In this document: positions 1 to 64,000 of the stretch, piece by piece
Layout of the letters: every line of letters begins with the position of its first letter
How positions within the stretch are numbered: position 1 is the stretch's first letter
DNA from: Microglena sp. YARC
Taxonomy: Eukaryota > Chlorophyta > Chlorophyceae > Chlamydomonadales > Chlamydomonadaceae
Reading direction: 5' to 3'
Assembly (NCBI GenBank): GCA_022414725.1
Contig: CM039464.1
Location: 51,850,017-51,914,016, forward strand
DNA length: 64,000 nt
Notes under the pieces: generated by a model
Databases searched by the model: none
What the model was told of the DNA's origin: nothing
Seen by the model: the letters and a program-made list of their open reading frames with translations, nothing else
Made by a program: the position numbers and the translations under genes

Positions 1-710
1 TATTCGTTCAATGTAAGCATTGGTGAGAAATTGTTACCTACCTGTTTTCGATATATAAATGCGCACATAGCATGTGTGTGTATAAAATGTACGCGTCGCA
101 CCGTTTTATTCGATTTCTGGCCCCATTTCAAGACCTTGACCTGTCTTATCTGCTCTTAGTCAACTGCATTGGTGATAACACTGCTACTGCTGATTGTCGT
201 GTATGGATGCACACACTATCACTTGTGCCATCAGGATTGGTTATTTATTCTGATTTCTGGCCCGTCTTCAAGACCTTGACCTGCCTCACCTGAAGTATCT
301 CGTCATGAGCATTTGGTGAGGTAAGCTGTAATGATTTCTTATACACACGCCTTACACAGTCATACAAATGTATTGCATAGGATTGCTAGTTTATTCTGGA
401 TTTCTGGCCTCGTCTTCAAGCCTTGACCTGCCTCTATCTGCGTATTCGTTGCATGAGCATTGATGAGGTAAGTGCTGCTACCTGTTTTTCGATATACATA
501 ATTGCGCACATATCGTTTATGTGTTAAATAGTATGCCTTGGTAATCCGTTATTTATTATGATTTTGGCCCTCGGTGTCCTCTGTAGTTTAGAAGACTATA
601 GCCGTCGTGCTTCAAGACCACGACTGCCATCATCTGCGTATTGGTCATGAGGCATTGGTTGAGAAGTAGAGCTACTACCTGTTCTATATAATATAATGCG
701 CACCATTCGG
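1..710 (+). repeat. Degenerate tandem repeat carrying an exon-end-like module
   Basis: About five diverged copies of a roughly 150-bp unit. The best preserved parts read in one frame as a hydrophobic stretch (FWPVFKTLTCLICVFVMSIG) followed by GAG and a GTAAGC or GTAAGT donor-like site (near 310-325 and 456-470). This resembles repeated copies of a membrane-protein exon 3' end with its 5' splice site, the same arrangement seen around confirmed exons further right. It may derive from an upstream exon of the transporter ending at 10460. No single copy is clearly the functional exon. Confidence 0.45.
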
Positions 711-879
711 CACAAGGTATTCAAGCGCCCTTTTTGGCCCCGCTGCGCGTTTGCGCAGTTTTTGCAACGCCCCGCCCTGCTGGCGCAAGCAAGCATTTTG
801 TGGCGCTTTTTGCACTCACAAAGCGCAGTTTTTTTTCCCTTCGATTGAAGTGCGCTAAATTTGCCAATGGAAGCACCTG
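711..879. mobile_element. Degenerate copy of the AGCGC-rich hAT-like MITE
   Basis: It shares the internal words of the better copies at 20109, 40195, 49642 and 53781: alternating GCGC/AGCGCAG motifs, TTTTTGCAC and AAGTGCGCTAAAT. The ends are eroded versions of the CAGGGTA terminal inverted repeat, so the boundaries are approximate and no target-site duplication is seen. Confidence 0.55.
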
Positions 880-889
880 CCTCACTGAC

Positions 890-1440
890 CCATTAAACCA
901 GGCAAAACAACAGCCGCCACCACACCATGCAGGCAGGCAGGCAGCTTACTAAAACACCGCATTATAACTAGCCAAACAACCTCTTAAACACTAAAAAATG
1001 ATAAGTGTAACAAAAATATAGGTTTACTAGACATACAACAGCCGCCACCTGAACCACCACCATCATGCAGCAGGCAGCCTACTAACGTGAACCATTATAA
1101 CTAGCGCAAACAACTCACTTAAACACTAAAACAAATTGCAAATGTGTAACGAATATAGTTACTATAACGACATACAAACAGCCGCCACCACCACCATCAT
1201 GCAGCAGGCAGTACTAAAACGTAACGCATTATAACTAGTCAAAACAACCAACTTAAACCACTAAAAAAATGAGAAGTGAGAGAGTATAGTTACTAGACAT
1301 GACAAACAGCCGCCACCACCATCATCATAGCAGGCAGGCAGCTACTAACGTAACCATATAACTAGTCAAACAAGCCACTTAAACCACTCAAAAATAATGA
1401 AAGTGTAGACCAAATATGTTTAAGCTAGATTCATACGAAA
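890..1440 (+). repeat. Degenerate tandem repeat, about 135-bp unit
   Basis: Four imperfect units begin with ACAGCCGCCACCACC(ATC), continue through ATGCAGCAGGCAG and ATTATAACTAG, and end with a motif like AAATATAGTTACTAGACAT. Many single-base indels separate the copies. No open frame persists. Confidence 0.7.
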
Positions 1441-1479
1441 CAGTATATTTTATTTCTCTACTCACCTGCACCAACCAGC

Positions 1480-2700
1480 CAACACCATGATAGCGGCATG
1501 CATGCTTGCGGAGTATCACCACAAGTGCGAAAGCGTACATCGTACACAACCACTGTCAAAACTCAGTTTCGGCACCCTCTGAAGCATTTTGTTTTATTTG
1601 GCCGCCTTAATATGAATAAAAATATATAGAGTTAGTTATCTTATAGCCATCCCCATCGGTAAAAGTAGAACTACACTTAAACCCAATGGGGTATTCGACC
1701 CATACACAAGGTAAACCACCACCACCACCACCATGATCACCAATGTAGTCGTGCTTGCGGAGTGGCAGAACAGTACAACATGCCTTCATTGTCACATACC
1801 ACTGCCAAAATATACAGTCCAGCAATCCCTCTGACCCATAAACAAGGCAAAACAATGGCCACCACCTACACTCCACCAACACACCACTCACATTGGCCAG
1901 GCATTGCTTTGCGGAGTGCCAACCAGTACAAAACATATACAGCCTTCATATGTCACAACCACTGCCGGTAATGCAGTTTGGCATCCCTGCTGACCCATAA
2001 ACTAGGCATACAACCTACCGCACCTGACCTACCCATGCAGGTCAGCTACTAAAGCAACGATTAATAAACTTCCTCACACGTCAGCCACGAATCTATAAAC
2101 CACTGAATACTACATACAATACAACATACTAGGCAAGGAACAGCAGCCAGGGAAGCTAACCGCCATACAGGACACAGCCTACATGTCACAACCACTGCCA
2201 TAAAATACAGTTCGGCATCCCTCCTGACCCATAAACAAGGCAAACAAACAGCAACCACAACACCAAATATGGCAGGCAAACAGATACTAAAACAACCATT
2301 AAAACTGCTTCAACAACCACTACAACTACTAATAAGGCAACCCAACTAAAAACTCACATGAAGAACTGCAACAAATGTCATTACTGGACAAACAACAGGG
2401 CCAGAACCGAGAGAATAACCACCTCAGCACATAGCCTACATATCACAACACTGCCAAAACTGCAGATTCGGCATCCCTCTGACCCATGAAACAAGGTAGA
2501 CAACAGCCACCACACCATACATGCAGGCATGGCAGACAGAATACTAGGCAATCATTATAACTACTCACAAGAACCACTATAACTACTAAAACAACACTAA
2601 AACCATTGAATCTGTAACAAAATGTTCATTAACCAGACAAGCAATAGCAGCCACCCTCCATTAACCACCACACCAGCCATCGCATCGTAGGCTATCTTGC
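1480..2700 (+). repeat. Degenerate repeat region built on a CTGACCCATAAACAAGGC motif
   Basis: The motif CTGACCCATAAACAAGGC or close variants recurs near 1829, 1989, 2223 and 2480, each followed by a CCACCACACCATGCAGGCAGG-like stretch. TTGCGGAGT recurs near 1508, 1752, 1910 and 2698. The last of these leads into the exon-like segment at 2700, so the earlier ones may be copies of that exon's acceptor side. No gene is assignable within the stretch. Confidence 0.5.
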
Positions 2701-3225
2701 GGAGTAGCAGATACCACCAATTGGCGTTCTCTTCGCAATGTACGTGGGCAGCGTCGACTTCCCCATGGTTCATCGTAGTGGGTGTGCTCACCATGGGCTA
2801 ACAACTGCCTACGGGCGGATCTCTCGCCCCATCGCCACCTGACCAGATCCAGGCCATGACCACATCATCATCCTCACATGGTGCTCCGTCATCTTACGTG
2901 GCCGTCACCTTCCCGCGAGTACCTGCCCAGCCACTTCCCGACGCGCCATTTCCGCCTGGCGCCCACACCAGTCGCTACGGAACCCTTTTCTCCATGCCCG
3001 TGTCCCTCATGTCCCGCGCGACCAGTGTTTCAGTGAAGCGCTCTGGCAGAAAGGTGTGGGCCATCGAAGGATAGGAGTCGCATGCTGTGGGGCGGCTGCA
3101 TCGGAGCCATGTCTCATCACTATGCGCGTCTTCTTGTTTGGATTCCGGTGGCCTTCCTAAAGCTGCCATGGGGAGGGCTCAAATCACCAGATTAGACACC
3201 GACATCAACTTGTACCTCTTCCAGG
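2700..3225 (+). other. Possible coding segment, unassigned
   Basis: Base composition is balanced, unlike the repeats on either side. One frame near 2716-2790 reads IPPIGVLFAMYVGSVDFP, which could be a transporter membrane segment. Another frame is open for 72 codons at 2856-3074 but is not recognisable. The segment ends at TTCCAG followed by GTTGGTGG, a plausible donor. No family is identified, and a frame joining the pieces is not evident. Confidence 0.3.
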
Positions 3226-3685
3226 TTGGTGGGTGGGTTGTGTGTGCGGGGGGGGGGTCAGTTTGTGTCGTGGGGGGGGGGGCGAGGGGGGTCTGGTGTG
3301 TGCGTGTGGTGGTGGTGCTGGGGGGGGGGGGTTCGAAGGATAGGAAGTTGCTGCTGTGGGGTGGCCGCATGGGGAGGGCTCATCAACCTTCGACACCGAC
3401 ATTCAAACTTGTACCCTCTTTCCAGGTTGGTGGGTGGTGGGTGGGTGGGGGCTGGGTGGGGGCTGAAGGTTTGTGGGGGGGGGGGGGGGGGGTCAGTTTG
3501 TGTCGTGGGGGGGGGGCGAGGGGGGTCTGGGGTGTGTGCGTGGTGGTGGGGGGGGGGGGGGGTCGAAGGAATAGGAAGTCGCTGCTGTGGGAAAAAAAGT
3601 GGCTGCGCATCGGAGCCTGTCTTTAATCACCTTCGACACCGTGACAATTTTCATACTTGTACCTATGTTCCAGTTAGTGGGGGTT

Positions 3686-3716
<31 letters not shown>

Positions 3717-4420
3717 GGGTGGGGGGGGGGGGGGGGGGGGGGGGGCGGGGGGGTGGGGGGGGGGGGGGGGAGGGAGGCGGGGGGGGGGGGGTGGGGGGGG
3801 GGGGGGGGGGGGGGGGCGGCGCGGGAGGGGGGGGGGGGTCAGTGGTGTGTGTGGGGGGGGGGGGCGGGGGGTCTGGGTGTTGTGTGTGGTGTGGGGGGGG
3901 GGGGGTCGAAGGAATAGGAAGTCGCTGCTTGTGGGGGTGGCGCATTGGGAGGGCCATACCTTCGAACACCCGGACATCAACTTGTACCTCTCGCAGGTTG
4001 GTGGTGTGTGGTGTGTGTTGGGGGGGGGGATGGGGGGGGGGCTGGGGGGTGGGGAGGGGGGGGGGGGGGAAAGGGGTCTGAGTTTGTGTGTGTGGGGGGG
4101 GGGTCAGTGTGTGGGGGGGGGAAAGGGGTCCTGAGGCTGTGGGGTGGGGGTCGAGGTGTGTGTGGGGGGGAAGGGGGCTTGAGTGTGTGTGTGGTGGTGG
4201 GGGGGGCTTAGAAGGATAGGTAAGTCGCCTGCTGTGGGTGCTGCATCCGGAGCCTCTTACAAACCGTTCGAGCACCGACATTACTTGTACCTATTTTCCA
4301 GGTTAGTGGTGTGGTGTGTGGGTGGGTGGGTGGGTGGGTGGGTGAGGGGTGGGGGGGGGGTCTGAGTGTGTTTGTGGCAGAAGGTTTGGGCGTCGAAGGC
4401 TATAAAGTTGCTGAAGACAT
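3226..4420 (+). repeat. G-run array with repeated exon-end-like module
   Basis: Long runs of G on the + strand alternate with GTGTGTG and with five diverged copies (about 3331, 3561, 3905, 4209 and 4390) of a module beginning TCGAAGGATAGGAAGTCGCT and ending TTGTACCTCTTCCAG plus GTTGGTGG. A first copy lies at about 3062-3224. In one frame the module ends FDTDINLYLFQ before the donor. Long predicted Gly-rich or Pro-rich frames here are artefacts of the G runs. Assembly of homopolymers this long is unreliable. Confidence 0.6.
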
Positions 4421-5394
4421 CCCACCCCACCTCCACCCCTCCCTCCCCTCCTTATGCCAACATCCTGCAGCTTCTCCTTACCGTCACTCCTCCCCATGCC
4501 AACCCCTCCACTGCCACCTCTTCCTACCCTTTCCTCATCCCAACCCTCTCCACTTCTCCTTACCATCACCGTCATTGGCGCTCCTGTAATCCCCATCCAA
4601 CCCACTCCACCACCCTCTTCCTAACCCTCTTCATCTAATCCAGGCTGCACTTCTCCTTACATCACCCCTCCCCATCCAACATCTCCACCCCTTTACCCTA
4701 CCACTCCATCCCCAATCACGCCCCTCCCGTCCCCGCACACTCCTTGAGAGCCCCTCCCCCTCCCCTTAGGTCTTTCGCTGACGAAGCGAACGCGGTGGGT
4801 TGAAGCTTCGGCCATAGGTTAGCTCATGGGTCGGTGTCGTCACTCTCCACCTAGGTCCTCCTTACCCTCCGCTCGCCACATCCACCTCCCCTCCCATACC
4901 CTACCCTCCCACCCTCACACCTCCCACCTCACTCGCACCCCTCACTACCCTCCCCAGCCCAACTCACTCCCATCATCCGCTCTCCTACCTCCATCCCCCA
5001 ACCTCACCCCTACCCTCCCGCCCCCTACCGCCTCCACATCCAACTCATCCGCTCCCCACCTCACCCCTACCCTTCCTACTCCTCCACATCCAACCCACCC
5101 TCCCCCCCATCCAACTCACCCCTACCTGCCCATCCAAATCATCACCCCTCCCCGCCCCTACCCCTCCCCATCCCATCCAACTCTCTCACTCCCCCCCTAC
5201 CACCGCGCCCCTCAGGTCTTTGCTGACGAACAGGAATGCGGTGGTTGGAGCCTCGCCATGGCTAGCTCCATGGGTCGGTGTCGTCACTCTTACCTTGGCT
5301 GTCCTTACCCCCTCCCCATTCCCACCTCACCCCCTCCCTTAACATCCCACCTTCACTCCCCCCCCCGCCCCCTACCCCTACCCCTACCCCTCAG
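4421..5394 (+). repeat. Pyrimidine-rich intron with two copies of the next exon's 5' edge
   Basis: CCCCTCC/ACCCCT-rich intronic sequence. At 4770-4846 (after CCCCTTAG) and 5216-5290 (after CCCCTCAG) lie mutated copies of the first roughly 75 bases of the exon that begins at 5395. Both copies stop matching at the same word, GTCGTCACTCT, and both carry indels or substitutions that break the frame. Confidence 0.8.
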
Positions 5395-5625
5395 GTCTTC
5401 GCTGACGACAGGAACGCGGTTGTTGGAGCCTCGGCCATGGTTAGCTCCTGGGTCGGTGTCGTCACTCTCATCTTGGCCATTGTTATGAACACCAGCGCCA
5501 TTGACAGTCTGCAGAACGGTATTTGCTCGGCCATCTCCACCCAGTGGTTCAAAGACCAGCACATCATCTTCCCTAGAGTAATCGTCGTCATTATCAACGT
5601 CCCACTCATCGTCGTCTCTTTGCAA
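5395..5625 (+). CDS. SSS-like transporter exon A
   Basis: 231 bp, 77 codons in phase 0 (VFADDRNAVVGAS to VVSLQ). The acceptor is CCCCTCAG at 5394 and the donor GTGAGT at 5626. It has two hydrophobic helices, around SWVGVVTLILAIV and VIVVIINVPLIVV, separated by a polar loop with SAIDSLQNG. This is the only one of three copies of its 5' edge that is open throughout. Confidence 0.75.
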
Positions 5626-8600
5626 GTGAGTAGGAGTGGCGGAAAGTAATGAGAACCCCCTGGTGGGGCGTGGTGTTAAGGGAACCACCGTCGTACAAGC
5701 GGGCAGAAGAACGGTCTAAAAACCACCTCAAACTGGACAAGCTACCATCGCGGTTGACAGCGACCTGCAACGCTAAGAGCGACCCTAGGGGGAGTCGAAC
5801 CCCCGACTCTTCGTTCTCGGAGTGATTCGGTCTACCACTAAACCAATGTATATCAATGAGAGGGGCTAAAACTAAGGGTAAAGATAAAGCAATGAAATGA
5901 CAGGTCGTCAACATTATCAACCTCATCGTCGTCTCTTTGCAAGTAAGTAGAGTGTGAATAAAGATCAAAAATGAATTTGGCATCGACCTTCGATATAACT
6001 CAAACCACCCCTTTTCCCTTTTCACCCAACTAGTAAGCAAACCACCCCTTTTCCCTTTTCACCCAACTAGTAAGCAAACCACCTTTTTCCTTTCCCTTTT
6101 CACCCAACTAGTAAGCAAGCCACCCCTTTTCCCTTTTCACCCAACTAGTAAGCAAACCACCCCTTTTCCCTTTTCACCCAACTAGTAAGCAAACCACCCC
6201 TTTTCTTATCAGCCCAACTAGTAAGCCAAACCACCTTTTCCCTTTTCACCCCAACTAGTTAAGCAAACCAACCGCCCTTTTCCCCTTTTCACCCCAAGCG
6301 CCCTTTTCCACCCAACCTTTTCCACCCAGCCTTTTCAACCCAACTAGCTAAGCAAACCACCCTTTTCCCTTTTCACCCAACTAGTAAAGCAAACCACCCC
6401 TTTTCCCCTTTTTCACCCAACTAGTAAGCAAACACCCCTTTTCCCCTTTTCACCCAACTAGTAAGCAATAACACCCCTTTTCCCTTTTCACACCCAACTA
6501 GTAAGCAAACCACCCCTTTTCCACGCCTTTATCACCCAACCTTTTCCACCCAATCCTTTTCCACCCAGCCTTTTCACCCAACTAGTAAGCAACTGAAATG
6601 ACTGGTTCGCAACATTAATCAACGTCCCACTCATCGTCGTCTCTTTGCAAGCGGGTAGAGTGCGAATAAAGATCAAAGATGAACTTGACGCGCGACTATG
6701 ATATAAACTCTAACCACCCCCAGCTTTATCACAAAATCTTAATCATCATCATCATCATCATCAATTATCTCCTCATCGTCATCGCCTTGCAAGTGAGTAA
6801 CCAACTCCCACAGCACCGTAGCACCCCAGTAACCCAACTCCACAACACCCAGTAACCAACTCCGCACACACCCAGTAGAACCAACTCCCCACAACACCCC
6901 AGTAACCAACTGCCCACATAACACCCCAGTAACCAACTCCCACAACACCCCAGTAACCAACACCCACAACACCCCTAGCCTTCTCAACAAACTAAGGGTA
7001 AAGATAAAGCAATGAATTGACTGGTCGTCAACATCATCAACATCACCCTCCTCTTCGTCCCATTGCAAAGTGAGTAACCAACTCCCACAACCTAGCCTTC
7101 TCAACAAACTAGGGGTAAAGAACCCCCACCCCCCCCCCTCAGAACAACCCCAGTCATAAACCTCTTCTCAACCCTTATCCCTCCGCCCCCCTCCCCCCCC
7201 CCCCCTCTCCCCATAACCCACCAGTCATCAAACCTCTTCTCACACCCTTATCCTCCTCCCCCCTCCCCTCCCCCCCCCTCCCCCCCCTTCTCCTCCACCC
7301 ATACGCACCCCCCAGTCATCAACCTCTTCTCACCGTCCTCTATCCCTCCGCCCCCTGCTCATCAGCGTCTTCACCAACCAGTTTGTATCAGAATCAGCAG
7401 CATCAAGCCTCTTCTCTACCCCTTCAACCTCCACTCCCTCCCCAGAACTGCCCAGTCATTAACCTCCTCTTCATCAGTAACATGATTATTACTTGCTGCT
7501 TCATTTCCCTGCTCATCAGCGGCACTGTCACCAACCAGATCTTTACAGGGTCATCTGCATCAAGCCTCTTCTTTACCCCTCAACCTCTTAGCCCCTTCAA
7601 ACTCCATCCCTTACTCCTCCACTCCTCCCCCTCCCTCCCTCCCCAGAACTACCCCGTCATTAACCTCTACTCACCCTTATCCCTCCGCCCCTCCCCTTCC
7701 CCTATATAGACAGAACTACTGAGAATGTCTTGAACCTCTTCTCCATCCCTTACTCCTCCACTCCTCCCCCTCCCTCCCTCCAGACCTACCCCCTTACACG
7801 CTCCACTCCTCCCTCCCTCCACAGAACTACCCACCCCGTCATTAATCTCTTCTTGATCATCATGTAACATGATCACCACTTGTTGCTTCATCCCGGTGGT
7901 CATCGGCATCGTCACTGACAAGATCGTATCAGAGTCTGCCGCCATCTTCAGCTGCGTTACTGCCATCCTCACTGCCCTTGCCTATGGCATCGGTGTCTCT
8001 TGGCAGAGCGACCAGGTGGCTGACTCATTCGACTGCGGTGCATGGTGAGTTACAGAGGTTTGTTTCCTACTGGTTTTGTCTGCCTACTTGTCTCTGGCTA
8101 CAAATCATAGTGCGTTCTTGCCATCCTGTCTACTCTATCTGTAAAGGAATGATACCGCCTGGTGGTGGCATTGGGGCCTCGTGGCAGAGCGACCGAATGA
8201 CTGACTCCTTTGACTGTGGGGCATGGTGAATCACAGTGGTGTGTATCCTATACCTAAATGCATGCACATATATAGGCACATAAAAATACACATAACATCA
8301 TCGCACAAGGCACGATTGATGCGACTGTGGGGCATGGTGAGATACAGAGGTGTGTGTATCCTATACCCATATGCCTGCACATACATATACATATAACAAC
8401 ATCGTACAAGGCACAATTGATGCGACTGTGGCGCATGGTGAGTCACAGTGGTGTGTATCCTATACCCATAAGCATGCACATACATATAGGCACATACATA
8501 TACATATAACAACATCGTACAAGACACAATTGATGCGACTGTGGCGCATGGTGAGATACAGTGGTGTGTACTCTATACCCATAAGCATGCACATACATAT

Positions 8601-9188
8601 AGGCACATACATATACATATAACAACATCGTACAAGACACGATTGATGCGACTGCGGGGCATGGTGAGTCACAGTGGTGTGTATCCTATACCCACATGCA
8701 TGCACATTTATAGGCGCACACATATACATGTAACAACATCGCACAAGACACAATTGATGCGACTGTGGCGCATGGTGAGATACAGTGGTGTGTACTCTAT
8801 ACCCATAAGCATGCACATACATATAGGCGCATACATATACATATAACAACATCGCACAAGACACGATTGATGCGACTGTGGCGCATGGTGAGTCACAGTG
8901 GTGTGTACTCAATACCCATAAGCATGCGCATACATATACAAATATATAAACATACACATAAAACATATACCTTGTAGTAAGGTATACTATGTAATTTATA
9001 TATCATATACAACCTGTTTCTCTACCTCTCTCAACATCTACCTGTACCTCACTACTCTACCATCTAAATTCTATGCCCCGGTTTTCTATCTCTGTGTCTC
9101 ATGTGCGCACACACACCACCACCGCCTCACAGTTTCACTTTCTATGGTAACCAGAACTTTACCTATACCCTATCCTCTATCACACCTA

Positions 9189-9251
<63 letters not shown>

Positions 9252-9514
9252 GTATGAGTACTTTGGTATCGCTTGCCTGGGTGCGCACACACCAAAGAAC
9301 ACACCTACACCATCCGCCTCTCAGGTTCACCTTCTTTGGCAACCAGAACTTCTCGTATGAGTACTTTGGTTTCGCATGCATCGGCTCTATTGCGGGTCTC
9401 GTCCTTTGGGAGGGCTTTGCCTTCCTGTTCAAGCTCTGTGGCATCCAGGGCCCTGGCATCAGTGGAGTGCTCAAGGGACTACCAGGCTTCAGTGTTATCA
9501 CAGGTGCGCAGATT

Positions 9515-9545
<31 letters not shown>

Positions 9546-10460
9546 GTAAGGGTAAGGGTAGCCAGGCTTGTAGGGCAGGGGACTCTGATGAGGCGGGGGG
9601 GGAGGGGGGGGGGGGCAGGGGGGGGGGGCATCGAGGGCCCTGGCATCAGTGGAGTGCTCAGGACTACAGGCTTCAGTGGTATGACAGGTGCGCAGAGAGT
9701 GGAGGGGGGAGAGGATAAGATGGAAGGGGTAAAGGGTAGCCAGATGTGGATAGAGGATGGGGTGAAAGGGGTAAAGGGTAGCTAGATTGTCCACCCACTG
9801 CCACCGCTGCTGCCATCCACCCCTAACCCCACAGCACACCACCCTAACCCACACCTAACCACTACACTCACACACGCTGCTGCAGTGGAAGCATGGACTT
9901 CGACCTCCTGGACTACTAGCCCTTCAAGTTTTTTTGTCATGGGCAAGCTCCATTTAAGTACTTCTCACACCATACGAACCAACCAACCAACCAACCAACC
10001 AACCAACCCCCCCCCCCCCCTAGCCCCCTAGCTCCCCCCATCATGCCGTCCAATCTTTACCCACCTACCCACATCCACCTGCTGCCATCCACGCCTACCC
10101 CCAGCCCCAACCCAAACCACCCACCCACGTAACCACCCACACGCACACCTAACAACCCCTAACCCACCAACACCCACAACCACCTGTGCAGGTGGAAGCA
10201 TGGGCTTCGACCTCCTGGACTACCAGCCCTTCAAGTTTTGTGTCATGGGCAAGCTCCATGGACCTTTGCATGGCACCGTACCCGGGCAGCCGAAGCGAGA
10301 CGGGGACACAAGCTCCTCTGATTCGGGCGACAGGACAGAGACAGCAAGCCCGGTGTATCATGGTGCAGAGCCAGTGGCCGCGAAGGGCTCCGAGCCAGTG
10401 GTTCAGTCCACCCCTCAGCTGCGTGTAGACATGGCTGGAGGATCTGCTGTTCCGCAATAG
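5395..10460 (+). CDS. Probable sodium:solute symporter (SSS) family transporter, C-terminal part, four exons
   Basis: Four exons at 5395-5625, 7825-8044, 9325-9503 and 10192-10460 join in compatible phases (0, 2, 1) and end at TAG 10458-10460. They encode about five hydrophobic segments, then a polar tail. The first exon carries NTSAIDSLQNG followed by a membrane helix (VIVVIINVPLIVV); the second reads as ANM-type hydrophobic helices; the third ends in a Trp/Phe-rich helix. A serine- and aspartate-containing SAIDSLQNG segment followed by INVPLIV is what I associate with SSS-family symporters (solute uptake coupled to sodium or protons, plasma membrane). The family call rests on that resemblance only, and the substrate is unknown. 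Upstream exons must lie left of 5395. The second exon has frame-breaking indels near its start, so the gene is either damaged or misassembled there. Confidence 0.6.
5646..5855 (-). mobile_element. tRNA-derived SINE, near full length
   Basis: In the minus orientation it reads: a tRNA-like head (TGGTTTAGTGGTAGACCGAA, box A-like), the box B-like GGGTTCGACTCCCCC, the shared body TTGCAGGTCGCTGTCAACC and GCGATGGTAGCTTGTCC, and a 3' end related to CACGCCCCACCAGG. It lies just inside the intron after exon A. The other copies in the window are at 18097, 19161, 39089, 45447, 50437 and 53376. Confidence 0.8.
5856..7440 (+). repeat. Transporter intron with echoes of exon A's 3' edge and satellites
   Basis: Copies of the exon A 3' edge and donor (CTCATCGTCGTCTCTTTGCAA plus GTGAGT-like) occur near 5907-5945, 6608-6652, 6764-6795 and 7028-7074. 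Between them are a 38-40 bp array built on ACCCAACTAGTAAGCAAACC (6010-6600, about 14 units) and a 24-bp array on CCCCAGTAACCAACTCCCAC (6800-6970). From about 7143 the pattern switches to copies of the next exon's 5' edge (CCAGTCATNAACCTCTTCTC). Confidence 0.8.
7441..7824 (+). repeat. Partial copies of the 5' edge of transporter exon B
   Basis: The copy at 7450-7580 follows a CCCCAG acceptor and reads openly as NCPVINLLFISNMIITCCFI and onward, but loses similarity after TVTNQI. A second copy starts at about 7650 and is shorter. Earlier degraded copies start near 7147, 7213 and 7315; the last extends into the region matching TCATCGGCATCGTCAC of exon B. All lie upstream of the full-length exon B at 7825. 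Confidence 0.75.
7825..8044 (+). CDS. SSS-like transporter exon B (frameshifted near its 5' end)
   Basis: The acceptor is CCACAG at 7824 and the donor GTGAGT at 8045; the exon ends in phase 2 (TG, completed to Trp by the next exon). Open from about 7870: MITTCCFIPVVIGIVTDK and onward to DSFDCGAW, giving two hydrophobic helices. Compared with the intact partial copy at 7450, the first 45 bases contain a 4-base insertion (CCCACCCC for CCCC) and an extra T (CATGTAAC for CAGTAAC), a net shift of +5. This is either a pseudogene lesion or a consensus error. Confidence 0.7.
8045..9324 (+). repeat. Transporter intron: minisatellite made from an exon end plus donor
   Basis: At 8165-8230 there is a copy of the end of exon B (GTGGCAGAGCGACCGAATGA onward to GGGGCATGGTGA). 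It continues into a minisatellite at about 8230-8950, roughly six units of about 113 bp. Each unit contains GCGACTGTGGNGCATGGTGA, the exon end and splice donor. A (TC)n run lies at 9190-9248. Copies of the next exon's 5' part occur at 9116-9160 (TTCTATGGTAACCAGAACTT) and 9251-9290 (TATGAGTACTTTGGTATCGC). Confidence 0.85.
9325..9503 (+). CDS. SSS-like transporter exon C
   Basis: The acceptor is CCTCTCAG at 9324 and the donor GTGCGC at 9504. The first G completes the Trp codon from exon B. It reads FTFFGNQNFSYEYFGFACIG and onward with a helix ending LVLWEGFAFLF, then CGIQGPGISGVLKGLPGF. It ends one base into a Gly codon. Open throughout. Confidence 0.75.
9504..10191 (+). repeat. Transporter intron with copies of both flanking exon edges
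   Basis: At 9628-9692 is a copy of exon C's 3' edge with its donor (GGCATCAGTGGAGTGCTCAG, then ACAGGTGCGCAG). At about 9893-9957 is a copy of exon D's 5' edge (TGGAAGCATGGACTTCGACC) containing an in-frame stop. The rest is G-runs (9530-9620), (CCAA)n near 9970-10006 and CCCACC-rich sequence. Confidence 0.8.
10192..10460 (+). CDS. SSS-like transporter terminal exon D
   Basis: The acceptor is CTGTGCAG at 10191 and the stop is TAG at 10458-10460. It begins GGSMGFDLLDYQPFKFCVMG and continues as a hydrophilic, probably cytosolic tail rich in Ser, Asp, Gly and Pro. No helix follows the DYQPF segment. Confidence 0.7.
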
Positions 10461-11100
10461 GATGCGACTAGTGGTGCTACTGCTGCTGCTGGGTTGTTTG
10501 TCACGACCCCCATGACTAATTGCTATTGTTTGTCATGGCCCCCATGACTAATTGCTATGACCCATCACAATGCCGTGACCCGCCAACAAGGATTGCCGTG
10601 AAACACGAACCACCAGTGAACCACCAACCAAGATTGCCGAGAGCCACCTGTGACCCTCCAACAAGGATTGACGTGAACCACAGAACCACCTGTGGCCCTC
10701 CAACAAGGATTAACGTGAACCACAGAGCCACCTGTGACCCTCCAACAAGGATTGACGTGAACCGCAGAACCACCGGTGACTCACCAACCAAGATTGCCGT
10801 GAACCACAAAACCACCCGTGACCCACCAACCAAGATTGCCGTGAACCACAAAACCACCCGTGAACCACCAACCAAGATTGCCTTGATCCACGAACCACCC
10901 TTGACCCATCAACCAAGATTGCCGTGATCCACAAACCACCCTTGACCCACCAACCAAGTCTGCAGCAAGCCACGAACCACCCGTGACCCATCAACCAAAA
11001 TTGCAGTGAACCATGACCCGTAATTAGCCGAGGCATGGGATTGTTCTCACGCCTCACGATTCGCCTTGGTTGTGTTATGTTTCCTGTCTGCAGTTTAGTC
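10461..11100 (+). repeat. 3' flank with 42-bp satellite
   Basis: Downstream of the transporter stop. A 42-bp unit built on ACCAAGATTGCCGTGAACCA and CCACCCGTGACCC repeats about 11 times between 10570 and 11030, diverging progressively. Both strands stay open across much of it because 42 is a multiple of 3. A duplicated CCCCCATGACTAATTGCTAT lies at 10508-10560. Confidence 0.8.
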
Positions 11101-11165
11101 AACTGTGGCAGTGAGAGAGAGAGACTCTGGCTGGATCGCAACCTAGTTGTGTAACACCATCCTCC

Positions 11166-11204
<39 letters not shown>

Positions 11205-11305
11205 CTGGCTGGATCGCAACCTAGTTGTGTAACACCGTCCTCCAGAGAGAGAGAGAGAGACTCTGGCTGGATCGCAACCTAGTTGTGTAACACCGTCCTC
11301 CAGGG

Positions 11306-11355
<50 letters not shown>

Positions 11356-11425
11356 CTGGCTGGATCTCAATCTAGTTCTGTAACACCGTCCTCCAGAGAG
11401 AGAGAGAGAGTCTTTTGATGCCATA
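11101..11425 (+). repeat. (GA)n blocks alternating with a conserved 45-bp spacer
   Basis: Four to five units consist of a GAGAGA tract of variable length followed by GACTCTGGCTGGATCGCAAC, CTAGTTGTGTAACACC and GTCCTCCAG. The spacer is nearly invariant while the GA tract varies from about 10 to 45 bp. Confidence 0.85.
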
Positions 11426-11499
11426 TAACGCCTGACTTGATTTTTTCGGCTCCCTAGAGCAGCTGTTTGTGTTAGATCCGATTTTCTGCCGTGGTCAAT

Positions 11500-11735
11500 A
11501 GGCACCGCTCACCTGCAGTACAAGGCGGTACGCACTGGGCAGCTGATGTGAGCCCTTGCCGCACACCTGCAATAAAACGCAGTACGCACCTGGCACCTGA
11601 TGTGAGCCCTTACCCCACACCTGCAGTAAAATGCAGTACGCACGCGGCAGCTGATGTGCGCCCTTGCCACACACCTGCAGTAAAACGCAGTACGCACACG
11701 GCAGCTGATGTGGGACCTTGCCGCACTTGGTAGTG
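11500..11735 (+). repeat. Satellite, about 55-bp unit
   Basis: Four units of CACCTGCAGTAAAACGCAGT, ACGCACNCGGCAGCTGATGT and GNGCCCTTGCCGCA. This explains the open frames on both strands here. Confidence 0.85.
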
Positions 11736-11869
11736 GTGCATGTTCGGTTGGTCTTGGGTCGGTATTTCCCGCCGGCCCAAAGTGCGCCTACTCTTTACCA
11801 TTCAAACTGAATCTTTGGTGCCCCTGGCAAGTATTTTGGAGACCTACCTCCTTAGTTGAATTTCTTTTC

Positions 11870-12350
11870 ACTGCTGAAAAAAGTGTGTAGCGAGCTGGTG
11901 CCTAGGAGCTGCTATGCATGGCGAAAACAGTGTGTAGGGTGCAGGTGCCTAGGAGCTGCTATCTACTGCCTACACACCTGCTGGCTACACACTTTTTTGC
12001 CATCCATTGCATGGTAAACAAGTGTGTAGGCAGCAGGTGCCTAGGAGCTGCTACCTACTGCCTACACACCTGCTGCCTACACACTTTTTTGCCATCCGTT
12101 GCATGGCAAACAAGTGTGTAGGCAGCAGGTGCCTAGGAGCTACTATGCATGGCGGAAAAAGTGTGTAGGCTGCAGGTGCCTTGGAGCTTTTATGCATGGC
12201 GAAAAAAGTGTGTAGGCAGCAGGTGTGTAGGAGCTGCTATGCATGGCGAAAAAAGTGTGTAGGCTGCAGGTGCCTAAGAGCTGCTATGCATGGCGGGAAA
12301 AAAGTGTGCAGGCTGCAGGTGCCTAGGAGCTTTTATGCATGGCGAACAAT
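11870..12350 (+). repeat. Satellite, about 47-bp unit
   Basis: About ten units containing AAAAAGTGTGTAGGCTGCAG, GTGCCTAGGAGCTGCTATGC and ATGGCG. Two middle units (about 11960-12120) carry an insertion with an inverted orientation of the same words (CTGCCTACACACCTGCTG), so the array is locally palindromic. Confidence 0.85.
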
Positions 12351-12399
12351 ACAAACAGTGCCCATGCTACCGGTCAATCAGGCACACGATCCTGGGTAG

Positions 12400-12620
12400 G
12401 ATGTGTAACAAACGAACTTGAGCTTGGCTACATGACTCCTGTCTGCATTTTGGCTGCTCCCCGCCTCCGTCGCCAAGAGGACAACTTCTTGGACTTGAAC
12501 TTGGTTAGATGGCTTCAGTCAGCAATTTGGTTGTTTGCCGTTTTCGGCAATAAAAACAATAACCAGGAAAATGCAAACGCAAACAAATCACTGCTTACTC
12601 TGTCGCGAGGTAGGTAGGGA
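12400..12620 (+). repeat. Dispersed repeat family E
   Basis: Contains GAACTTGNNCTTGGNTACAT, a CAGCCAGCAATTTGGCTG-like stretch, GCCGTCTTCGG and CCAGGAAAATGNAAAC. Related copies lie at about 39285-39420 and 46118-46195. Two sub-copies seem joined in tandem here. The class is not determined. Confidence 0.6.
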
Positions 12621-12680
12621 CTAGTTCACTAAGTGCTTATATTCATAAGCTCCTGATTTCATATCATGGTTCTTGATTTT

Positions 12681-12864
12681 TTTGGCAATGCCCCCTCTCC
12701 AAGGAGGCGGGAGCCTTCAGGGTCACCGTTGTTCCGTGCCGTCTGACGAGACGAAGACTGACACGCCAGCCAACGGTCTCGCAACTAACTTTCTTCCGTT
12801 GCAAACTGTCGCTTTGTTGCAAACATTATCCGCCATTGTTTAGCGTAGCTTGTGACGCTGCAAA
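12681..12864 (-). repeat. Dispersed repeat family A, copy 1
   Basis: About 200-bp interspersed element seen seven times in the window. In its own orientation it starts with GCAGCGTCGCANGCGACG, continues with ATGGCGGAGANTGTTGGC, AACAACAGGTGGCAACGG and AGTTAGTTANGAGACAGTTGGC, and ends near GGGGGCTCCGTCAAAAA. Other copies are at 15443(+), 18346(+), 36499(-), 48171(+), 52421(-) and 60631(+). No terminal inverted repeats or target-site duplication were recognised. Confidence 0.7.
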
Positions 12865-13030
12865 GAACTCTAAGAGACTGGGCAAGTCCCTTCAGCCTAT
12901 TCGGTTCATCAATGCTTCTGGTTCAGTTGGTCAATGCCTTTTTTTCTGCCTTCATGTTACGGTTGGGCAAGTCCCTGAAGCCTACTTGGCCCACCCCTGG
13001 ACTGTAACCTATAAACAAGCGTAAACATGG
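12865..13030 (+). repeat. Dispersed repeat family D
   Basis: Contains GGTTGGGCAAGTCCCTGAAG followed by CCTACTTGGCCCACCCCTGG and ACTGTAACNTA. Similar sequence lies at 46800-46930 and 47630-47790, there preceded by GTAAAACGATTGTTTGGGGT. Two partial copies are tandem here. Confidence 0.6.
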
Positions 13031-13062
13031 TCTAGCAGCCTTCAGTCTGCTCAGTGCTCCGC

Positions 13063-13195
13063 CAGGGTTGTTTCAGGACGCTTGCGTCCTCCATCGCAGA
13101 CACAACGTCAAAGAGTCCGTTGCGTCGCATGATGCAGGCTATACCATTGGTTGCGTCTCAGGCAGCAGAGCTGGGGGTCCTCCTGAAGTACCCTG
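13063..13195. mobile_element. hAT-like MITE (GGACGC family), copy 1
   Basis: 133 bp from CAGGGTTGTTTCAGGACG to the inverted TCCTCCTGAAGTACCCTG. The interior (CAACGTCAAAGAGTCCGTTG, CAGGCAGCAGAGCTGGGGGT) matches the element at 47943-48111. The 8 bases on either side do not match each other, so this copy shows no target-site duplication. Confidence 0.65.
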
Positions 13196-13840
13196 CTCGA
13201 CATCAGGGATTTTCCTCCCCGCGATATAGCGATCCCCCCCCCCCCCCCCCCCCCCCCCCCCGATCACTAGTTTTGCCCCTGTTTGAGCGAAATTATCGCT
13301 GTAAAAAGTGAACAAAAAGGTGCGTGTTTGTTAATGCCCTATACGACCCTAAAAAGCCGTAAAAGCTACGGTATAAAAACCAAATAAAGCACTTTAACGC
13401 TGTCCCTGGAGGAGGCCTAAACCCATGAAGCTAGAAAAAAACCACTTTCAGATTTGAAAAAAAAACTGCTCTGTAGGCATCTGTAGGCAGAGGAGACATG
13501 GATAGCATGGTCGCTCAATGGTACGTCAAAATCTACGTCTTGATTCGAAACAATGTTCAGTATCAACGTTCCGTCATGCAACGTCTATGTATCATGGGTC
13601 AGAAGTTACGTCTCATGAGTCAAAATGTACATCTCGTCTTGTGAGCCAAAATGTACATTTAATGGACCCTCCAAAATCTGTGTTAGGCATGGAACTTAAT
13701 GTTCTGAACAACCCTGATGGGTGGTATAGACGATGCTGCATCACACTCCTGGATGCAGAATGCGTTCAAATGCGGTAGGACAGTTTAAAGACTTGCCCAG
13801 GCAGAGGAGGGGTGAGAATAAGAAGACGCCATAGGGCGTG
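13196..13840. other. Intergenic, no gene recognised
   Basis: Holds a poly-C run (13236-13261) and, at 13515-13680, a loose repetition of ACGTCT/GTACATCTCGTCTTG-like words. No coding signal or family match was seen. Confidence 0.6.
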
Positions 13841-14227
13841 GCCTCAAGGGCAGAGTTGTACTTCACTGGACGCCGCCGTACAAGCCGCGAGCTGCCAATT
13901 CAATCAGCCATCACAACCCATGTCTACTGCGAATTGCGTCTCCTCTGCACACAAAGCACCAACCTAGGAATTTGGATCCGTCTTGCTTGCTTCAAGCCCT
14001 CGGGAATCAACCCCTCGCCACTGCCCACCCCGTTTACTCTCGTCGCGATTGCGAGTGCGACTAATTGCTAGGCTCTTTGCATTACCGCTCCCAGGATCCC
14101 CGAACGCAGCAGCTATCTACCCTGCTCTTGGTCTGCGTCTGGAAATCCAGGCGCCACAAGCCGAAGTAGGCCGAGCCACGCCACAGCCCCCGTTGCTCGA
14201 TTCTTTACTTCAGACTAGCTTATTATA
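13841..14227 (+). promoter_or_regulatory. Probable promoter and 5' UTR region of RPB12
   Basis: Unique-looking, moderately GC-rich sequence directly upstream of the Rpb12 start, free of satellites. GCCAATTCAATCAGCC near 13895 could serve as a CCAAT-type element, and no clear TATA box is visible. Assignment is by position only. Confidence 0.4.
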
Positions 14228-14343
14228 ATGAGTGGGTACGGGCAGCCGATGCCTCAGGCAGCGAGCATGGTCGGAGTGCCCTACATCTGTGGCAACTGTG
14301 GATCTGAAGTGCCTTTGAAACCAGGAGATGTGATTCAATGCAG
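14228..14343 (+). CDS. RPB12: RPB12 exon 1
   Basis: The ATG at 14228 is the only start in frame with the CxxC motif that keeps the family's length. The exon ends TGC-AG before the donor GTAGGA at 14344, phase 2. Confidence 0.93.
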
Positions 14344-17300
14344 GTAGGATTGAGGAGGGAGCGCAGTCAAACACACAAATGAACACACACTCTCACACAC
14401 ACACACCATGCTCTTGCAGGCACACAGGCGCATGTGCAAACAAACACACACACACACCTCACTCGCGCAGGCACGCAGGCGCTTGTACACACACGCGCAG
14501 GTTTACTATCAGGTACACACACACACACACACACCTCACTCGCACAGGCACGAAGGCGCTTGCACACAAACACACCACACACCACACGCGCAAGTTCACT
14601 TCCAGGTACACATACATCCCCACACACACACCAGCTCACACGCACGCGCAAACACACACAAACACAAGCAGGCACTTGCGCCAACACACACACACACGCC
14701 ACACACAAGTTCACCAACAGGCTCACATACAGGTACACACACATACACACTTCCACGCAAACATGCACATGCATACACACACATGCATACGCACACACTA
14801 ACATACACAAGAACACACACAGACATTTGTATATTTGCTCTCAGTCCTATGTCAGCTACTCAGCTCAATGCTTAAGGCACAGAACGCATTTGCGTGCGGA
14901 GCCCAGCGCCTGACTCAGGTAGCTGTTTGAAACTGCTAAGAAGAGCCGAAAAGAAAAACTGTGCTACTGGTAATCTGTTCCAGATTCTGTCAGTGCACAA
15001 ATCACTGTTTTTCTTTTCGGCTACCAGCAGCAGCTCCTAGGCAGCTCCCTCAGCCAGCCACTGGGCTAAGCCTCCAAAGGTAAGCACTAGAAAGCTCATT
15101 ACGTGAGCTTCAAGGTGCACTAGGTTGCTTTAGTTTTGCTGATTAGCCAGCCAGGGAAGCTGCTTAGAAGCTGCTGCTCGTAGCTGAAAATGAAACAGTG
15201 ATTTGTACACTGACAGAATCTGGAACAGATTACCCATATCAGAGTTTTTTTTCCGGCTTTTCTCAGCAGTTTCTAAACAGCTCCCCGAGTCAGGCGCTGG
15301 GCTCCGCTGCACAATTTCAGCAGTTCAGGACAGCTGAGCGTGTTGGCTTCAGGGTGCAGTACGTTGCCTCAAGTTTAGCTGAATAATCTGTGAGAGGAGC
15401 TGCATTGAAGCTGCTGCTCATAGCTGAAGAGAATAAGTCCTAGGCAAGCGACACGGAAATGGCAGAGATTATTGGCTATTGGAACAACAGGTGGCAACAA
15501 AATTGAGAAGACTGAAGCCAGTTAGTTAGGCGACAGCTGGCTTGCATGACATGCTTCGTGTCGGTCGCACAAACAAATGGACCAACCAACCAACTAAGCA
15601 ACCAACCAACCAACCAACAAATGGACAACAGGGTGACCCTAGGGGCTCCCACCCCCCAGAAGGGGGGACTCCGTCAAAAAACACTGACCGATAGGTGCTT
15701 TGGTAGAGTAATATGAGCCGACCCTGCCACTCACAAATGCAATAACCCACAAGAGAACCCATTCCAACACACACGTAATGCATGTGTAAAATCAACCCGT
15801 CACCCCCCAACACTCACCCCCCAACACTCACCCCCCCCACCTCCTACCCCCGCACCTCTCACCCCACACCCCACACCTCCAACCCCACCACATGCATGCG
15901 CCCACAGGAGAACCCATTCCAAACACACACGTAAATGCTACGTAAACTGAAACCCGTCTCCCCCAACACTCACCCCCCCACCTCTCACCCCACACCCCCA
16001 CCTCTTACGCCTACCCTACCCCACACATGCGCACTCACTCCAACATACACGTAAATGCCTATGTAAACTCACCCACTCACCCTCCAACTCTCACCACCCC
16101 CCCACCCTCTACTCGCCCACCTCTCACCCCCCACCCCTTTCCGTACGATCATGCACATGCATAGCTCATCGGTCATGATGGTGGGGGAGGAGGAAGGGGC
16201 TGGTGGGGTGGTGGTGATAGCATTTTTAGTGTTTGCGTGTGTGGGGGGGGAGGTCTTGCCTGGACCACTTTTCGTTGGCCTAGTCGATCATGCACCTGCA
16301 TAAGAAGCCCGGGCTTGCCCTAAAACGCTCACGTACACCCACGTAGGTACGCCCGCGTACATATCCAGGCTTACAAATAACAAAAACACACCCATGTATG
16401 TAAGTCCTCATCCATATCCAGGCTCACAAAAAACAAAAACACACCCATGTATGTAAGTCCTCATCCATATCCAGGCTTACAAAAAACAAAAACATACCCA
16501 TGTATGTAAGTCCTCATCCATATCCAGGCTCACAAAAAACAAAAACACACCCATGTATGTAAGTCCTCATCCATATCCAGGCTCACAAATAACAAAAACT
16601 AAACCCCACGTACACGCTCAGATACCCCAACAAAACTATGCACACGGCAGGTGCGTTTGTATGTGTGGTCTGGGTGTGGTGTGGGTATGGTGTGTGTGGG
16701 GGGGGGTGGGGGGGGGGGCTATTGTACTGTTTAGGACCCATGTAGCAGTGTATGGGAGGGCATTCCGCATGAGGTGGTGGTGTGTGTGTATGGGTGTGGG
16801 GGGCTATGTCACTGTACAGGACCCATGAAGCAGTGTATGGGAGGGCATTCGGTAAGTGGTGGTGGTGTTACGTGTGTGTGTGGTGGTGTGTGTGGTGGGT
16901 GGGGGGGGGGCTTGGTCACCCAACTAACCTCAATCCTCTGTTTCATTGCATAAACTCAGCAAAACAATGACGAGACAGGACGGCAGCACATCCTGCCAGC
17001 TGTCCAGTTGTATACATGCCTACCTATACATACCTATACTCAGCTGTCTCCCAACTAATCCCAGTCCTCTGTTTCAATGTCTGTTACAGAGAATGCGGGT
17101 ACAGGATCCTTTACAACTAACCCAACTAACCCCAGTCCTCTGACTCAATGTCTGTTACAGAGAATGCGGGTACAGGATCCCCCCCCCCCCCCCCACACAC
17201 ACACACACAAAATCTCACACAAACACCCACACAGCCCACCCACCCACCCACCCACATGCACTCACACACCCAACTAATCCCAGTCCTCTGTTTTCAACGT

Positions 17301-17399
17301 CTGTTACAAGGAACGGGGTACAGGATCCTTTACAACTAACCAACTAACCCCAGTCCTCTGTCTCAATGTCTGTTACTGAGAATGCGGGTACAGGATCCC

Positions 17400-17465
<66 letters not shown>

Positions 17466-17618
17466 CTCACACAAACACCCACCCACACAGCCCCACACAT
17501 GCACTCACCCACCCAACTAACCCCAGTCCTCACTTTCAACGTCTGTTACAGAGAATGCGGTTACAGGATCCTTTACAAGAAGAGGACCAAGCGAGTTGTA
17601 CAGTTTGAGGCACGATGA
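14228..17618 (+). CDS. RPB12: DNA-directed RNA polymerases I, II and III subunit RPABC4 (Rpb12)
   Basis: Two exons, 14228-14343 and 17552-17618, join in phase 2 to give 60 residues. The protein is the small zinc-binding subunit shared by the three nuclear RNA polymerases. Two CxxC pairs (YICGNCGS and the split QCRECG) form the zinc site. The basic C-terminal segment RILYKKRTKRVVQFEAR ends at the same point as in known orthologues, and total length matches the usual 58-70. The N-terminus (MSGYGQPMPQ) is variable in the family. Within the second half GDVIQCRECGYRILYKK is the plant-like form, supporting a green-lineage host. The exons are separated by a 3.2-kb repeat-filled intron carrying four copies of the second exon's acceptor edge. 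Both exons are intact. Confidence 0.95.
14385..14830 (+). repeat. (CA)n-rich array with CGCAGG and TACAGGTACAC interruptions
   Basis: An imperfect CA microsatellite in the RPB12 intron, punctuated by AGGCACNNAGGCGCTTG (about 14420, 14470, 14545) and CAGGTACACACA (about 14512, 14603, 14728). Donor-like CAGGTA words recur, but no exon coding bases are duplicated. Confidence 0.8.
14894..15312. repeat. Large inverted repeat, about 165-bp arms
   Basis: The left arm runs 14894 to about 15056 and the right arm about 15143-15312. Landmarks pair on opposite strands: GCGGAGCCCAGCGCCTGACT on the left with AGTCAGGCGCTGGGCTCCGC on the right, and GTAATCTGTTCCAGATTCTG on the left with CAGAATCTGGAACAGATTAC on the right. 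The loop is about 85 bp. The words also occur in a dispersed family at 15345-15430, 17935-18096, 18238-18330 and 53580-53660. Confidence 0.85.
15443..15680 (+). repeat. Dispersed repeat family A, copy 2
   Basis: Reads in family orientation from CAAGCGACACGGAAATGGCA to GGGGGGACTCCGTCAAAAA. A (CCAA)n tract (15572-15620) interrupts it. Confidence 0.65.
15780..16170 (+). repeat. C-rich degenerate repeats
   Basis: CACCCCCCAACACTCACCCC-type tracts alternate with copies of CCCATTCCAACACACACGTAA (about 15750, 15906 and, more weakly, 16037). No gene. Confidence 0.65.
16365..16600 (+). repeat. Satellite, about 56-bp unit
   Basis: Four to five units of CATATCCAGGCTCACAAAAA, ACAAAAACACACCCATGTAT and GTAAGTCCTCATC. 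Each unit holds a GTAAGT donor-like word, but it is not preceded by recognisable coding sequence. Confidence 0.8.
17060..17551 (+). repeat. Four copies of the RPB12 exon 2 acceptor edge
   Basis: Copies of CAATGTCTGTTACAG followed by AGAATGCGGGTACAGGATCC start near 17076, 17147, 17294 and 17365. They are separated by poly-C, (CA)n and CCAACTAACCCCAGTCCTCT. Each includes the acceptor and the first 22-30 coding bases, with the second codon changed (GGG for GGT) in most. The real exon follows at 17552. Confidence 0.88.
17552..17618 (+). CDS. RPB12: RPB12 exon 2
   Basis: The acceptor is TGTTACAG at 17551; the first base completes the Arg codon. It reads ECGYRILYKKRTKRVVQFEA, then R and TGA at 17616-17618. 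It is the only one of the five acceptor-edge copies that continues into the full coding sequence. Confidence 0.93.
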
Positions 17619-17780
17619 AGTGGCTGTACAAAGTACAGTTGGAGGCATGATGAATTTGCTGTATGAAGTACAGTTTGAGGCGTGATGAAGTTGCTGTATG
17701 AAGTACAGTCTGTTGCACAATGAGATTACAGTGCATTTTTCAGTTCGAGATACCATTAGGTTGCAGTACATGTGTACATT
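17619..17780 (+). repeat. Tandem echoes of the RPB12 coding end and stop
   Basis: After the stop codon, the block GTACAGTTTGAGGCACGATGA is repeated in diverged form about four times (near 17634, 17670, 17703 and, weakly, 17740) with AAGTTGCTGTATGAA between the copies. The repeats begin inside the last codons of the gene. Confidence 0.8.
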
Positions 17781-17934
17781 GTGCAGCAGTACATACAGTC
17801 TGCTGTACAGTATACAGTTTTAGGCACCATGAGATTCATTGCCTGGTATGCCCTCAGTATCTGCGGGAAGAATGAAACTGGGTCCCGCCTGCACTCTGGC
17901 TCATGTGAAAGGAATGGCAGCACATGCGCTTGCA

Positions 17935-18096
17935 CATAGCTTTTCTTTCCAGTTACGAGCAACAGCTTCTAGGCAGTTCCCTGGCTGGCTATCCAGCCAA
18001 ACCTTAAGCCTCCTAGTGCGCTTGGCAGCTTCTAGGCAGCTCCCCCGGCTGGCTATCCAGCTAAACCCAAAGCCTTGTGGTGCACTTGGAAGCTGA
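17935..18096. repeat. Dispersed repeat family G, left piece
   Basis: Two tandem sub-copies of AGCTTCTAGGCAGNTCCC, GGCTGGCTATCCAGC and a TAAGCC/AAAGCC word. Related to the arms of the inverted repeat at 14894-15312. The element is split by the SINE at 18097. Confidence 0.6.
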
Positions 18097-18237
18097 TAAT
18101 GATAACGCCTGGCGGGGGGTGGTGTTAAGGGAGCCCGTCGTACGCGGGTGGGGAGCTGTCTCCTACCTCAACTGGACAAGCTACCATCGCGGTTGACGAC
18201 GACCTGCAACGCCAAGAGCGACCGAAGGGGGAGGCAA
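18097..18237 (-). mobile_element. 5'-truncated tRNA-derived SINE with 13-bp target-site duplication
   Basis: The body matches the other SINE copies but lacks the tRNA-like head. It is flanked by perfect 13-bp direct repeats ACTTGGAAGCTGA at 18084-18096 and 18238-18250. 5' truncation plus a target-site duplication of this size is typical of retroposition by LINE machinery. Confidence 0.88.
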
Positions 18238-18345
18238 ACTTGGAAGCTGACACAACCAGCTTTCTAGCACTGCTCAGTTTCTTGCTCAAGGAGCTGCCTG
18301 GAAGCTGCAAAGAGAAGCTGAAAAGAAAAGCCCTTACAGTGCCAC

Positions 18346-18546
18346 AAGCAACGCAAATTGGCGGAGAGTGCTGGCAACGGAACGACAGGTGGCAATGGGC
18401 TGGAGCTGACCGAAGCCAGTTAGTTATGAGACAGTTGGCTGACTAGTCAGGCTTCGTTTTTTTCCGGTTGGACGGACGGATGGACAAACGGACAATGGGG
18501 TGAATATTGGGCCTCCCGCCTCCCAGGAGGGGGACTCCGTCAAAAA
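18346..18546 (+). repeat. Dispersed repeat family A, copy 3
   Basis: Runs from CAACGCAAATTGGCGGAGAG to GAGGGGGACTCCGTCAAAAA. Confidence 0.7.
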
Positions 18547-18639
18547 GCCCTTCAGTGGTTAGTATATGATTGACTAAACCACGCTTTGAAGTATATGGGA
18601 TACGAGATTCTAAAAATAGATTGCGTCGAGTCTGTTTTG

Positions 18640-18960
18640 AGTGCTTCTTTATTCCTGATATTGGGACGGGCTTGTTTCTTCCTGATATTGGGACGGGCTT
18701 GTTTCTTCCTGATATTGGGACGGGCTTGTTTCTTCCTGATATTGGGACGGGCTTGTTTCTCCCTGATATTGGGACGGGCTTGTTTCTCCCTGATATTGGG
18801 ACGGGCTTGTTTCTTCCTGATATTGGGACGGGCTTGTTTCTTCCTGATATTGGGACGGGCTTGTTTCTTCCTGATATTGGGACGGGCTTGTTTCTTCCTG
18901 ATATTGGGACGGGCTTGTTTATTCCTGATATTGGGACGGGCTTGTTTATTCCTGATGTTC
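18640..18960 (+). repeat. 27-bp satellite
   Basis: About 12 near-identical units of TTCCTGATATTGGGACGGGC plus TTGTTTC. The unit is a multiple of 3, so two frames stay open with repeats such as PDIGTGLFL. There is no start context or neighbouring coding sequence, so it is read as non-coding. Confidence 0.9.
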
Positions 18961-19160
18961 TATTATTATCCTGATTATTCGAGGTTGTGCAAGTCCCACT
19001 AGCCTAATTGTATATGACTGAAAGTCAGGTTATACGGTATCGATCATACATATGGACTTGCTTGTTATGTTGTCGTTACTACCCAAGATGGCGAGCAGCC
19101 TATTCGGCTGGAACCATGTAACCAAGATCAAGTACTTGTCCATTATCTTCCTGAAGTTCC

Positions 19161-19326
19161 AGCCCCTTTCAGTGATCCACACTGGTCTAGTGGTAGACCA
19201 GATCGCTTGAGGATGAAGAGGGTTAGATCCCACCTTCGGTTGCTCTTGGCGGTGCAGGTCGTCGTCAACCGTGTACAACGGGCTCCCTTAACACCACGCC
19301 CCACCAGGCGTTATCATTACCTTTTC
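19161..19326 (+). mobile_element. tRNA-derived SINE with direct-repeat flanks
   Basis: The head ACTGGTCTAGTGGTAGACCA (box A-like) is followed by a weakened box B region, the shared body TGCAGGTCGTCGTCAACC and the 3' end CACGCCCCACCAGGCGTTAT. CCTGAAGTTCC occurs at 19150-19160 and again at 19327-19337, a likely 11-bp target-site duplication. The middle of the body is deleted relative to the copy at 45447. Confidence 0.8.
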
Positions 19327-19439
19327 CCTGAAGTTCCTTTCGTTTTAGTTTGATGCGTTTGATTGTATGCTTTTATATGTTTGAAGTTCCTTCCGTTTTA
19401 GTTTGCGTTTGATTATATGTTTTTATGGAAGATCAGCTT

Positions 19440-20100
19440 CCAGGCTGCTCTTAGTCTCGTTATACCGGTATATTAGTTGGGTATGGCAATGCTCGATTGC
19501 TCGAATCCCCGAATTCGACGTTTTCTAATTTTCAAAAAAAGTAAAAGACCACATCCCCCTTCTGCAGACCACCCCCCACCCCCCGGCTCCGGAACCCACT
19601 TGACAGCCATGATCTCAGCCACCGCTCAATATTATGGTGCCATAGTAGGTGCATGTTTCTGCAATTGTAAATGCCTATCCTTTTGTGTTGGTCTCATGAG
19701 TCCTGACCACTGGGTATTTTTGGAAAAAGGCAAATCATCAGCATCATGAATGTTGCATTGCTTGGTTGGGCTTGGGGGTTAAGACTCCTTGGCCCCTAAT
19801 CTGCACACCCTCAAAATTGGGGGGTCTTCAATCATTACCAATGTATGTATGCTACAGTCCCGGGGTAGCCAAATAGGTTTGAGGGACCAGCCCAACCTCG
19901 ATACAAAAAATGCTTATCACAACCTCGAGCATAACAAGGAAAACAAATCATTACTTATTTGCCCACCCTAAAATCTGGGGGGTCTTCAATCATTGCTAGT
20001 GTGTGTACCGGTATGTTACATTCTAGGGGTAGCCTGTCAGAGATAGATGACTGGTAGGGGCATTTAGCCATATCAGCAGGCAACAGGCATAGGAACCATT
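19440..20100. repeat. Intergenic with duplicated GGGGGGTCTTCAATCATT block
   Basis: The block GGGGGTCTTCAATCATTNCN with a following GGGGTAGCC word occurs near 19816 and 19978. A stretch with GTAGCCAAATAGGNTNNAGG recurs at 19866 and 20346, and weakly at 35883. No coding gene was recognised. Confidence 0.45.
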
Positions 20101-20108
20101 GTATTAAG

Positions 20109-20302
20109 CAGGGTACTTCAAATGGCCAAATTGGCCAGCGCTTTAGCGCACTTGAAAACAAAAAAACTGCGCTTTGTAGTGCAAAAGCGCAAAAATTGCT
20201 TGCTGCGCCCTTAGGGGGTTGCAAAAAACTGCGCTTAAAGCGCAGAGGGGGTCAAAAAGTCAGCGCTCTAAAGCGCAAAAGCGCGCGCTTTGAATTACCC
20301 TG
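20109..20302. mobile_element. hAT-like MITE (AGCGC-rich family) with perfect 8-bp target-site duplication
   Basis: 194 bp. The ends are inverted: CAGGGTACTTCAAATGG at the left and TTTGAATTACCCTG at the right. GTATTAAG flanks it exactly on both sides (20101-20108 and 20303-20310). The interior is rich in AGCGCTTTAGCGC-type words and has no coding capacity. The CAGGG terminus plus 8-bp duplication are hAT-superfamily hallmarks. Confidence 0.9.
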
Positions 20303-20310
20303 GTATTAAG

Positions 20311-21788
20311 TAGCTGGTGGCTTGATGCCCCTATCACCTTAACATAGCCAAATAGGCTCAAGGTACCAAATATAAAATACAGCATCAAATGGCACCAGGC
20401 AACAAGACTGACGCGCATTGAGGGAAAGAAAGAAAAAAGCAGTACGCCAATACTGCGTGGACAGGGAAGAAGCAGTAATCTACTACGGGTTCTTGCTCTG
20501 AACTTCGTTAGTACACGAGTTGGTTTGGTTGTGTGTGTGTGTGTGGGGTGGGGGTGGGGTGGGGGGGTGGGGGGTGGGGGGGGGGGGGTCAGAGAGAAAC
20601 CTTGGACCCCCTCTGGACAGAAAGCGTGGTGGAACTCTTCCACATGGCATCCATGGACTGTTTTTTAGTAGAGGAACACCCCAGTTCCACTCCCATGTCA
20701 TTCTGAGGGCTGCAAAAAGTTCCTGAAAAGCAGGGTGCAGTTACGAAGTTATTTCAAATACTATGTCGGAAGTTTTTGTAAACTGCCGTACTCCCCCCCC
20801 CCCCCCCCCTCTCCCTCCCCTCCCTATATATGTAGCTACCTGGAGTCGGGGCGCATCATCGAGTCGTCGAGAGACACCCCAGAGATAACCCCCAGAGAAG
20901 AACTTCTCACGTCAGGCGACGACGGCACGGCAACATGTCGACGACGGCACGGCAACTTGTCGACGACGGCACCGCAACTGTCCGTTTCAACTTCGCCAGC
21001 GTGTCACTCGTATCCACTCGCCGCATGCGAAATGACGAAAAGAGGGTGAAAACCGGGCTCGGGAGGACAGGTTTCTGACCGCGATGCTGATGCCCGAAAT
21101 GTTCTGTTTGAATGAAGTATTGCTACAGGACGTTGGGAAGGCCATGCGCTTAACAGATAGCCAAGCTGTTGCTCGGCGAGCTCTCCCCCCGCCCCCGAGG
21201 CGCCTGCCCGAGGCCTGGCCTGCCACTTCGACATTTCAGGTGCGAGTGCCAGATTTCAATGTATCGCAGCTTGGGAGTGACAGTTACCGCAGTTACCAGT
21301 TTTCAGAGCTCCGTCGCGTTGTGAATTGATCGCCCGACATGCGATAGAGCAGCTGCTAGTAGTGATTCCCACCCGCCTCGCTGCAAAATTGCACTCCTGT
21401 TGTCGTTTCCTTCCCGGATGCCCGTCTGATTAGCGACATTCAGTCGATTCCTTGCTTCCGCTCTTCTATCTTTGCGCGCATCTCAATTTAAGCATTATCA
21501 CCAGTCTTGAATAGGATTCTGTGCCCTGCGTGCATTCAAAAGCTATAGTGCATTTTCGACAGAAAAACAGGTATGGCTACTAGGAGACCCAGGGTGGGGT
21601 TGTTGTCTCTACGGGACGATCGCACGCTCCAGAGTGTTCGATGCTCGGTGCAAATAATTGAGCGATATCTTAACAGCAGCAAGCAATTGCCATAACGAAC
21701 GATGCTACACGTTCTTTTGAGCACCAGAGTTGAGGGGGTTTGGCTTGGTGTGTGTGAGTGGATGGTGGTTGGGTGGGATGAACACACG

Positions 21789-21850
<62 letters not shown>

Positions 21851-21958
21851 AACAGAGAGGTATAATATGTGGGTCGCTGCAGCTGGTCGTGCTGGCCCCA
21901 CCAGTACACCACACCACACCACACCCCTCCCCCCCCCCACCCACCCACCCACAGAGGG
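20311..21958. other. Collagen 5' flank; no assigned gene
   Basis: Contains a G-run (20545-20588), a C-run (20793-20810), three tandem copies of GTCGACGACGGCACGGCAAC (20920-20980), and a balanced-composition stretch with an 81-codon open frame at 21084-21329 that I do not recognise. A (CA)n tract occupies 21790-21850. A copy of the signal-peptide exon's middle (GTGGGTCGCTGCAGCTGGTC) lies at 21869-21899, upstream of the real exon. Confidence 0.55.
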
Positions 21959-22016
21959 ATGATGCATGGGTCGCTGCAGCTGGCCGTGCTGGCCATGCTT
22001 TTGGCCGTCTCCTCAG
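21959..22016 (+). CDS. Collagen exon 1 (signal peptide)
   Basis: Two ATGs at 21959 and 21962 precede [18 protein letters not shown]. The exon ends with the first G of a Gly codon before the donor GTGGGT at 22017. The hydrophobic core [10 protein letters not shown] is a good secretion signal. Confidence 0.75.
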
Positions 22017-25000
22017 GTGGGTGGGGGCGACTGTGTGTCAGTAATTTATATGTGTGTGTTTGTTTGTGAATACCGTGTATGTGATGACGATGATTACATT
22101 TTCCTGGTGCCCTACTGAACTACAAATGTGCCCTCGGCTTGACTGAGTCAAGGGGGCCTTTTGAACATCATGCACAAAGAAGAAAAAAAAAAAAAAAAAA
22201 ATTGATGTGCCATTCTGATAGGTGAAAATTTTCGTCGGTCATCCGACTGTGTGTGCGTGTATGTATGTGTGTATGTGCGTGTGTACTTTATATGTGTCTG
22301 TGTGTGTGTAGTGCTGTCCGTGCTGGCCATGCTTTTGGCTGTCTCCTCAGGTGGGTGGGGGTGACTGTGTGTCTGTAATTTATGTTTGTGTTTGCGTGTG
22401 TGTGTGTGTGTGTGCGTGTTTGCGTGTGTAGTTTACATGCGTATGTGTATTTGTGTGTGTGTTTACGTGTGTGTAGTTTATATGTGTATGTGTGTGTAGT
22501 TTATATGTGTATGTGTGTAGTTTATATGTGTATGTGTCTGTGTGTGTAGTGTATATGTGTACATGTGTGTCTGTGTGTATATGTGTGTGTAGTGTATATG
22601 TGTACATGTATTTGTGTGTTTGTATGTGTGTGTAGTTTATGTGTGTATGTGTGTAGTTTGTATGTGTATGTGTGTGTAGTTTATATGTGTATGTGTCTGT
22701 GTGTAGTGTATATGTGTACATGTGTGTCTGTGTGTGTAGTTTATATGTGAACGTGTATGTCTGTGTGTCTATGTGTGTGTAGTGTATATGTGCACGTGTG
22801 TGTCTGTGTGTCTATTTGTGTGTAGTTTATATGTGCACGTGTATGTCTGTGTGTCTCTGTGTGTGTAGTTTATATGTGCACGTGTGTGTCTGTGTGTCTG
22901 TGTGTGTAGTGTATATATGCACGTGTGTGTCTGTGTGTCTATGTGTGTGTAGTGTATATGTGTATGTGTATGTCTGTGTGTCTATGTGTGTGTAGTTTAT
23001 ATGTGCACGTGTGTGTTTGTGTGTCTATGTCTGTGTATGTGTATGTGTACATGTATGTGTGTGTTTTTGTGTATATGTTTGTGTAGTTTACATGTGTACA
23101 TGTTTGTTCGTGTAGTTTATATGTGTCTGTGTATGTGTGTGTCTGTGTGTGGAACATGGTGTGTGTGAAGTTTATATGTGTATGTGTGTGTCTGTGTGTG
23201 GAACATGGTGTGTGTGGAGTTTATATGTGCATGTGTATGTGTGTGTGTGTGTGTAGTTTATATGTGTACGTGTGTGTAAGTGACATAACATGTATGTCTG
23301 TGTGTCTGTGTGTGTGGAATGTGATGTTCGTATAGTTTATAGGTGTATGTGTATGTGTTTTTGTGTGTGTTTGTGTTTGTGCATGCAAATGCGTGTGTTG
23401 GAAATACCGGGTGTGTGTCTGTGTTTGCGTGTGTGTGTTTGTGTGTGTTACTTAACATGTGTGTGTGTGCCTCTGTGTGGAACATGGTGTGTGCATAGTT
23501 TACATGTGTCCGTGTGTGTGTTTTACATGTGTGTCTGTGTGTATGTGTGTGTGGAATGTGATGTTCGTGTAGTTTATAGGTGTATGCGTATGTGTGTTTT
23601 TGTGTGTGTTTGTGTTTGTGTATGTGTATGTGTGTGTTGTAAATACCGTGTGTGTGTGTTTGCGTGTGTGTGTTTGTGTGTGTTACTTACTTACTTAACA
23701 TGAGTGTGTGTGACTGTGTGTTGAACGTGGTGTGTGCATAGTTTACACGTATATTTTTGTGCATGTGTGTGTAGTTTATTTGTGTCCGTGTGTGTGTTTT
23801 ACATGTGTGTCTGTGTATGTGTGTGGAATGTGGTGTTTGTGTATTTTATAGGTGTATGTGTATGTGTGTTTTTGTGTGTGTTTGTGTTTGTGTATGTGTG
23901 TGTTGGAAATACCGGGTGTGTGTCTGTGTTTGCGTGTGTGTGTTTGTGTGTGTTACTTCACATGTGTATGTGACTGTGTGGAACATGGTGTGTGCATAGT
24001 TTACATGTGTATTTTGTGCATGTGTCTGTGTTTGTGTGTGGCCTATATGTAAGTGTATGTTTGGAAGATCATGTGTAGGGTTGAGCCGACATATAAACGT
24101 ATAATATACGTTTATACGTATAAATACGCCGTATAGTTTTTCTCAAATCGACCTTATATACGTCGTATGCAAAACGTATAGTCTGTACTTTGAGAAGTAC
24201 AGCACACGTCCCGGCACTTAACTTTCTTGGTTTTCATTATAGTTTTGATTTAGATAGCTCAATGGAAAGCTTCTGATCTCCTCTATCACAATGTGCAATA
24301 AAATCCACCGTTCACATGCACAATTATATACACATTTGGCCTAAAGGTTGATCTAAAGAGCCAGGATGGCACACAAATCAGAGCGCCACCAAGCCTTCCA
24401 TTCCACAAGCTGTGCTCCTACGTGGGCTTGAAGGATTGATGGTGCAAGCCTAGTGCAATGTGAACATGGACAATATTGCAATACCGTTATGTACTTATAT
24501 TATTATACACTTATACAGTTATATAATACACCAACTGGCATTTAATGGCTTCCTTAGATTGGCACCGCCGCACTTCTTGGCCGACGCGCTTTCTGGTCGT
24601 GATTTCTTTTCTGAGATTTGGACAACCTAAACTTGCCAGATTATTTTTCTGACAGTTGATATGCGATGCCAATGAAATTAGCTACGCGGCAATATATTTA
24701 AACCCATGTAAAAGTATTTTCTCAAGAGTGCCTAATTTTTATATACGTTTTTATACGTTTATATGCATACGTTTATACGTTTATACAGCTTATAAAAATA
24801 AAAATATAGGTTTGCTTCCCAACCCTTATCATGTGCGTGTCTAGTTTATATATGTTAGTGTGTGTTTGAAAGATTGTGTGTGTGTGTCTAGTTTATATAT
24901 GTTAGTGTGTGTTTGGAAGATTGTGTGTGTGTGTCTAGTTTATATATGTTAGTGTGTGTTTGGAAGATTGTGTGTGTGTCTAGTTTATATATGTTAGTGT

Positions 25001-28000
25001 GTGTTTGGAAGATTGTGTGTGTGTGTCTAGTTTATATATGTTAGTGTGTGTTTGGAAGATTGTGTGTGTGTGTCTAGTTTATATATGTTAGTGTGTGTTT
25101 GGAAGATTGTGTGTGTGTGTCTAGTTTATATATGTTAGTGTGCGTTTGGAAGATTGTGTGTGTGTGTCTAGTTTATATATGTTAGTGTGTGTTTGGAAGA
25201 TTGTGTGTGTGTGTCTAGTTTATATATGTTAGTGTGTGTTTGGAAGATTGTGTGTGTGTGTCTAGTTTATATATGTTAGTGTGTGTTTGGAAGATTGTGT
25301 GTGTGTGTCTAGTTTATATATGTTAGTGTGTGTTTGGAAGATTGTGTGTGTGTGTCTAGTTTATATATGTTAGTGTGTGTTTGGAAGATTGTGTGTGTGT
25401 GTCTAGTTATATATGTTAGTGTGTGTTTGGAAGATTGTGTGTGTGTGTCTAGTTTATATATGTTAGTGTGTGTTTGGAAGATTGTGTGTGTGTGTCTAGT
25501 TTATATATGTTAGTGTGTGTTTGGAAGATTGTGTGTGTGTGTCTAGTTTATATATGTTAGTGTGTGTTTGGAAGATTGTGTGTGTGTGTCTAGTTTATAT
25601 ATGTTAGTGTGTGTTTGGAAGATTGTGTGTGTGTGTCTAGTTTATATATGTTAGTGTGTGTTTGGAAGATTGTGTGTGTGTGTCTAGTTTATATATGTTA
25701 GTGTGTGTTTGGAAGATTGTGTGTGTGTGTCTAGTTTATATATGTTAGTGTGCGTTTGGAAGATTGTGTGTGTGTGTCTAGTTTATATATGTTAGTGTGT
25801 GTTTGGAAGATTGTGTGTGTGTGTCTAGTTTATATATGTTAGTGTGTGTTTGGAAGATTGTGTGTGTGTGTCTAGTTTATATATGTTTAGTGTGTGTTTG
25901 GAAGATTGTGTGTGTGTGTCTAGTTTATATATGTTAGTGTGTGTTTGGAAGATTGTGTGTGTGTGTCTAGTTTATATATGTTAGTATGTGTTTGGAAGAT
26001 TGTGTGTGTGTGTCTAGTTTATATATGTTAGTGTGCGTTTGGAAGATTGTGTGTGTGTCTAGTTTATATATGTTAGTGTGTGTTTGGAAGGTTGTGTGTG
26101 TGTCTAGTTTATATATGTTAGTGTGTGTTTGGAAGATCATGTGTGTGTGTCTAGTTTATATATTTGTATGTGTATGTTTGGAAGATCATGTGTGTGTGTC
26201 TAGTTTGTATATGTTAGTGTGTGTTTGGAAGATCATGTGTGTGTGTGTCTAGTTTGTATATTTGTATGTGTATGTTTGGAAGATCATGCGTGTGTGTCTA
26301 GTTTGTACATGTTAGTGTGTGTTTGGAAGATTGTGTAAGTGTTTGTGTGTGTGAAACATGTGTGTGTGTAGTTTGTATGTGTATGTGTGTGTTTGAAACA
26401 TTGTGTGTGTGTGGAATATGTAGGGACCGGCATATCATATGATGTTGACCAAAGGCGAGTATGAAATCATAAGATATCATACAAATTACATCATATGATA
26501 CTGTATGTAAATGGTAACTTTAGCCTAATTACACTGTCGGCATCATATGATGACATGGTATCATATGATGACATGGTATCATATGATGACATGGTATCAT
26601 ATGATGACATGGTATCATATGATGACATGGTATCATATGATGGCATGATATCATATGATGACATGATATCATATGATGGCATGATATCATATGATGGCAT
26701 GATATCATATGATGACATGATATCATATGATGACATGATATCATATGAGAACATGATATCATATGATGACATGATATCATATGAGAACATGATATCATAT
26801 GATGACATGATATCATATGATAACATGATATCATATCATATCATATTGCCTATCCCTAAGAATATGTGTTTGTGTGTAGTTTACATGTGTGTGTATGTGT
26901 ATGTGTATGCTTACATACGTGTGTTTGTGTGGACCATGGTGTGTGTGTAATTTATATGTGTGTCTGTGTGTATGAGTGTGTGTGGAACATGGTGTGTGTG
27001 GAACATGGTGTGTGTGGAACATGGTGTATGTGTTTGTGTGTAGTTTACATGTGTGTCTATGTGTATGAGTGTGTGTGGAACATGGTGTGTGTGCAGTTTG
27101 TATGTGTATGTGTGTGTTTGTGTGTGTGGAGCATGGTGTGTGTGTGGTTTGTATGTGTATGTGTGTGTTTGTGTGTGTGGAGCATGGTGTGTGTGCAGTT
27201 TATGTGTGTATGTGTATGTGTGTGTTTGTGTGTGTGGAGCATGGTGTGTGTGTGGTTTATATGTGTATGTGTGTGTTTGTGTGTGTGGAGCATGGTGTGT
27301 GTGCAGTTCATATGTGTGTGTTTGTGTGTGTTTGTGTGTGTGGAGCATGGTGTGTGTGTGGTTTATATGTGTGTGTGTGTTTGTGTGTGTGGAGCATGGT
27401 GTTCGTGTGTTTTATATGTGTATATGTGTATGTCTATGTGTGTATGTGTGTGTTTGGAATATCATTTGTGTCTATTCTATTCTATTCTATTCTATTCTAT
27501 TCTATATTCTATTCTATTCTATTCTATTCTATTCTATTCTATTCTATTCTATTCTGTTCTATTCTAGTCTATTCTGTTCTATTCTGTTCTATTCTTTTTA
27601 TCTTATCTTATCTTATCCTATCCTATCCTATCCTATCCTATTGAGTTGAGACTTTCCCAACCGACCAACCAACCAACCAACCAACCAACCAACCAACCCA
27701 CCAACCAACCAACCAACCAACCCACACCACAGGCAACCACTTGTAGACTGACACTACACTGTGCTACACTGGGACCTACTATACGGGAGTGTACAACAAA
27801 ATAGAAACTGACTAACCAACCAACCAATCAACCAACCCACCAACCAACCAACCAACTAACCAGCCAACCAACTCACCCACCAACCAACCAACCAACCCAC
27901 CAACCCACCAACCCACCAACCAACCAACCCACCCACCAACCAACCAACCAACCAACCAACCAACCAACCAACCAACCAACCAACCAACCAACCAACCAAC

Positions 28001-29339
28001 CAACCAACCAACCAACCAACCACAGGCAACCACCTGGAGATCGACACCGAGGGCTACACTGGGGCCTACTACACTGGGGCGTACAACCCCCCGCCCCCCC
28101 CACCCCCTCCTCGGCCAAGCCAAGCCAAGCCCAACTTGCGATTCGTGTACCCCCCTGATGGCGTGTACGTGGGCGTCACCATGAGCTTCTACGGGCAGAA
28201 CTTTATTCCTGAGTGTGTCGTAGTCATCGACGGCAACATTACGTGCCCCACGGATTTCATCTCCGAAAACCTGCTTACGGCCAAGGCCTGCGAAGTCGGC
28301 CAAGTTCTCCTGATCTGCCCGGTCGACCCCAAGTACCCTGTCGCCTGGAACACTGGGGTGAACGTGTCAGAGAACGGACACAAGAACTTCCCCCCCGCCC
28401 CCTACGTCCAGGGCATTCCCCCACGCCCCCCCCTCCCGACTTCCCCCCCCCCAGACAGCTTGTACGGCCACCCAGGCCCTACTGGACCCGCTGGACCCAT
28501 GGGCCCCGCAGGTAGGCCCAGAGGTGTTGCTGTATGGAAAGATTCAAATTCAAATGGAATTCAAATTCAATTTTTTTTTCAAGCTTTTTATAGCTTTTAA
28601 AGCTTTTAAAGGCTTTCATCAAGCTTTTTATAGCTTGTAAAGCTTTTCATCAAGCTTTTTATAGCTTATTGGGGTCCATGTAGGGCCATGTGTGTGTGTG
28701 TGTGTGTGGTGGTGGTGGTAGTGTGCGTGTGTGTGTGTGGTGTGTGTGGGGGGTCTTTACAGCGGCAAGGGCCAAAACGGGGTCAAAAGTAGCGATCGCT
28801 ATATATAGCGGGCAAAAATCCCTGACGGCCACCCAGGCCCTACTGGACCAGATGGACCCCACGGCCCCCCAGGTAGGTCTGGAGGTGTTGCTGTACAGAA
28901 ATATTCAAATTCAAATGGAATTCAAATTAAAATTCAAATTGAAATTCATTCCCCCATGTCCCCTCCCCTCTGGACACCAACCTCCCTTAACCACATGTAC
29001 GGCCACCAAGGATTATTTTTCAAATCTGAAACCCAAACCAAACCAAACCAAACCAAACCAAACCAAACCAAACCCAAACCCAAACCCAAACCCAAACCCA
29101 AACCCAACCCAAACCCAACCCAAACCAACCTAAGCTAACCCAACCCAACCCAACCCAACCCCAAGTTAACTAAATTACCCTTTCAATCCCATCCCAAACC
29201 AAACCAAACCAAACTAAATTAACCCATCCATTTCAACCCAACCCAATACTCCAGGAAATCCAGGACACCCAGGTCAGACAGGCTTCCCCGGCGACAAGGG
29301 TGCAACAGGACCCAATGGGTCAAGAGCCTCCACTGGACT

Positions 29340-29375
<36 letters not shown>

Positions 29376-31601
29376 AAAAAAACTAACCCGAACCAAACCA
29401 AACCAAACAAAATTACCCTATCCATTCCAACGCAAACCAATATAATGCAAACCAACCCAACCCAAAGCAAACCAGACTAAACCAAACCAAACCAAATTAC
29501 CCTATCCATCCCAACGCAAACCAATATAATCCAAACCAACCCAACCCAAAGCAAACCAGACTAAACCAAACCAAACTAAATCAAACCAAACCAAACCAAT
29601 CCAAAGCAAACCAAACCAAACCAAACTATACTAAATTTCCCTATCCATCCCAAACCAACCCAACCCAATACTGCAGGCAATCCAGGACACCCAGGCCAGA
29701 CAGGCTACCCCAGTGACAAGGGAGCTCCAGGCCCCAATGGATCAAGAAGTGCCACTGGACTAACACAAACCAAACCAAACCAAAGCAAACCAAACAAAAA
29801 TAAACCAAGCTAAATTTCCCTAACCATCCCAACCAAACCCCAAACCCCAAACCAAAACAAAATTAAACCAAAACCAAAACTAAACGCAAACCAAACCAAA
29901 CCAACCAAACGCAAAGCAAAGCAAAGCAAACTAAAGTACACTAAATTTCCCTATCCATCCCAACCCGAACCACACCAATACTGCATGAAATCCAGGACGC
30001 CTAGGCCAGACAGGCTTTCCTGGTGAGAAGGGAGCTACAGGCCCCAATGGATCAAGAGGCGCCACTGGACTAAACCAAACCAAACCAAACCAAACCAAAC
30101 CAAACCAAACCAAACCAAACCAAACCAAACCAATCCAAAGCAAACCAAACTAAATTACCCTATCCATCCCAACCCAAACTAAATTTCCCTATCTATCCCT
30201 ATATATTCAGGAAATCCAGGACACCCAGGCCAGACAGGCTACCCCAGTGACAAGGGTGCCACACGACCCAATGGTTCAAGAGGCGCCACTGGACTAACCG
30301 CCCCCCCCCACCCACCCCACCCCACCCCACCCCACCCCACCCCACCCCACCCACCCCACCATAAAAACTAAACCGAACCAAACTAAACTAAACCAAACTA
30401 AATTACCCTATCCATTCCAACGCAAACCAATATAATCCATACCAACCCAAACCAAACCAAACCAAACCAATCCAAAGCAAAGCAAACCAAACTAAACCAA
30501 ACTAAACTAAATTTCCCCATCCATCCCAAACCAAACCAAACCAATACTGCAGGAAATCCAGGACACCCAGGCCAGACAGGCTTCCCCGGCGAGAAGGGAG
30601 CTACAGGACCCAATGTTTCAAGAGGTGCCACTGGACTAACCCAACCCAACCCAACCCAACCCAAACAAGGTTAAACCAAAATGAACCAAAATAAATTACC
30701 CTATCCATCCCAACCAAACCCAAAACCCAAAACAAAAACAAAATAAAACTAAAAACCAAACTAAAAGCAAAGCAAAGCAAACTAAACTAAACTAAATTAC
30801 CCTATCCATCCCAACCCGAACCAAACCAATACTGCAGGAAATCCAGGACGCCCAGGCCAGACAGGCGTCCCCGGCGAGAAGGGAGCTACTGGCCCCAATG
30901 GTTCCAGAGGCGCCACTGGCCCTGACGGTCCTCAGGGGTCCAACGGAGTGCGTGGCAATCCCGGCCAAACAGGACAGCCTGGCCATGCCGGAGAAAAGGG
31001 TACCCCAGGGAGAGCGGGTACCCAGGGCCCTGTTGGCAATGTTGGAGATCTGGGACCTGCTGGATACCCTGGCCCTGCTGGTGGGTGGGGATGGGGTGTA
31101 GCGTGTGTGTGTGTGGGGGGGGGGGGGAGCACACTGGAGTAAAGGGTGCCCCAGGGCATGCTGGTACCCAGGGCCCTGTTGGCAATGTTGGAGATCTGGG
31201 ACCTGCTGGATACCCTGGCCCTGCTGGTGGGTGGGGGTGGGGTGGATGGGGTGTAGCGTGTGTGTGTGTGTGTGTGGGGGGGGGGGGGGGGAGCACACTG
31301 GAGTAAAGGGTGCCCCAGGGAGAGCGGGTACCCAGGGCCCTGTTGGCAATGTTGGAGATCTAGGCCCTGCTGGATATCCCGGCCCTGGTGGTGGGTAGGG
31401 GTGGGAGTGGGGGTGGGAGGACGAGGGGGTGGGGGGAATGGTGTGTAGTGTGTGTGGGTGTGTGGGGGGGGGGGCACGCTGGAGGAAAGGGTGCCTCAGG
31501 CCCTGTTGGCAATGTTGGAGATCTTGGCCCTGCTTGTGGGTAGGGGTGGGGGTGGGGGTGGGAGGACGAGGGATGGGGGGGATGGGGTTTAGTCTGTGTG
31601 T

Positions 31602-31654
<53 letters not shown>

Positions 31655-34600
31655 GGGGGGGAGGGAGGCACGGTGGAGTACAGGGTACCCAGGGCCCTGT
31701 TGGCAATGTTGGAGATCTTGGTCCTGCTGGATATCCTGGCCCTGGTGGTGGGTAGGGGTATAGCATATCCTACAGCATATCGTATGACATGATATATCAA
31801 TAATATCAATATACTGTACAGCATATCGTATGATATCATATGACATATCATGGATGTGAATATTTCGTACAGCATACCGTTTGATATAACATCATGCATC
31901 ATTAATATCAATACATCATACAGCATATCGTTATATATCATATCATGTGACATATCATGAATATCATTACATCGTACAGCATATTGTTAGATATCATATG
32001 TCATATCATGAATATCAATACATCGTACAGCATATTGTTAGATATCATATGTCATATCATGAATATCAATACATCGTACAGCATATTGTTAGATATCATA
32101 TGTCATATCATGTCATATCAATACATCGTACAGCATATTGTTAGATATCATATGTCATATCATGTCATATCAATACATCGTACAGCATATTGTTAGATAT
32201 CATATGTCATATCATGAATATCAATACATCGTACAGCATATTGTTAGATATCATATGTCATATCATGTCATATCAATACATCGTACAGCATATTGTTAGA
32301 TATCATATGTCATATCATGTCATATCAATACATCGTACAGCATATTGTTAGATATCATATGTCATATCATGTCATATCAATACATCGTACAGCATATTGT
32401 TAGATATCATATGTCATATCATGTCATATCAATACATCGTACAGCATATTGTTAGATATCATATGTCATATCATGAATATCAATACATCGTACAGCATAT
32501 TGTTAGATATCATATGTCATATCATGTCATATCAATACATCGTACAGCATATTGTTAGATATCATATGTCATATCATGTCATATCAATACATCGTACAGC
32601 ATATTGTTAGATATCATATGTCATATCATGTCATATCAATACATCGTACAGCATATTGTTAGATATCATATGTCATATCATGAATATCAATACATCGTAC
32701 AGCATATTGTTAGATATCATATGTCATATCATGTCATATCAATACATCGTACAGCATATTGTTAGATATCATATGTCATATCATGTCATATCAATACATC
32801 GTACAGCATATTGTTAGATATCATATGTCATATCATGTCATATCAATACATCGTACAGCATATTGTTAGATATCATATGTCATATCATGTCATATCAATA
32901 CATCGTACAGCATATTGTTAGATATCATATGTCATATCATGTCATATCAATACATCGTACAGCATATTGTTAGATATCATATGTCATATCATGTCATATC
33001 AATACATCGTACAGCATATTGTTAGATATCATATGTCATATCATGTCATATCAATACATCGTACAGCATATTGTTAGATATCATATCATCATGTCATATC
33101 AATACATCGTACAGCATATTGTTAGATATCATATGTCATATCATGTCATATCAATTTACCGTTACAGAATATTGTTATATATCATGTGATATATTGTGCA
33201 ATAATCTTGGAATCTATGCAATATTCAGAATGTTTTTTATAACTAACCCGGATATGTTAACGAGCACCACTACCACTACCCCCATGCAAGTCTGCATACA
33301 AGTATATGATAAATTAGGGAATGTAATCACGTAATAAATAGGGGACTATAAGTACCAAAAAAGGAAACAAATGATCACATAAATAACCAAATAATGAAAT
33401 AATCAAATACAGAAACAAATGATCACATAAATAACCAAATAATCAAATAATCATATACAGAAACAAATGATCACATAAATAACCAAATAATCAAATAATC
33501 AAATAAGGAAACAAATGATCGCATAAATAACGAATAATAAAAAAATCAAATAAGGAAACAAATGATCACATAAATAACCAAATAACCAAATAACCAAATG
33601 AGGAAATAAATGATCAAATACATTATCAAACAATCAAATAACCAAATAAGGAGACAAATAATCAAATACATAATCAAATTAGTAATCAAATAATCTAATC
33701 ATCAAATAAATAATCAAATACTCAAATACTCAAGTAATCAAATAAGGAAGAAAATTCACATTACTGCCTCAGTTGTGTTAACAAGCACCATCACTAATCA
33801 CCACCACTATTCCCATGCAGGTCTGCCTGGTGGCCCTGGACACCCAGGCTCAGGGGGCCAGCCTGGCAACCCTGGCCAGCCTGGCCAAACAGGCCAAACA
33901 GGCCAGCCTGGCGAGCAAGGTCACGCCGGCTCTCAGGGAGCCCAGGGTCCCCAGGGCCCTGTCGGAGATGCTGGACAGCCTGGCACCGATGGTTCGCCAG
34001 GTCACCCTGGTCCTGCTGGGTCTGAAGGCCCCCCTGGGTCCAAGGGACCCCACGGTCCCGAGGGACCCGCTGGACCCCAGGGCAACCTAGGGCCAACAGG
34101 GCCCCAGGGCCCCAAGGGATCCGAGGGAGATGCAGGCCACCCAGGACCGGCAGGTGACCCAGGACCGGCGGGCCAACCAGGGCCAGCAGGTCTCCCGGGA
34201 TCAGGGGGTCACACCGGTCTCCTCGGACCCCAAGGTGCTCGTGGAAACCCGGGATCTGTAGGCCCCCCTGGATACGCTGGCCCTGCCGGCCCGACTGGCC
34301 CCCAAGGTTACCAGGGAGAGACAGCCCCCCGTGGATCTATAGGACCCGCTGGCCCCGCCGGCCCTAACGGTTCTCCTGGCCCACATGGAACTCTGGGCCC
34401 TGCAGGGCCTTCTGGTCCCACTGGTCCTAAGGGGGTCCTCGGACCCACAGGCCCCCCTGGTCCCCGTGGGCCCTTGGGACCCACCGGGTCCGCTGGAGTT
34501 ACTGGTCAACTAGGCGCCCTTGGCTCAGTGGGGGGGCCTGGCCCCGAGGGCCAGGTGGGAGATAGAGGTGTGCCCGGACCTAATGGCATACCGGGAAGTG

Positions 34601-35351
34601 ATGGCGCTCCCGGGTCACATGGACCTGTGGGTGGCCGTGGCTCGACAGGCCCAGCTGGCCCTGTTGGCCTTAACGGTCCCGCCGGCCCCAGTGGCTCGGC
34701 CAGCCCCCGCGGACCTGTGGGCGCCTCCGGTGAGCTAGGCCTGCGAGGAGAACCGGGGTTCGATGGACAGGCTGGCCCTGCTGGAGTCAAGGGCCCAGCT
34801 GGCCATGTGGGTCCTGCGGGTCCCCCGGGTGCTAGGGGGGCCCCCGGAGCCGAGGGCGATTACGGGCCTAGGGGAGATCAGGGACCCGCTGGTCCCGACG
34901 GTGACACAGGCCCCCTGGGTAGGGCCGGCTTCCGTGGACCTACCGGACCGACTGGAGACTTCGGTGGTCAGGGTCCCGCTGGCCCCCCTGGTGAGGCTGG
35001 CCCGGGTGGTCCCCAAGGAGCCCCTGGAGCTGACGGCCCCGGCGGCCTTAAGGGGGCTACTGGTGGCAGCGGCGCGGCTGGAAGCAAGGGGCTTAAGGGC
35101 TCTGATGGTGCGCCTGGAGCTCGTGGGTCCTCTGGCCCAGTGGGTCCCAGCGGCCCTGCTGGTGCTGGCGGTGCTCCTGGAGCTGATGGTGGCCGGGGGT
35201 CTACCGGCCCCACTGGTGCAAGTGGAGAAAGGGGAGCCGGTGGTGCCCCTGGCCAAGCTGGCCCTATGGGCCCCACTGGGCATGGTGGAGTGCCTGGACC
35301 TTCCGGATCTCGAGGGCCCACTGGACCCACTGGTGAGTTTACGGATCGGGC

Positions 35352-35426
<75 letters not shown>

Positions 35427-35505
35427 GTGTGCACTCACAGGTTTGTGTGTGTGTGACATCTTAAGGACCGACTGGACCCACTGGTGAGTTTAGGGATCGG
35501 GGGGG

Positions 35506-35536
<31 letters not shown>

Positions 35537-38500
35537 TTACCCCAGGGGGGTTAGGGGAGAGAGTACTTAGTAAGGGCATTGGCCCGCCTTGGGCCCACCC
35601 CCCCTAATGAAATAAGGGAGGGAACACCCCCAGGGAACATCCCAAGGGAACATATGTGTGTGTGTGACATCTCGAGGGACCATTGGACCCACTGGTGCGT
35701 TTAGGGCTCGGACAGGTTCCGTTACCCAATTGTATGTATGTATGTTTACAGCCCAGGTTCCGTTACCCAATTGTATGTATGTATGTTTACAGCCCAGGTT
35801 CCGTTACCCAATTGTATGTATCTATGTTTACAGCCCAGGTTCCGTTACCCAATTGTATGTATCTATGTTTAAAGCCCAGGGGTAGCTAAATAGGCTACTG
35901 GCTCAATGGGAGAAAAGGGAGGCGCAGGTGCCCCTGGCCCTGCTGGTTCTGACGGTGTTCCTGGGGCTGATGGTCACCGGGGTGCTACCGGCCCTACTGG
36001 TGCTCCTGAGGGTCACCGGGGCTCTACTGGTCCTGGGGTCCTGGGGGTCCTGGGTCCTTGGGATCACCGGGGCCCCGGTGGTACTGACGGTGCTCCTGTG
36101 GCTGAAGGTCAACCGGGCTCTACTGGCCCTACTGGTGCTCCTCATGATCACCGGGGATCTACTGGTCCTGGGGGTCCTAGGTCCTGGGGGTCATTGTGGC
36201 CCTGCTGGTCCAGACGGTGCTCCTGGGGCTGATGGTCACCGGGGATCTACTGGTCCTGGGGGTCCCGGGTCCTGGGGGTCCTGGGGGTCACCGGGGCCCT
36301 AGTGGTACTGACGGTGCTCCTGGGGCTGATGGTCAACGGGGCTCTACTGGCCCTACTGGTGCAGTGGGAGATAGGGGGGATGGTGGTGACCCTGGCCCTG
36401 GTGGCCCTATGGGCCCCACTGGACATGATGGTGACCTTCTGGATCTCGAGGGCCCACAAGACCCACTGGTAAGTCTAGGGATCCTCTAAACCACTGCTTT
36501 TGGCAGAGCCCCCCTCCGGGGTGGCGGGAGCTCCTAGATTCACCCCGTTGTCAGTTTGATCGTCCGACCGACCGATGACTGAGACGAAGCCTGTCATGTC
36601 AGCCGACTGTGTCATAAGTCATCACTAACTGGCTTGATCTTGCACATGGCCATCAAGGTAGGCCAGGCTTGGATTAGGGACTTTTATTTCGCCACCTATT
36701 GCGACCGAATAATTGAAGCCTGACTTGTCAGGCAACTGTCTCATAAGTCATAACTAACTGGCTTAGGTCAGCTCCATCATTGCCACCTGACGTTCCGTTT
36801 CCAGCACTCTCCGCCAAATTCCCCCAAAACCCCACCCCACCCCATCTCCCCATATTGTTTTTTTGACCCCCCCAAACCCCCCCAAACCCCGCACCTCATC
36901 CCCCCATATTGGCTTTTTTGACCCACCCAAACCCCCCCCCCCCCACCACCCCACCCCATCCCCCCATATTGGCTTTTTTGACCCACCCAAACTCCCCCAA
37001 CCCCCCCACCCCATCTCCCCATTTTGGCCTTTTTGACCCACCCAAACTCCCCCCCCCCCCCATATTGGCTTTTTTTACCCACCCAAACTCCCCCCCACCC
37101 ACCCCCCACCCCACCCCATCTCCCCATTTTGGCTTTTTTGACCCACCCAACATCCCCCCAACCCCCCACCCCATCCCCCTCTGTCGGCTTTTCTGTACCC
37201 AACAAAATTCCCTTCAACCTCCCCCCCTCCCCCACCCTGTCAGGCTTTTCTGGACACACCAGAACTTTCCAAAACTCCTCAACTTCCTCCAAATCCCCCA
37301 CATCCCCCCCCTCCAGGCGTTTTTGGACCCACTGGCCCTGCTGGCCAAGAAGGCCCTGCAGGTTCTCCTGGATCCAAGGGACCCACTCCCTCTAAATACC
37401 CCCCCACCCAACCCCCACCCCATCCCCTTGCAGGCTTTTCTGGACCCACTGGCCCGGCCAATAAACAAATCCTCTGTGCTGCTGGTTTGTGACGAGAGGC
37501 CCACCTCCTGGAGTGAAATACCTTCCACAACTAAAAACAAAGCTGGTCAAGGAGCCCCTGCAGGTTCTCCTGGATCCAAGGGACCCACTCCATCCAAATC
37601 CCCCATTCCTTCACCAAAACTCCCCACCCCACCCCCAACCCCATCCCCTTGCAGGCTTTTCTGGACCCACTGGCCCAGCTGGCCACGGAGGCCCTGCAGG
37701 TTCTCATGGATCCAAGGGACCCACTCCCTCCAAATCCCCCCCACGCACCCCACTCCATCCCCTTGCAGGCTTTTCTGAACAAACTGGCCCGGCCGGCCAA
37801 GAAGGCCCTGCAGGTTCTCCCGTATCCAAGGGGTCCACTCCCTCCAAATCCCTCCCACACACTCCACCCCACAACCCACCCCACACCCCACCCCATCCCC
37901 TTGCAGGCTTTTCTGGACCCACTGGCCCAGCCGGCCAAGAAGGCCCTGCAGGCTCTCCCGGATCCAAGGGGCCCACAGGCATCCCAGGCTTCTTTGGCGA
38001 CTCTGGTGCCCCTGGAGCCCGAGGCCCCTTGGGCCCTGACGGACCCCAGGGTGTTCCTGGCCCAGCTGGTGGCGCTGGTTCCGTGGGCTCCGACGGATCT
38101 CCCGGCCCGCTTGGACCTGTCGGTTCCAGGGGCTTGCAGGGGCCCAGTGGCACACCAGGCCCAAATGGACCTGCTGGGGATATTGGTGCCCAGGGAGGGA
38201 AGGGAGCCACCGGTGCAGAGGGAGTCCAAGGTTCAAAGGGTGATACCGGTCCCAAGGGAATCTTCGGAGCACCTGGCCCTTTTGGCCCAATGGGCCCCAC
38301 AGGTATGCCTATTATGTTTATTTTTATTATTTTTATTATATTATTTTTATTATATTATTATATTTATGTTAGATTTATTATAGTATAGTATAGTATAGTA
38401 TAGTATAGTATAGTATAGTATAGTATAGTATAGTATAGTATAGTATAGTATAGTATAGTATAGTATAGTATAGTATAGTATAGTATAGTATAGTATAATA

Positions 38501-41500
38501 TAGTATAGTATAGTATAGTATAGTATAGTATAGTATAGTATAGTGTAGTGTAGTATAGTATAGTATAGTATAGTATAGTATAGTATGATATGATATAGTA
38601 TAGTATAGTATAGTATGATATATTACTGTAAATTATATTGTTTATATTATATCTGTATTATATTATCTTATTTATATTTATAAGGTATTAGGTATGCCTG
38701 TCCTATCACACCCTCAATGTAGCAGAGACTACACTTTTACACCGGTTACACTGGAGATGCTGCAAGACCGAAGGTATTGGAAGCAAAAACTGCGCACTGC
38801 GCCCACAGGGGGTTGAAAAAACTGCACGAAACGCGCAGAGGGGCTCAAAAAGGCTGCGCGGCACCGCGCTGCCGCGCGCGCTTAGTAGTATTCTGGTCAC
38901 CTTAGGTTGATAAGGGCTGCCAGGCTGTTTCCATTTATATGATGCCTGTCCCGAGAGTTTCAAGGGATTAAGGGGTTGACCAAACGTGATTTATAGCCAA
39001 GTTAAAAATTGTGTTGAAGCACTTTGGGGTCATGTAACTTGTCCAACTTTATTCTGCTGGATCTATTCTGCTGGATGTTAGCCTGTTTCAGTGATATTGA
39101 TTGGTCTAGTGGTACACCAAATCGATGAAAAAACAGCGGCGGGGGTTCGATTCCCCCTACGGTCGCCCCGAGCGTTGCAGGTCGTTGTCAACCGCGATGG
39201 TAGCTTGTCCAGTTGAGGTGGAAGACCGTTCTCCGCCCGCGTACGACGGGTTCCCTTAATACCACGCCTCACCAGGCGTTATCATTACTTGAACTTGAAC
39301 TTGAACTCGGTTACATAGCTTCAGCCAGCAATTTGGCTGCTCGCCGTCTTCGGTAGTACACAAATTATTACCAGGAAAATGTAAACTCGAACAAATAACT
39401 TTTTTTTCTTCTTCATTTTTTCAGGAGGTAGCATCCTCCACGAAAAGTTGATTCAAGCCGATCAATTTATTCCGAGTATAGGTTGTATATGACATAATTA
39501 TTTGCGATTTATTGAGCATGTTTTCAGATTTTTCTGGGCTCTTCATTTAGGGGGGGGGGGGGGGGGGGGGTCAGCCCTCATTTAGTTTGTTGCTAACTTG
39601 TTACTCAGACCTCCAAATGCAATTCTGAGACCACCCATGAGTAGGCCTTGGTAAGGGCAGTCCAATGGCACCACTTTGGACCTAGTGCAATAAGTATTTA
39701 CCCCCCCCCCCCCCCCCCAAAACCCCAAACCCCAAACCCAAACCCACCACCCCACACACAGCCCATTCCACCCAAATGCAATTATAAGACCACCCATGAG
39801 TAAGCCTTGGTAAGGGCAGTCCACTGGAACCACTTTGGACCTCGTGCAATAAGTATACCCCCCCCCCCCCCCCCCCCCCCCCCCACCCCCCACCCCTTCC
39901 CAACCCACCCACACCCACCCACCCACCGACAGCAACGGAATCGAATCGAAACGCTGCCAACTGGACAGCCTGGAGTGGGGGGGGGGTGCAGAACTGGTTT
40001 TTGACTATCGTGCGATCCCTGCATTACAAATCCGAGGACGCCATTGTGTTCGTTTTTTTCATTTTTTTTTTGCGGTTCCGGTTGGGTCAGGTTTTCAGGT
40101 AAAAAAGTGGTCATCGGATCCTGAGGATAAGTTCTCTATTGAAAGCGATGATGAGGTACATAAGATGATTTCCTGCCCTCCCACCAGGGTACTACATTTT
40201 GTTAAATCGGTCAGCGCTTCAAGCGCACAAACGTCAAATTGGTCAGCGCTTTGCAGTGCAAAAAGCGCAAAAACTGCGCGCCGCGCCCACATGGGGTTGA
40301 AAAAACTGCGCGAAACGCGCAGTGGGGCTCAAAAATCACACTGCCACGCGCGCTTTGTAGTACCCTGTCCCCCACCCCACTCCCACTGGCTCATTCTATT
40401 TTTTGAATCATCTGATCAGGTCTCCTCGCATCTGATGAAAACAAGTTGAGATTCCAGTAACCATAACTCCACACAACACCACAACACCAACCACAACACC
40501 AATCTCACAACACCATACACCACCTCTTTATAACAGGCCCCCAGGGTACCACTGGAAACAAGGGCATGACCGGCTCCCGTGGAGCCGATGGCCAAAGGGG
40601 ACCTACTGGAGGTGCTGGACCTGGTGGACCTCAGGGCCCCGAGGGTCCTCGTGGTAGTGTTGGTCTGCCTGGCCCCGCTGGACCCGTGGGAGACAGGGGA
40701 GCCATGGGCCCCGCTGGACCAGGTGGACCCAGCGGAAATGTCGGTGCTCAAGGACTTAGGGGGCCTGGCGGCCCTGCGGGAAACACTGGTGTGAAGGGAG
40801 CGACTGGCCCTGCCGGCCCTGTCGGTAACACTGGCGACACCGGTGCCCCCGGTCCCGCTGGTCGCGAGGGTCCCGCTGGCCCGCGTGGAAACTCAGGGCC
40901 GCTGGGTCCCACCGGCCCTAATGGCGTGCGCGGAAACACGGGTCCCGCAGGCGTGCCCGGAACCAAGGGACTCGATGGTGACAAGGGCGCGCCCGGAATC
41001 AAGGGACCCGCTGGGCCCTCCGGTTCCCCCGGACCCAAGGGCGATGGGGGGCCTCAAGGACCCAAGGGTGCCTTGGGTGCCTCTGGCCCCACGGGTGACG
41101 CTGGGCCCAAGGGTCCCAATGGCGGCCAGGGCCTTGTGGGATCGACTGGAAATATGGGTGCCCCAGGAGTTGGTGGTGTGAGCGGGGTGAGGGGAGCCGG
41201 TGGATCTCCTGGTGATACCGGTGCTACAGGCTTCCAAGGCCCCCAAGGCCCTGATGGATCTCAAGGTAGGGCACAGTTTGAATTTGAACGTGGACTTGAG
41301 CTTGAACTGTATGTTTAAAGTCAAACTTGCACTTGCACTTAAATTTGTATTTTCCCTTGTGATTAGGATTGAGATTGTGGCTGTGGTTGTACCCCAACCC
41401 CAACCCCAACCTATTCTCCCCCCCAACCACCCCACCCAACCCAACCCAACCCAACCCAACCCAACCCAACCCAACCCAACCCAACCCAACCCAACCCAAC

Positions 41501-43179
41501 CCAACTCAACCCAACCCAACCCAACCCAACCCAACCATACCCTCTTCTCCCCCCCCACCCCTCCACCCACCCCACCCCACCCCACCCCAGGTCTCCCCGG
41601 GCCTGCTGGCGACAAGGGAGACGTCGGTCCAAACGGAGCCCCTGGACCAGTAGGCGACCGAGGTGCCATGGGTCCCTCTGGCCCCAACGGCGACCTTGGC
41701 CCCATGGGTGCCCCTGGTTCCCAGGGCCCCGTTGGTGCCGTTGGCAATGCGGGTCCCGGGGGTCCCACTGGCGCCCCAGGATCTGCCGGTCTTTTTGGAA
41801 ACTCGGGTCCACTTGGTGACACCGGCGCCCCTGGAACCCAGGGTCCGACAGGTCCCGCTGGTATCGCTGGACCGACAGGGCTCGAGGGAGACACCGGCAC
41901 CCCAGGTGTGTCCGGCCCCCAGGGAAACACTGGCCCTGACGGTAGGGACGGAACTCCTGGTGACGACGGCGCCCCTGGCTCCGTCGGAGGCCCGGGACCA
42001 GTGGGTCTGACAGGTGTAACTGGTCTGGCAGGTCCGAACGGTCCCAACGGCCCTGTCGGAGACCGCGGCGCCGCCGGCACCCCAGGCAGCAAGGGACCTA
42101 CTGGCTCCGTCGGACCTCAGGGCCCCAGTGGGGTGCCCGGCCCTGCTGGAGGCCCTGGCCCTCAGGGACCCGCGGGCCCTGCAGGCGACACCGGTGACCC
42201 TGGCCCCAATGGACCCCAAGGCGCTGCCGGCCCAGCTGGCCCTGCTGGCGCCCAGGGCGGGACCGGACCTGCTGGACCTTTGGGAGAGCAGGGTGCTCCC
42301 GGCGACCGTGGAGTGTTCGGTCCAATTGGTTCCGCAGGAGACACAGGCCTCCCTGGTCTCAGTGGCTCCGCCGGCCCCGCCGGACCTGCTGGGTGCCCAG
42401 GCATGGACGGTGACAAGGGCCCCACTGGCCCTGATGGCGATGCTGGATCCAGTGGACCGAAAGGGCCCCTCGGGCCCTTTGGCCCCGCTGGCCTTGAGGG
42501 TCCCCTCGGTCCCGCTGGTGTACCTGGGACGCCCGGCACGGATGGTGCCCCTGGACCTGCTGGTCCCCAAGGCCCTGCTGGGCCTCAGGGCTCAGAGGGT
42601 GTCCGGGGACCCGGGGGTCCTGCAGGTAACGCAGGCCCCCAGGGACCTGACGGCCCCCAGGGAAGTTATGGTGCTCCCGGCAGCCCAGGAAACATGGGAC
42701 CGAATGGCACCCCTGGAGATGGGGGGCCCCCTGGGGGGCCCGGTCTGCCAGGTAGCACCGGAGGAAACGGCAATCCCGGCGGTCCCGGCCTCGGCGGTGT
42801 CCCGGGCAGCCCGGGAACGCCTGGTAGCCCCGGAAGCTATGGCCAGCCTGGCACCCCCGGCCAGCCTGGTAGCCCGGGTGCGGACTGCGACGGCGGTTAC
42901 GCATGCACCAACTACCTGGGCGAGATCCGTGCACTCAGTGCGACCACCCTGCAGGCCCCTTGCGGTGCTTGCGATCAGAGCTACTGCCCTGAGGGTGGCT
43001 GCAAATGGGAGGTTGCCAGCGTGTCGTGTACCGCCGAGACCAACTTCGGGCAGGACCTCATCTTTGTGTCTGGTTTTGATATTGTGGATGGGTACCAAGT
43101 GCCAGGCTGGTGTTACAATGCCAATGATCAAATGTCAGCCTTGTCGACTGAGATGCATGTGGTATGCCACAAGAGGTAG
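21959..43179 (+). CDS. Long collagen with secretion signal, N-terminal domain and Cys-rich C-terminal domain
   Basis: Seven exons (21959-22016, 28026-28511, 30838-31080, 33821-35332, 37907-38302, 40537-41265, 41591-43179) total 5013 nt, exactly 1671 codons with the stop, with one consistent phase: every intron splits a Gly codon after its first G. The product has a hydrophobic signal peptide ([20 protein letters not shown]), about 165 residues of N-terminal sequence with Pro-rich spacers, 469 Gly-X-Y triplets, and a 97-residue domain with nine cysteines. Purely collagenous exons are 243, 1512, 396 and 729 bp, all multiples of 9. Metazoan fibrillar collagen exons are based on 54 bp and begin with whole Gly codons, so this gene structure differs. 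It is likely a secreted or cell-surface structural protein. The C-terminal domain is not recognisably a fibrillar (COLFI) propeptide. Confidence 0.9.
22017..24067 (+). repeat. Collagen intron 1, part 1: exon 1 echo and TG-rich arrays
   Basis: At 22322-22375 is a copy of the exon 1 3' edge with its donor (GCTGGCCATGCTTTTGGCTG, then CTCAGGTGGGTGGGGGTGAC). From about 22380 to 24060 follow irregular TG-rich units (GTGTGTAGTTTATATGTGTA and variants). Cys/Val-rich and Thr/His-rich frames here are microsatellite artefacts. Confidence 0.85.
24076..24827. mobile_element. hAT-like non-autonomous element, 752 bp, perfect 8-bp target-site duplication
   Basis: The termini TAGGGTTG and CAACCCTT are inverted (one mismatch at the outermost base). 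ATCATGTG flanks it at 24068-24075 and 24828-24835. Sub-terminal regions are packed with the palindromic word ACGTATA/TATACGT on both sides (24095-24180 and 24738-24788). The interior is AT-rich without a transposase frame. It inserted into the surrounding TGTTTGGAAGATCATGTGTG satellite. Confidence 0.88.
24836..26350 (+). repeat. 43-bp satellite in collagen intron 1
   Basis: About 34 highly uniform units of TGTGTGTCTAGTTTATATAT, GTTAGTGTGTGTTTGGAAGA and TTG, with more divergent units at the right end (GATCATG in place of GATTGTG). The homogeneity implies recent expansion or active homogenisation. Confidence 0.92.
26419..26858. mobile_element. hAT-like MITE hosting an internal 18-bp satellite
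   Basis: It begins TAGGGACCGGCATATCATAT and ends with the inverted ATATGATA..GCCTATCCCTA. Flanks are GGAATATG (26411-26418) and AGAATATG (26859-26866), 7 of 8 identical. The interior 26540-26830 is an array of about 17 units of ATCATATGATGACATGGT or close variants. The unit contains the palindrome ATCATATGAT, as do the element ends. Confidence 0.85.
26867..27470 (+). repeat. TG-rich minisatellite
   Basis: Units of about 60 bp based on TGTGTGGAGCATGGTGTGTG and GTATGTGTATGTGTGTGTTTG. The long open frames on both strands (Cys/Val and Thr/His repeats) follow from the repeat composition. Confidence 0.85.
27471..27645 (+). repeat. (ATTCT)n pentanucleotide microsatellite
   Basis: About 25 units of TATTC/TATTCTATTC shading into CTTAT and CCTAT variants toward 27640. 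Confidence 0.92.
27655..28025 (+). repeat. (CCAA)n tracts around a copy of exon 2's 5' edge
   Basis: CCAACCAACC microsatellites at 27660-27720 and 27805-28020 bracket a copy (27733-27798) of the first roughly 66 bases of exon 2. It is preceded by CACACCACAG, with an in-frame stop (CTTGTAG) and several substitutions. The intact exon starts at 28026. Confidence 0.9.
28026..28511 (+). CDS. Collagen exon 2 (N-terminal domain, start of triple helix)
   Basis: 486 bp. Reads [20 protein letters not shown], a poly-Pro linker, then a roughly 75-residue segment from [20 protein letters not shown] to VNVSE with four cysteines. It then has a Pro-rich linker and five Gly-X-Y triplets ([15 protein letters not shown]). 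The segment [20 protein letters not shown] followed by FISENLL is suggestive of an IPT/TIG-type immunoglobulin-like fold; this is tentative. One N-glycosylation sequon (NIT) and another (NVS) are visible. The donor is GTAGGC at 28512. Confidence 0.85.
28512..30837 (+). repeat. Collagen intron 2: echoes of exon 2's 3' edge and exon 3's 5' edge
   Basis: At 28823-28880 exon 2's last 50 bases and donor are repeated (CGGCCACCCAGGCCCTACTG, then CCCCCCAGGTAGGTC), continuing into the same intronic words (GAGGTGTTGCTGTA, ATTCAAATTCAAATGGAATT). Five copies of the first roughly 85 bases of exon 3, each with its CAG acceptor, start near 29255, 29679, 29988, 30212 and 30552, embedded in (AACCAA)n tracts. 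All five stop matching at GCCACTGGACTAA. A poly-C run lies at 29341-29373. Confidence 0.92.
30838..31080 (+). CDS. Collagen exon 3
   Basis: 243 bp, exactly 27 Gly-X-Y triplets, from [20 protein letters not shown] to PAGYPGPAG. The acceptor is ACTGCAG at 30837 and the donor GTGGGT at 31081. It is the only copy in which 5' and 3' edges are joined. Confidence 0.88.
31081..31770 (+). repeat. Four echoes of exon 3's 3' edge with donor
   Basis: Copies of CAGGGCCCTGTTGGCAATGT, TGGAGATCT and CCTGGCCCTGCTG plus GTGGGTGGGG occur at about 31140-31231, 31303-31395, 31490-31535 and 31680-31752. They are separated by TGTGTG and G-run sequence. The third copy has an internal deletion. Confidence 0.92.
31771..33180 (+). 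repeat. 52-bp satellite in collagen intron 3
   Basis: About 24 units of ATCATATGTCATATCATGTC, ATATCAATACATCGTACAGC and ATATTGTTAGAT. The middle units are nearly identical while the first few (31771-31970) are diverged. A GAATATC variant of one segment alternates irregularly with GTCATATC, suggesting block-wise expansion. Confidence 0.92.
33181..33820 (+). repeat. AT-rich degenerate repeat before exon 4
   Basis: Units of about 40-50 bp based on AATAACCAAATAATCAAATA and GGAAACAAATGATCACATAA at 33345-33760. ATGTTAACGAGCACCACTAC at 33255 and TGTGTTAACAAGCACCATCA at 33775 are two versions of the sequence leading to the exon 4 acceptor. The first of them continues to CCCCATGCAAGTCTGC, a decayed copy of the acceptor edge. 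Confidence 0.75.
33821..35332 (+). CDS. Collagen exon 4 (largest triple-helix exon)
   Basis: 1512 bp, exactly 168 triplets, from [16 protein letters not shown] to RGPTGPTG. The acceptor is CCCATGCAG at 33820 and the donor GTGAGT at 35333. Two triplets lack Gly: GET-APR-GSI (about 34321-34330) has Ala and GSA-SPR-GPV (about 34699-34710) has Ser at the Gly position. Each is explained by one base change from GGC. Confidence 0.92.
35333..35905 (+). repeat. Collagen intron 4, part 1: donor echoes, (TA)n and 41-bp satellite
   Basis: Copies of exon 4's last bases and donor occur near 35465-35495 (CTGGACCCACTGGTGAGTTT) and 35673-35705 (with GTGCGT). (TA)n tracts fill 35354-35422 and 35506-35538. Four units of GGTTCCGTTACCCAATTGTA, TGTATGTATGTTTACAGCCCA lie at 35715-35880. 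Confidence 0.88.
35906..36480 (+). pseudogene. Decayed duplicate of the 3' part of collagen exon 4
   Basis: Similar to exon 4 from about 35160 to its end. It contains tandem versions of GACGGTGCTCCTGGGGCTGA and GGTCACCGGGGNTCTACTGG, then GGCCCTATGGGCCCCACTGG and finally TCTGGATCTCGAGGGCCCAC and CCCACTGGTAAGTCTAGGG. Several frame shifts and missing Gly codons break the collagen frame. The GTAAGT at its end is a usable donor, but no good phase-1 acceptor precedes an intact frame, so I treat it as a non-functional copy. Confidence 0.7.
36499..36817 (-). repeat. Dispersed repeat family A, copy 4 (internally duplicated)
   Basis: In the minus orientation it runs from GGCGGAGAGTGCTGGAAACG to GGGGGGCTCTGCC. 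The middle portion (AAGTCATNACTAACTGGCTT, near 36615 and 36744) is present twice, so two partial copies are joined. Confidence 0.65.
36818..37906 (+). repeat. Collagen intron 4, part 2: 40-bp satellite and five echoes of exon 5's 5' edge
   Basis: About nine units of CCCATATTGGCTTTTTTGAC, CCACCCAAACTCCCCC lie at 36830-37200. Then copies of exon 5's first 75-80 bases with acceptors start near 37317, 37437, 37552 (internal part only), 37656 and 37770. All stop matching at GGGACCCACTCC or GGTCCACTCC. The real exon begins at 37907. Confidence 0.9.
37907..38302 (+). CDS. Collagen exon 5
   Basis: 396 bp, 44 triplets, from [16 protein letters not shown] to [10 protein letters not shown]. The acceptor is CCTTGCAG at 37906 and the donor GTATGC at 38303. 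No Gly is missing. Confidence 0.9.
38303..38700 (+). repeat. (TATAG)n microsatellite
   Basis: About 50 units of AGTAT/TATAG at 38375-38625, with AT-rich flanks. Confidence 0.92.
38780..38896. mobile_element. Truncated AGCGC-rich hAT-like MITE
   Basis: Keeps AAAACTGCGCACTGCGCCCA, the GGGGGTTGAAAAAACTGC region and the right end TTAGTAGTATTCTGG, but the left terminus is missing. The upstream words CCCTCAATGTAG and ACACCGGTTACACTGG also precede the related element near 49395-49465. Confidence 0.6.
39089..39290 (+). mobile_element. tRNA-derived SINE, full length
   Basis: Head ATTGGTCTAGTGGTACACCA (box A-like), GGGGGTTCGATTCCCCCTAC (box B within a perfect stem), body TTGCAGGTCGTTGTCAACCG, and 3' end TACCACGCCTCACCAGGCGT then TATCATTACT. 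The anticodon-loop region is not tRNA-like, so it is not a tRNA gene. A family E repeat (39285-39420) follows directly. Confidence 0.85.
39291..40194. repeat. Collagen intron 5: family E repeat, G/C runs and a 180-bp duplication
   Basis: The family E copy covers 39291-39420. A G-run lies at 39550-39570. The block ACCACCCATGAGTAGGCCTT with CACTTTGGACCTAGTGCAAT appears at 39630-39692 and again at 39790-39853, each followed by a long C-run. The rest shows no gene. Confidence 0.7.
40195..40367. mobile_element. hAT-like MITE (AGCGC-rich family) in collagen intron 5
   Basis: 173 bp between CAGGGTACTACATTTTG and its inverted partner TTTGTAGTACCCTG. The flanks CCTCCCAC (40187-40194) and TCCCCCAC (40368-40375) agree at 6 of 8 positions, a decayed target-site duplication. 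Confidence 0.82.
40537..41265 (+). CDS. Collagen exon 6
   Basis: 729 bp, 81 triplets, from [16 protein letters not shown] to [10 protein letters not shown]. The acceptor is TATAACAG at 40536 and the donor GTAGGG at 41266. No Gly is missing. Unlike the other exons, neither edge is echoed in the adjoining introns. Confidence 0.92.
41266..41590 (+). repeat. Collagen intron 6 with (CCAAC)n
   Basis: At 325 bp it is the shortest collagen intron. A (CCCAA)n tract covers 41430-41535. No exon copies are seen. Confidence 0.88.
41591..43179 (+). CDS. Collagen exon 7 (end of triple helix and C-terminal domain)
   Basis: The acceptor is CACCCCAG at 41590. It has 144 triplets ending GSPGAD, with one Cys inside the helix (GPAGCPG). 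The last stretch is rich in GSPG/GTPG. Then 97 residues begin [14 protein letters not shown] and contain nine Cys (C-x5-C, PCGAC, YCPEGGC, VSC, PGWC, VVC), ending HKR and TAG at 43177-43179. The C-terminal domain is unrecognised; it could nucleate or cross-link chains by disulfides. Confidence 0.92.
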
Positions 43180-43870
43180 AGGCTAACACTGGCCTCTGGC
43201 ATAGCTTTGCTGCAGCTGCTGCTAATGATGATGATGATTTTGATGAAAATCGTACACCACAGATATCGTGAATGGGTGCCTGGTGCCTGGCTGGTGTTAC
43301 AATGCCAATGATCAAATTCCAGCCTTGTTGACTGAGATGCATGTGGTATGCCACAAGAGATAGAGTCTAACACTTGCCTCTGCCATGGCTTTGCTGCAGC
43401 TGCTGCTGCTGCTGATGATGATTTTGATGAAAATCGTACACCACAGATATTGTGAATGGGTGCCTGGTGCCTGGCTGGTGTCACAATGCCAATGATCAAA
43501 TTCCAGCCTTGTTGACTGAGATGCATGTGATATTCCACAAGAGGTAGAGGCTATCACTTGCCCCTGCCATGGCTTTGCTGCAGCTGCTGATGCTGATGCT
43601 GATGATTCTGGTCATGATTTGGACGAACATCATATACCACATATATTGTGAATGGGTGCGTGCCAAGTGCCTGGCTGGTGTTACACCGCCAACAAGCACA
43701 TATCAGCCTTTGTCGGCTTTGATGCATGTGGTCCACCAAAAGAGATAGAAGCTAACACTTGGCTCTGCCATGGCCAGGATGATTCTGGTGATGATTTGGA
43801 TGAATACCAACATCCACATATATATAGAATGTACCCATCAAAAACGATGACCGGCAGTGGTAAGTGACCG
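43180..43870 (+). repeat. Three tandem echoes of the collagen coding end
   Basis: The end of exon 7 (near GATATTGTGGATGGGTACCA to CATGTGGTATGCCACAAGAG) recurs at about 43262-43365, 43445-43545 and 43640-43745. Each copy is preceded by GCTTTGCTGCAGCTGCTGCT or a similar stretch and GATGATGATTTTGATGAAAA. The copies carry frame-breaking changes and lie after the stop codon, so they form a 3' UTR or downstream array. Confidence 0.9.
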
Positions 43871-43904
43871 GCAGTGCAGTGATGACGCGATGATAACACT
43901 TACA

Positions 43905-43990
43905 TATGTGCATACATACATACATACATACATACATACATACATACATACATACATACATACATACATACATACATACATACATACATG
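43905..43990 (+). repeat. (CATA)n microsatellite
   Basis: About 19 uninterrupted CATA units. Confidence 0.95.
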
Positions 43991-44104
43991 AACACGAATG
44001 AAACAGTAGGTAAATTTATACAATCATACGTAAGTGCGTAATTAACATACATACATTTATTCTTGGAGTCTTCAGGGTTGAACCTTATTGAGCTGCTTAC
44101 TGAG

Positions 44105-44720
44105 CTTTGTGCAGTCTTGTGGGATTTTTTGTGCAGTACAGTGTCCTGTACAGTGATCTGCTTACTAATCTGTCTGCAGTAACGTGTTTTGTGCAGTACA
44201 GTGTCCTGCACAGTGATCTGCTTACTCATCTGTCTGCAGTAACGTGTTTTGTGCAGTACAGTGTCCTGTACAGTGATCTGCTTACTCATCTGTCTGCAGT
44301 AACGTGTTTTGTGCAGTACAGTGTCCTGTACAGTGATCTGCTTACTCATCTGTCTGCAGTAACGTGTTTTGTGCAGTACAGTGTCCTGTACAGTGATCTG
44401 CTTACTTATCTGTCTGCAGTAACGTGTTTTGTGCAGTACAGTGTCATGTACAGTGATCTGCTTACTCATCTGTGTGCAGTAACGTGTTTTGTGCAGTACA
44501 GTGTCATGTACAGTGATCTGCTTACTCATCTGTGTGCAGTAACGTGTTTTGTGCAGTACACTGTCCTGTACAGTGATCTGCTTACTCATCTGTGTGCAGT
44601 AACGTGTTTTGTGCAGTGAGCCGATTATATAGCTGTGTGCAGCCTTGGGGGATTTTTTGTGCAGTACAGTGACCTGTACAGTGATCTGCTTACTTGTATG
44701 CGTGCAGCACAATGAGATTT
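44105..44720 (+). repeat. 60-bp satellite
   Basis: Eight near-identical units of TTGTGCAGTACAGTGTCCTG, TACAGTGATCTGCTTACTCA and TCTGTCTGCAGTAACGTGTT plus degraded flanking units. The unit is a multiple of 3, giving open frames on both strands without coding meaning. Confidence 0.92.
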
Positions 44721-44849
44721 TGTGTGCAGCACAGTGTGGCGTGCAGTGAGCTGATTATATAGCTGTGTGCACTGCTGTGGGCTCAATAGATAGGGGGGGG
44801 GGGGGGGTATCCGAATGCAACTACCTGATGTGTCTGGCTGGCTGGCTGT

Positions 44850-44852
44850 TTT

Positions 44853-44895
<43 letters not shown>

Positions 44896-45360
44896 GTCTG
44901 TCTATATGTCTATATGTCTGTCTGTATGCAAGTGTGCATGTGTGTGTATTTGCTTGTATTCTATCAGCCTGTCTGTAGGCCTGGGTGTTTGAGCATGGCT
45001 GCGTGTGGGGTGGGGCGTGTTTGCATAGCTGCATGTAGGCCTGTGTCTGTTAATCCACCACCACCACCACCACAAGCCGCCACCTCCACCACCACCACCA
45101 CCATAATACTCCCCTCCCCCTCCTCCCCTCGTTGGTATGGAAGTGATGTATCAGCCTCCAGGCTTCTTACTGTCTCCTGGGGAGGTGTGCGTATGTATGT
45201 GCTTGTGTGTACAATGTATGTGTGTGAGATGTACCTGCATATGTGTGCAATGTACCTGCATGTGTGTGCAGTGTACCTGCATGTGTGTGTAATGTACCTT
45301 CATGTGTGTGACATGGATGTGTGTGTTAGTGTGTGTTTGTGTGTGTATGAGTAGTAGCAA
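44850..45360 (+). repeat. (TCTG)n and TG-rich minisatellites
   Basis: (TCTG)n occupies 44850-44930, a (CCA)n block 45055-45105, and about five units of TGTGTGCAATGTACCTGCATG 45225-45305. Confidence 0.88.
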
Positions 45361-45446
45361 CCTCCACTTATGGATGTATATTTGTGGTCCTCATACGAGT
45401 ACCGTTAGTAGCAGCCTCCAGTAATGGGTGTGTGTTTGTGTGTGTA

Positions 45447-45634
45447 TAGTAATGATAACGTCTGGTGGGGCGTGGTGTTAAGGGAGCCCTTCGTACGCGG
45501 GTGGGGAGCGGTCTCCTACCTCAACTGGACAAGCTACCATCGCGGTTGACAACGACCTGCAACGCCAAGAGCGACCAAAGGGGGAGTCGAACCCCCGACT
45601 CTTCATCCTCAAGCGATCTGGTATACCACTAGTG
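45447..45634 (-). mobile_element. tRNA-derived SINE, full length
   Basis: In the minus orientation: CTAGTGGTATACCAGATCGC, GGGGGTTCGACTCCCCCTTT (box B), CGCTCTTGGCGTTGCAGGTC, and a 3' end CACCACGCCCCACCAGACGT. TGTGTGTATA borders both sides (45436-45446 and about 45636-45646). The surrounding TG repeats weaken this as a target-site duplication. Confidence 0.85.
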
Positions 45635-45639
45635 TGTGT

Positions 45640-46560
45640 ATAAGTATTAACAACCTGGGCACAGGTAATAAATGACACTCTTTTGCTGATCGCTGGCCTC
45701 GAGAAGAGGAAGACTAACGACCACTCGTGTTGGTGTTTAATTCATTGGTGGTTGGCCCCAGTGAAAGCAAACGGGCTGGCCCCCTCAACCTCACGCCTCA
45801 TAACAAGGTGTATTGAAATTGTTACATCCGAGTAATGCGCCACTCTCAGGACGTGAAGTTAAGGACACCACTGCGTAAGCCGGAGCTAGCAGTAGTCACC
45901 AGTAACAAGGTGTACTATTTATTTATGTATTTGTTTAATGGATGGCTGAAATATGCCGCGCAGCAGTTTTCATGAATTAATTATTCCTTTCTGTCTGACA
46001 TTAGCGTATTGCGATTCACCAACTTGAGATCCTATTATCCTGTCATTTGAATTCGAAACTGAATATTTGAATCATCCTCTGTTTTTTGCAAGGGCCAAGG
46101 GGTACTACCCCCTGGGTGCACTTGAACTTGAACTTGGTTACATGGCTCCAGCCAGCTATTTGCCTGCTCACCGTATTCAGCAGTAATTGTCACCGCCCCC
46201 TGAATTGGGGAGGAAATCCAGTACGTTGGGCATCCTGCCGGCAGCGGAGGAGGCGGAGGAGGAGGAGTCGCGTAAAACCTGAGGGTTCGGCGCTCCGGGG
46301 CTCCCTCAAGCGACACCAGCCAGCGTTGCGCATGGCCTGCGGCTCAAGACCGAGACCGAGACCCAGATAGACCCAGACCCAGACCGAGACCCAGACCTAG
46401 GCCGAGACCCACAGACCCGCAGACCCACAGTCCCACAGTTCCACTGAACCCACAGACTCCAGGGACCCGCAGACCCAGGGGGCTGCAAACTGGTTATGCT
46501 ATGACTGTATTCATAGCATAATATGCGCAAGTGTACACGCCAGCTAGCTGCCGGTATGAC
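45640..46560. repeat. Intergenic with family E fragment and GACCCAGACCGAGA repeats
   Basis: A family E fragment lies at 46118-46195 (ACTTGAACTTGAACTTGGTT). Short repeats of GAGACCCAGACC and CACAGACCCGCAGACCC fill 46345-46480. ACCTAGCC/TACCGGCAGCTG is duplicated at 46540-46595. No gene was recognised. Confidence 0.55.
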
Positions 46561-46799
46561 CTACCCTACCGGCAGCTGACAGTATGACCTAGCCTAGTTA
46601 TGCTGTACTGTATGAGCAAGTTTCCAAGCTTGTGTAACGAAGTTATTTTTTGAAAGGAAAAGCAATATTATAAAAATGGTTTTGGTATATTCAAAAGATC
46701 TGTCTTCAAAGAAACAAAACACATCATAAGAATCGCACAATTAAATTGTCATCCCTAAAATGATGATTTAATTATATCGTATAATTCAATGATCAATAT

Positions 46800-47790
46800 A
46801 GCACGAACTCAGGGCCCCCGTTGGTAAAACGATTGTTTGGGGTTCAGATCATAAATTCCTTTTCTTTTAAGCCCCTCCTGTCACGGTTGGGCAAGTCTAT
46901 TTGGCCCCAGGACTTTAACATACATCGTACTGAGTGTACCTAAACAAAAACTCAGTACCTGTATGCAGGTACGAAAATGCCGGCAAATAGGGTTGGCGGA
47001 AAATCCCCAAAACAACTGAAATTATTTTACGTCATTATAGTTGGCGTATTTTATGAAACTGGGGGGGCGCAAATTGGGGCCGCAAATTGGCTAGAGTTAC
47101 ATATTGGCGGAATCCTTTTACATTGTTTTTTTCATTCAGATTCAGGCGTGAGTCAAAAGGAAACACAGAGCAGCAAAGAGTTAGATGGAAATAAATGTAA
47201 CAATCAAATTCAGAGTATGGTGGGGCAAATTTTATACCACCTACGTTTACTCTGCCAGCAAACACTAAGCCGCAAGGCCAAAAGACAATGCGATTCAAAC
47301 CAGAATCAGGTGTGACTCAAAAGGAAAGGAGTCGACCAGGAGCGGCCTGTCAGAATGCAGCCGCATAACGGCCCCCTTGAAAAATTAAAATGTCACATAT
47401 CACCAATTCAAAATGGACAGTCTGGTGTCCACCTTCAACTCTGCTCGAGTCTTGCCATCCTTCATCTGTTTTGAAGTGAACCCCGCCACAATGTTGGCGG
47501 ACGGCCCTAGTTCCAGGGGCTCCCTGTTTTGGCCCAGGCGCCAAGCCCCACCAGAACTGGCGTGACCCATCCGCCAAAGTTTCGCCTTTCTCTAAGGCGC
47601 ATACGGTATCCTTTCTTAATCAAAACCGTAAATGATCACTGTAACAAGAACTCAAGGCCCTGTCAGTAAAATGATTGTTTGGGGTTCAGTTCATCAATGC
47701 TCCTTGTTTTAAAGCCCTTTCTATCACGGTTGGGCAAGTCCCTACAGCCTATTTGGCCTACCCCTGGACTGTAACATATATTAACAGTAA
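46800..47790. repeat. Two family D repeats flanking an unassigned stretch
   Basis: Family D copies at 46800-46930 and 47630-47790 share AAACGATTGTTTGGGGTTCA and CACGGTTGGGCAAGTC in the same order and orientation. Between them, 46977-47315 is open for 112 codons in one frame but resembles no family I know. TGAGTCAAAAGGAAA is repeated at 47151 and 47314. Read as intergenic. Confidence 0.5.
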
Positions 47791-47942
47791 ATGTGCATAC
47801 AGGAATAGGAATCAGTGTGGCTAAAACTACACTAGCACGCGCTGATTGCATTTCAATAAAGCAACTAAGTGATTCTGTTTCTGTCCCAGTGCTTCTTGCG
47901 GGTTTCATTCTTGTTGTCCTGGGGCAAGGGATAGCTGTGTAG

Positions 47943-48111
47943 TAGGGTTGTTCAGGACGCTGCGTCCTCCGTCACAGATGCAACGTCAAAGGGTCCGTTG
48001 CGTCGCAGGACGCAACACGGGAAGGGTCCGTTGACCAGGAGGGAGGGTCGTAGGCTTGACAATTTGTTGCGTCTCAGGCAGCAGAGCTGGGGGTCCTCCT
48101 GAAGTACCCTG
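47943..48111. mobile_element. hAT-like MITE (GGACGC family), copy 2, with target-site duplication
   Basis: 169 bp from TAGGGTTGTTCAGGACGC to TCCTCCTGAAGTACCCTG. Flanks are CTGTGTAG (47935-47942) and CTCTGTAG (48112-48119), 7 of 8 identical. Relative to the 13063 copy it has about 36 extra bases (CAGGACGCAACACGGGAAGG region). Confidence 0.85.
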
Positions 48112-48170
48112 CTCTGTAGCTGTTTTCAAACCGTAAAAAACGTCACAAATCATTCTCAACAAGTTCTATG

Positions 48171-48338
48171 CAGCGTCGCATGCGTCGCACAAAAATGGCG
48201 GAGAGTGCTCACGACGGAACAACAGGTGGCAACGGAAGCGAGTTAGTCACAAGACAGTTGGCTGACGTGCCAGGCTTCATCGCGGTCAAACGGTCGGTCG
48301 GTCGGACAAATGGGTTAACATGGGGGCTCCTCCAAAAA
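48171..48338 (+). repeat. Dispersed repeat family A, copy 5
   Basis: Runs from CAGCGTCGCATGCGTCGCAC to TGGGGGCTCCTCCAAAAA. It begins with the palindromic GCGTCGCATGCGTCGC word shared with the other copies. Confidence 0.7.
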
Positions 48339-48344
48339 TCTCTT

Positions 48345-48565
48345 GCGTTTCTCCAGGAATGCCATCTGTACTATCCCGTTGATTCGGCGTTGTTCCGCAC
48401 CGCAAGGGCACAGTTCATCACCTTTATGCCCAGAGTAATAGGCCATCAAGTGTTTCTCCAGGAATGCCATCTGTACTATCACATTGATTCAGCGTTGTTC
48501 CGCACCGCAATGGCACAGTTCATCAGCGTTTCTCCAGGAATGCCATCTGTACCATATCTGTAGCT
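48345..48565 (+). repeat. Satellite, about 90-100-bp unit
   Basis: TTTCTCCAGGAATGCCATCT starts three units near 48348, 48449 and 48529; ATTCGGCGTTGTTCCGCACC occurs in the first two. Confidence 0.8.
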
Positions 48566-48669
48566 TTTGAAAACAGCTGCACAGCTGCCCCAGAAATCGG
48601 GACAACATACAGGAAAACCTCTATAAAAATAACCACAAGTACACATGTAAGTTGTACGACCTCTTGCCT

Positions 48670-49310
48670 AGCACGTACTTCAATATAAGCTCTCGGCTCC
48701 TACTGACTTCCTAAAAACACTGCCCCTGACCGAGTGCTTCGCCTACGACCACAAGTAGATCCAGATCGTAGTGTTGAGCCGCCTCCTCATGAAAGCCTTA
48801 CAATGAGCATCAGCTCTCGGCTCCTACTGAATTCCTAAAAACACTGCTCCTTACCAAGTGCTTCGTCTACGACCACAAGTAGATCTAGATCGTAGTGTTG
48901 AGCCGCCTCCTCATGAAAGCCTTACAATGAGCATAAGCTCTCGGCTCCTACTGAATTCCTAAAAACACTGCTCCTTACCGAGTGCTTCGTCTACGACCAC
49001 AAGTAGATCCAGATCGTAGTGTTGAGCCGCCTCCTCATGAAAGCCTTACAATGAGCATCAGCTCTCGGCTCCTACTGACTTCCTAAAAACACTGCCCCTG
49101 GCCGAGTGCTTCGTCTACGACCACAAGTAGATCCAGATCGTAGTGTTGAGCCGCATCCTCATGAAAGCCTTACAATGAGCATCAGCTCTCGGCTCCTACT
49201 GAATTCCTAAAAACACTGCTCCTTACCGAGTGCTTCGTCTACGACCACAAGTAGATCCAGATCGTAGTGTTGAGCCGCATCCTCATGAAAGCCTTACACT
49301 CCGAAGCGTG
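48670..49310 (+). repeat. Satellite, about 124-bp unit
   Basis: Five units of AGCTCTCGGCTCCTACTGAA, TTCCTAAAAACACTGCTCCT, CGTCTACGACCACAAGTAGA and GTGTTGAGCCGCCTCCTCAT. Divergence between units is only a few percent. Confidence 0.9.
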
Positions 49311-49641
49311 CTCAAATCAATCAGTATCATAATCTAATCCTGAACCTATTTCGGCTCATCCTACTACGTACCTTGCCATAAAGATCATTATTACCGCCCT
49401 CAATGTAGGACAGACTCCAGAGTTACACAAAGTCACACCGAGTCACACATGTCACACCGGATGCGGTGCCACTTAGCCCTAAAGGGGTTCGCGTCGAAAT
49501 AAGCATCCGTCGCAAGCCAACTGCCCATGCAACATGAGCGTCAATATAGTTGACCTCCCCTTGAAAGCACTCGTACTCATCCATATATACACAAGCTCTC
49601 TGCCCTGGACCCAGAGCCTAATGACACTGTTCCTGACCCAG

Positions 49642-49837
49642 CAGGGTCCTACAAAGCGCGCTCGGCAGCGCAATTTTGCGCACGCTTTTTGAGCCCCACT
49701 ACGCGTTTCGCACAGATTTTTCAACCCCCCGTGGGTGCAGCGTGCAGTTTTTGCGCTTTTTGCACGACAAAGCGCTGACTAATTTGACGTTTTTGCACTT
49801 TAAGCGCTGACCAAATTTGACAAAATGTAGTACCCTG
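49642..49837. mobile_element. hAT-like MITE (AGCGC-rich family) with target-site duplication
   Basis: 196 bp from CAGGGTCCTACAAAGCGCGC to ATGTAGTACCCTG. Flanks are TGACCCAG (49634-49641) and TGACCCAT (49838-49845), 7 of 8 identical. Confidence 0.87.
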
Positions 49838-50215
49838 TGACCCATGCCTCTCAATGCCAGCCTGTACAATCAATACAATTTGACAAATGTAGTACCCTGT
49901 GACCCATGCCTCTCAATGCCAGCCTGTACAATCAATACAATTTGACAAATGTAGTACCCTGTGACCCATGCCTCTCAATGCCAGCCTGTACAATCAATAC
50001 AATTTGACAAATTAGTACCCCTGTGACCCATGCCTCTCAATGCCAGCCTGTACAATCAATACAATTTGACAAATGTAGTACCCTGTGACCCATGCCTCTC
50101 AATGCCAGCCTGTACAATCAATACAATTGACAAATGTAGTACCCTGTGACCCATGCCTCTCAATGCCAGCCTGTACAATCAATACAATTTGACAAATGTA
50201 GTACCCTGGGACCCA
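49838..50215 (+). repeat. 62-bp satellite that includes the MITE right end
   Basis: Six units of GTGACCCATGCCTCTCAATG, CCAGCCTGTACAATCAATAC, AATTTGACAAATGTAGTACC and CT. The last words, TTTGACAAAATGTAGTACCCTG, are the right terminus of the adjacent MITE, and the first are its target-site flank. Confidence 0.92.
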
Positions 50216-50580
50216 GTGATTAAAAAATAACCACGAGTATATAAAGCCTTATTAAGAGCTAAGCTGCCCGTTGTTGTATGACCTCTTGTCAAACTCATCT
50301 CTAAGCTGCACAGAGAATCTATCGCCTCCTGTACCAGCATTCTTGCCACATGTCGCATGAAGGAGTCCCTCCCGCCTGGAGGGTGACACTTACTATGTCT
50401 GCCATGGTGACTTCCCCCAGCTGCGGCGTACTGGAGATTCCCCTTAACACCACGCCCCTCCAGGCGTTATCTTTTTTTTACGACCTCTTGCTTATCACAT
50501 ACTTTGACATAAGCTCTCTGGCTCCGACATAATTTCTAATAACGCTGCTTCTAGCCAAGTGCATCGACTATAGGATACAG
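50216..50580 (+). other. Intergenic with SINE 3' fragment
   Basis: CCCCTTAACACCACGCCCCT then CCAGGCGTTATC at 50437-50472 is the SINE 3' end only. The rest is unassigned. Confidence 0.6.
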
Positions 50581-50589
50581 CTTGAAAAG

Positions 50590-51780
50590 GCCAAACAACC
50601 TTAGGCCGAACGACCTCAGGCCAAACATAACCACCCACATGCCAAACATGAAGGACCTCATGCCAAACAGGAAGGACCTCATGCCAAACAGGAAGGACCT
50701 CATGCCAAACAGGAAGGACCTCATGTCACACAGGAAGGACCTCATGCCAAACAGGAAGGATCTCATGCCAAACAGGAAGGACCTCATGCCAAACAGGAAG
50801 GACCTCATGCCAAACAGGAAGGACCTCATGCCAAACAGGAAGGACCTCATGCCAAACAGGAAGGACCTCATGCCAAACAGGAAGGACCTCATGCCAAACA
50901 GGAAGGACCTCATGCCAAACAGGAAGGACCTCATGCCAAACATGAAGGACCTCATGCCAAACATGAAGGACCTCATGCCAAACAGGAAGGACCTCATACC
51001 AAACAGGAACTACCTCATGCCAAACAGGAAGGACCTCATGCCAAACAGGAACTACCTCATGCCAAACAGGAAGGACCTCATGCCAAACATGAAGGACCTC
51101 ATGCCAAACAGGAAGGACCTCATGCCAAACAGGAACTACCTCATGCCAAACAGGAAGGACCTCATGCCAAACACGAAGGACCTCATGCCAAACTGGAAGG
51201 ACCTCATGCCAAACAGGAACTACCTCATGCCAAACAGGAAGGACCTCATGCCAAACAGGAAGGACCTCATGCCAAACAGGAAGCACCTCATGCCAAACAG
51301 GAACTACCTCATGCCAAACAGGAAGGACCTCATGCCAAACATGAAGGACCTCATGCCAAACAGGAAGGACCTCATGCCAAACAGGAAGGACCTCATGCCA
51401 AACAGGAACTACCTCATGCCAAACAGGAAGGACCTCATGCCAAACAGGAAGGACCTCATGCCAAACAGGAAGGACCTCATGCCAAACAGGAACTACCTCA
51501 TGCCAAACAGGAAGGACCTCATGCCAAACAGGAAGGACCTCATGCCAAACTCGAATGGCCACATGCCAAACATGGAAGATAGACCTCATGCCAAACATGA
51601 TCGACCACATGCGAAACATGAACGACCACATGCCAAACATGAACGACCACATGCCAAACATGGACGACCTCATGCCAAACATGAACGACCACATGCCAAA
51701 CACAATCGACCTCATGCAAAACATGGACGACCTCATGCCAAACACAATCGACCTCATGCAAAACATGAAAATACAACAAT
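50590..51780 (+). repeat. 21-bp satellite, about 56 units, open on both strands
   Basis: The unit is CATGCCAAACAGGAAGGACC plus T. The + strand from 50582 to 51871 is one open frame of 429 codons (mostly the heptad MPNRKDL), and the minus strand is open for about 357 codons (WHEVLPV). Variants (GGAACTACC, ATGAAGGACC) recur in blocks. After 51560 the unit shifts to AAACATGAACGACCACATGCC. Lack of flanking coding signals makes a protein unlikely. Confidence 0.88.
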
Positions 51781-51892
51781 TAAGATACCAGAATACCAAA
51801 GGAGAATGCCAAATCTTGTTGCGAGACCCTGCCTAGACAGATACCGTAAGAAAACAGTAACAGACACATAGAGGAAAACAGACACATAGAGC

Positions 51893-52078
51893 GGTCGTTA
51901 ATTATGGTCACCACAGCCGGAGGTCTCCGATTCGAATCTGCACTGACATGTGCTCTATAAATCCCTGGTTTCCGTGGTTACCGGTACTGTACGGGGGCCA
52001 CTGTTAACTGCAATGCGCCGACAGTTGGACGCCATACCTGGCGTATAGAACCTTGTAACAATAAAAAAACTAGACACA
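51893..52078 (+). mobile_element. Possible SINE of a second family
   Basis: Starts near GGTCGTTAATTATGGTCACC, has GGTCTCCGATTCGAATCTGC resembling a box B, and ends CGTATAGAACCTTGTAACAA followed by an A-rich tail. Only one copy is in the window, and no target-site duplication was found. Confidence 0.4.
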
Positions 52079-52129
52079 TATTGTATGAAAACATCAGCAC
52101 TTAGGAATGCGCCTCATCAGGTTACGTGT

Positions 52130-52375
52130 CACCTTGCACTGACTCGTTACTCGGGATTGTTACTCGGGATCGTTACTTGGGACCTTTACTAGGAATCATC
52201 ACTCAGCATCGTCACTAGGAATCATTACTCGGGATCGTTACTAGGACTCGTTACTCAAGATCGTCACTAGGACTCGTTACTCGTAACCTTTACTAGGAAT
52301 CATTACTCGGGATCGTTACTAGGAATCATTACTCAGGATCGTTACTTGGGACCGTTACTAGGGATACGATCATTG
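52130..52375 (+). repeat. Short degenerate satellite, about 20-bp unit
   Basis: Twelve or so variants of GTTACTCGGGATCGTTACT and TTACTAGGAATCATTACTC. Confidence 0.8.
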
Positions 52376-52420
52376 CCTTGGAAATGAATACGTAATGGAA
52401 GCTCGAGGGACATAATCTTT

Positions 52421-52618
52421 TTTAGTGGCGAAGCCCCCTCTTCTGGGGGGCGGGAACCCCTAGTGTTACCCATTTGTCCGGACGACCGTCTGACCAAGTG
52501 AACATGATGAAGCCAGACACGTCAGCCAAAGGTCTCGTAACTAACTCGCTTCCCTTGCCACCTGTCGCTCCGTCGCGATCACTCTCCGCCATTTTTTAGC
52601 GTTGCAGGCAACGCTGCA
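52421..52618 (-). repeat. Dispersed repeat family A, copy 6
   Basis: In the minus orientation it runs from GCAGCGTTGCCTGCAACGCT and AATGGCGGAGAGTGATCGCG to GAGGGGGCTTCGCCACTAAA. The left edge is a perfect 18-base palindrome core (AGCGTTGC/GCAACGCT). Confidence 0.7.
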
Positions 52619-52686
52619 TCGAACTTGTTTAGTTGTGATGTTAACCCTAGGGACATGATTTCAGCCCTAGGCGCATAATGTGAGCC

Positions 52687-52944
52687 CTAGTTTTGTGACA
52701 TTAGCCCTAGGAGCACAAGGTTGCGGGACCCTCTTTGACCTCTTTCAATTTTATGGGACCTAATGGCCTTCTTGTGCGACGTCCTCTTCGCACGAGACAT
52801 CGTGCGACCTCCAATTACCGCCGTGGGGTCCTCTGTGGCTAGATCATGCAACGGGTCTCCCCAGGGTGTGTCTCTGAGCACTGTGGCGGTGTCAAACAGC
52901 CCAAACAGCTCAGACATTTTATCAGAGGGCCCCTTTAATTCCAT
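52687..52944 (-). CDS. Short unassigned open frame, possibly an exon
   Basis: 85 codons on the minus strand from an ATG at 52944, with MSELFGLFDTATVLRDTPWG in its first half and a basic Lys/Arg-rich second half. Part of it recurs, decayed, at 53060-53115 (DTAAVLRDTPWGD) and 53720-54002 (MTSLFGLFDAA, then a MITE, then TVPRDT). Repetition of a coding-like segment argues for exon-edge copies of an unidentified minus-strand gene. No family recognised. Confidence 0.3.
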   Translation of the reverse strand: MELKGPSDKMSELFGLFDTATVLRDTPWGDPLHDLATEDPTAVIGGRTMSRAKRTSHKKAIRSHKIERGQRGSRNLVLLGLMSQN

Positions 52945-53375
52945 AAGTGTGCATACGAGGCCCCCTTTTATTTCATCAGAGGGAATAGGTACCTTTCAAT
53001 CTCTTAGGGGGCATAGGCCACTTTCATTCCATCAGAGGCAAGATGTCCCGTTTATTCCATAAACCAAGTCAACCATGCAACATGTCTCCCCAGGGTGTGT
53101 CTCTGAGCACGGCGGCGGTGTCAACAAGCGGATGGACGTGCTGTAGATGCTGCTAACCTTCGAGGTGAAGATACCGGCGTTGGTGATCCCCTCTACGTAC
53201 GACTTCGATCTTCAGCTCCGTCATCTCGTTCAACCCCCTCTCCTGGACATCCTCCGTGGTCACGGCCCCGTTTTCACACTTTTTTCGCATGCTCACACTT
53301 TTTCCATTTTTTTTCTCTTTTCTTTTTTATTTGTGTATGGAAGCTTGTATGATGCATTCCTATACAGCTGACATC
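52945..53375 (-). other. Satellite start and unassigned coding-like stretch
   Basis: 52945-53065 holds the first diverged units of the CATTCCATCAGGGGACATAG satellite. 53066-53290 is balanced in composition; the minus strand reads TTEDVQERGLNEMTELKIEV in one frame before a stop. I do not recognise it. Confidence 0.35.
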
Positions 53376-53572
53376 CCGTTTCGATGCATGGCTCAATGGT
53401 AGAGCTCATCGAAACAAGAAGGTGCAGGGTTCATTTCCCTACCGGTGCGCTTTACTGTTCGTCTTGCTGTCAACCGCCATGGTAGCTTTGGCCAGGTAAA
53501 GTAGCAGTGTGTTCCCTACCGCCGTAAGATGGGGCTCGCTTAATACCACGCCCCACCAGGCGGTATCATTAC
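53376..53572 (+). mobile_element. tRNA-derived SINE with a variant tRNA head
   Basis: The head GCATGGCTCAATGGTAGAGC and GTGCAGGGTTCATTTCCCTA differ from the other copies. The body (TGCTGTCAACCGCCATGGTA) and 3' end (TACCACGCCCCACCAGGCGG) are shared. Flanks TATACAGCTGACATC (53361-53375) and TATGCAGCTGGCAGC (53573-53587) match at 12 of 15 positions, a decayed target-site duplication. Confidence 0.83.
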
Positions 53573-53780
53573 TATGCAGCTGGCAGCTTTGGGCTTGACC
53601 CATCCCAGTGGCTAGGTATTGGGGCTAGCTGGAAGCTGCCATGAGTAGCCCCAAAAAGAAACAGTGGTCTCAAACACATGAAACATTGTTCGACCTCCAA
53701 TTATCATCGTGAGGTCTTCTGTGACCAGATCATGCAACAGGCCTCACCAAGGTGTCTCTCTGGGCACTGTGGCCGCCGTC

Positions 53781-53970
53781 CAGGGTAATTCAAAGCCGCC
53801 GCGCTTTTAAGCGCAGTTTTTTGACCCCCTCTGCGCTTTTTAAGCGCAGTTTTTTGGCAAACCTTGTGGCGCTGCAGAGCAATTTTTGCGCTTTTTGCAC
53901 TACAACGCGCAGTTTTTTTGTTTTCAAGTGCGCTAAAGCGCTGGCCAATTTAGCCATTTGAAGTATCCTG
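53781..53970. mobile_element. hAT-like MITE (AGCGC-rich family) interrupting a repeated coding-like segment
   Basis: 190 bp from CAGGGTAATTCAAAGCCG to TTTGAAGTATCCTG. Flanks are GCCGCCGTC and GCCGCGTC, which differ by one base of length. Removing it rejoins a sequence resembling the minus-strand segment at 52890-52930. Confidence 0.82.
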
Positions 53971-54002
53971 GCCGCGTCAAACAGGCCAAACAGCGAAGTC
54001 AT

Positions 54003-57000
54003 TTTATCACAGGGCCCCTTTCATTCTATCAGTGTGCATATGAGGCCCCCTTCTATATTCATCAGAGGGAAGAGTGCCTTTATTCTATCGGAGACAAGAG
54101 GCTCTTTTCATTCCATCAGAGGGAAGAGGTCCCTTTCATTCCATCAATCACCAAGCCAAGTCAATCAAGCCGAAAATTTCATTCCATCTAAGGGAAGAGG
54201 TGCCTTTCATGTTATATCGGAGGCAAAGAGTACGCCTTTCATTCCATCTAAGGGAAGAGGTGCCTTTCATTACATCAACCAAGCCACGTAAATCGTCAAA
54301 TTTCATTCCATCAGAGGGGAAGAGGTGCTTTCATTACATCATGGGACAAGGCCCCTTTCATTCCATCGGGGACATAGGAACATAGGGGACATCAGGGGAC
54401 ATAGGCCCCTTTCATCATTCTTTGGCTTTATTCATCTCCATCAGGCCTTTCATTTCATTCCAATCAGCAGGGATTGGGATTTCATTATTTCTTCCATCTG
54501 GACATAGGCCCTTTCATTCATCGGGGAATATGGCCCCTTTTCATTTTCCATAGGCCCTTTCATTCCATCAGGGGACATAGGCCTTTCATGATCCATTCAG
54601 GGACATACCCTTTCATATTTCATTCATGGGACATAGGGAGGGGGGGCCACCTTTCATTCCATCAGGGGACTAGGCCCCTTTCATTCCATCAGGGGACATT
54701 AGGCCCCTTTCATAGGCCCTTTCATTCCATCATCCGGACATAGGCGCCCTTTCATTGCCTCTCAGGGGATTGCCCTTTCATTCATCAGGGGCCGCCTTTC
54801 ATAATCGCAATCCAGGGGCAATAGGCCTTTCATTCCATCAGGGGCATAGGCCCTTTCATTCCATCAGGGGACATAGGCCTCTCATTCCATCAGGGGACAT
54901 AGGCTTTCAGGGGACATAGGCCGCTTTCAATTCCATCAGGGGACATTATTAGGCTTTCCATTCCATCATGTTTTCATCATCTCTTCATTCATCTAGTGGA
55001 CATAGGTTAATGTCGATCGGGTATCATAGGCTTTCATTTTCTTCTTTATTATAGTCGTCAGGGGAGCCTTCCTTTCAGGCTTTTCATTCATCAGGGGACA
55101 TAGGTTCCCTGTTGCTATTTCTCATTCTATGTACTTTATAGCCCCGATTCATTGCGGGAGGGTTGTTCTGGGACGATGAGTTTGGCTCTCTTAGGCCTTT
55201 CATTCTCATTCGTGATCACTTAGGCCTTTCATTTCGTGGTTTGAGGTCAGGACTTAGGCGCGCTCTTGTTCTATATGTCTTGGTAATAGGCCTTTCATTT
55301 CCTATTCAGGGACAGTCATCCAGGGGACTTAGGCCTCCTTCTCCACGGGACATATGGCCCTTTCATTCATCAGGCCCTTATTATGTATCAGGGACGATAG
55401 GCCCTTTTTCTTCCATCAGGTTGAGCATGTTCATATGCACCTCTTCATTCGTAGTCAGGGGGATCATATTCCATATCCCTTCAGTTCTTATGACATGTTA
55501 GGCCCTTTCATATTCTCATCAGGGACATAGGCCCTTTCTATTTCTCGATCAGGGACATAGGACCCCTCCATATTCATTCAGTGGTATCTCAGGTCCGCTT
55601 CATTCATCAGGGGACATAGGCTATCCCTTTATTCTATCAGGGGGAAGGCATTCCATCAGGGGAATAGGACATCAGGGGACATGGCCCTTTCATTCCATCA
55701 GGGGAACATAGGCCCTTTCATTCATAGGGAATAGGCTTTCTTCCATCGGGGTCATAGGCCCCTTTATTCCATCAGGGGAATAGGCATAGCCCTTTCATTC
55801 CATCAGGGACATAGGCCCTTTCATTCATCAGGGGACAAATAGCCCTTTCATTCCATCAGGGGAACAGGGGACATAGCCCCTTTCATTCATCAAGGGGACA
55901 ATAGGCCCCTTTCAGGGGGAATAGGCCCTTTTTTCATCAGGACATAGGCCCGTTTCAATTCCATCAGGGGACATAAGCTTTCATTACCATCAGGGGACAT
56001 AGGCCCATTCATTCCATCAGGGGCATAGCCCCTTTCATTCATCAGGGGACATAGGCCGCATCAGGGGACATAGGCCCTTTCATTTCATTCCATCAGGGGA
56101 CATAGGCCTCATTCCATAGGGGACATTCATCAGGGGACATAGGCCTTTCCTTCATCAGGGGACATAGGCTTTCATTCCATAGGGGACATAGGCCTTTCAT
56201 TCCTCAGGGAATGGCCTTTCATTCTCAGGGGACATGGCGCTTTCATTCATAGGGGAGGGGGACTTAGGCCTTTCTTATCGGGGACATAGGGCTCCTTTCA
56301 TTCATGCCGGGGGACATAGGCCTTTCATTCCATCAGGGGAATAGGCCTTTCATTCATCAGGGGACATAGGTCTTTCATTATCAGGGGAATAGGCCCTTTC
56401 ATTTCCATCAGGGGATAGGTCTTCATTCATCAGGGGAATAGGCCTTTCATTCCATCAGGGACATAGGTCCTTTCATTCATCGGGGAATAGGCCCCTTTCA
56501 TTATAGGGGAGATAGGCCCTTTCATTCATAGGGGACAATAGGCTTTCATTCGCATCAGGGGATATGGCTTTTATTCATCAGGGGAATAGGCATTTCATTC
56601 CACATGGGAATAAGGCCCTTTATTCATCGGGGCAGCCCTTTATTCCATAGGGGACATGGCCCTTTCATCCATCAGGGGTAGGCCTTTATTCATAGGGGAA
56701 TAGGCCTTTCATTCGATCGCGGGACAATAGGCCCTTTCATTCCATCAGGGGAATAGGGCCTTTCATTCCATCAGGGACATAGGCCTTTTTCATTCATCAG
56801 GGGATAGGCTTTCTTCCATAAGGGACATAGGCTTTCATTCCCATCAGGGGACTAGGCCTTTTCTTCTCAGGGACTAGGGACATGTTCATTCCATCAGGGG
56901 ACATAGCCTTTCTTCTAGGGACAGGCCCTTTCATTCATCGGGGACATAGGACCTTTTCATTCCATCAGGGACTAGGCCCTTTCATTCATCAGTTGGAATG

Positions 57001-57523
57001 GCCTTTCTTCATGCAGGGGACATAGGCCTTTCATTTCCTTCAGGGGTCATAGGCCTTTTCATTATCGGGGACTAGGCCCTTTATTCCTACGGGGAATAGG
57101 CCCTTTCATTCATCAGGGGACTAGGCCCTTTCATTCTCAGGGGACTAGGCGCTTTATTCCCTCAGGGGATAGGCCTTTTCACTCCATCAGGGAATAGGGC
57201 CTTTCATTCCATCAGGGGACATAGGCCCTTTCATTCCATAGGGGACATGGCTTTATTCAATCAGGGACGATAGGCCATTTCATTCCATCAGGGGAATAGG
57301 CCACCTTTCTTCATAGGGTCCTAGGCTTTTCATTCATGCAGGGGACATAGGCCTCTTTCATTGCATCAGGGGAAATAGGCCCTTTCATTCATCAGGGGAC
57401 ATAGGACCCTTTCATTCACTCAGGGGACATAGCCTTTATTCCATCAGGGACATAGCCTTTCATTCGCTCAGGGACATAAGGCCCCTTTCATTCATCAGGG
57501 ACATATGGCCTTTCATTGATAGG
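54003..57523 (+). repeat. 27-28-bp satellite, well over 100 units, truncated by a gap
   Basis: The consensus unit is CCTTTCATTCCATCAGGGGA plus CATAGGC. Early units (54003-54330) are longer-period and more diverged. From 54,400 on, nearly every unit carries small deletions or insertions, far more than other arrays in the window, which suggests uncorrected long-read consensus. It runs directly into the N gap. Confidence 0.92.
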
Positions 57524-58523
57524 NNNNNNNNNNNNNNNNNNNNNNNNNNNNNNNNNNNNNNNNNNNNNNNNNNNNNNNNNNNNNNNNNNNNNNNNNNNNN
57601 NNNNNNNNNNNNNNNNNNNNNNNNNNNNNNNNNNNNNNNNNNNNNNNNNNNNNNNNNNNNNNNNNNNNNNNNNNNNNNNNNNNNNNNNNNNNNNNNNNNN
57701 NNNNNNNNNNNNNNNNNNNNNNNNNNNNNNNNNNNNNNNNNNNNNNNNNNNNNNNNNNNNNNNNNNNNNNNNNNNNNNNNNNNNNNNNNNNNNNNNNNNN
57801 NNNNNNNNNNNNNNNNNNNNNNNNNNNNNNNNNNNNNNNNNNNNNNNNNNNNNNNNNNNNNNNNNNNNNNNNNNNNNNNNNNNNNNNNNNNNNNNNNNNN
57901 NNNNNNNNNNNNNNNNNNNNNNNNNNNNNNNNNNNNNNNNNNNNNNNNNNNNNNNNNNNNNNNNNNNNNNNNNNNNNNNNNNNNNNNNNNNNNNNNNNNN
58001 NNNNNNNNNNNNNNNNNNNNNNNNNNNNNNNNNNNNNNNNNNNNNNNNNNNNNNNNNNNNNNNNNNNNNNNNNNNNNNNNNNNNNNNNNNNNNNNNNNNN
58101 NNNNNNNNNNNNNNNNNNNNNNNNNNNNNNNNNNNNNNNNNNNNNNNNNNNNNNNNNNNNNNNNNNNNNNNNNNNNNNNNNNNNNNNNNNNNNNNNNNNN
58201 NNNNNNNNNNNNNNNNNNNNNNNNNNNNNNNNNNNNNNNNNNNNNNNNNNNNNNNNNNNNNNNNNNNNNNNNNNNNNNNNNNNNNNNNNNNNNNNNNNNN
58301 NNNNNNNNNNNNNNNNNNNNNNNNNNNNNNNNNNNNNNNNNNNNNNNNNNNNNNNNNNNNNNNNNNNNNNNNNNNNNNNNNNNNNNNNNNNNNNNNNNNN
58401 NNNNNNNNNNNNNNNNNNNNNNNNNNNNNNNNNNNNNNNNNNNNNNNNNNNNNNNNNNNNNNNNNNNNNNNNNNNNNNNNNNNNNNNNNNNNNNNNNNNN
58501 NNNNNNNNNNNNNNNNNNNNNNN
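57524..58523. other. Assembly gap (1000 N)
   Basis: Exactly 1000 unknown bases, a conventional gap size. The left flank is the 27-bp satellite; the right flank is different sequence, so the satellite's end is unresolved. Confidence 0.99.
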
Positions 58524-59215
58524 GGGAGAGATCCTCAACACAGCTTACACAAACACAAACACATATGCTTAAGTCACCACCGACATCAACCCAGCATCAA
58601 CACAATAGGCACACCGTAACACTATGCGTAGTTACCACCAGCATCAACCACATACACACACAATTTTACACATGAATTGAGCCACGTTGTTAGCAGCCTC
58701 AGCTGACGTAGGTTGCGGGGAACTGCCGGCTGTTGCATGTGTGTCGTGGGGGGGGTTCTGTCATGGGCTGTATGAGTGGGTGTGGTTTATACCATGGTGG
58801 TGTGGGTGTTGGGTGGGAGTGAGAGCACTGTCATGGCTGTTTGGGGTGGGGTGGCGTGGGGTGCTGCACGGGGTTATATGTGGGGGTGAGGCATTGCATG
58901 GCTGTGTGGGCTGTGGGTGGGGCCAACGTGGGCTGTATGGGTGGGAGTGGAGTACTGCCCCAATGACTGTTGGGTAAAGGGTGGGTAGGTGCTGCACGGG
59001 TTATATGGTTGGGGCGGTGGTCAGGGGTGGGGCATTGGGCCCATGGCTGTTGCGGTGCCTGAATGGGGGACCACCTGGCCTGTATGGGTGGGTGCTGGAG
59101 CACTGCCAGGCTGTGTGGTGTAGTGAAGGGCTTTACATGGCTGTAATGGGTGGGTGTGGAGCCATGCCTGGCTTATTTTGGGTGGGGTGGGGGTGAGTGG
59201 GGGTGCTTCTACATG
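58524..59215 (+). repeat. G/T-rich degenerate repeat
   Basis: Irregular units of about 60-80 bp contain GGGCTGTATGGGTGGGTGTGG and GCATTGCATGGCTGTGTGGG. On the minus strand each contains CCCACCCATACAG, an acceptor-like word, consistent with copies of an exon 5' edge of the minus-strand gene. The exon itself was not identified. Confidence 0.55.
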
Positions 59216-59480
59216 GTGTAAAATGGGGACAATTGCATGCACATGTAGCACCTCACTGAGAGGCTCATACAACATCCAGTGCAGCTAGGCAGAGTATCAT
59301 CAGCGCAGCTAGCACCATCCATGCAGTGCAGCTAGCAGGAGTATCATCAGTGGCAGCTAGCACCATCTCAGTGCAGCTAGCAGCAGTATAATTCAGTTGC
59401 ACGCTAGCACTCACAGTGCAGCTAGCAGTAGTATCATCAGTGCGCTACACATCATATGCAGCTAGCAGCAAGTACCATCA
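59216..59480 (+). repeat. GCAGCTAGCAGCAGTATCATCA repeat
   Basis: Seven to eight units of about 35 bp: AGTGCAGCTAGCAGNAGTAT, CATCAGTGCAGCTAGCACCAT. On the minus strand these words continue the 3' part of the transaldolase segment that reads GADGSA. Confidence 0.7.
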
Positions 59481-60530
59481 GCTCCCGGGCATAAGAGCAC
59501 CTAGGAAGGGTCCCCTCAATCCGTCCCTCCCCCTCTCTTCCTCAACACTTGTAAGCAGCTCCTAAGGTAAGTTCTCACCATCATTGCAGCCTAGCAGCAC
59601 TAATCAGCTCCAGGGCTGCAAGTAAACCTAGGCAGGGGTCACTCCTTGAATGCCCCCTCGGCTCCGTTCCTTCCCCCCCCCCCCCCCCCTTCCCTCCTTC
59701 CTCCTCTCCAACACACATCACCTGCTAAGCAGCCTCAACTGAGAGGCTCATCACCATCAGTTGCAGCTAGAGCACTACCATCAGCCTCCAGGGCCTGAGC
59801 AACCTAGGCAGGGGGTCCTCATCTGCAGCGCAGCTTTCATCCAGCAGGCAGGGGGATAGTCTATGGCGATCGTACTGCAATTGAATGTTATTTGATTTTG
59901 AAGACTAGATTTTTAATGTTTTAATGTTTGGATGGTGTAACGGCAAGTTTTAATGTTTTGATTTTATTTTTGACTGAATTTTTTGAATTTTTGAATGTTT
60001 GCAAGTTGATTTTTTGAAATTTTTTGAAGATGTTTGAACCTGCTCACATTTCTGGTAGCACTGCCATCATCTTAAGGGTTGGCTGATTCAACCTAGGCAG
60101 GGGGTCCTCATCTGCAGCCAGCTTCTCCAGCAGGGCAGGGGGCATAGTCATGCGATCGGTACCTGCAATTTTGTTTTTTTGTTTTTTTCATGTTGATTTA
60201 TTTCATTTTTTATTTTTGACTGTTTGAATGCTCACATTTCCAGTAGCACTGCCATCATCTTAGGGCTGAAAGCAACCCAGGCATAAGGTCCTCTTCTACC
60301 GCCTGCTTTCCAGCAGGGCAGGGGCATAGTCATGCGATCATACCTGCAATTTTGTTCTTAGTTTTTTTTCATGTTGATTTGTTTCATTTTTTATTTTTGA
60401 CTGTTTGAATGCTCACATTTCCAGTAGCACTACCATCAGCTCCAGGGCTGAGCAACCCAGGCATTACGTCCTCTTCTACCGCCTGCTTTGTCCAGCAGGC
60501 AGGGGGCATAGTCATTGCGATTCCCAGTAT
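59480..60530 (-). CDS. Transaldolase downstream exon, four to five diverged copies
   Basis: Copies of the 5' edge (acceptor TTGCAG, then ACCGATCGCATGACTATGCC) lie on the minus strand at about 60525, 60352, 60162 and 59877. Copies of the part reading EDPLPRLLSPGADGSA lie at about 60480-60425, 60290-60240, 60110-60055, 59830-59765, 59650-59595 and 59520-59480. The 60162 copy has the phase (1) needed by the exon at 62022. Poly-T tracts (60175, 60370) precede the acceptors in + coordinates. Confidence 0.6.
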
Positions 60531-60839
60531 GCAAAGTTTGAATAGTTTGAATGTTTGATTTTGTTGACTTTTTACCCTCGTTACTCTTTACTCCTTCGCC
60601 GCTTAGTAAGACAAGTAAGACAAGTCCAAGGCAGCGTCGCAAGCGACGTGGAAAACTGGCGGAGATTGTTGGCTATCAGAATGACACGTGGCAACAGAAT
60701 GGAGCGGACCGCAGGGCTAGTTAGTTAAGACAGTTGGCTGACTAGTCAGGCTTTCTCTCGTTGCACGTCGGTCGCCTCGGTCTGTCGCACAAAACGGGAC
60801 AACGGGGTAACACTGTGTGTGTGACCAAACAAAATCACT

Positions 60840-60874
<35 letters not shown>

Positions 60875-60933
60875 GTGTGTGTGTGTGTGCATGTGTGTGT
60901 GTCTGTGTGTGTGCATGCTGTGCATGTGTGTGT

Positions 60934-60972
<39 letters not shown>

Positions 60973-62249
60973 ATGTGTGTGTGTGTGTGTTGTGCAATGT
61001 GTGTGGTGTGTGTGTGATGTGTGTGACTGTGTGTGTGTGTGTGTGCTATGGTGGTGTGTGTGTGTGTGTGTGTGTTGTGTGTGTGTTGTGTGGTGTGTGT
61101 GTGTGTGTGTGTGCATGTGTGTGTGTGTGCATGTGTGTGATATTAACCCTGATCTCGTCCCACGAGTCGTTTCCAGTAGAGGACCTCCACGAAGCAGGCA
61201 TGCAGATGGTGCTGTGGCCATGCTTGAATGTTTGGATATGTGAGGTTTAATTCAAACTCATTTATCTAATAGTCACTTTTCTTGCGCTAGGAAAACTATA
61301 GCCTTGGTGCTTGCGCCTGCCTATGCCGATGTCTTTTTAAGACTTGACTGAAATCATAGCGACGCTGCATAGGATTTTTCTGCTCCCCTAAGACAACCTT
61401 CCCACCCTTCCCACCCTTAAAAGCCAAATAAAAGGGTTTGCCGTAAGCCTGGCCGTAACCCCTTAACTTTGCAGTGCGTTTGAAGCTTGAATGTTAGGAT
61501 ATATGAGTTTACATCAACACATGCCAAACGGTGGTTGGGAGTTGGTTTGCCCTGGACTGGCTTAGTGGTACCGTAATTTATTATCCCTTTTTTCCTTCTT
61601 GTGACTTCTCATTTGTTAGCTTCTTACCTCCGCCACTGTAAGTGGTTGAGATCTGGGTCCTGCTCATGCGGGGTTTTTATACCTACGCCACCAAAACGGT
61701 GGTTGGGAGTTTGGTTTTTTGTCCTCGACACACCCCTGATTTGTAATGGGGTTTTTTTTGCTTTGTGGGTGCTTTTCTTTTGTTTAAAAGCACAGAGTCT
61801 CATACACCCTCGCGGTGTCAAGTAGACTTTAACATGTAATGTAATGTAATGTAATGTAATGTAATGTAATGTAATGTAATGTAATGCCTGCGAGGGCCCT
61901 GATCTCGTCCAGCAAATCATTTCCAGTAGAGGATGTCCACGAGGCAGGCAAGCAGAAGGTGCTGTGGCCATGCTTGAATGTTTGGATATCTATATACGTA
62001 TATATTTGAATCAACACACACCTGCGAGGCCCCTGATCTCGTCCAGCAAGTCATTTCCAGTAGAGGATCTCCATGAAGCCGGCATACAGATGGTGTTGTG
62101 GCCGTGCTTGCGGAAGTAGGAGTACATGCGGCGGCAAGCCACGACACCTGGGTCCGCCTCGGGGGCAAAGGACTGGGGTCCGCTGGGGTTGTCGGCCTTG
62201 GTCCACTCCAACACACGCCCGGGAAAGGGGGAGATGAGGGTGGCCGTGG
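59480..62249 (-). CDS. Transaldolase, partial, with repeated exon edges
   Basis: The minus strand encodes two consecutive pieces of transaldolase, the pentose-phosphate enzyme that moves a dihydroxyacetone unit from sedoheptulose 7-phosphate to glyceraldehyde 3-phosphate. Exon 62249-62022 reads TATLISPFPGRVLEW, then FAPEADPGV, then a YSYFRKHGHNT..MPAS segment ending LLDEIRGLAG. This follows the family order LISPFVGRILDW, EEDPGV, IYNYYKKFGYKT, MGASFR and LAGCD. The next piece (from 60162 downward) reads TDRMTMPPALLEKLAADEDP then LPRL, matching the family's LTISPALLEELA..PLPRKL. The Schiff-base lysine lies upstream of LISPF and is not in these exons. The downstream piece is present in several indel-bearing copies, so the true exon cannot be chosen. 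Confidence 0.75.
60531..61142. repeat. Family A copy 7 and a long TG microsatellite
   Basis: 60631-60815 reads in family A orientation from GCAGCGTCGCAAGCGACGTG to CGGGGTAACACTGTGTGTG, where it is cut by a TG-rich tract (60840-61140) with GTGTGCATGTGTG interruptions. Confidence 0.75.
61143..62021 (-). repeat. Transaldolase intron with two echoes of the upstream exon's 3' edge
   Basis: Minus-strand copies at 61985-61886 (KHGHSTFCLPASW, ending LLDEIRALAG) and 61245-61143 repeat the last 90-100 bases of the exon at 62249-62022. Both begin after CATATCCAAACATTC. In between are a duplicated ACGGTGGTTGGGAGTTNGG block (61529, 61696) and a (TAATG)n tract (61829-61886). Confidence 0.88.
62022..62249 (-). 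CDS. Transaldolase internal exon
   Basis: 228 bp (76 codons). On the minus strand the acceptor is GCATCTCAG just before 62249 and the donor GTGTGT just after 62022. It starts with two bases completing a codon and ends one base into Gly, so it is phase-1 compatible with the 60162 piece. The motifs LISPFPGRVLEW, EADPGV and MPASW are intact; Pro replaces the usual Val of LISPFVGR. Confidence 0.85.
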
Positions 62250-62895
62250 CTGAGATGCAGGAGGGTAGGGGGCGGGGGGGAGATGAGGGTGAGGAAGGGG
62301 GAGACTAGAGTGGCAAAGGAATGAGGTCCGATGGGGTTGTCAACCTTGGTCCACTCCAACATATGATTTGGGGCGAGGGAGCGGGAAGGTGAGGGTAGCT
62401 GTGGCCTGAGATTCAGGGAGGGTAGGGGAAAAGGGGTGATGAGGGTGAGGAAGGGGGATATTAGAGTGGCAAAGGATTGAGGTCCGATGGGGTTGTCAAC
62501 CTTGGTCCACTCTAACACACATCCTGTGGAGGGGGAGATGAGGGCGAAGATAGGGTGAAGCTGTGGAGGGTGAGGGAGGGGACAATGAGGTTCCGGCCGC
62601 GGCCACCTGAGATTCTGAAGGGTAGTGGATAAAGGTACGGTGACGAGGGTGAGGAAGAGGGAGATTGGAGTGGCAAAGGATTGAGGTTCGATGGGGTTGC
62701 CAAACCTTCGGTCCACTCCAACCACACGTCAGGGGGAGGGGGAGATGAGGGTGAGGAAGAGGGAAATGAGGGTGGACGTGGTCTGAGATTCTGAAAAGGT
62801 AGGGGAAAGGGGGTGATGAGGTAGAGTGAGGGGGAGATGAGGTCTGATGGGGTTGTCAACCTTGGCCCACTCCAACACACGTCCGACTCACCAAC
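62250..62895 (-). repeat. Four echoes of the transaldolase exon's 5' part
   Basis: Minus-strand copies reading LEWTKVDNPIGPQSFATL or close variants are centred near 62325, 62490, 62690 and 62850. Spacers are CCCTCATCTCCCCC/CTTCCTCACC-rich. All lie upstream of the real exon in gene orientation. Most have VDNPIGP where the real exon has ADNPSGP, so they share a history separate from the exon. Confidence 0.9.
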
Positions 62896-64000
62896 TCACC
62901 CACCCATTGACTCAACTACTCAACCACCCACCACCACACCCACTCACCTACTCTCTCACCCACCTACTCATGCACTCATCCACCTATGTTCTCATCCACC
63001 CATCGATTCAAATACTCAACCACCCACAAACACACACACTCACCTACTCTCCCACCCACCTACATACGCATTCACCCACTTCCGTTCTCACCCTACCATC
63101 GACTCAAATACTCAAACACCCACCTACTTATCCACTCACCCACCTACGCTCTCACCCACCCACCTACTCTACAACTCACCCACCTACCTACTCAATCACT
63201 CACCCACCCACATAACCCACGCAGCTACCCACCGACTCACCCAGCCTCCTACTTAACTTCTCACCCACCCACCCATCCACATACCCACCCAACTAATCAC
63301 CCACCTACCCACCGACTCACCCACCCACCTACTTAACTACCCACTACCCACCTACCTTAACACTCCCCCACCACCTACTAAACAGCTCACTAACTTAAAC
63401 AGCTCCACCCGCTACTTAACTCACCCACCCACCTACTTAACAAGCTCACGCCACCCACCTACTTAACAGCTCACCCCGCGCCACTACTAACGCTCACCCA
63501 CCCACCACCTACTTTAACAGCTCACCCACCCACCTACTTAACAGCTCACCCACCACCTACTTAACAGCTCACCCACAACCTACCTTACCCAGCCGACTCC
63601 ACCGACTCACCGCCATCCACCCATCTACTTTACCACCTACGCACCTTACCCACCTACCCACGATCACCCATCCACCCATCCACCATCTACTTACCCTCAC
63701 CCACACGACTCACCCATCCACATATCCATCTACTTAACCGCACCGACTCACCCACCATCTACCCCCTTACTACTCCCCTCCCACCGACTCACCCATCCCA
63801 CCCATCTACTTACCCACACCACCAACCATCACACCATCGTACTCACCCATCCACCCATCTACTTACCCCACCTACCCTCTCGACCAGCCATCCCCATCTT
63901 TACCCACCACCTATCCGACCCGACTCACATGCCATTACCACCCATCTACGCAACGCTCCGACTCACCATCCACCATCTACTTTACCCACCTACCCACGAC
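62896..64000 (+). repeat. CCCACCTACT-rich satellite to window end
   Basis: Variable units of 16-40 bp: CACCCACCTACTTAACAGCTC, ACCCACCGACTCACCCA and CATCCACCCATCTACTTACC. Indel density rises toward the right. No coding signal. Confidence 0.85.

Follow-up and report, generated by a model that had tools for sequence, protein, structure and literature searches.

In the green alga Microglena sp. YARC, the edges of exons are repeatedly copied, together with their splice sites, into the adjoining introns, and these echoes are very probably explained by short tandem duplications that arise locally and at a high rate in the nuclear genome and would hit introns and coding/non-coding edges indifferently. 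We analysed a window of 64,000 nucleotides (the whole stretch of DNA considered) and loci outside it. The sequence-only reading had described such exon-edge copies, and they were confirmed at the places listed below and also found outside the window. It had placed them in all four genes: the window genes do bear echoes, but three genes were identified (an unnamed gene 1, a collagen-like gene and, on the minus strand, a transaldolase gene), and some of their junctions have none.

An echo was defined as a copy of the junction sequence in its own intron, with a match score of at least 45. The samples were three genes from the window, one of which was followed into flanking DNA, together with eight chaperonin loci elsewhere and four aminoacyl-tRNA-synthetase stretches; exon edges were placed by hand in 11 of these 15 loci or stretches, and the counts leave out transaldolase exon 4, edges whose acceptor or donor was unclear, and start and stop edges (covered by a separate test). 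Echoes were present at 17/23 window-gene junctions (6/23 scored below the threshold), at 30/69 chaperonin junctions (39/69 below) and at 7/16 synthetase junctions, whose edges were picked by script; outside the window genes, 37 of the 85 junctions sampled thus carry an echo. A first pooled count over window genes and chaperonins gave own-intron matches of at least 45 at 46/92 junctions. Near the three window genes, 49 copies reach this score, 40 of them inside the window and 9 in the flanking stretch L002, which is the continuation of the transaldolase gene beyond the window. ARAGORN and Rfam searches of the window found nothing. A probable transit peptide and the best named hits, to Chlamydomonas eustigma, an entry tagged as Tetraselmis-like and Chlamydomonas sp. 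UWO 241, agree with a chlorophyte source.

Gene 1 has no Pfam match above the cut-offs, and the label "SSS" used for it was a guess. Its features are as follows (a slash marks the junction):

3150..3224, + strand: 3' end of the upstream exon, donor CAG/GTTGGT (3150 is arbitrary as a start)
3368-3435 and 3943-4004, + strand: donor-edge copies of this upstream exon
4273-4309, + strand: weaker donor-edge copy of the same exon (score 43, threshold lowered to 40)
4751-4832 and 5194-5276, + strand: two copies, 92% identical, of the 5' edge of exon 5395..5625 (acceptor and some 60 coding bases)
5395..5625, + strand: intact exon, acceptor CAG/GTCTTCGC, donor CAA/GTGAGT
5905-5954, 6613-6662, 6748-6799 and 7025-7076, + strand: four copies of its 3' edge with donor
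7428-7495 and 7630-7671, + strand: two 5'-edge copies of the exon at 7825
7825..8044, + strand: exon; in this assembly its reading frame is interrupted near the start
8166-8244, 8319-8355 and 8646-8682, + strand: copies of its 3' edge with donor, score at least 45
9117..9159, + strand: 5'-edge copy of the exon at 9325
9325..9503, + strand: exon
9631-9696, + strand: donor-edge copy of this exon
9866-9945, + strand: acceptor-edge copy of the exon at 10192
10192..10460, + strand: last exon, stop codon at 10460

In the copy at 6613-6662 the donor GT is now GC. The donor-edge copies in 8166..8682 are overlapped by TRF tandem arrays at 8212-8966 (period 337) and 8377-8938 (period 113). The stop edge of gene 1 has no downstream copy (score 16).

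The collagen-like gene carries further arrays of copies:

27711..27795, + strand: 5'-edge copy of the first collagen exon identified
28026..28511, + strand: exon
28825..28892, + strand: copy of its 3' edge with donor
29238..30612, + strand: five 5'-edge copies of the exon at 30838, starting at 29238, 29660, 29967, 30208 and 30534
30838..31080, + strand: exon
31167..31757, + strand: four 3'-edge copies of this exon, starting at 31167, 31331, 31499 and 31688
33821..35332, + strand: long GXY exon
35458..36483, + strand: three copies of its 3' edge with donor, starting at 35458, 35669 and 36416
37165..37828, + strand: six 5'-edge copies of the exon at 37907 (37541-37578 matches coding bases only)
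37907..38302, + strand: exon
40537-41265 and 41591-43179 (stop), + strand: last two exons
43304..43767, + strand: a non-splice edge, that of the stop codon (end of the coding sequence, stop and 3' flank), copied three times

The third copy of the 3' edge of exon 30838..31080, at 31499, matches through coding bases alone, and the copy at 36416 is preceded, as judged by eye, by a longer degenerate GXY stretch. Echoes are absent at the acceptor of the GXY exon at 33821 (score 33, below the threshold), at the donor of exon 37907..38302 (score 21) and at three junctions of the region 40537..43179 (scores 20, 14 and 27). With its stop-codon edge also copied, the pattern in this gene is broader than splice junctions.

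Exons 1 and 2 of the transaldolase gene lie outside the window, in L002; inside it we find:

62312..62885, minus strand: five matches to the 5' part of exon 3 (170-base query)
62022..62249, minus strand: exon 3; as assembled here, its acceptor falls one base short of the frame expected
61887-61976 and 61147-61226, minus strand: two 3'-edge copies of exon 3
60424-60521, 60243-60359 and 60053-60182, minus strand: acceptor-edge copies resembling exon 4, uncounted (60053-60182 was the query)
59771..59893, minus strand: probable true start of exon 4, indel-rich as assembled, whose continuation agrees by eye with the predicted protein P0001

P0001, seemingly from the same organism, is predicted without two stretches that adjoin such edges.

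Across the samples, acceptor-edge copies lie upstream and donor-edge copies downstream of the intact exon. This order rule, put forward from the window alone, held: wrong-side matches number 1/92 for window genes and chaperonins and 1/16 for synthetases, and each is an echo mistaken for an exon. The first, in L022, comes from a mis-picked acceptor and becomes a usual upstream echo at the true one; the second is position 1502 of L031, itself an echo, which was scored among the 16 synthetase junctions as a junction with no own-side echo. The junction itself is covered by 125/133 copies, so that these local, direct-orientation copies hold intron and exon bases together with the splice site. When the junctions' own introns were cut into 10-mers and shuffled, 3/460 matches were obtained.

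The structure of the copies bears on how they arose. Insertion of exon pieces by an RNA-templated or transposition-like route would fit the observation that some copies are strongly diverged and hundreds of bases from their exon, but intron flank is part of most copies (median 50 bases in the nearest ones), inverted copies of junction sequence were found at 0/92 window-gene and chaperonin junctions, and in 0/1840 comparisons did a junction query match an intron from another locus that is not a paralogue; we regard this route as extremely improbable. An assembly artefact, in which unresolved haplotypes or error-prone reads were mis-joined, draws some credit from the gaps in the assembly and from frame-breaking indels in some exons, and is nonetheless very unlikely since the copies share on average about 89% identity with the exon, have their own indels and keep one order and orientation across many independent loci. 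Tandem duplication across exon edges is, by comparison, well supported as the source of the echoes. The nearest copy lies at a median distance of 175 bases; the aligned part of the duplication unit is at least 0.9 in 14/47 nearest copies and at least 0.7 in 24/47, and for the half with less than 0.7 aligned (23/47) a strictly abutting structure is not established. A sharp duplication unit was looked for and rejected: copies are spread broadly over spacings of about 50-225 bases and thin out at 225-250 (spacings below 50 bases are invisible to a 50-base query), and we do not press a nucleosome reading.

The sequence-only reading had also raised the possibility that junctions are preferred sites of duplication, and this part of it did not survive in the sampled loci. 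As control we used complexity-matched random intron 80-mers with a copy allowed on either side, drawn from the same loci as the junctions and hence not independent of them. Against this control, which we take as the fair comparison, 30/69 chaperonin junctions were observed with a copy versus 32.3 ± 4.1 expected, 7/16 synthetase junctions versus 6.4 ± 1.9, and 17/23 window-gene junctions versus 14.3 ± 2.3 (P 0.165), the window genes standing slightly above the control but having been chosen by the finding itself. Random intron segments were thus duplicated as often as junctions, the comparison by which the preference had been proposed to stand or fall. Nor does duplication rise towards junctions: in chaperonin introns the duplicated share was 32/108 at 0-50 bases from the junction, 169/475 at 100-200 and 221/435 at 700-1000, and in the window genes 3/16, 37/99 and 122/177 over the same distances. 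With neither an excess over matched intron sites nor a gradient, no hotspot at splice junctions was found in these loci. Non-splice edges are copied as well, with echoes at 2/7 stop-codon edges; no copy was found at five of the six non-echo stop edges tested (one of the five scores 42) or at the single start-codon edge tested.

Junctions might still be favoured, e.g., through R-loops or RNA processing at exon ends. The echoes at nearly three quarters of window-gene junctions would agree with this, as would the modest excess of chaperonin junctions over a one-sided control (30 observed, 22.1 or 23.0 of 69 expected) and the enrichment of tandem repeats near intron ends in Chlamydomonas and Volvox, described in PMC3887541. 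Such a preference is improbable given the equal duplication of either-side intron segments, the absent gradient and the copied stop-codon edges. One caution applies to the junction rate in both directions: since exon copies are held by selection, older events remain visible at junctions, which could hide a junction deficit or inflate the rate. What remains is the null explanation, a generally high rate of tandem duplication. Complex 50-mers have a local copy in 1227/5113 cases in 18 arbitrarily placed stretches, in 768/2358 in the chaperonin loci (exons included) and in 612/1785 in the window, and direct copies cover from 0.03 to 0.74 of the 18 arbitrary 10-kb stretches, so the rate is patchy.

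Under a generally high duplication rate, a duplication across an acceptor would place, upstream of the intact exon, an intron tail joined to a shortened exon head, and one across a donor would leave a truncated exon tail with an intron head downstream; repetition would build arrays, and the intron would grow inward from both ends, with donor decoys first and acceptor decoys last. The order rule then follows from the geometry of tandem duplication, as the truncated copy is always left on the intron side and selective sorting is unneeded. Computation showed the copies and the order they keep, a decay that looks neutral, and a rate that is equal between junctions and random intron sequence; the mutational step may be replication slippage or template switching, and selection probably acts against duplications within exons, most of which would be removed. 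Exon-interior segments have a copy in 5/26 chaperonin and 1/59 window cases. The suggestion that introns grow in this way while acquiring arrays of decoy sites is supported. Measured from exon edge to farthest echo, the arrays occupy 26% of the inter-exon DNA sampled at chaperonin loci and 44% of that in the window genes; the 40 inter-exon intervals used for array span and decoy order may contain unannotated exons, as one L026 interval does.

Among the decoys, 53/67 acceptors and 45/59 donors are canonical, and the PWM medians of canonical decoys and real sites are 10.5 versus 10.1 for acceptors and 9.4 versus 9.2 for donors, with the parent sites of the decoys included in the PWM. These values would suit functional decoys, i.e., alternative or recursive splice sites maintained by selection. 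We consider this unlikely because the splice dinucleotides are conserved in echoes (0.924 for acceptors, 0.882 for donors) about like their flanks (0.888-0.893), the exon depth of copies shows no clear frame preference (12, 15 and 20 by remainder modulo 3), and 6/12 homologous junction pairs of paralogous loci (our pairing) differ in echo presence. Neither purging nor preservation of decoy dinucleotides was seen, their decay being no faster than that of the flanks. In 15/15 inter-exon intervals holding both kinds, donor decoys come before acceptor decoys, and the edge copies therefore make no decoy exon. As read from the sequence, splicing would proceed by exon definition and would pass over the decoys, since an acceptor with a donor close behind it occurs at the true exon alone. 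The loci may then amount to a natural experiment on splice-site choice, an idea to which we give somewhat less than an even chance: decoys of equal strength, with an exon-edge sequence identical in kind to that of the true site, lie beside about half of the sampled junctions and seem neutral, not purged, as strict exon definition (the shortest acceptor-to-donor unit) predicts, and introns could lengthen from the ends inward without a penalty in splicing since edge duplication orders donor before acceptor decoys.

Introners are another source of repeats that supply splice sites. Like the echoes, introners (PMC9860276) are repeated sequences within introns, but a single element recurs across many genes, whereas in Microglena every array comes from its own exon and the 1840 comparisons revealed no element shared by introns of many unrelated genes. 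In the literature searched, junction-crossing tandem duplication elsewhere was found for only one potato gene, encoding RdRp, where a tandem genomic duplication spans an intron-exon boundary (Ma, Lan and Niu 2016, PMC4974935). It is likewise a direct tandem copy of intron tail and exon head with inherited splice signals, but a single event there gave rise to an additional intron together with a new piece of exon; in Microglena the truncated copy is absorbed by an existing intron, and arrays occur. The Rogers model, as given in a review (PMC3443670), has introns gained through tandem duplication of an AGGT-containing exon segment, so that local tandem duplication supplies the splice sites in both cases, while the Microglena duplications span existing junctions. 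At p ≤ 0.005 its signature appears at 2/41 intron starts and 1/41 intron ends, the introns concerned being two from L023 and one from the collagen gene, which is repetitive. The first L023 case is explained by an acceptor array reaching the intron start; the second has no explanation. The paralogous chaperonin loci L025 and L026 differ in two introns, gain and loss being indistinguishable, and a Rogers-type birth of these was rejected as no homology links intron start to next exon head or intron end to previous exon tail. In two green algae, tandem repeats are densest in introns, with enrichment near intron ends (PMC3887541, in excerpt); that enrichment is not found here for our longer duplications, and the excerpt makes no mention of copied exon edges or decoy splice sites.

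Junction-crossing duplication is common in this alga at the splice edges of several unrelated genes. Gene annotators should be warned by P0001, whose missing stretches lie beside echo-bearing edges. The near-identical competing splice sites are natural replicates with which long RNA reads could test exon against intron definition. The lasting oddity is the consequence, large echo arrays with decoys matching real splice sites in score, and these arrays are one visible way for introns to lengthen.

The 64-kb window, eukaryotic to judge from its split genes, lies within a 568-Mb assembly, and exon edges were set for three of its genes: gene 1, which has no Pfam match above cut-off, a collagen-like gene (PF01391) and a transaldolase gene on the minus strand, whose first two exons lie just outside the window in the flanking stretch L002 and whose relative P0001, a predicted protein apparently from the same organism, matches PF00923. 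To leave the ground of the window, two further families were chosen by Pfam accession, the PF00118 chaperonins (64 matches, 8 loci fetched) and the PF00133 synthetases (29 matches, 4 stretches fetched). Chaperonin edges were picked by hand among scored candidates and synthetase edges by script alone; with the window genes, the sample comes to 108 junctions from 15 gene loci or stretches. The following features were noted in the window:

28026-43179: collagen-like GXY gene, apparently of a green alga, whose C-terminal end bears cysteine
48350-48560: open stretch of three similar pieces, each starting TTTCTCCAGGAATGCCATCTG, perhaps the fourth gene of the sequence-only reading or another array of edge copies
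7825-8044, 59771-59893 and 62249: frame-breaking indels at or in exons
5640-5860 (minus), 39096-39320 (plus) and 45465-45640 (minus): dispersed repeat that looks, by eye, like a tRNA-derived SINE, its head similar to a tRNA and its tail common to the copies; ARAGORN found no tRNA in the window

The assembly is imperfect, since exon frames carry indels in places. P0001, compared by eye, lacks two stretches and agrees elsewhere, and together with the frame-breaking indels these gaps point to errors remaining in the assembly and to gene-model problems at the edges concerned.

Each junction query consisted of up to 60 exon bases and 20 intron bases and was aligned by Smith-Waterman to at most 1500 bases of the intron at that junction. 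The threshold for an echo, a diverged copy of the edge with its splice site, was a score of 45, and 91 of the 92 scores from window genes and chaperonins lay below 37 or above 53. The sequence-only reading had claimed that exon edges are copied, splice sites included, into the adjoining introns, and this was borne out at 17 of 23 window-gene, 30 of 69 chaperonin and 7 of 16 synthetase junctions. Inverted copies were found at none of the 92 junctions, queries against unrelated introns gave 0/1840, and own introns cut into 10-mers and shuffled gave 3/460. The order rule of that reading, with acceptor-edge copies upstream and donor-edge copies downstream of the exon, also held: matches on the wrong side numbered 1/92 and, for synthetases, 1/16, both being echoes mistaken for exon when the edge was picked. 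A search widened to 3 kb yielded 133 copies at 47 of the 92 junctions.

The nearest copy lies at a median distance of 175 bases (quartiles 144 and 202) and includes a median of 62 exon bases (range 17 to 180) and 50 intron bases; exon depths divide into 12, 15 and 20 by remainder modulo 3. Arrays tend to begin at the exon and to extend inward into the intron, as in two intervals of the chaperonin locus L023, one with seven donor copies spaced by about 93 bases and another with six acceptor copies spaced by about 158. Any echo was present in 26 of 40 intervals. Counted from the exon edge out to the most distant copy, arrays take up 22,934 of the 72,708 bases between exons overall (9,352/21,331 in window genes, 13,582/51,377 in chaperonin loci), and in one 1.8-kb intron of L025 they fill about nine tenths (1203 + 414 of 1807 bases).

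It had also been raised as a possibility that junctions are preferred sites of duplication, and this does not hold. The controls were random 80-base intron segments of matched sequence complexity from the same loci, a copy being allowed on either side, which is the fair comparison because a duplication crossing a junction can leave its copy in the intron only. Such segments were copied as often as junctions: 32.3 ± 4.1 were expected against 30 observed for the 69 chaperonin junctions, 14.3 ± 2.3 against 17 for the 23 in window genes and 6.4 ± 1.9 against 7 for the 16 in synthetases. A one-sided control gave 22.1 and 23.0 of 69 for the chaperonins and, if preferred, would leave a modest junction excess there; exon conservation alone, by keeping old copies recognisable, would tend to produce such an excess. 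Neither in chaperonin introns nor in window genes did duplication of intron 50-mers rise towards the junction (at 0-50, 100-200 and 700-1000 bases, 32/108, 169/475 and 221/435 in the former and 3/16, 37/99 and 122/177 in the latter). Moreover, 2 of 7 genes have a copied stop-codon edge, and one further gene reaches score 42; for start codons, the single edge tested had no copy.

Complex 50-mers with a copy within 1200 bases numbered 1227/5113 in 18 arbitrarily placed 10-kb stretches, 768/2358 in chaperonin loci and 612/1785 in the window. The rate is uneven: across the 18 stretches, the BLAST cover of direct copies ranges between 0.03 and 0.74 and that of inverted copies between 0.00 and 0.16. 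How unusual it is was judged from general knowledge, the counts coming from one eukaryotic genome.

In the available part of the literature, the closest published case is tandem duplication across an intron-exon boundary in one potato gene (PMC4974935). Exon-edge arrays across many genes were not reported among titles and abstracts of the matches listed, which leave subscription papers mostly uncovered.

Across two pairs of paralogous chaperonin loci, echo presence differed in 6 of 12 homologous junction pairs (3/7 for L025 and L026, 3/5 for L028 and L029), the pairing being ours. Six paired exons were 76-84% identical, and the introns aligned only piecewise, many pieces being exon-edge copies. 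The Cpn60-type paralogues L028 and L029 share a tandem array, about 70% identical (2904-4178 and 2762-3879, gene orientation throughout), outside which their introns align in short pieces only. Two introns of 1.7-1.8 kb are not shared between L025 and L026 (L025 7397-9204 and L026 3213-4895), and neither carries the Rogers signature, the trace of intron gain by tandem duplication of an AGGT-containing exon segment. The intron at L023 4629-5326, whose donor is probably GC, begins with sequence similar to the start of the exon that follows (score 32 with z 4.2 and p <0.005 in 200 shuffles); this may be left over from an origin of the intron by exon duplication or from a former acceptor array.

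The copied splice sites are canonical in 53 of 67 acceptors and 45 of 59 donors, and the canonical ones match real sites in PWM score, with medians of 10.5 against 10.1 for real acceptors and 9.4 against 9.2 for real donors, although the PWM included the decoys' own parents and is thus biased in their favour; intron AG and GT generally reach far lower medians (-7.5 and -1.1). Splice dinucleotides match the parent at 122/132 (0.924) and 105/119 (0.882) positions, close to the identity of the flanks (exon parts 0.893 and 0.888, intron parts 0.889 and 0.889), so that selection seems neither to purge decoys nor to preserve them. In Drosophila, false 3' splice signals close to the acceptor are inferred to be selected against (PMC10946897), with which there is no necessary conflict, since the acceptor echoes listed, with one exception, lie at least 97 bases away.

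Both kinds of echo occur in 15 of 40 intervals, and in 15/15 every donor echo precedes every acceptor echo; the edge copies seen therefore form no acceptor-then-donor pair, as a decoy exon needs. Under intron definition, in which the sites paired are those at either end of a single intron (PMC3488318), inner decoys would amount to a shorter intron. From the arrangement of the copies, we infer that decoys may be tolerated because they form no decoy exon, and that splicing here would proceed by exon definition.
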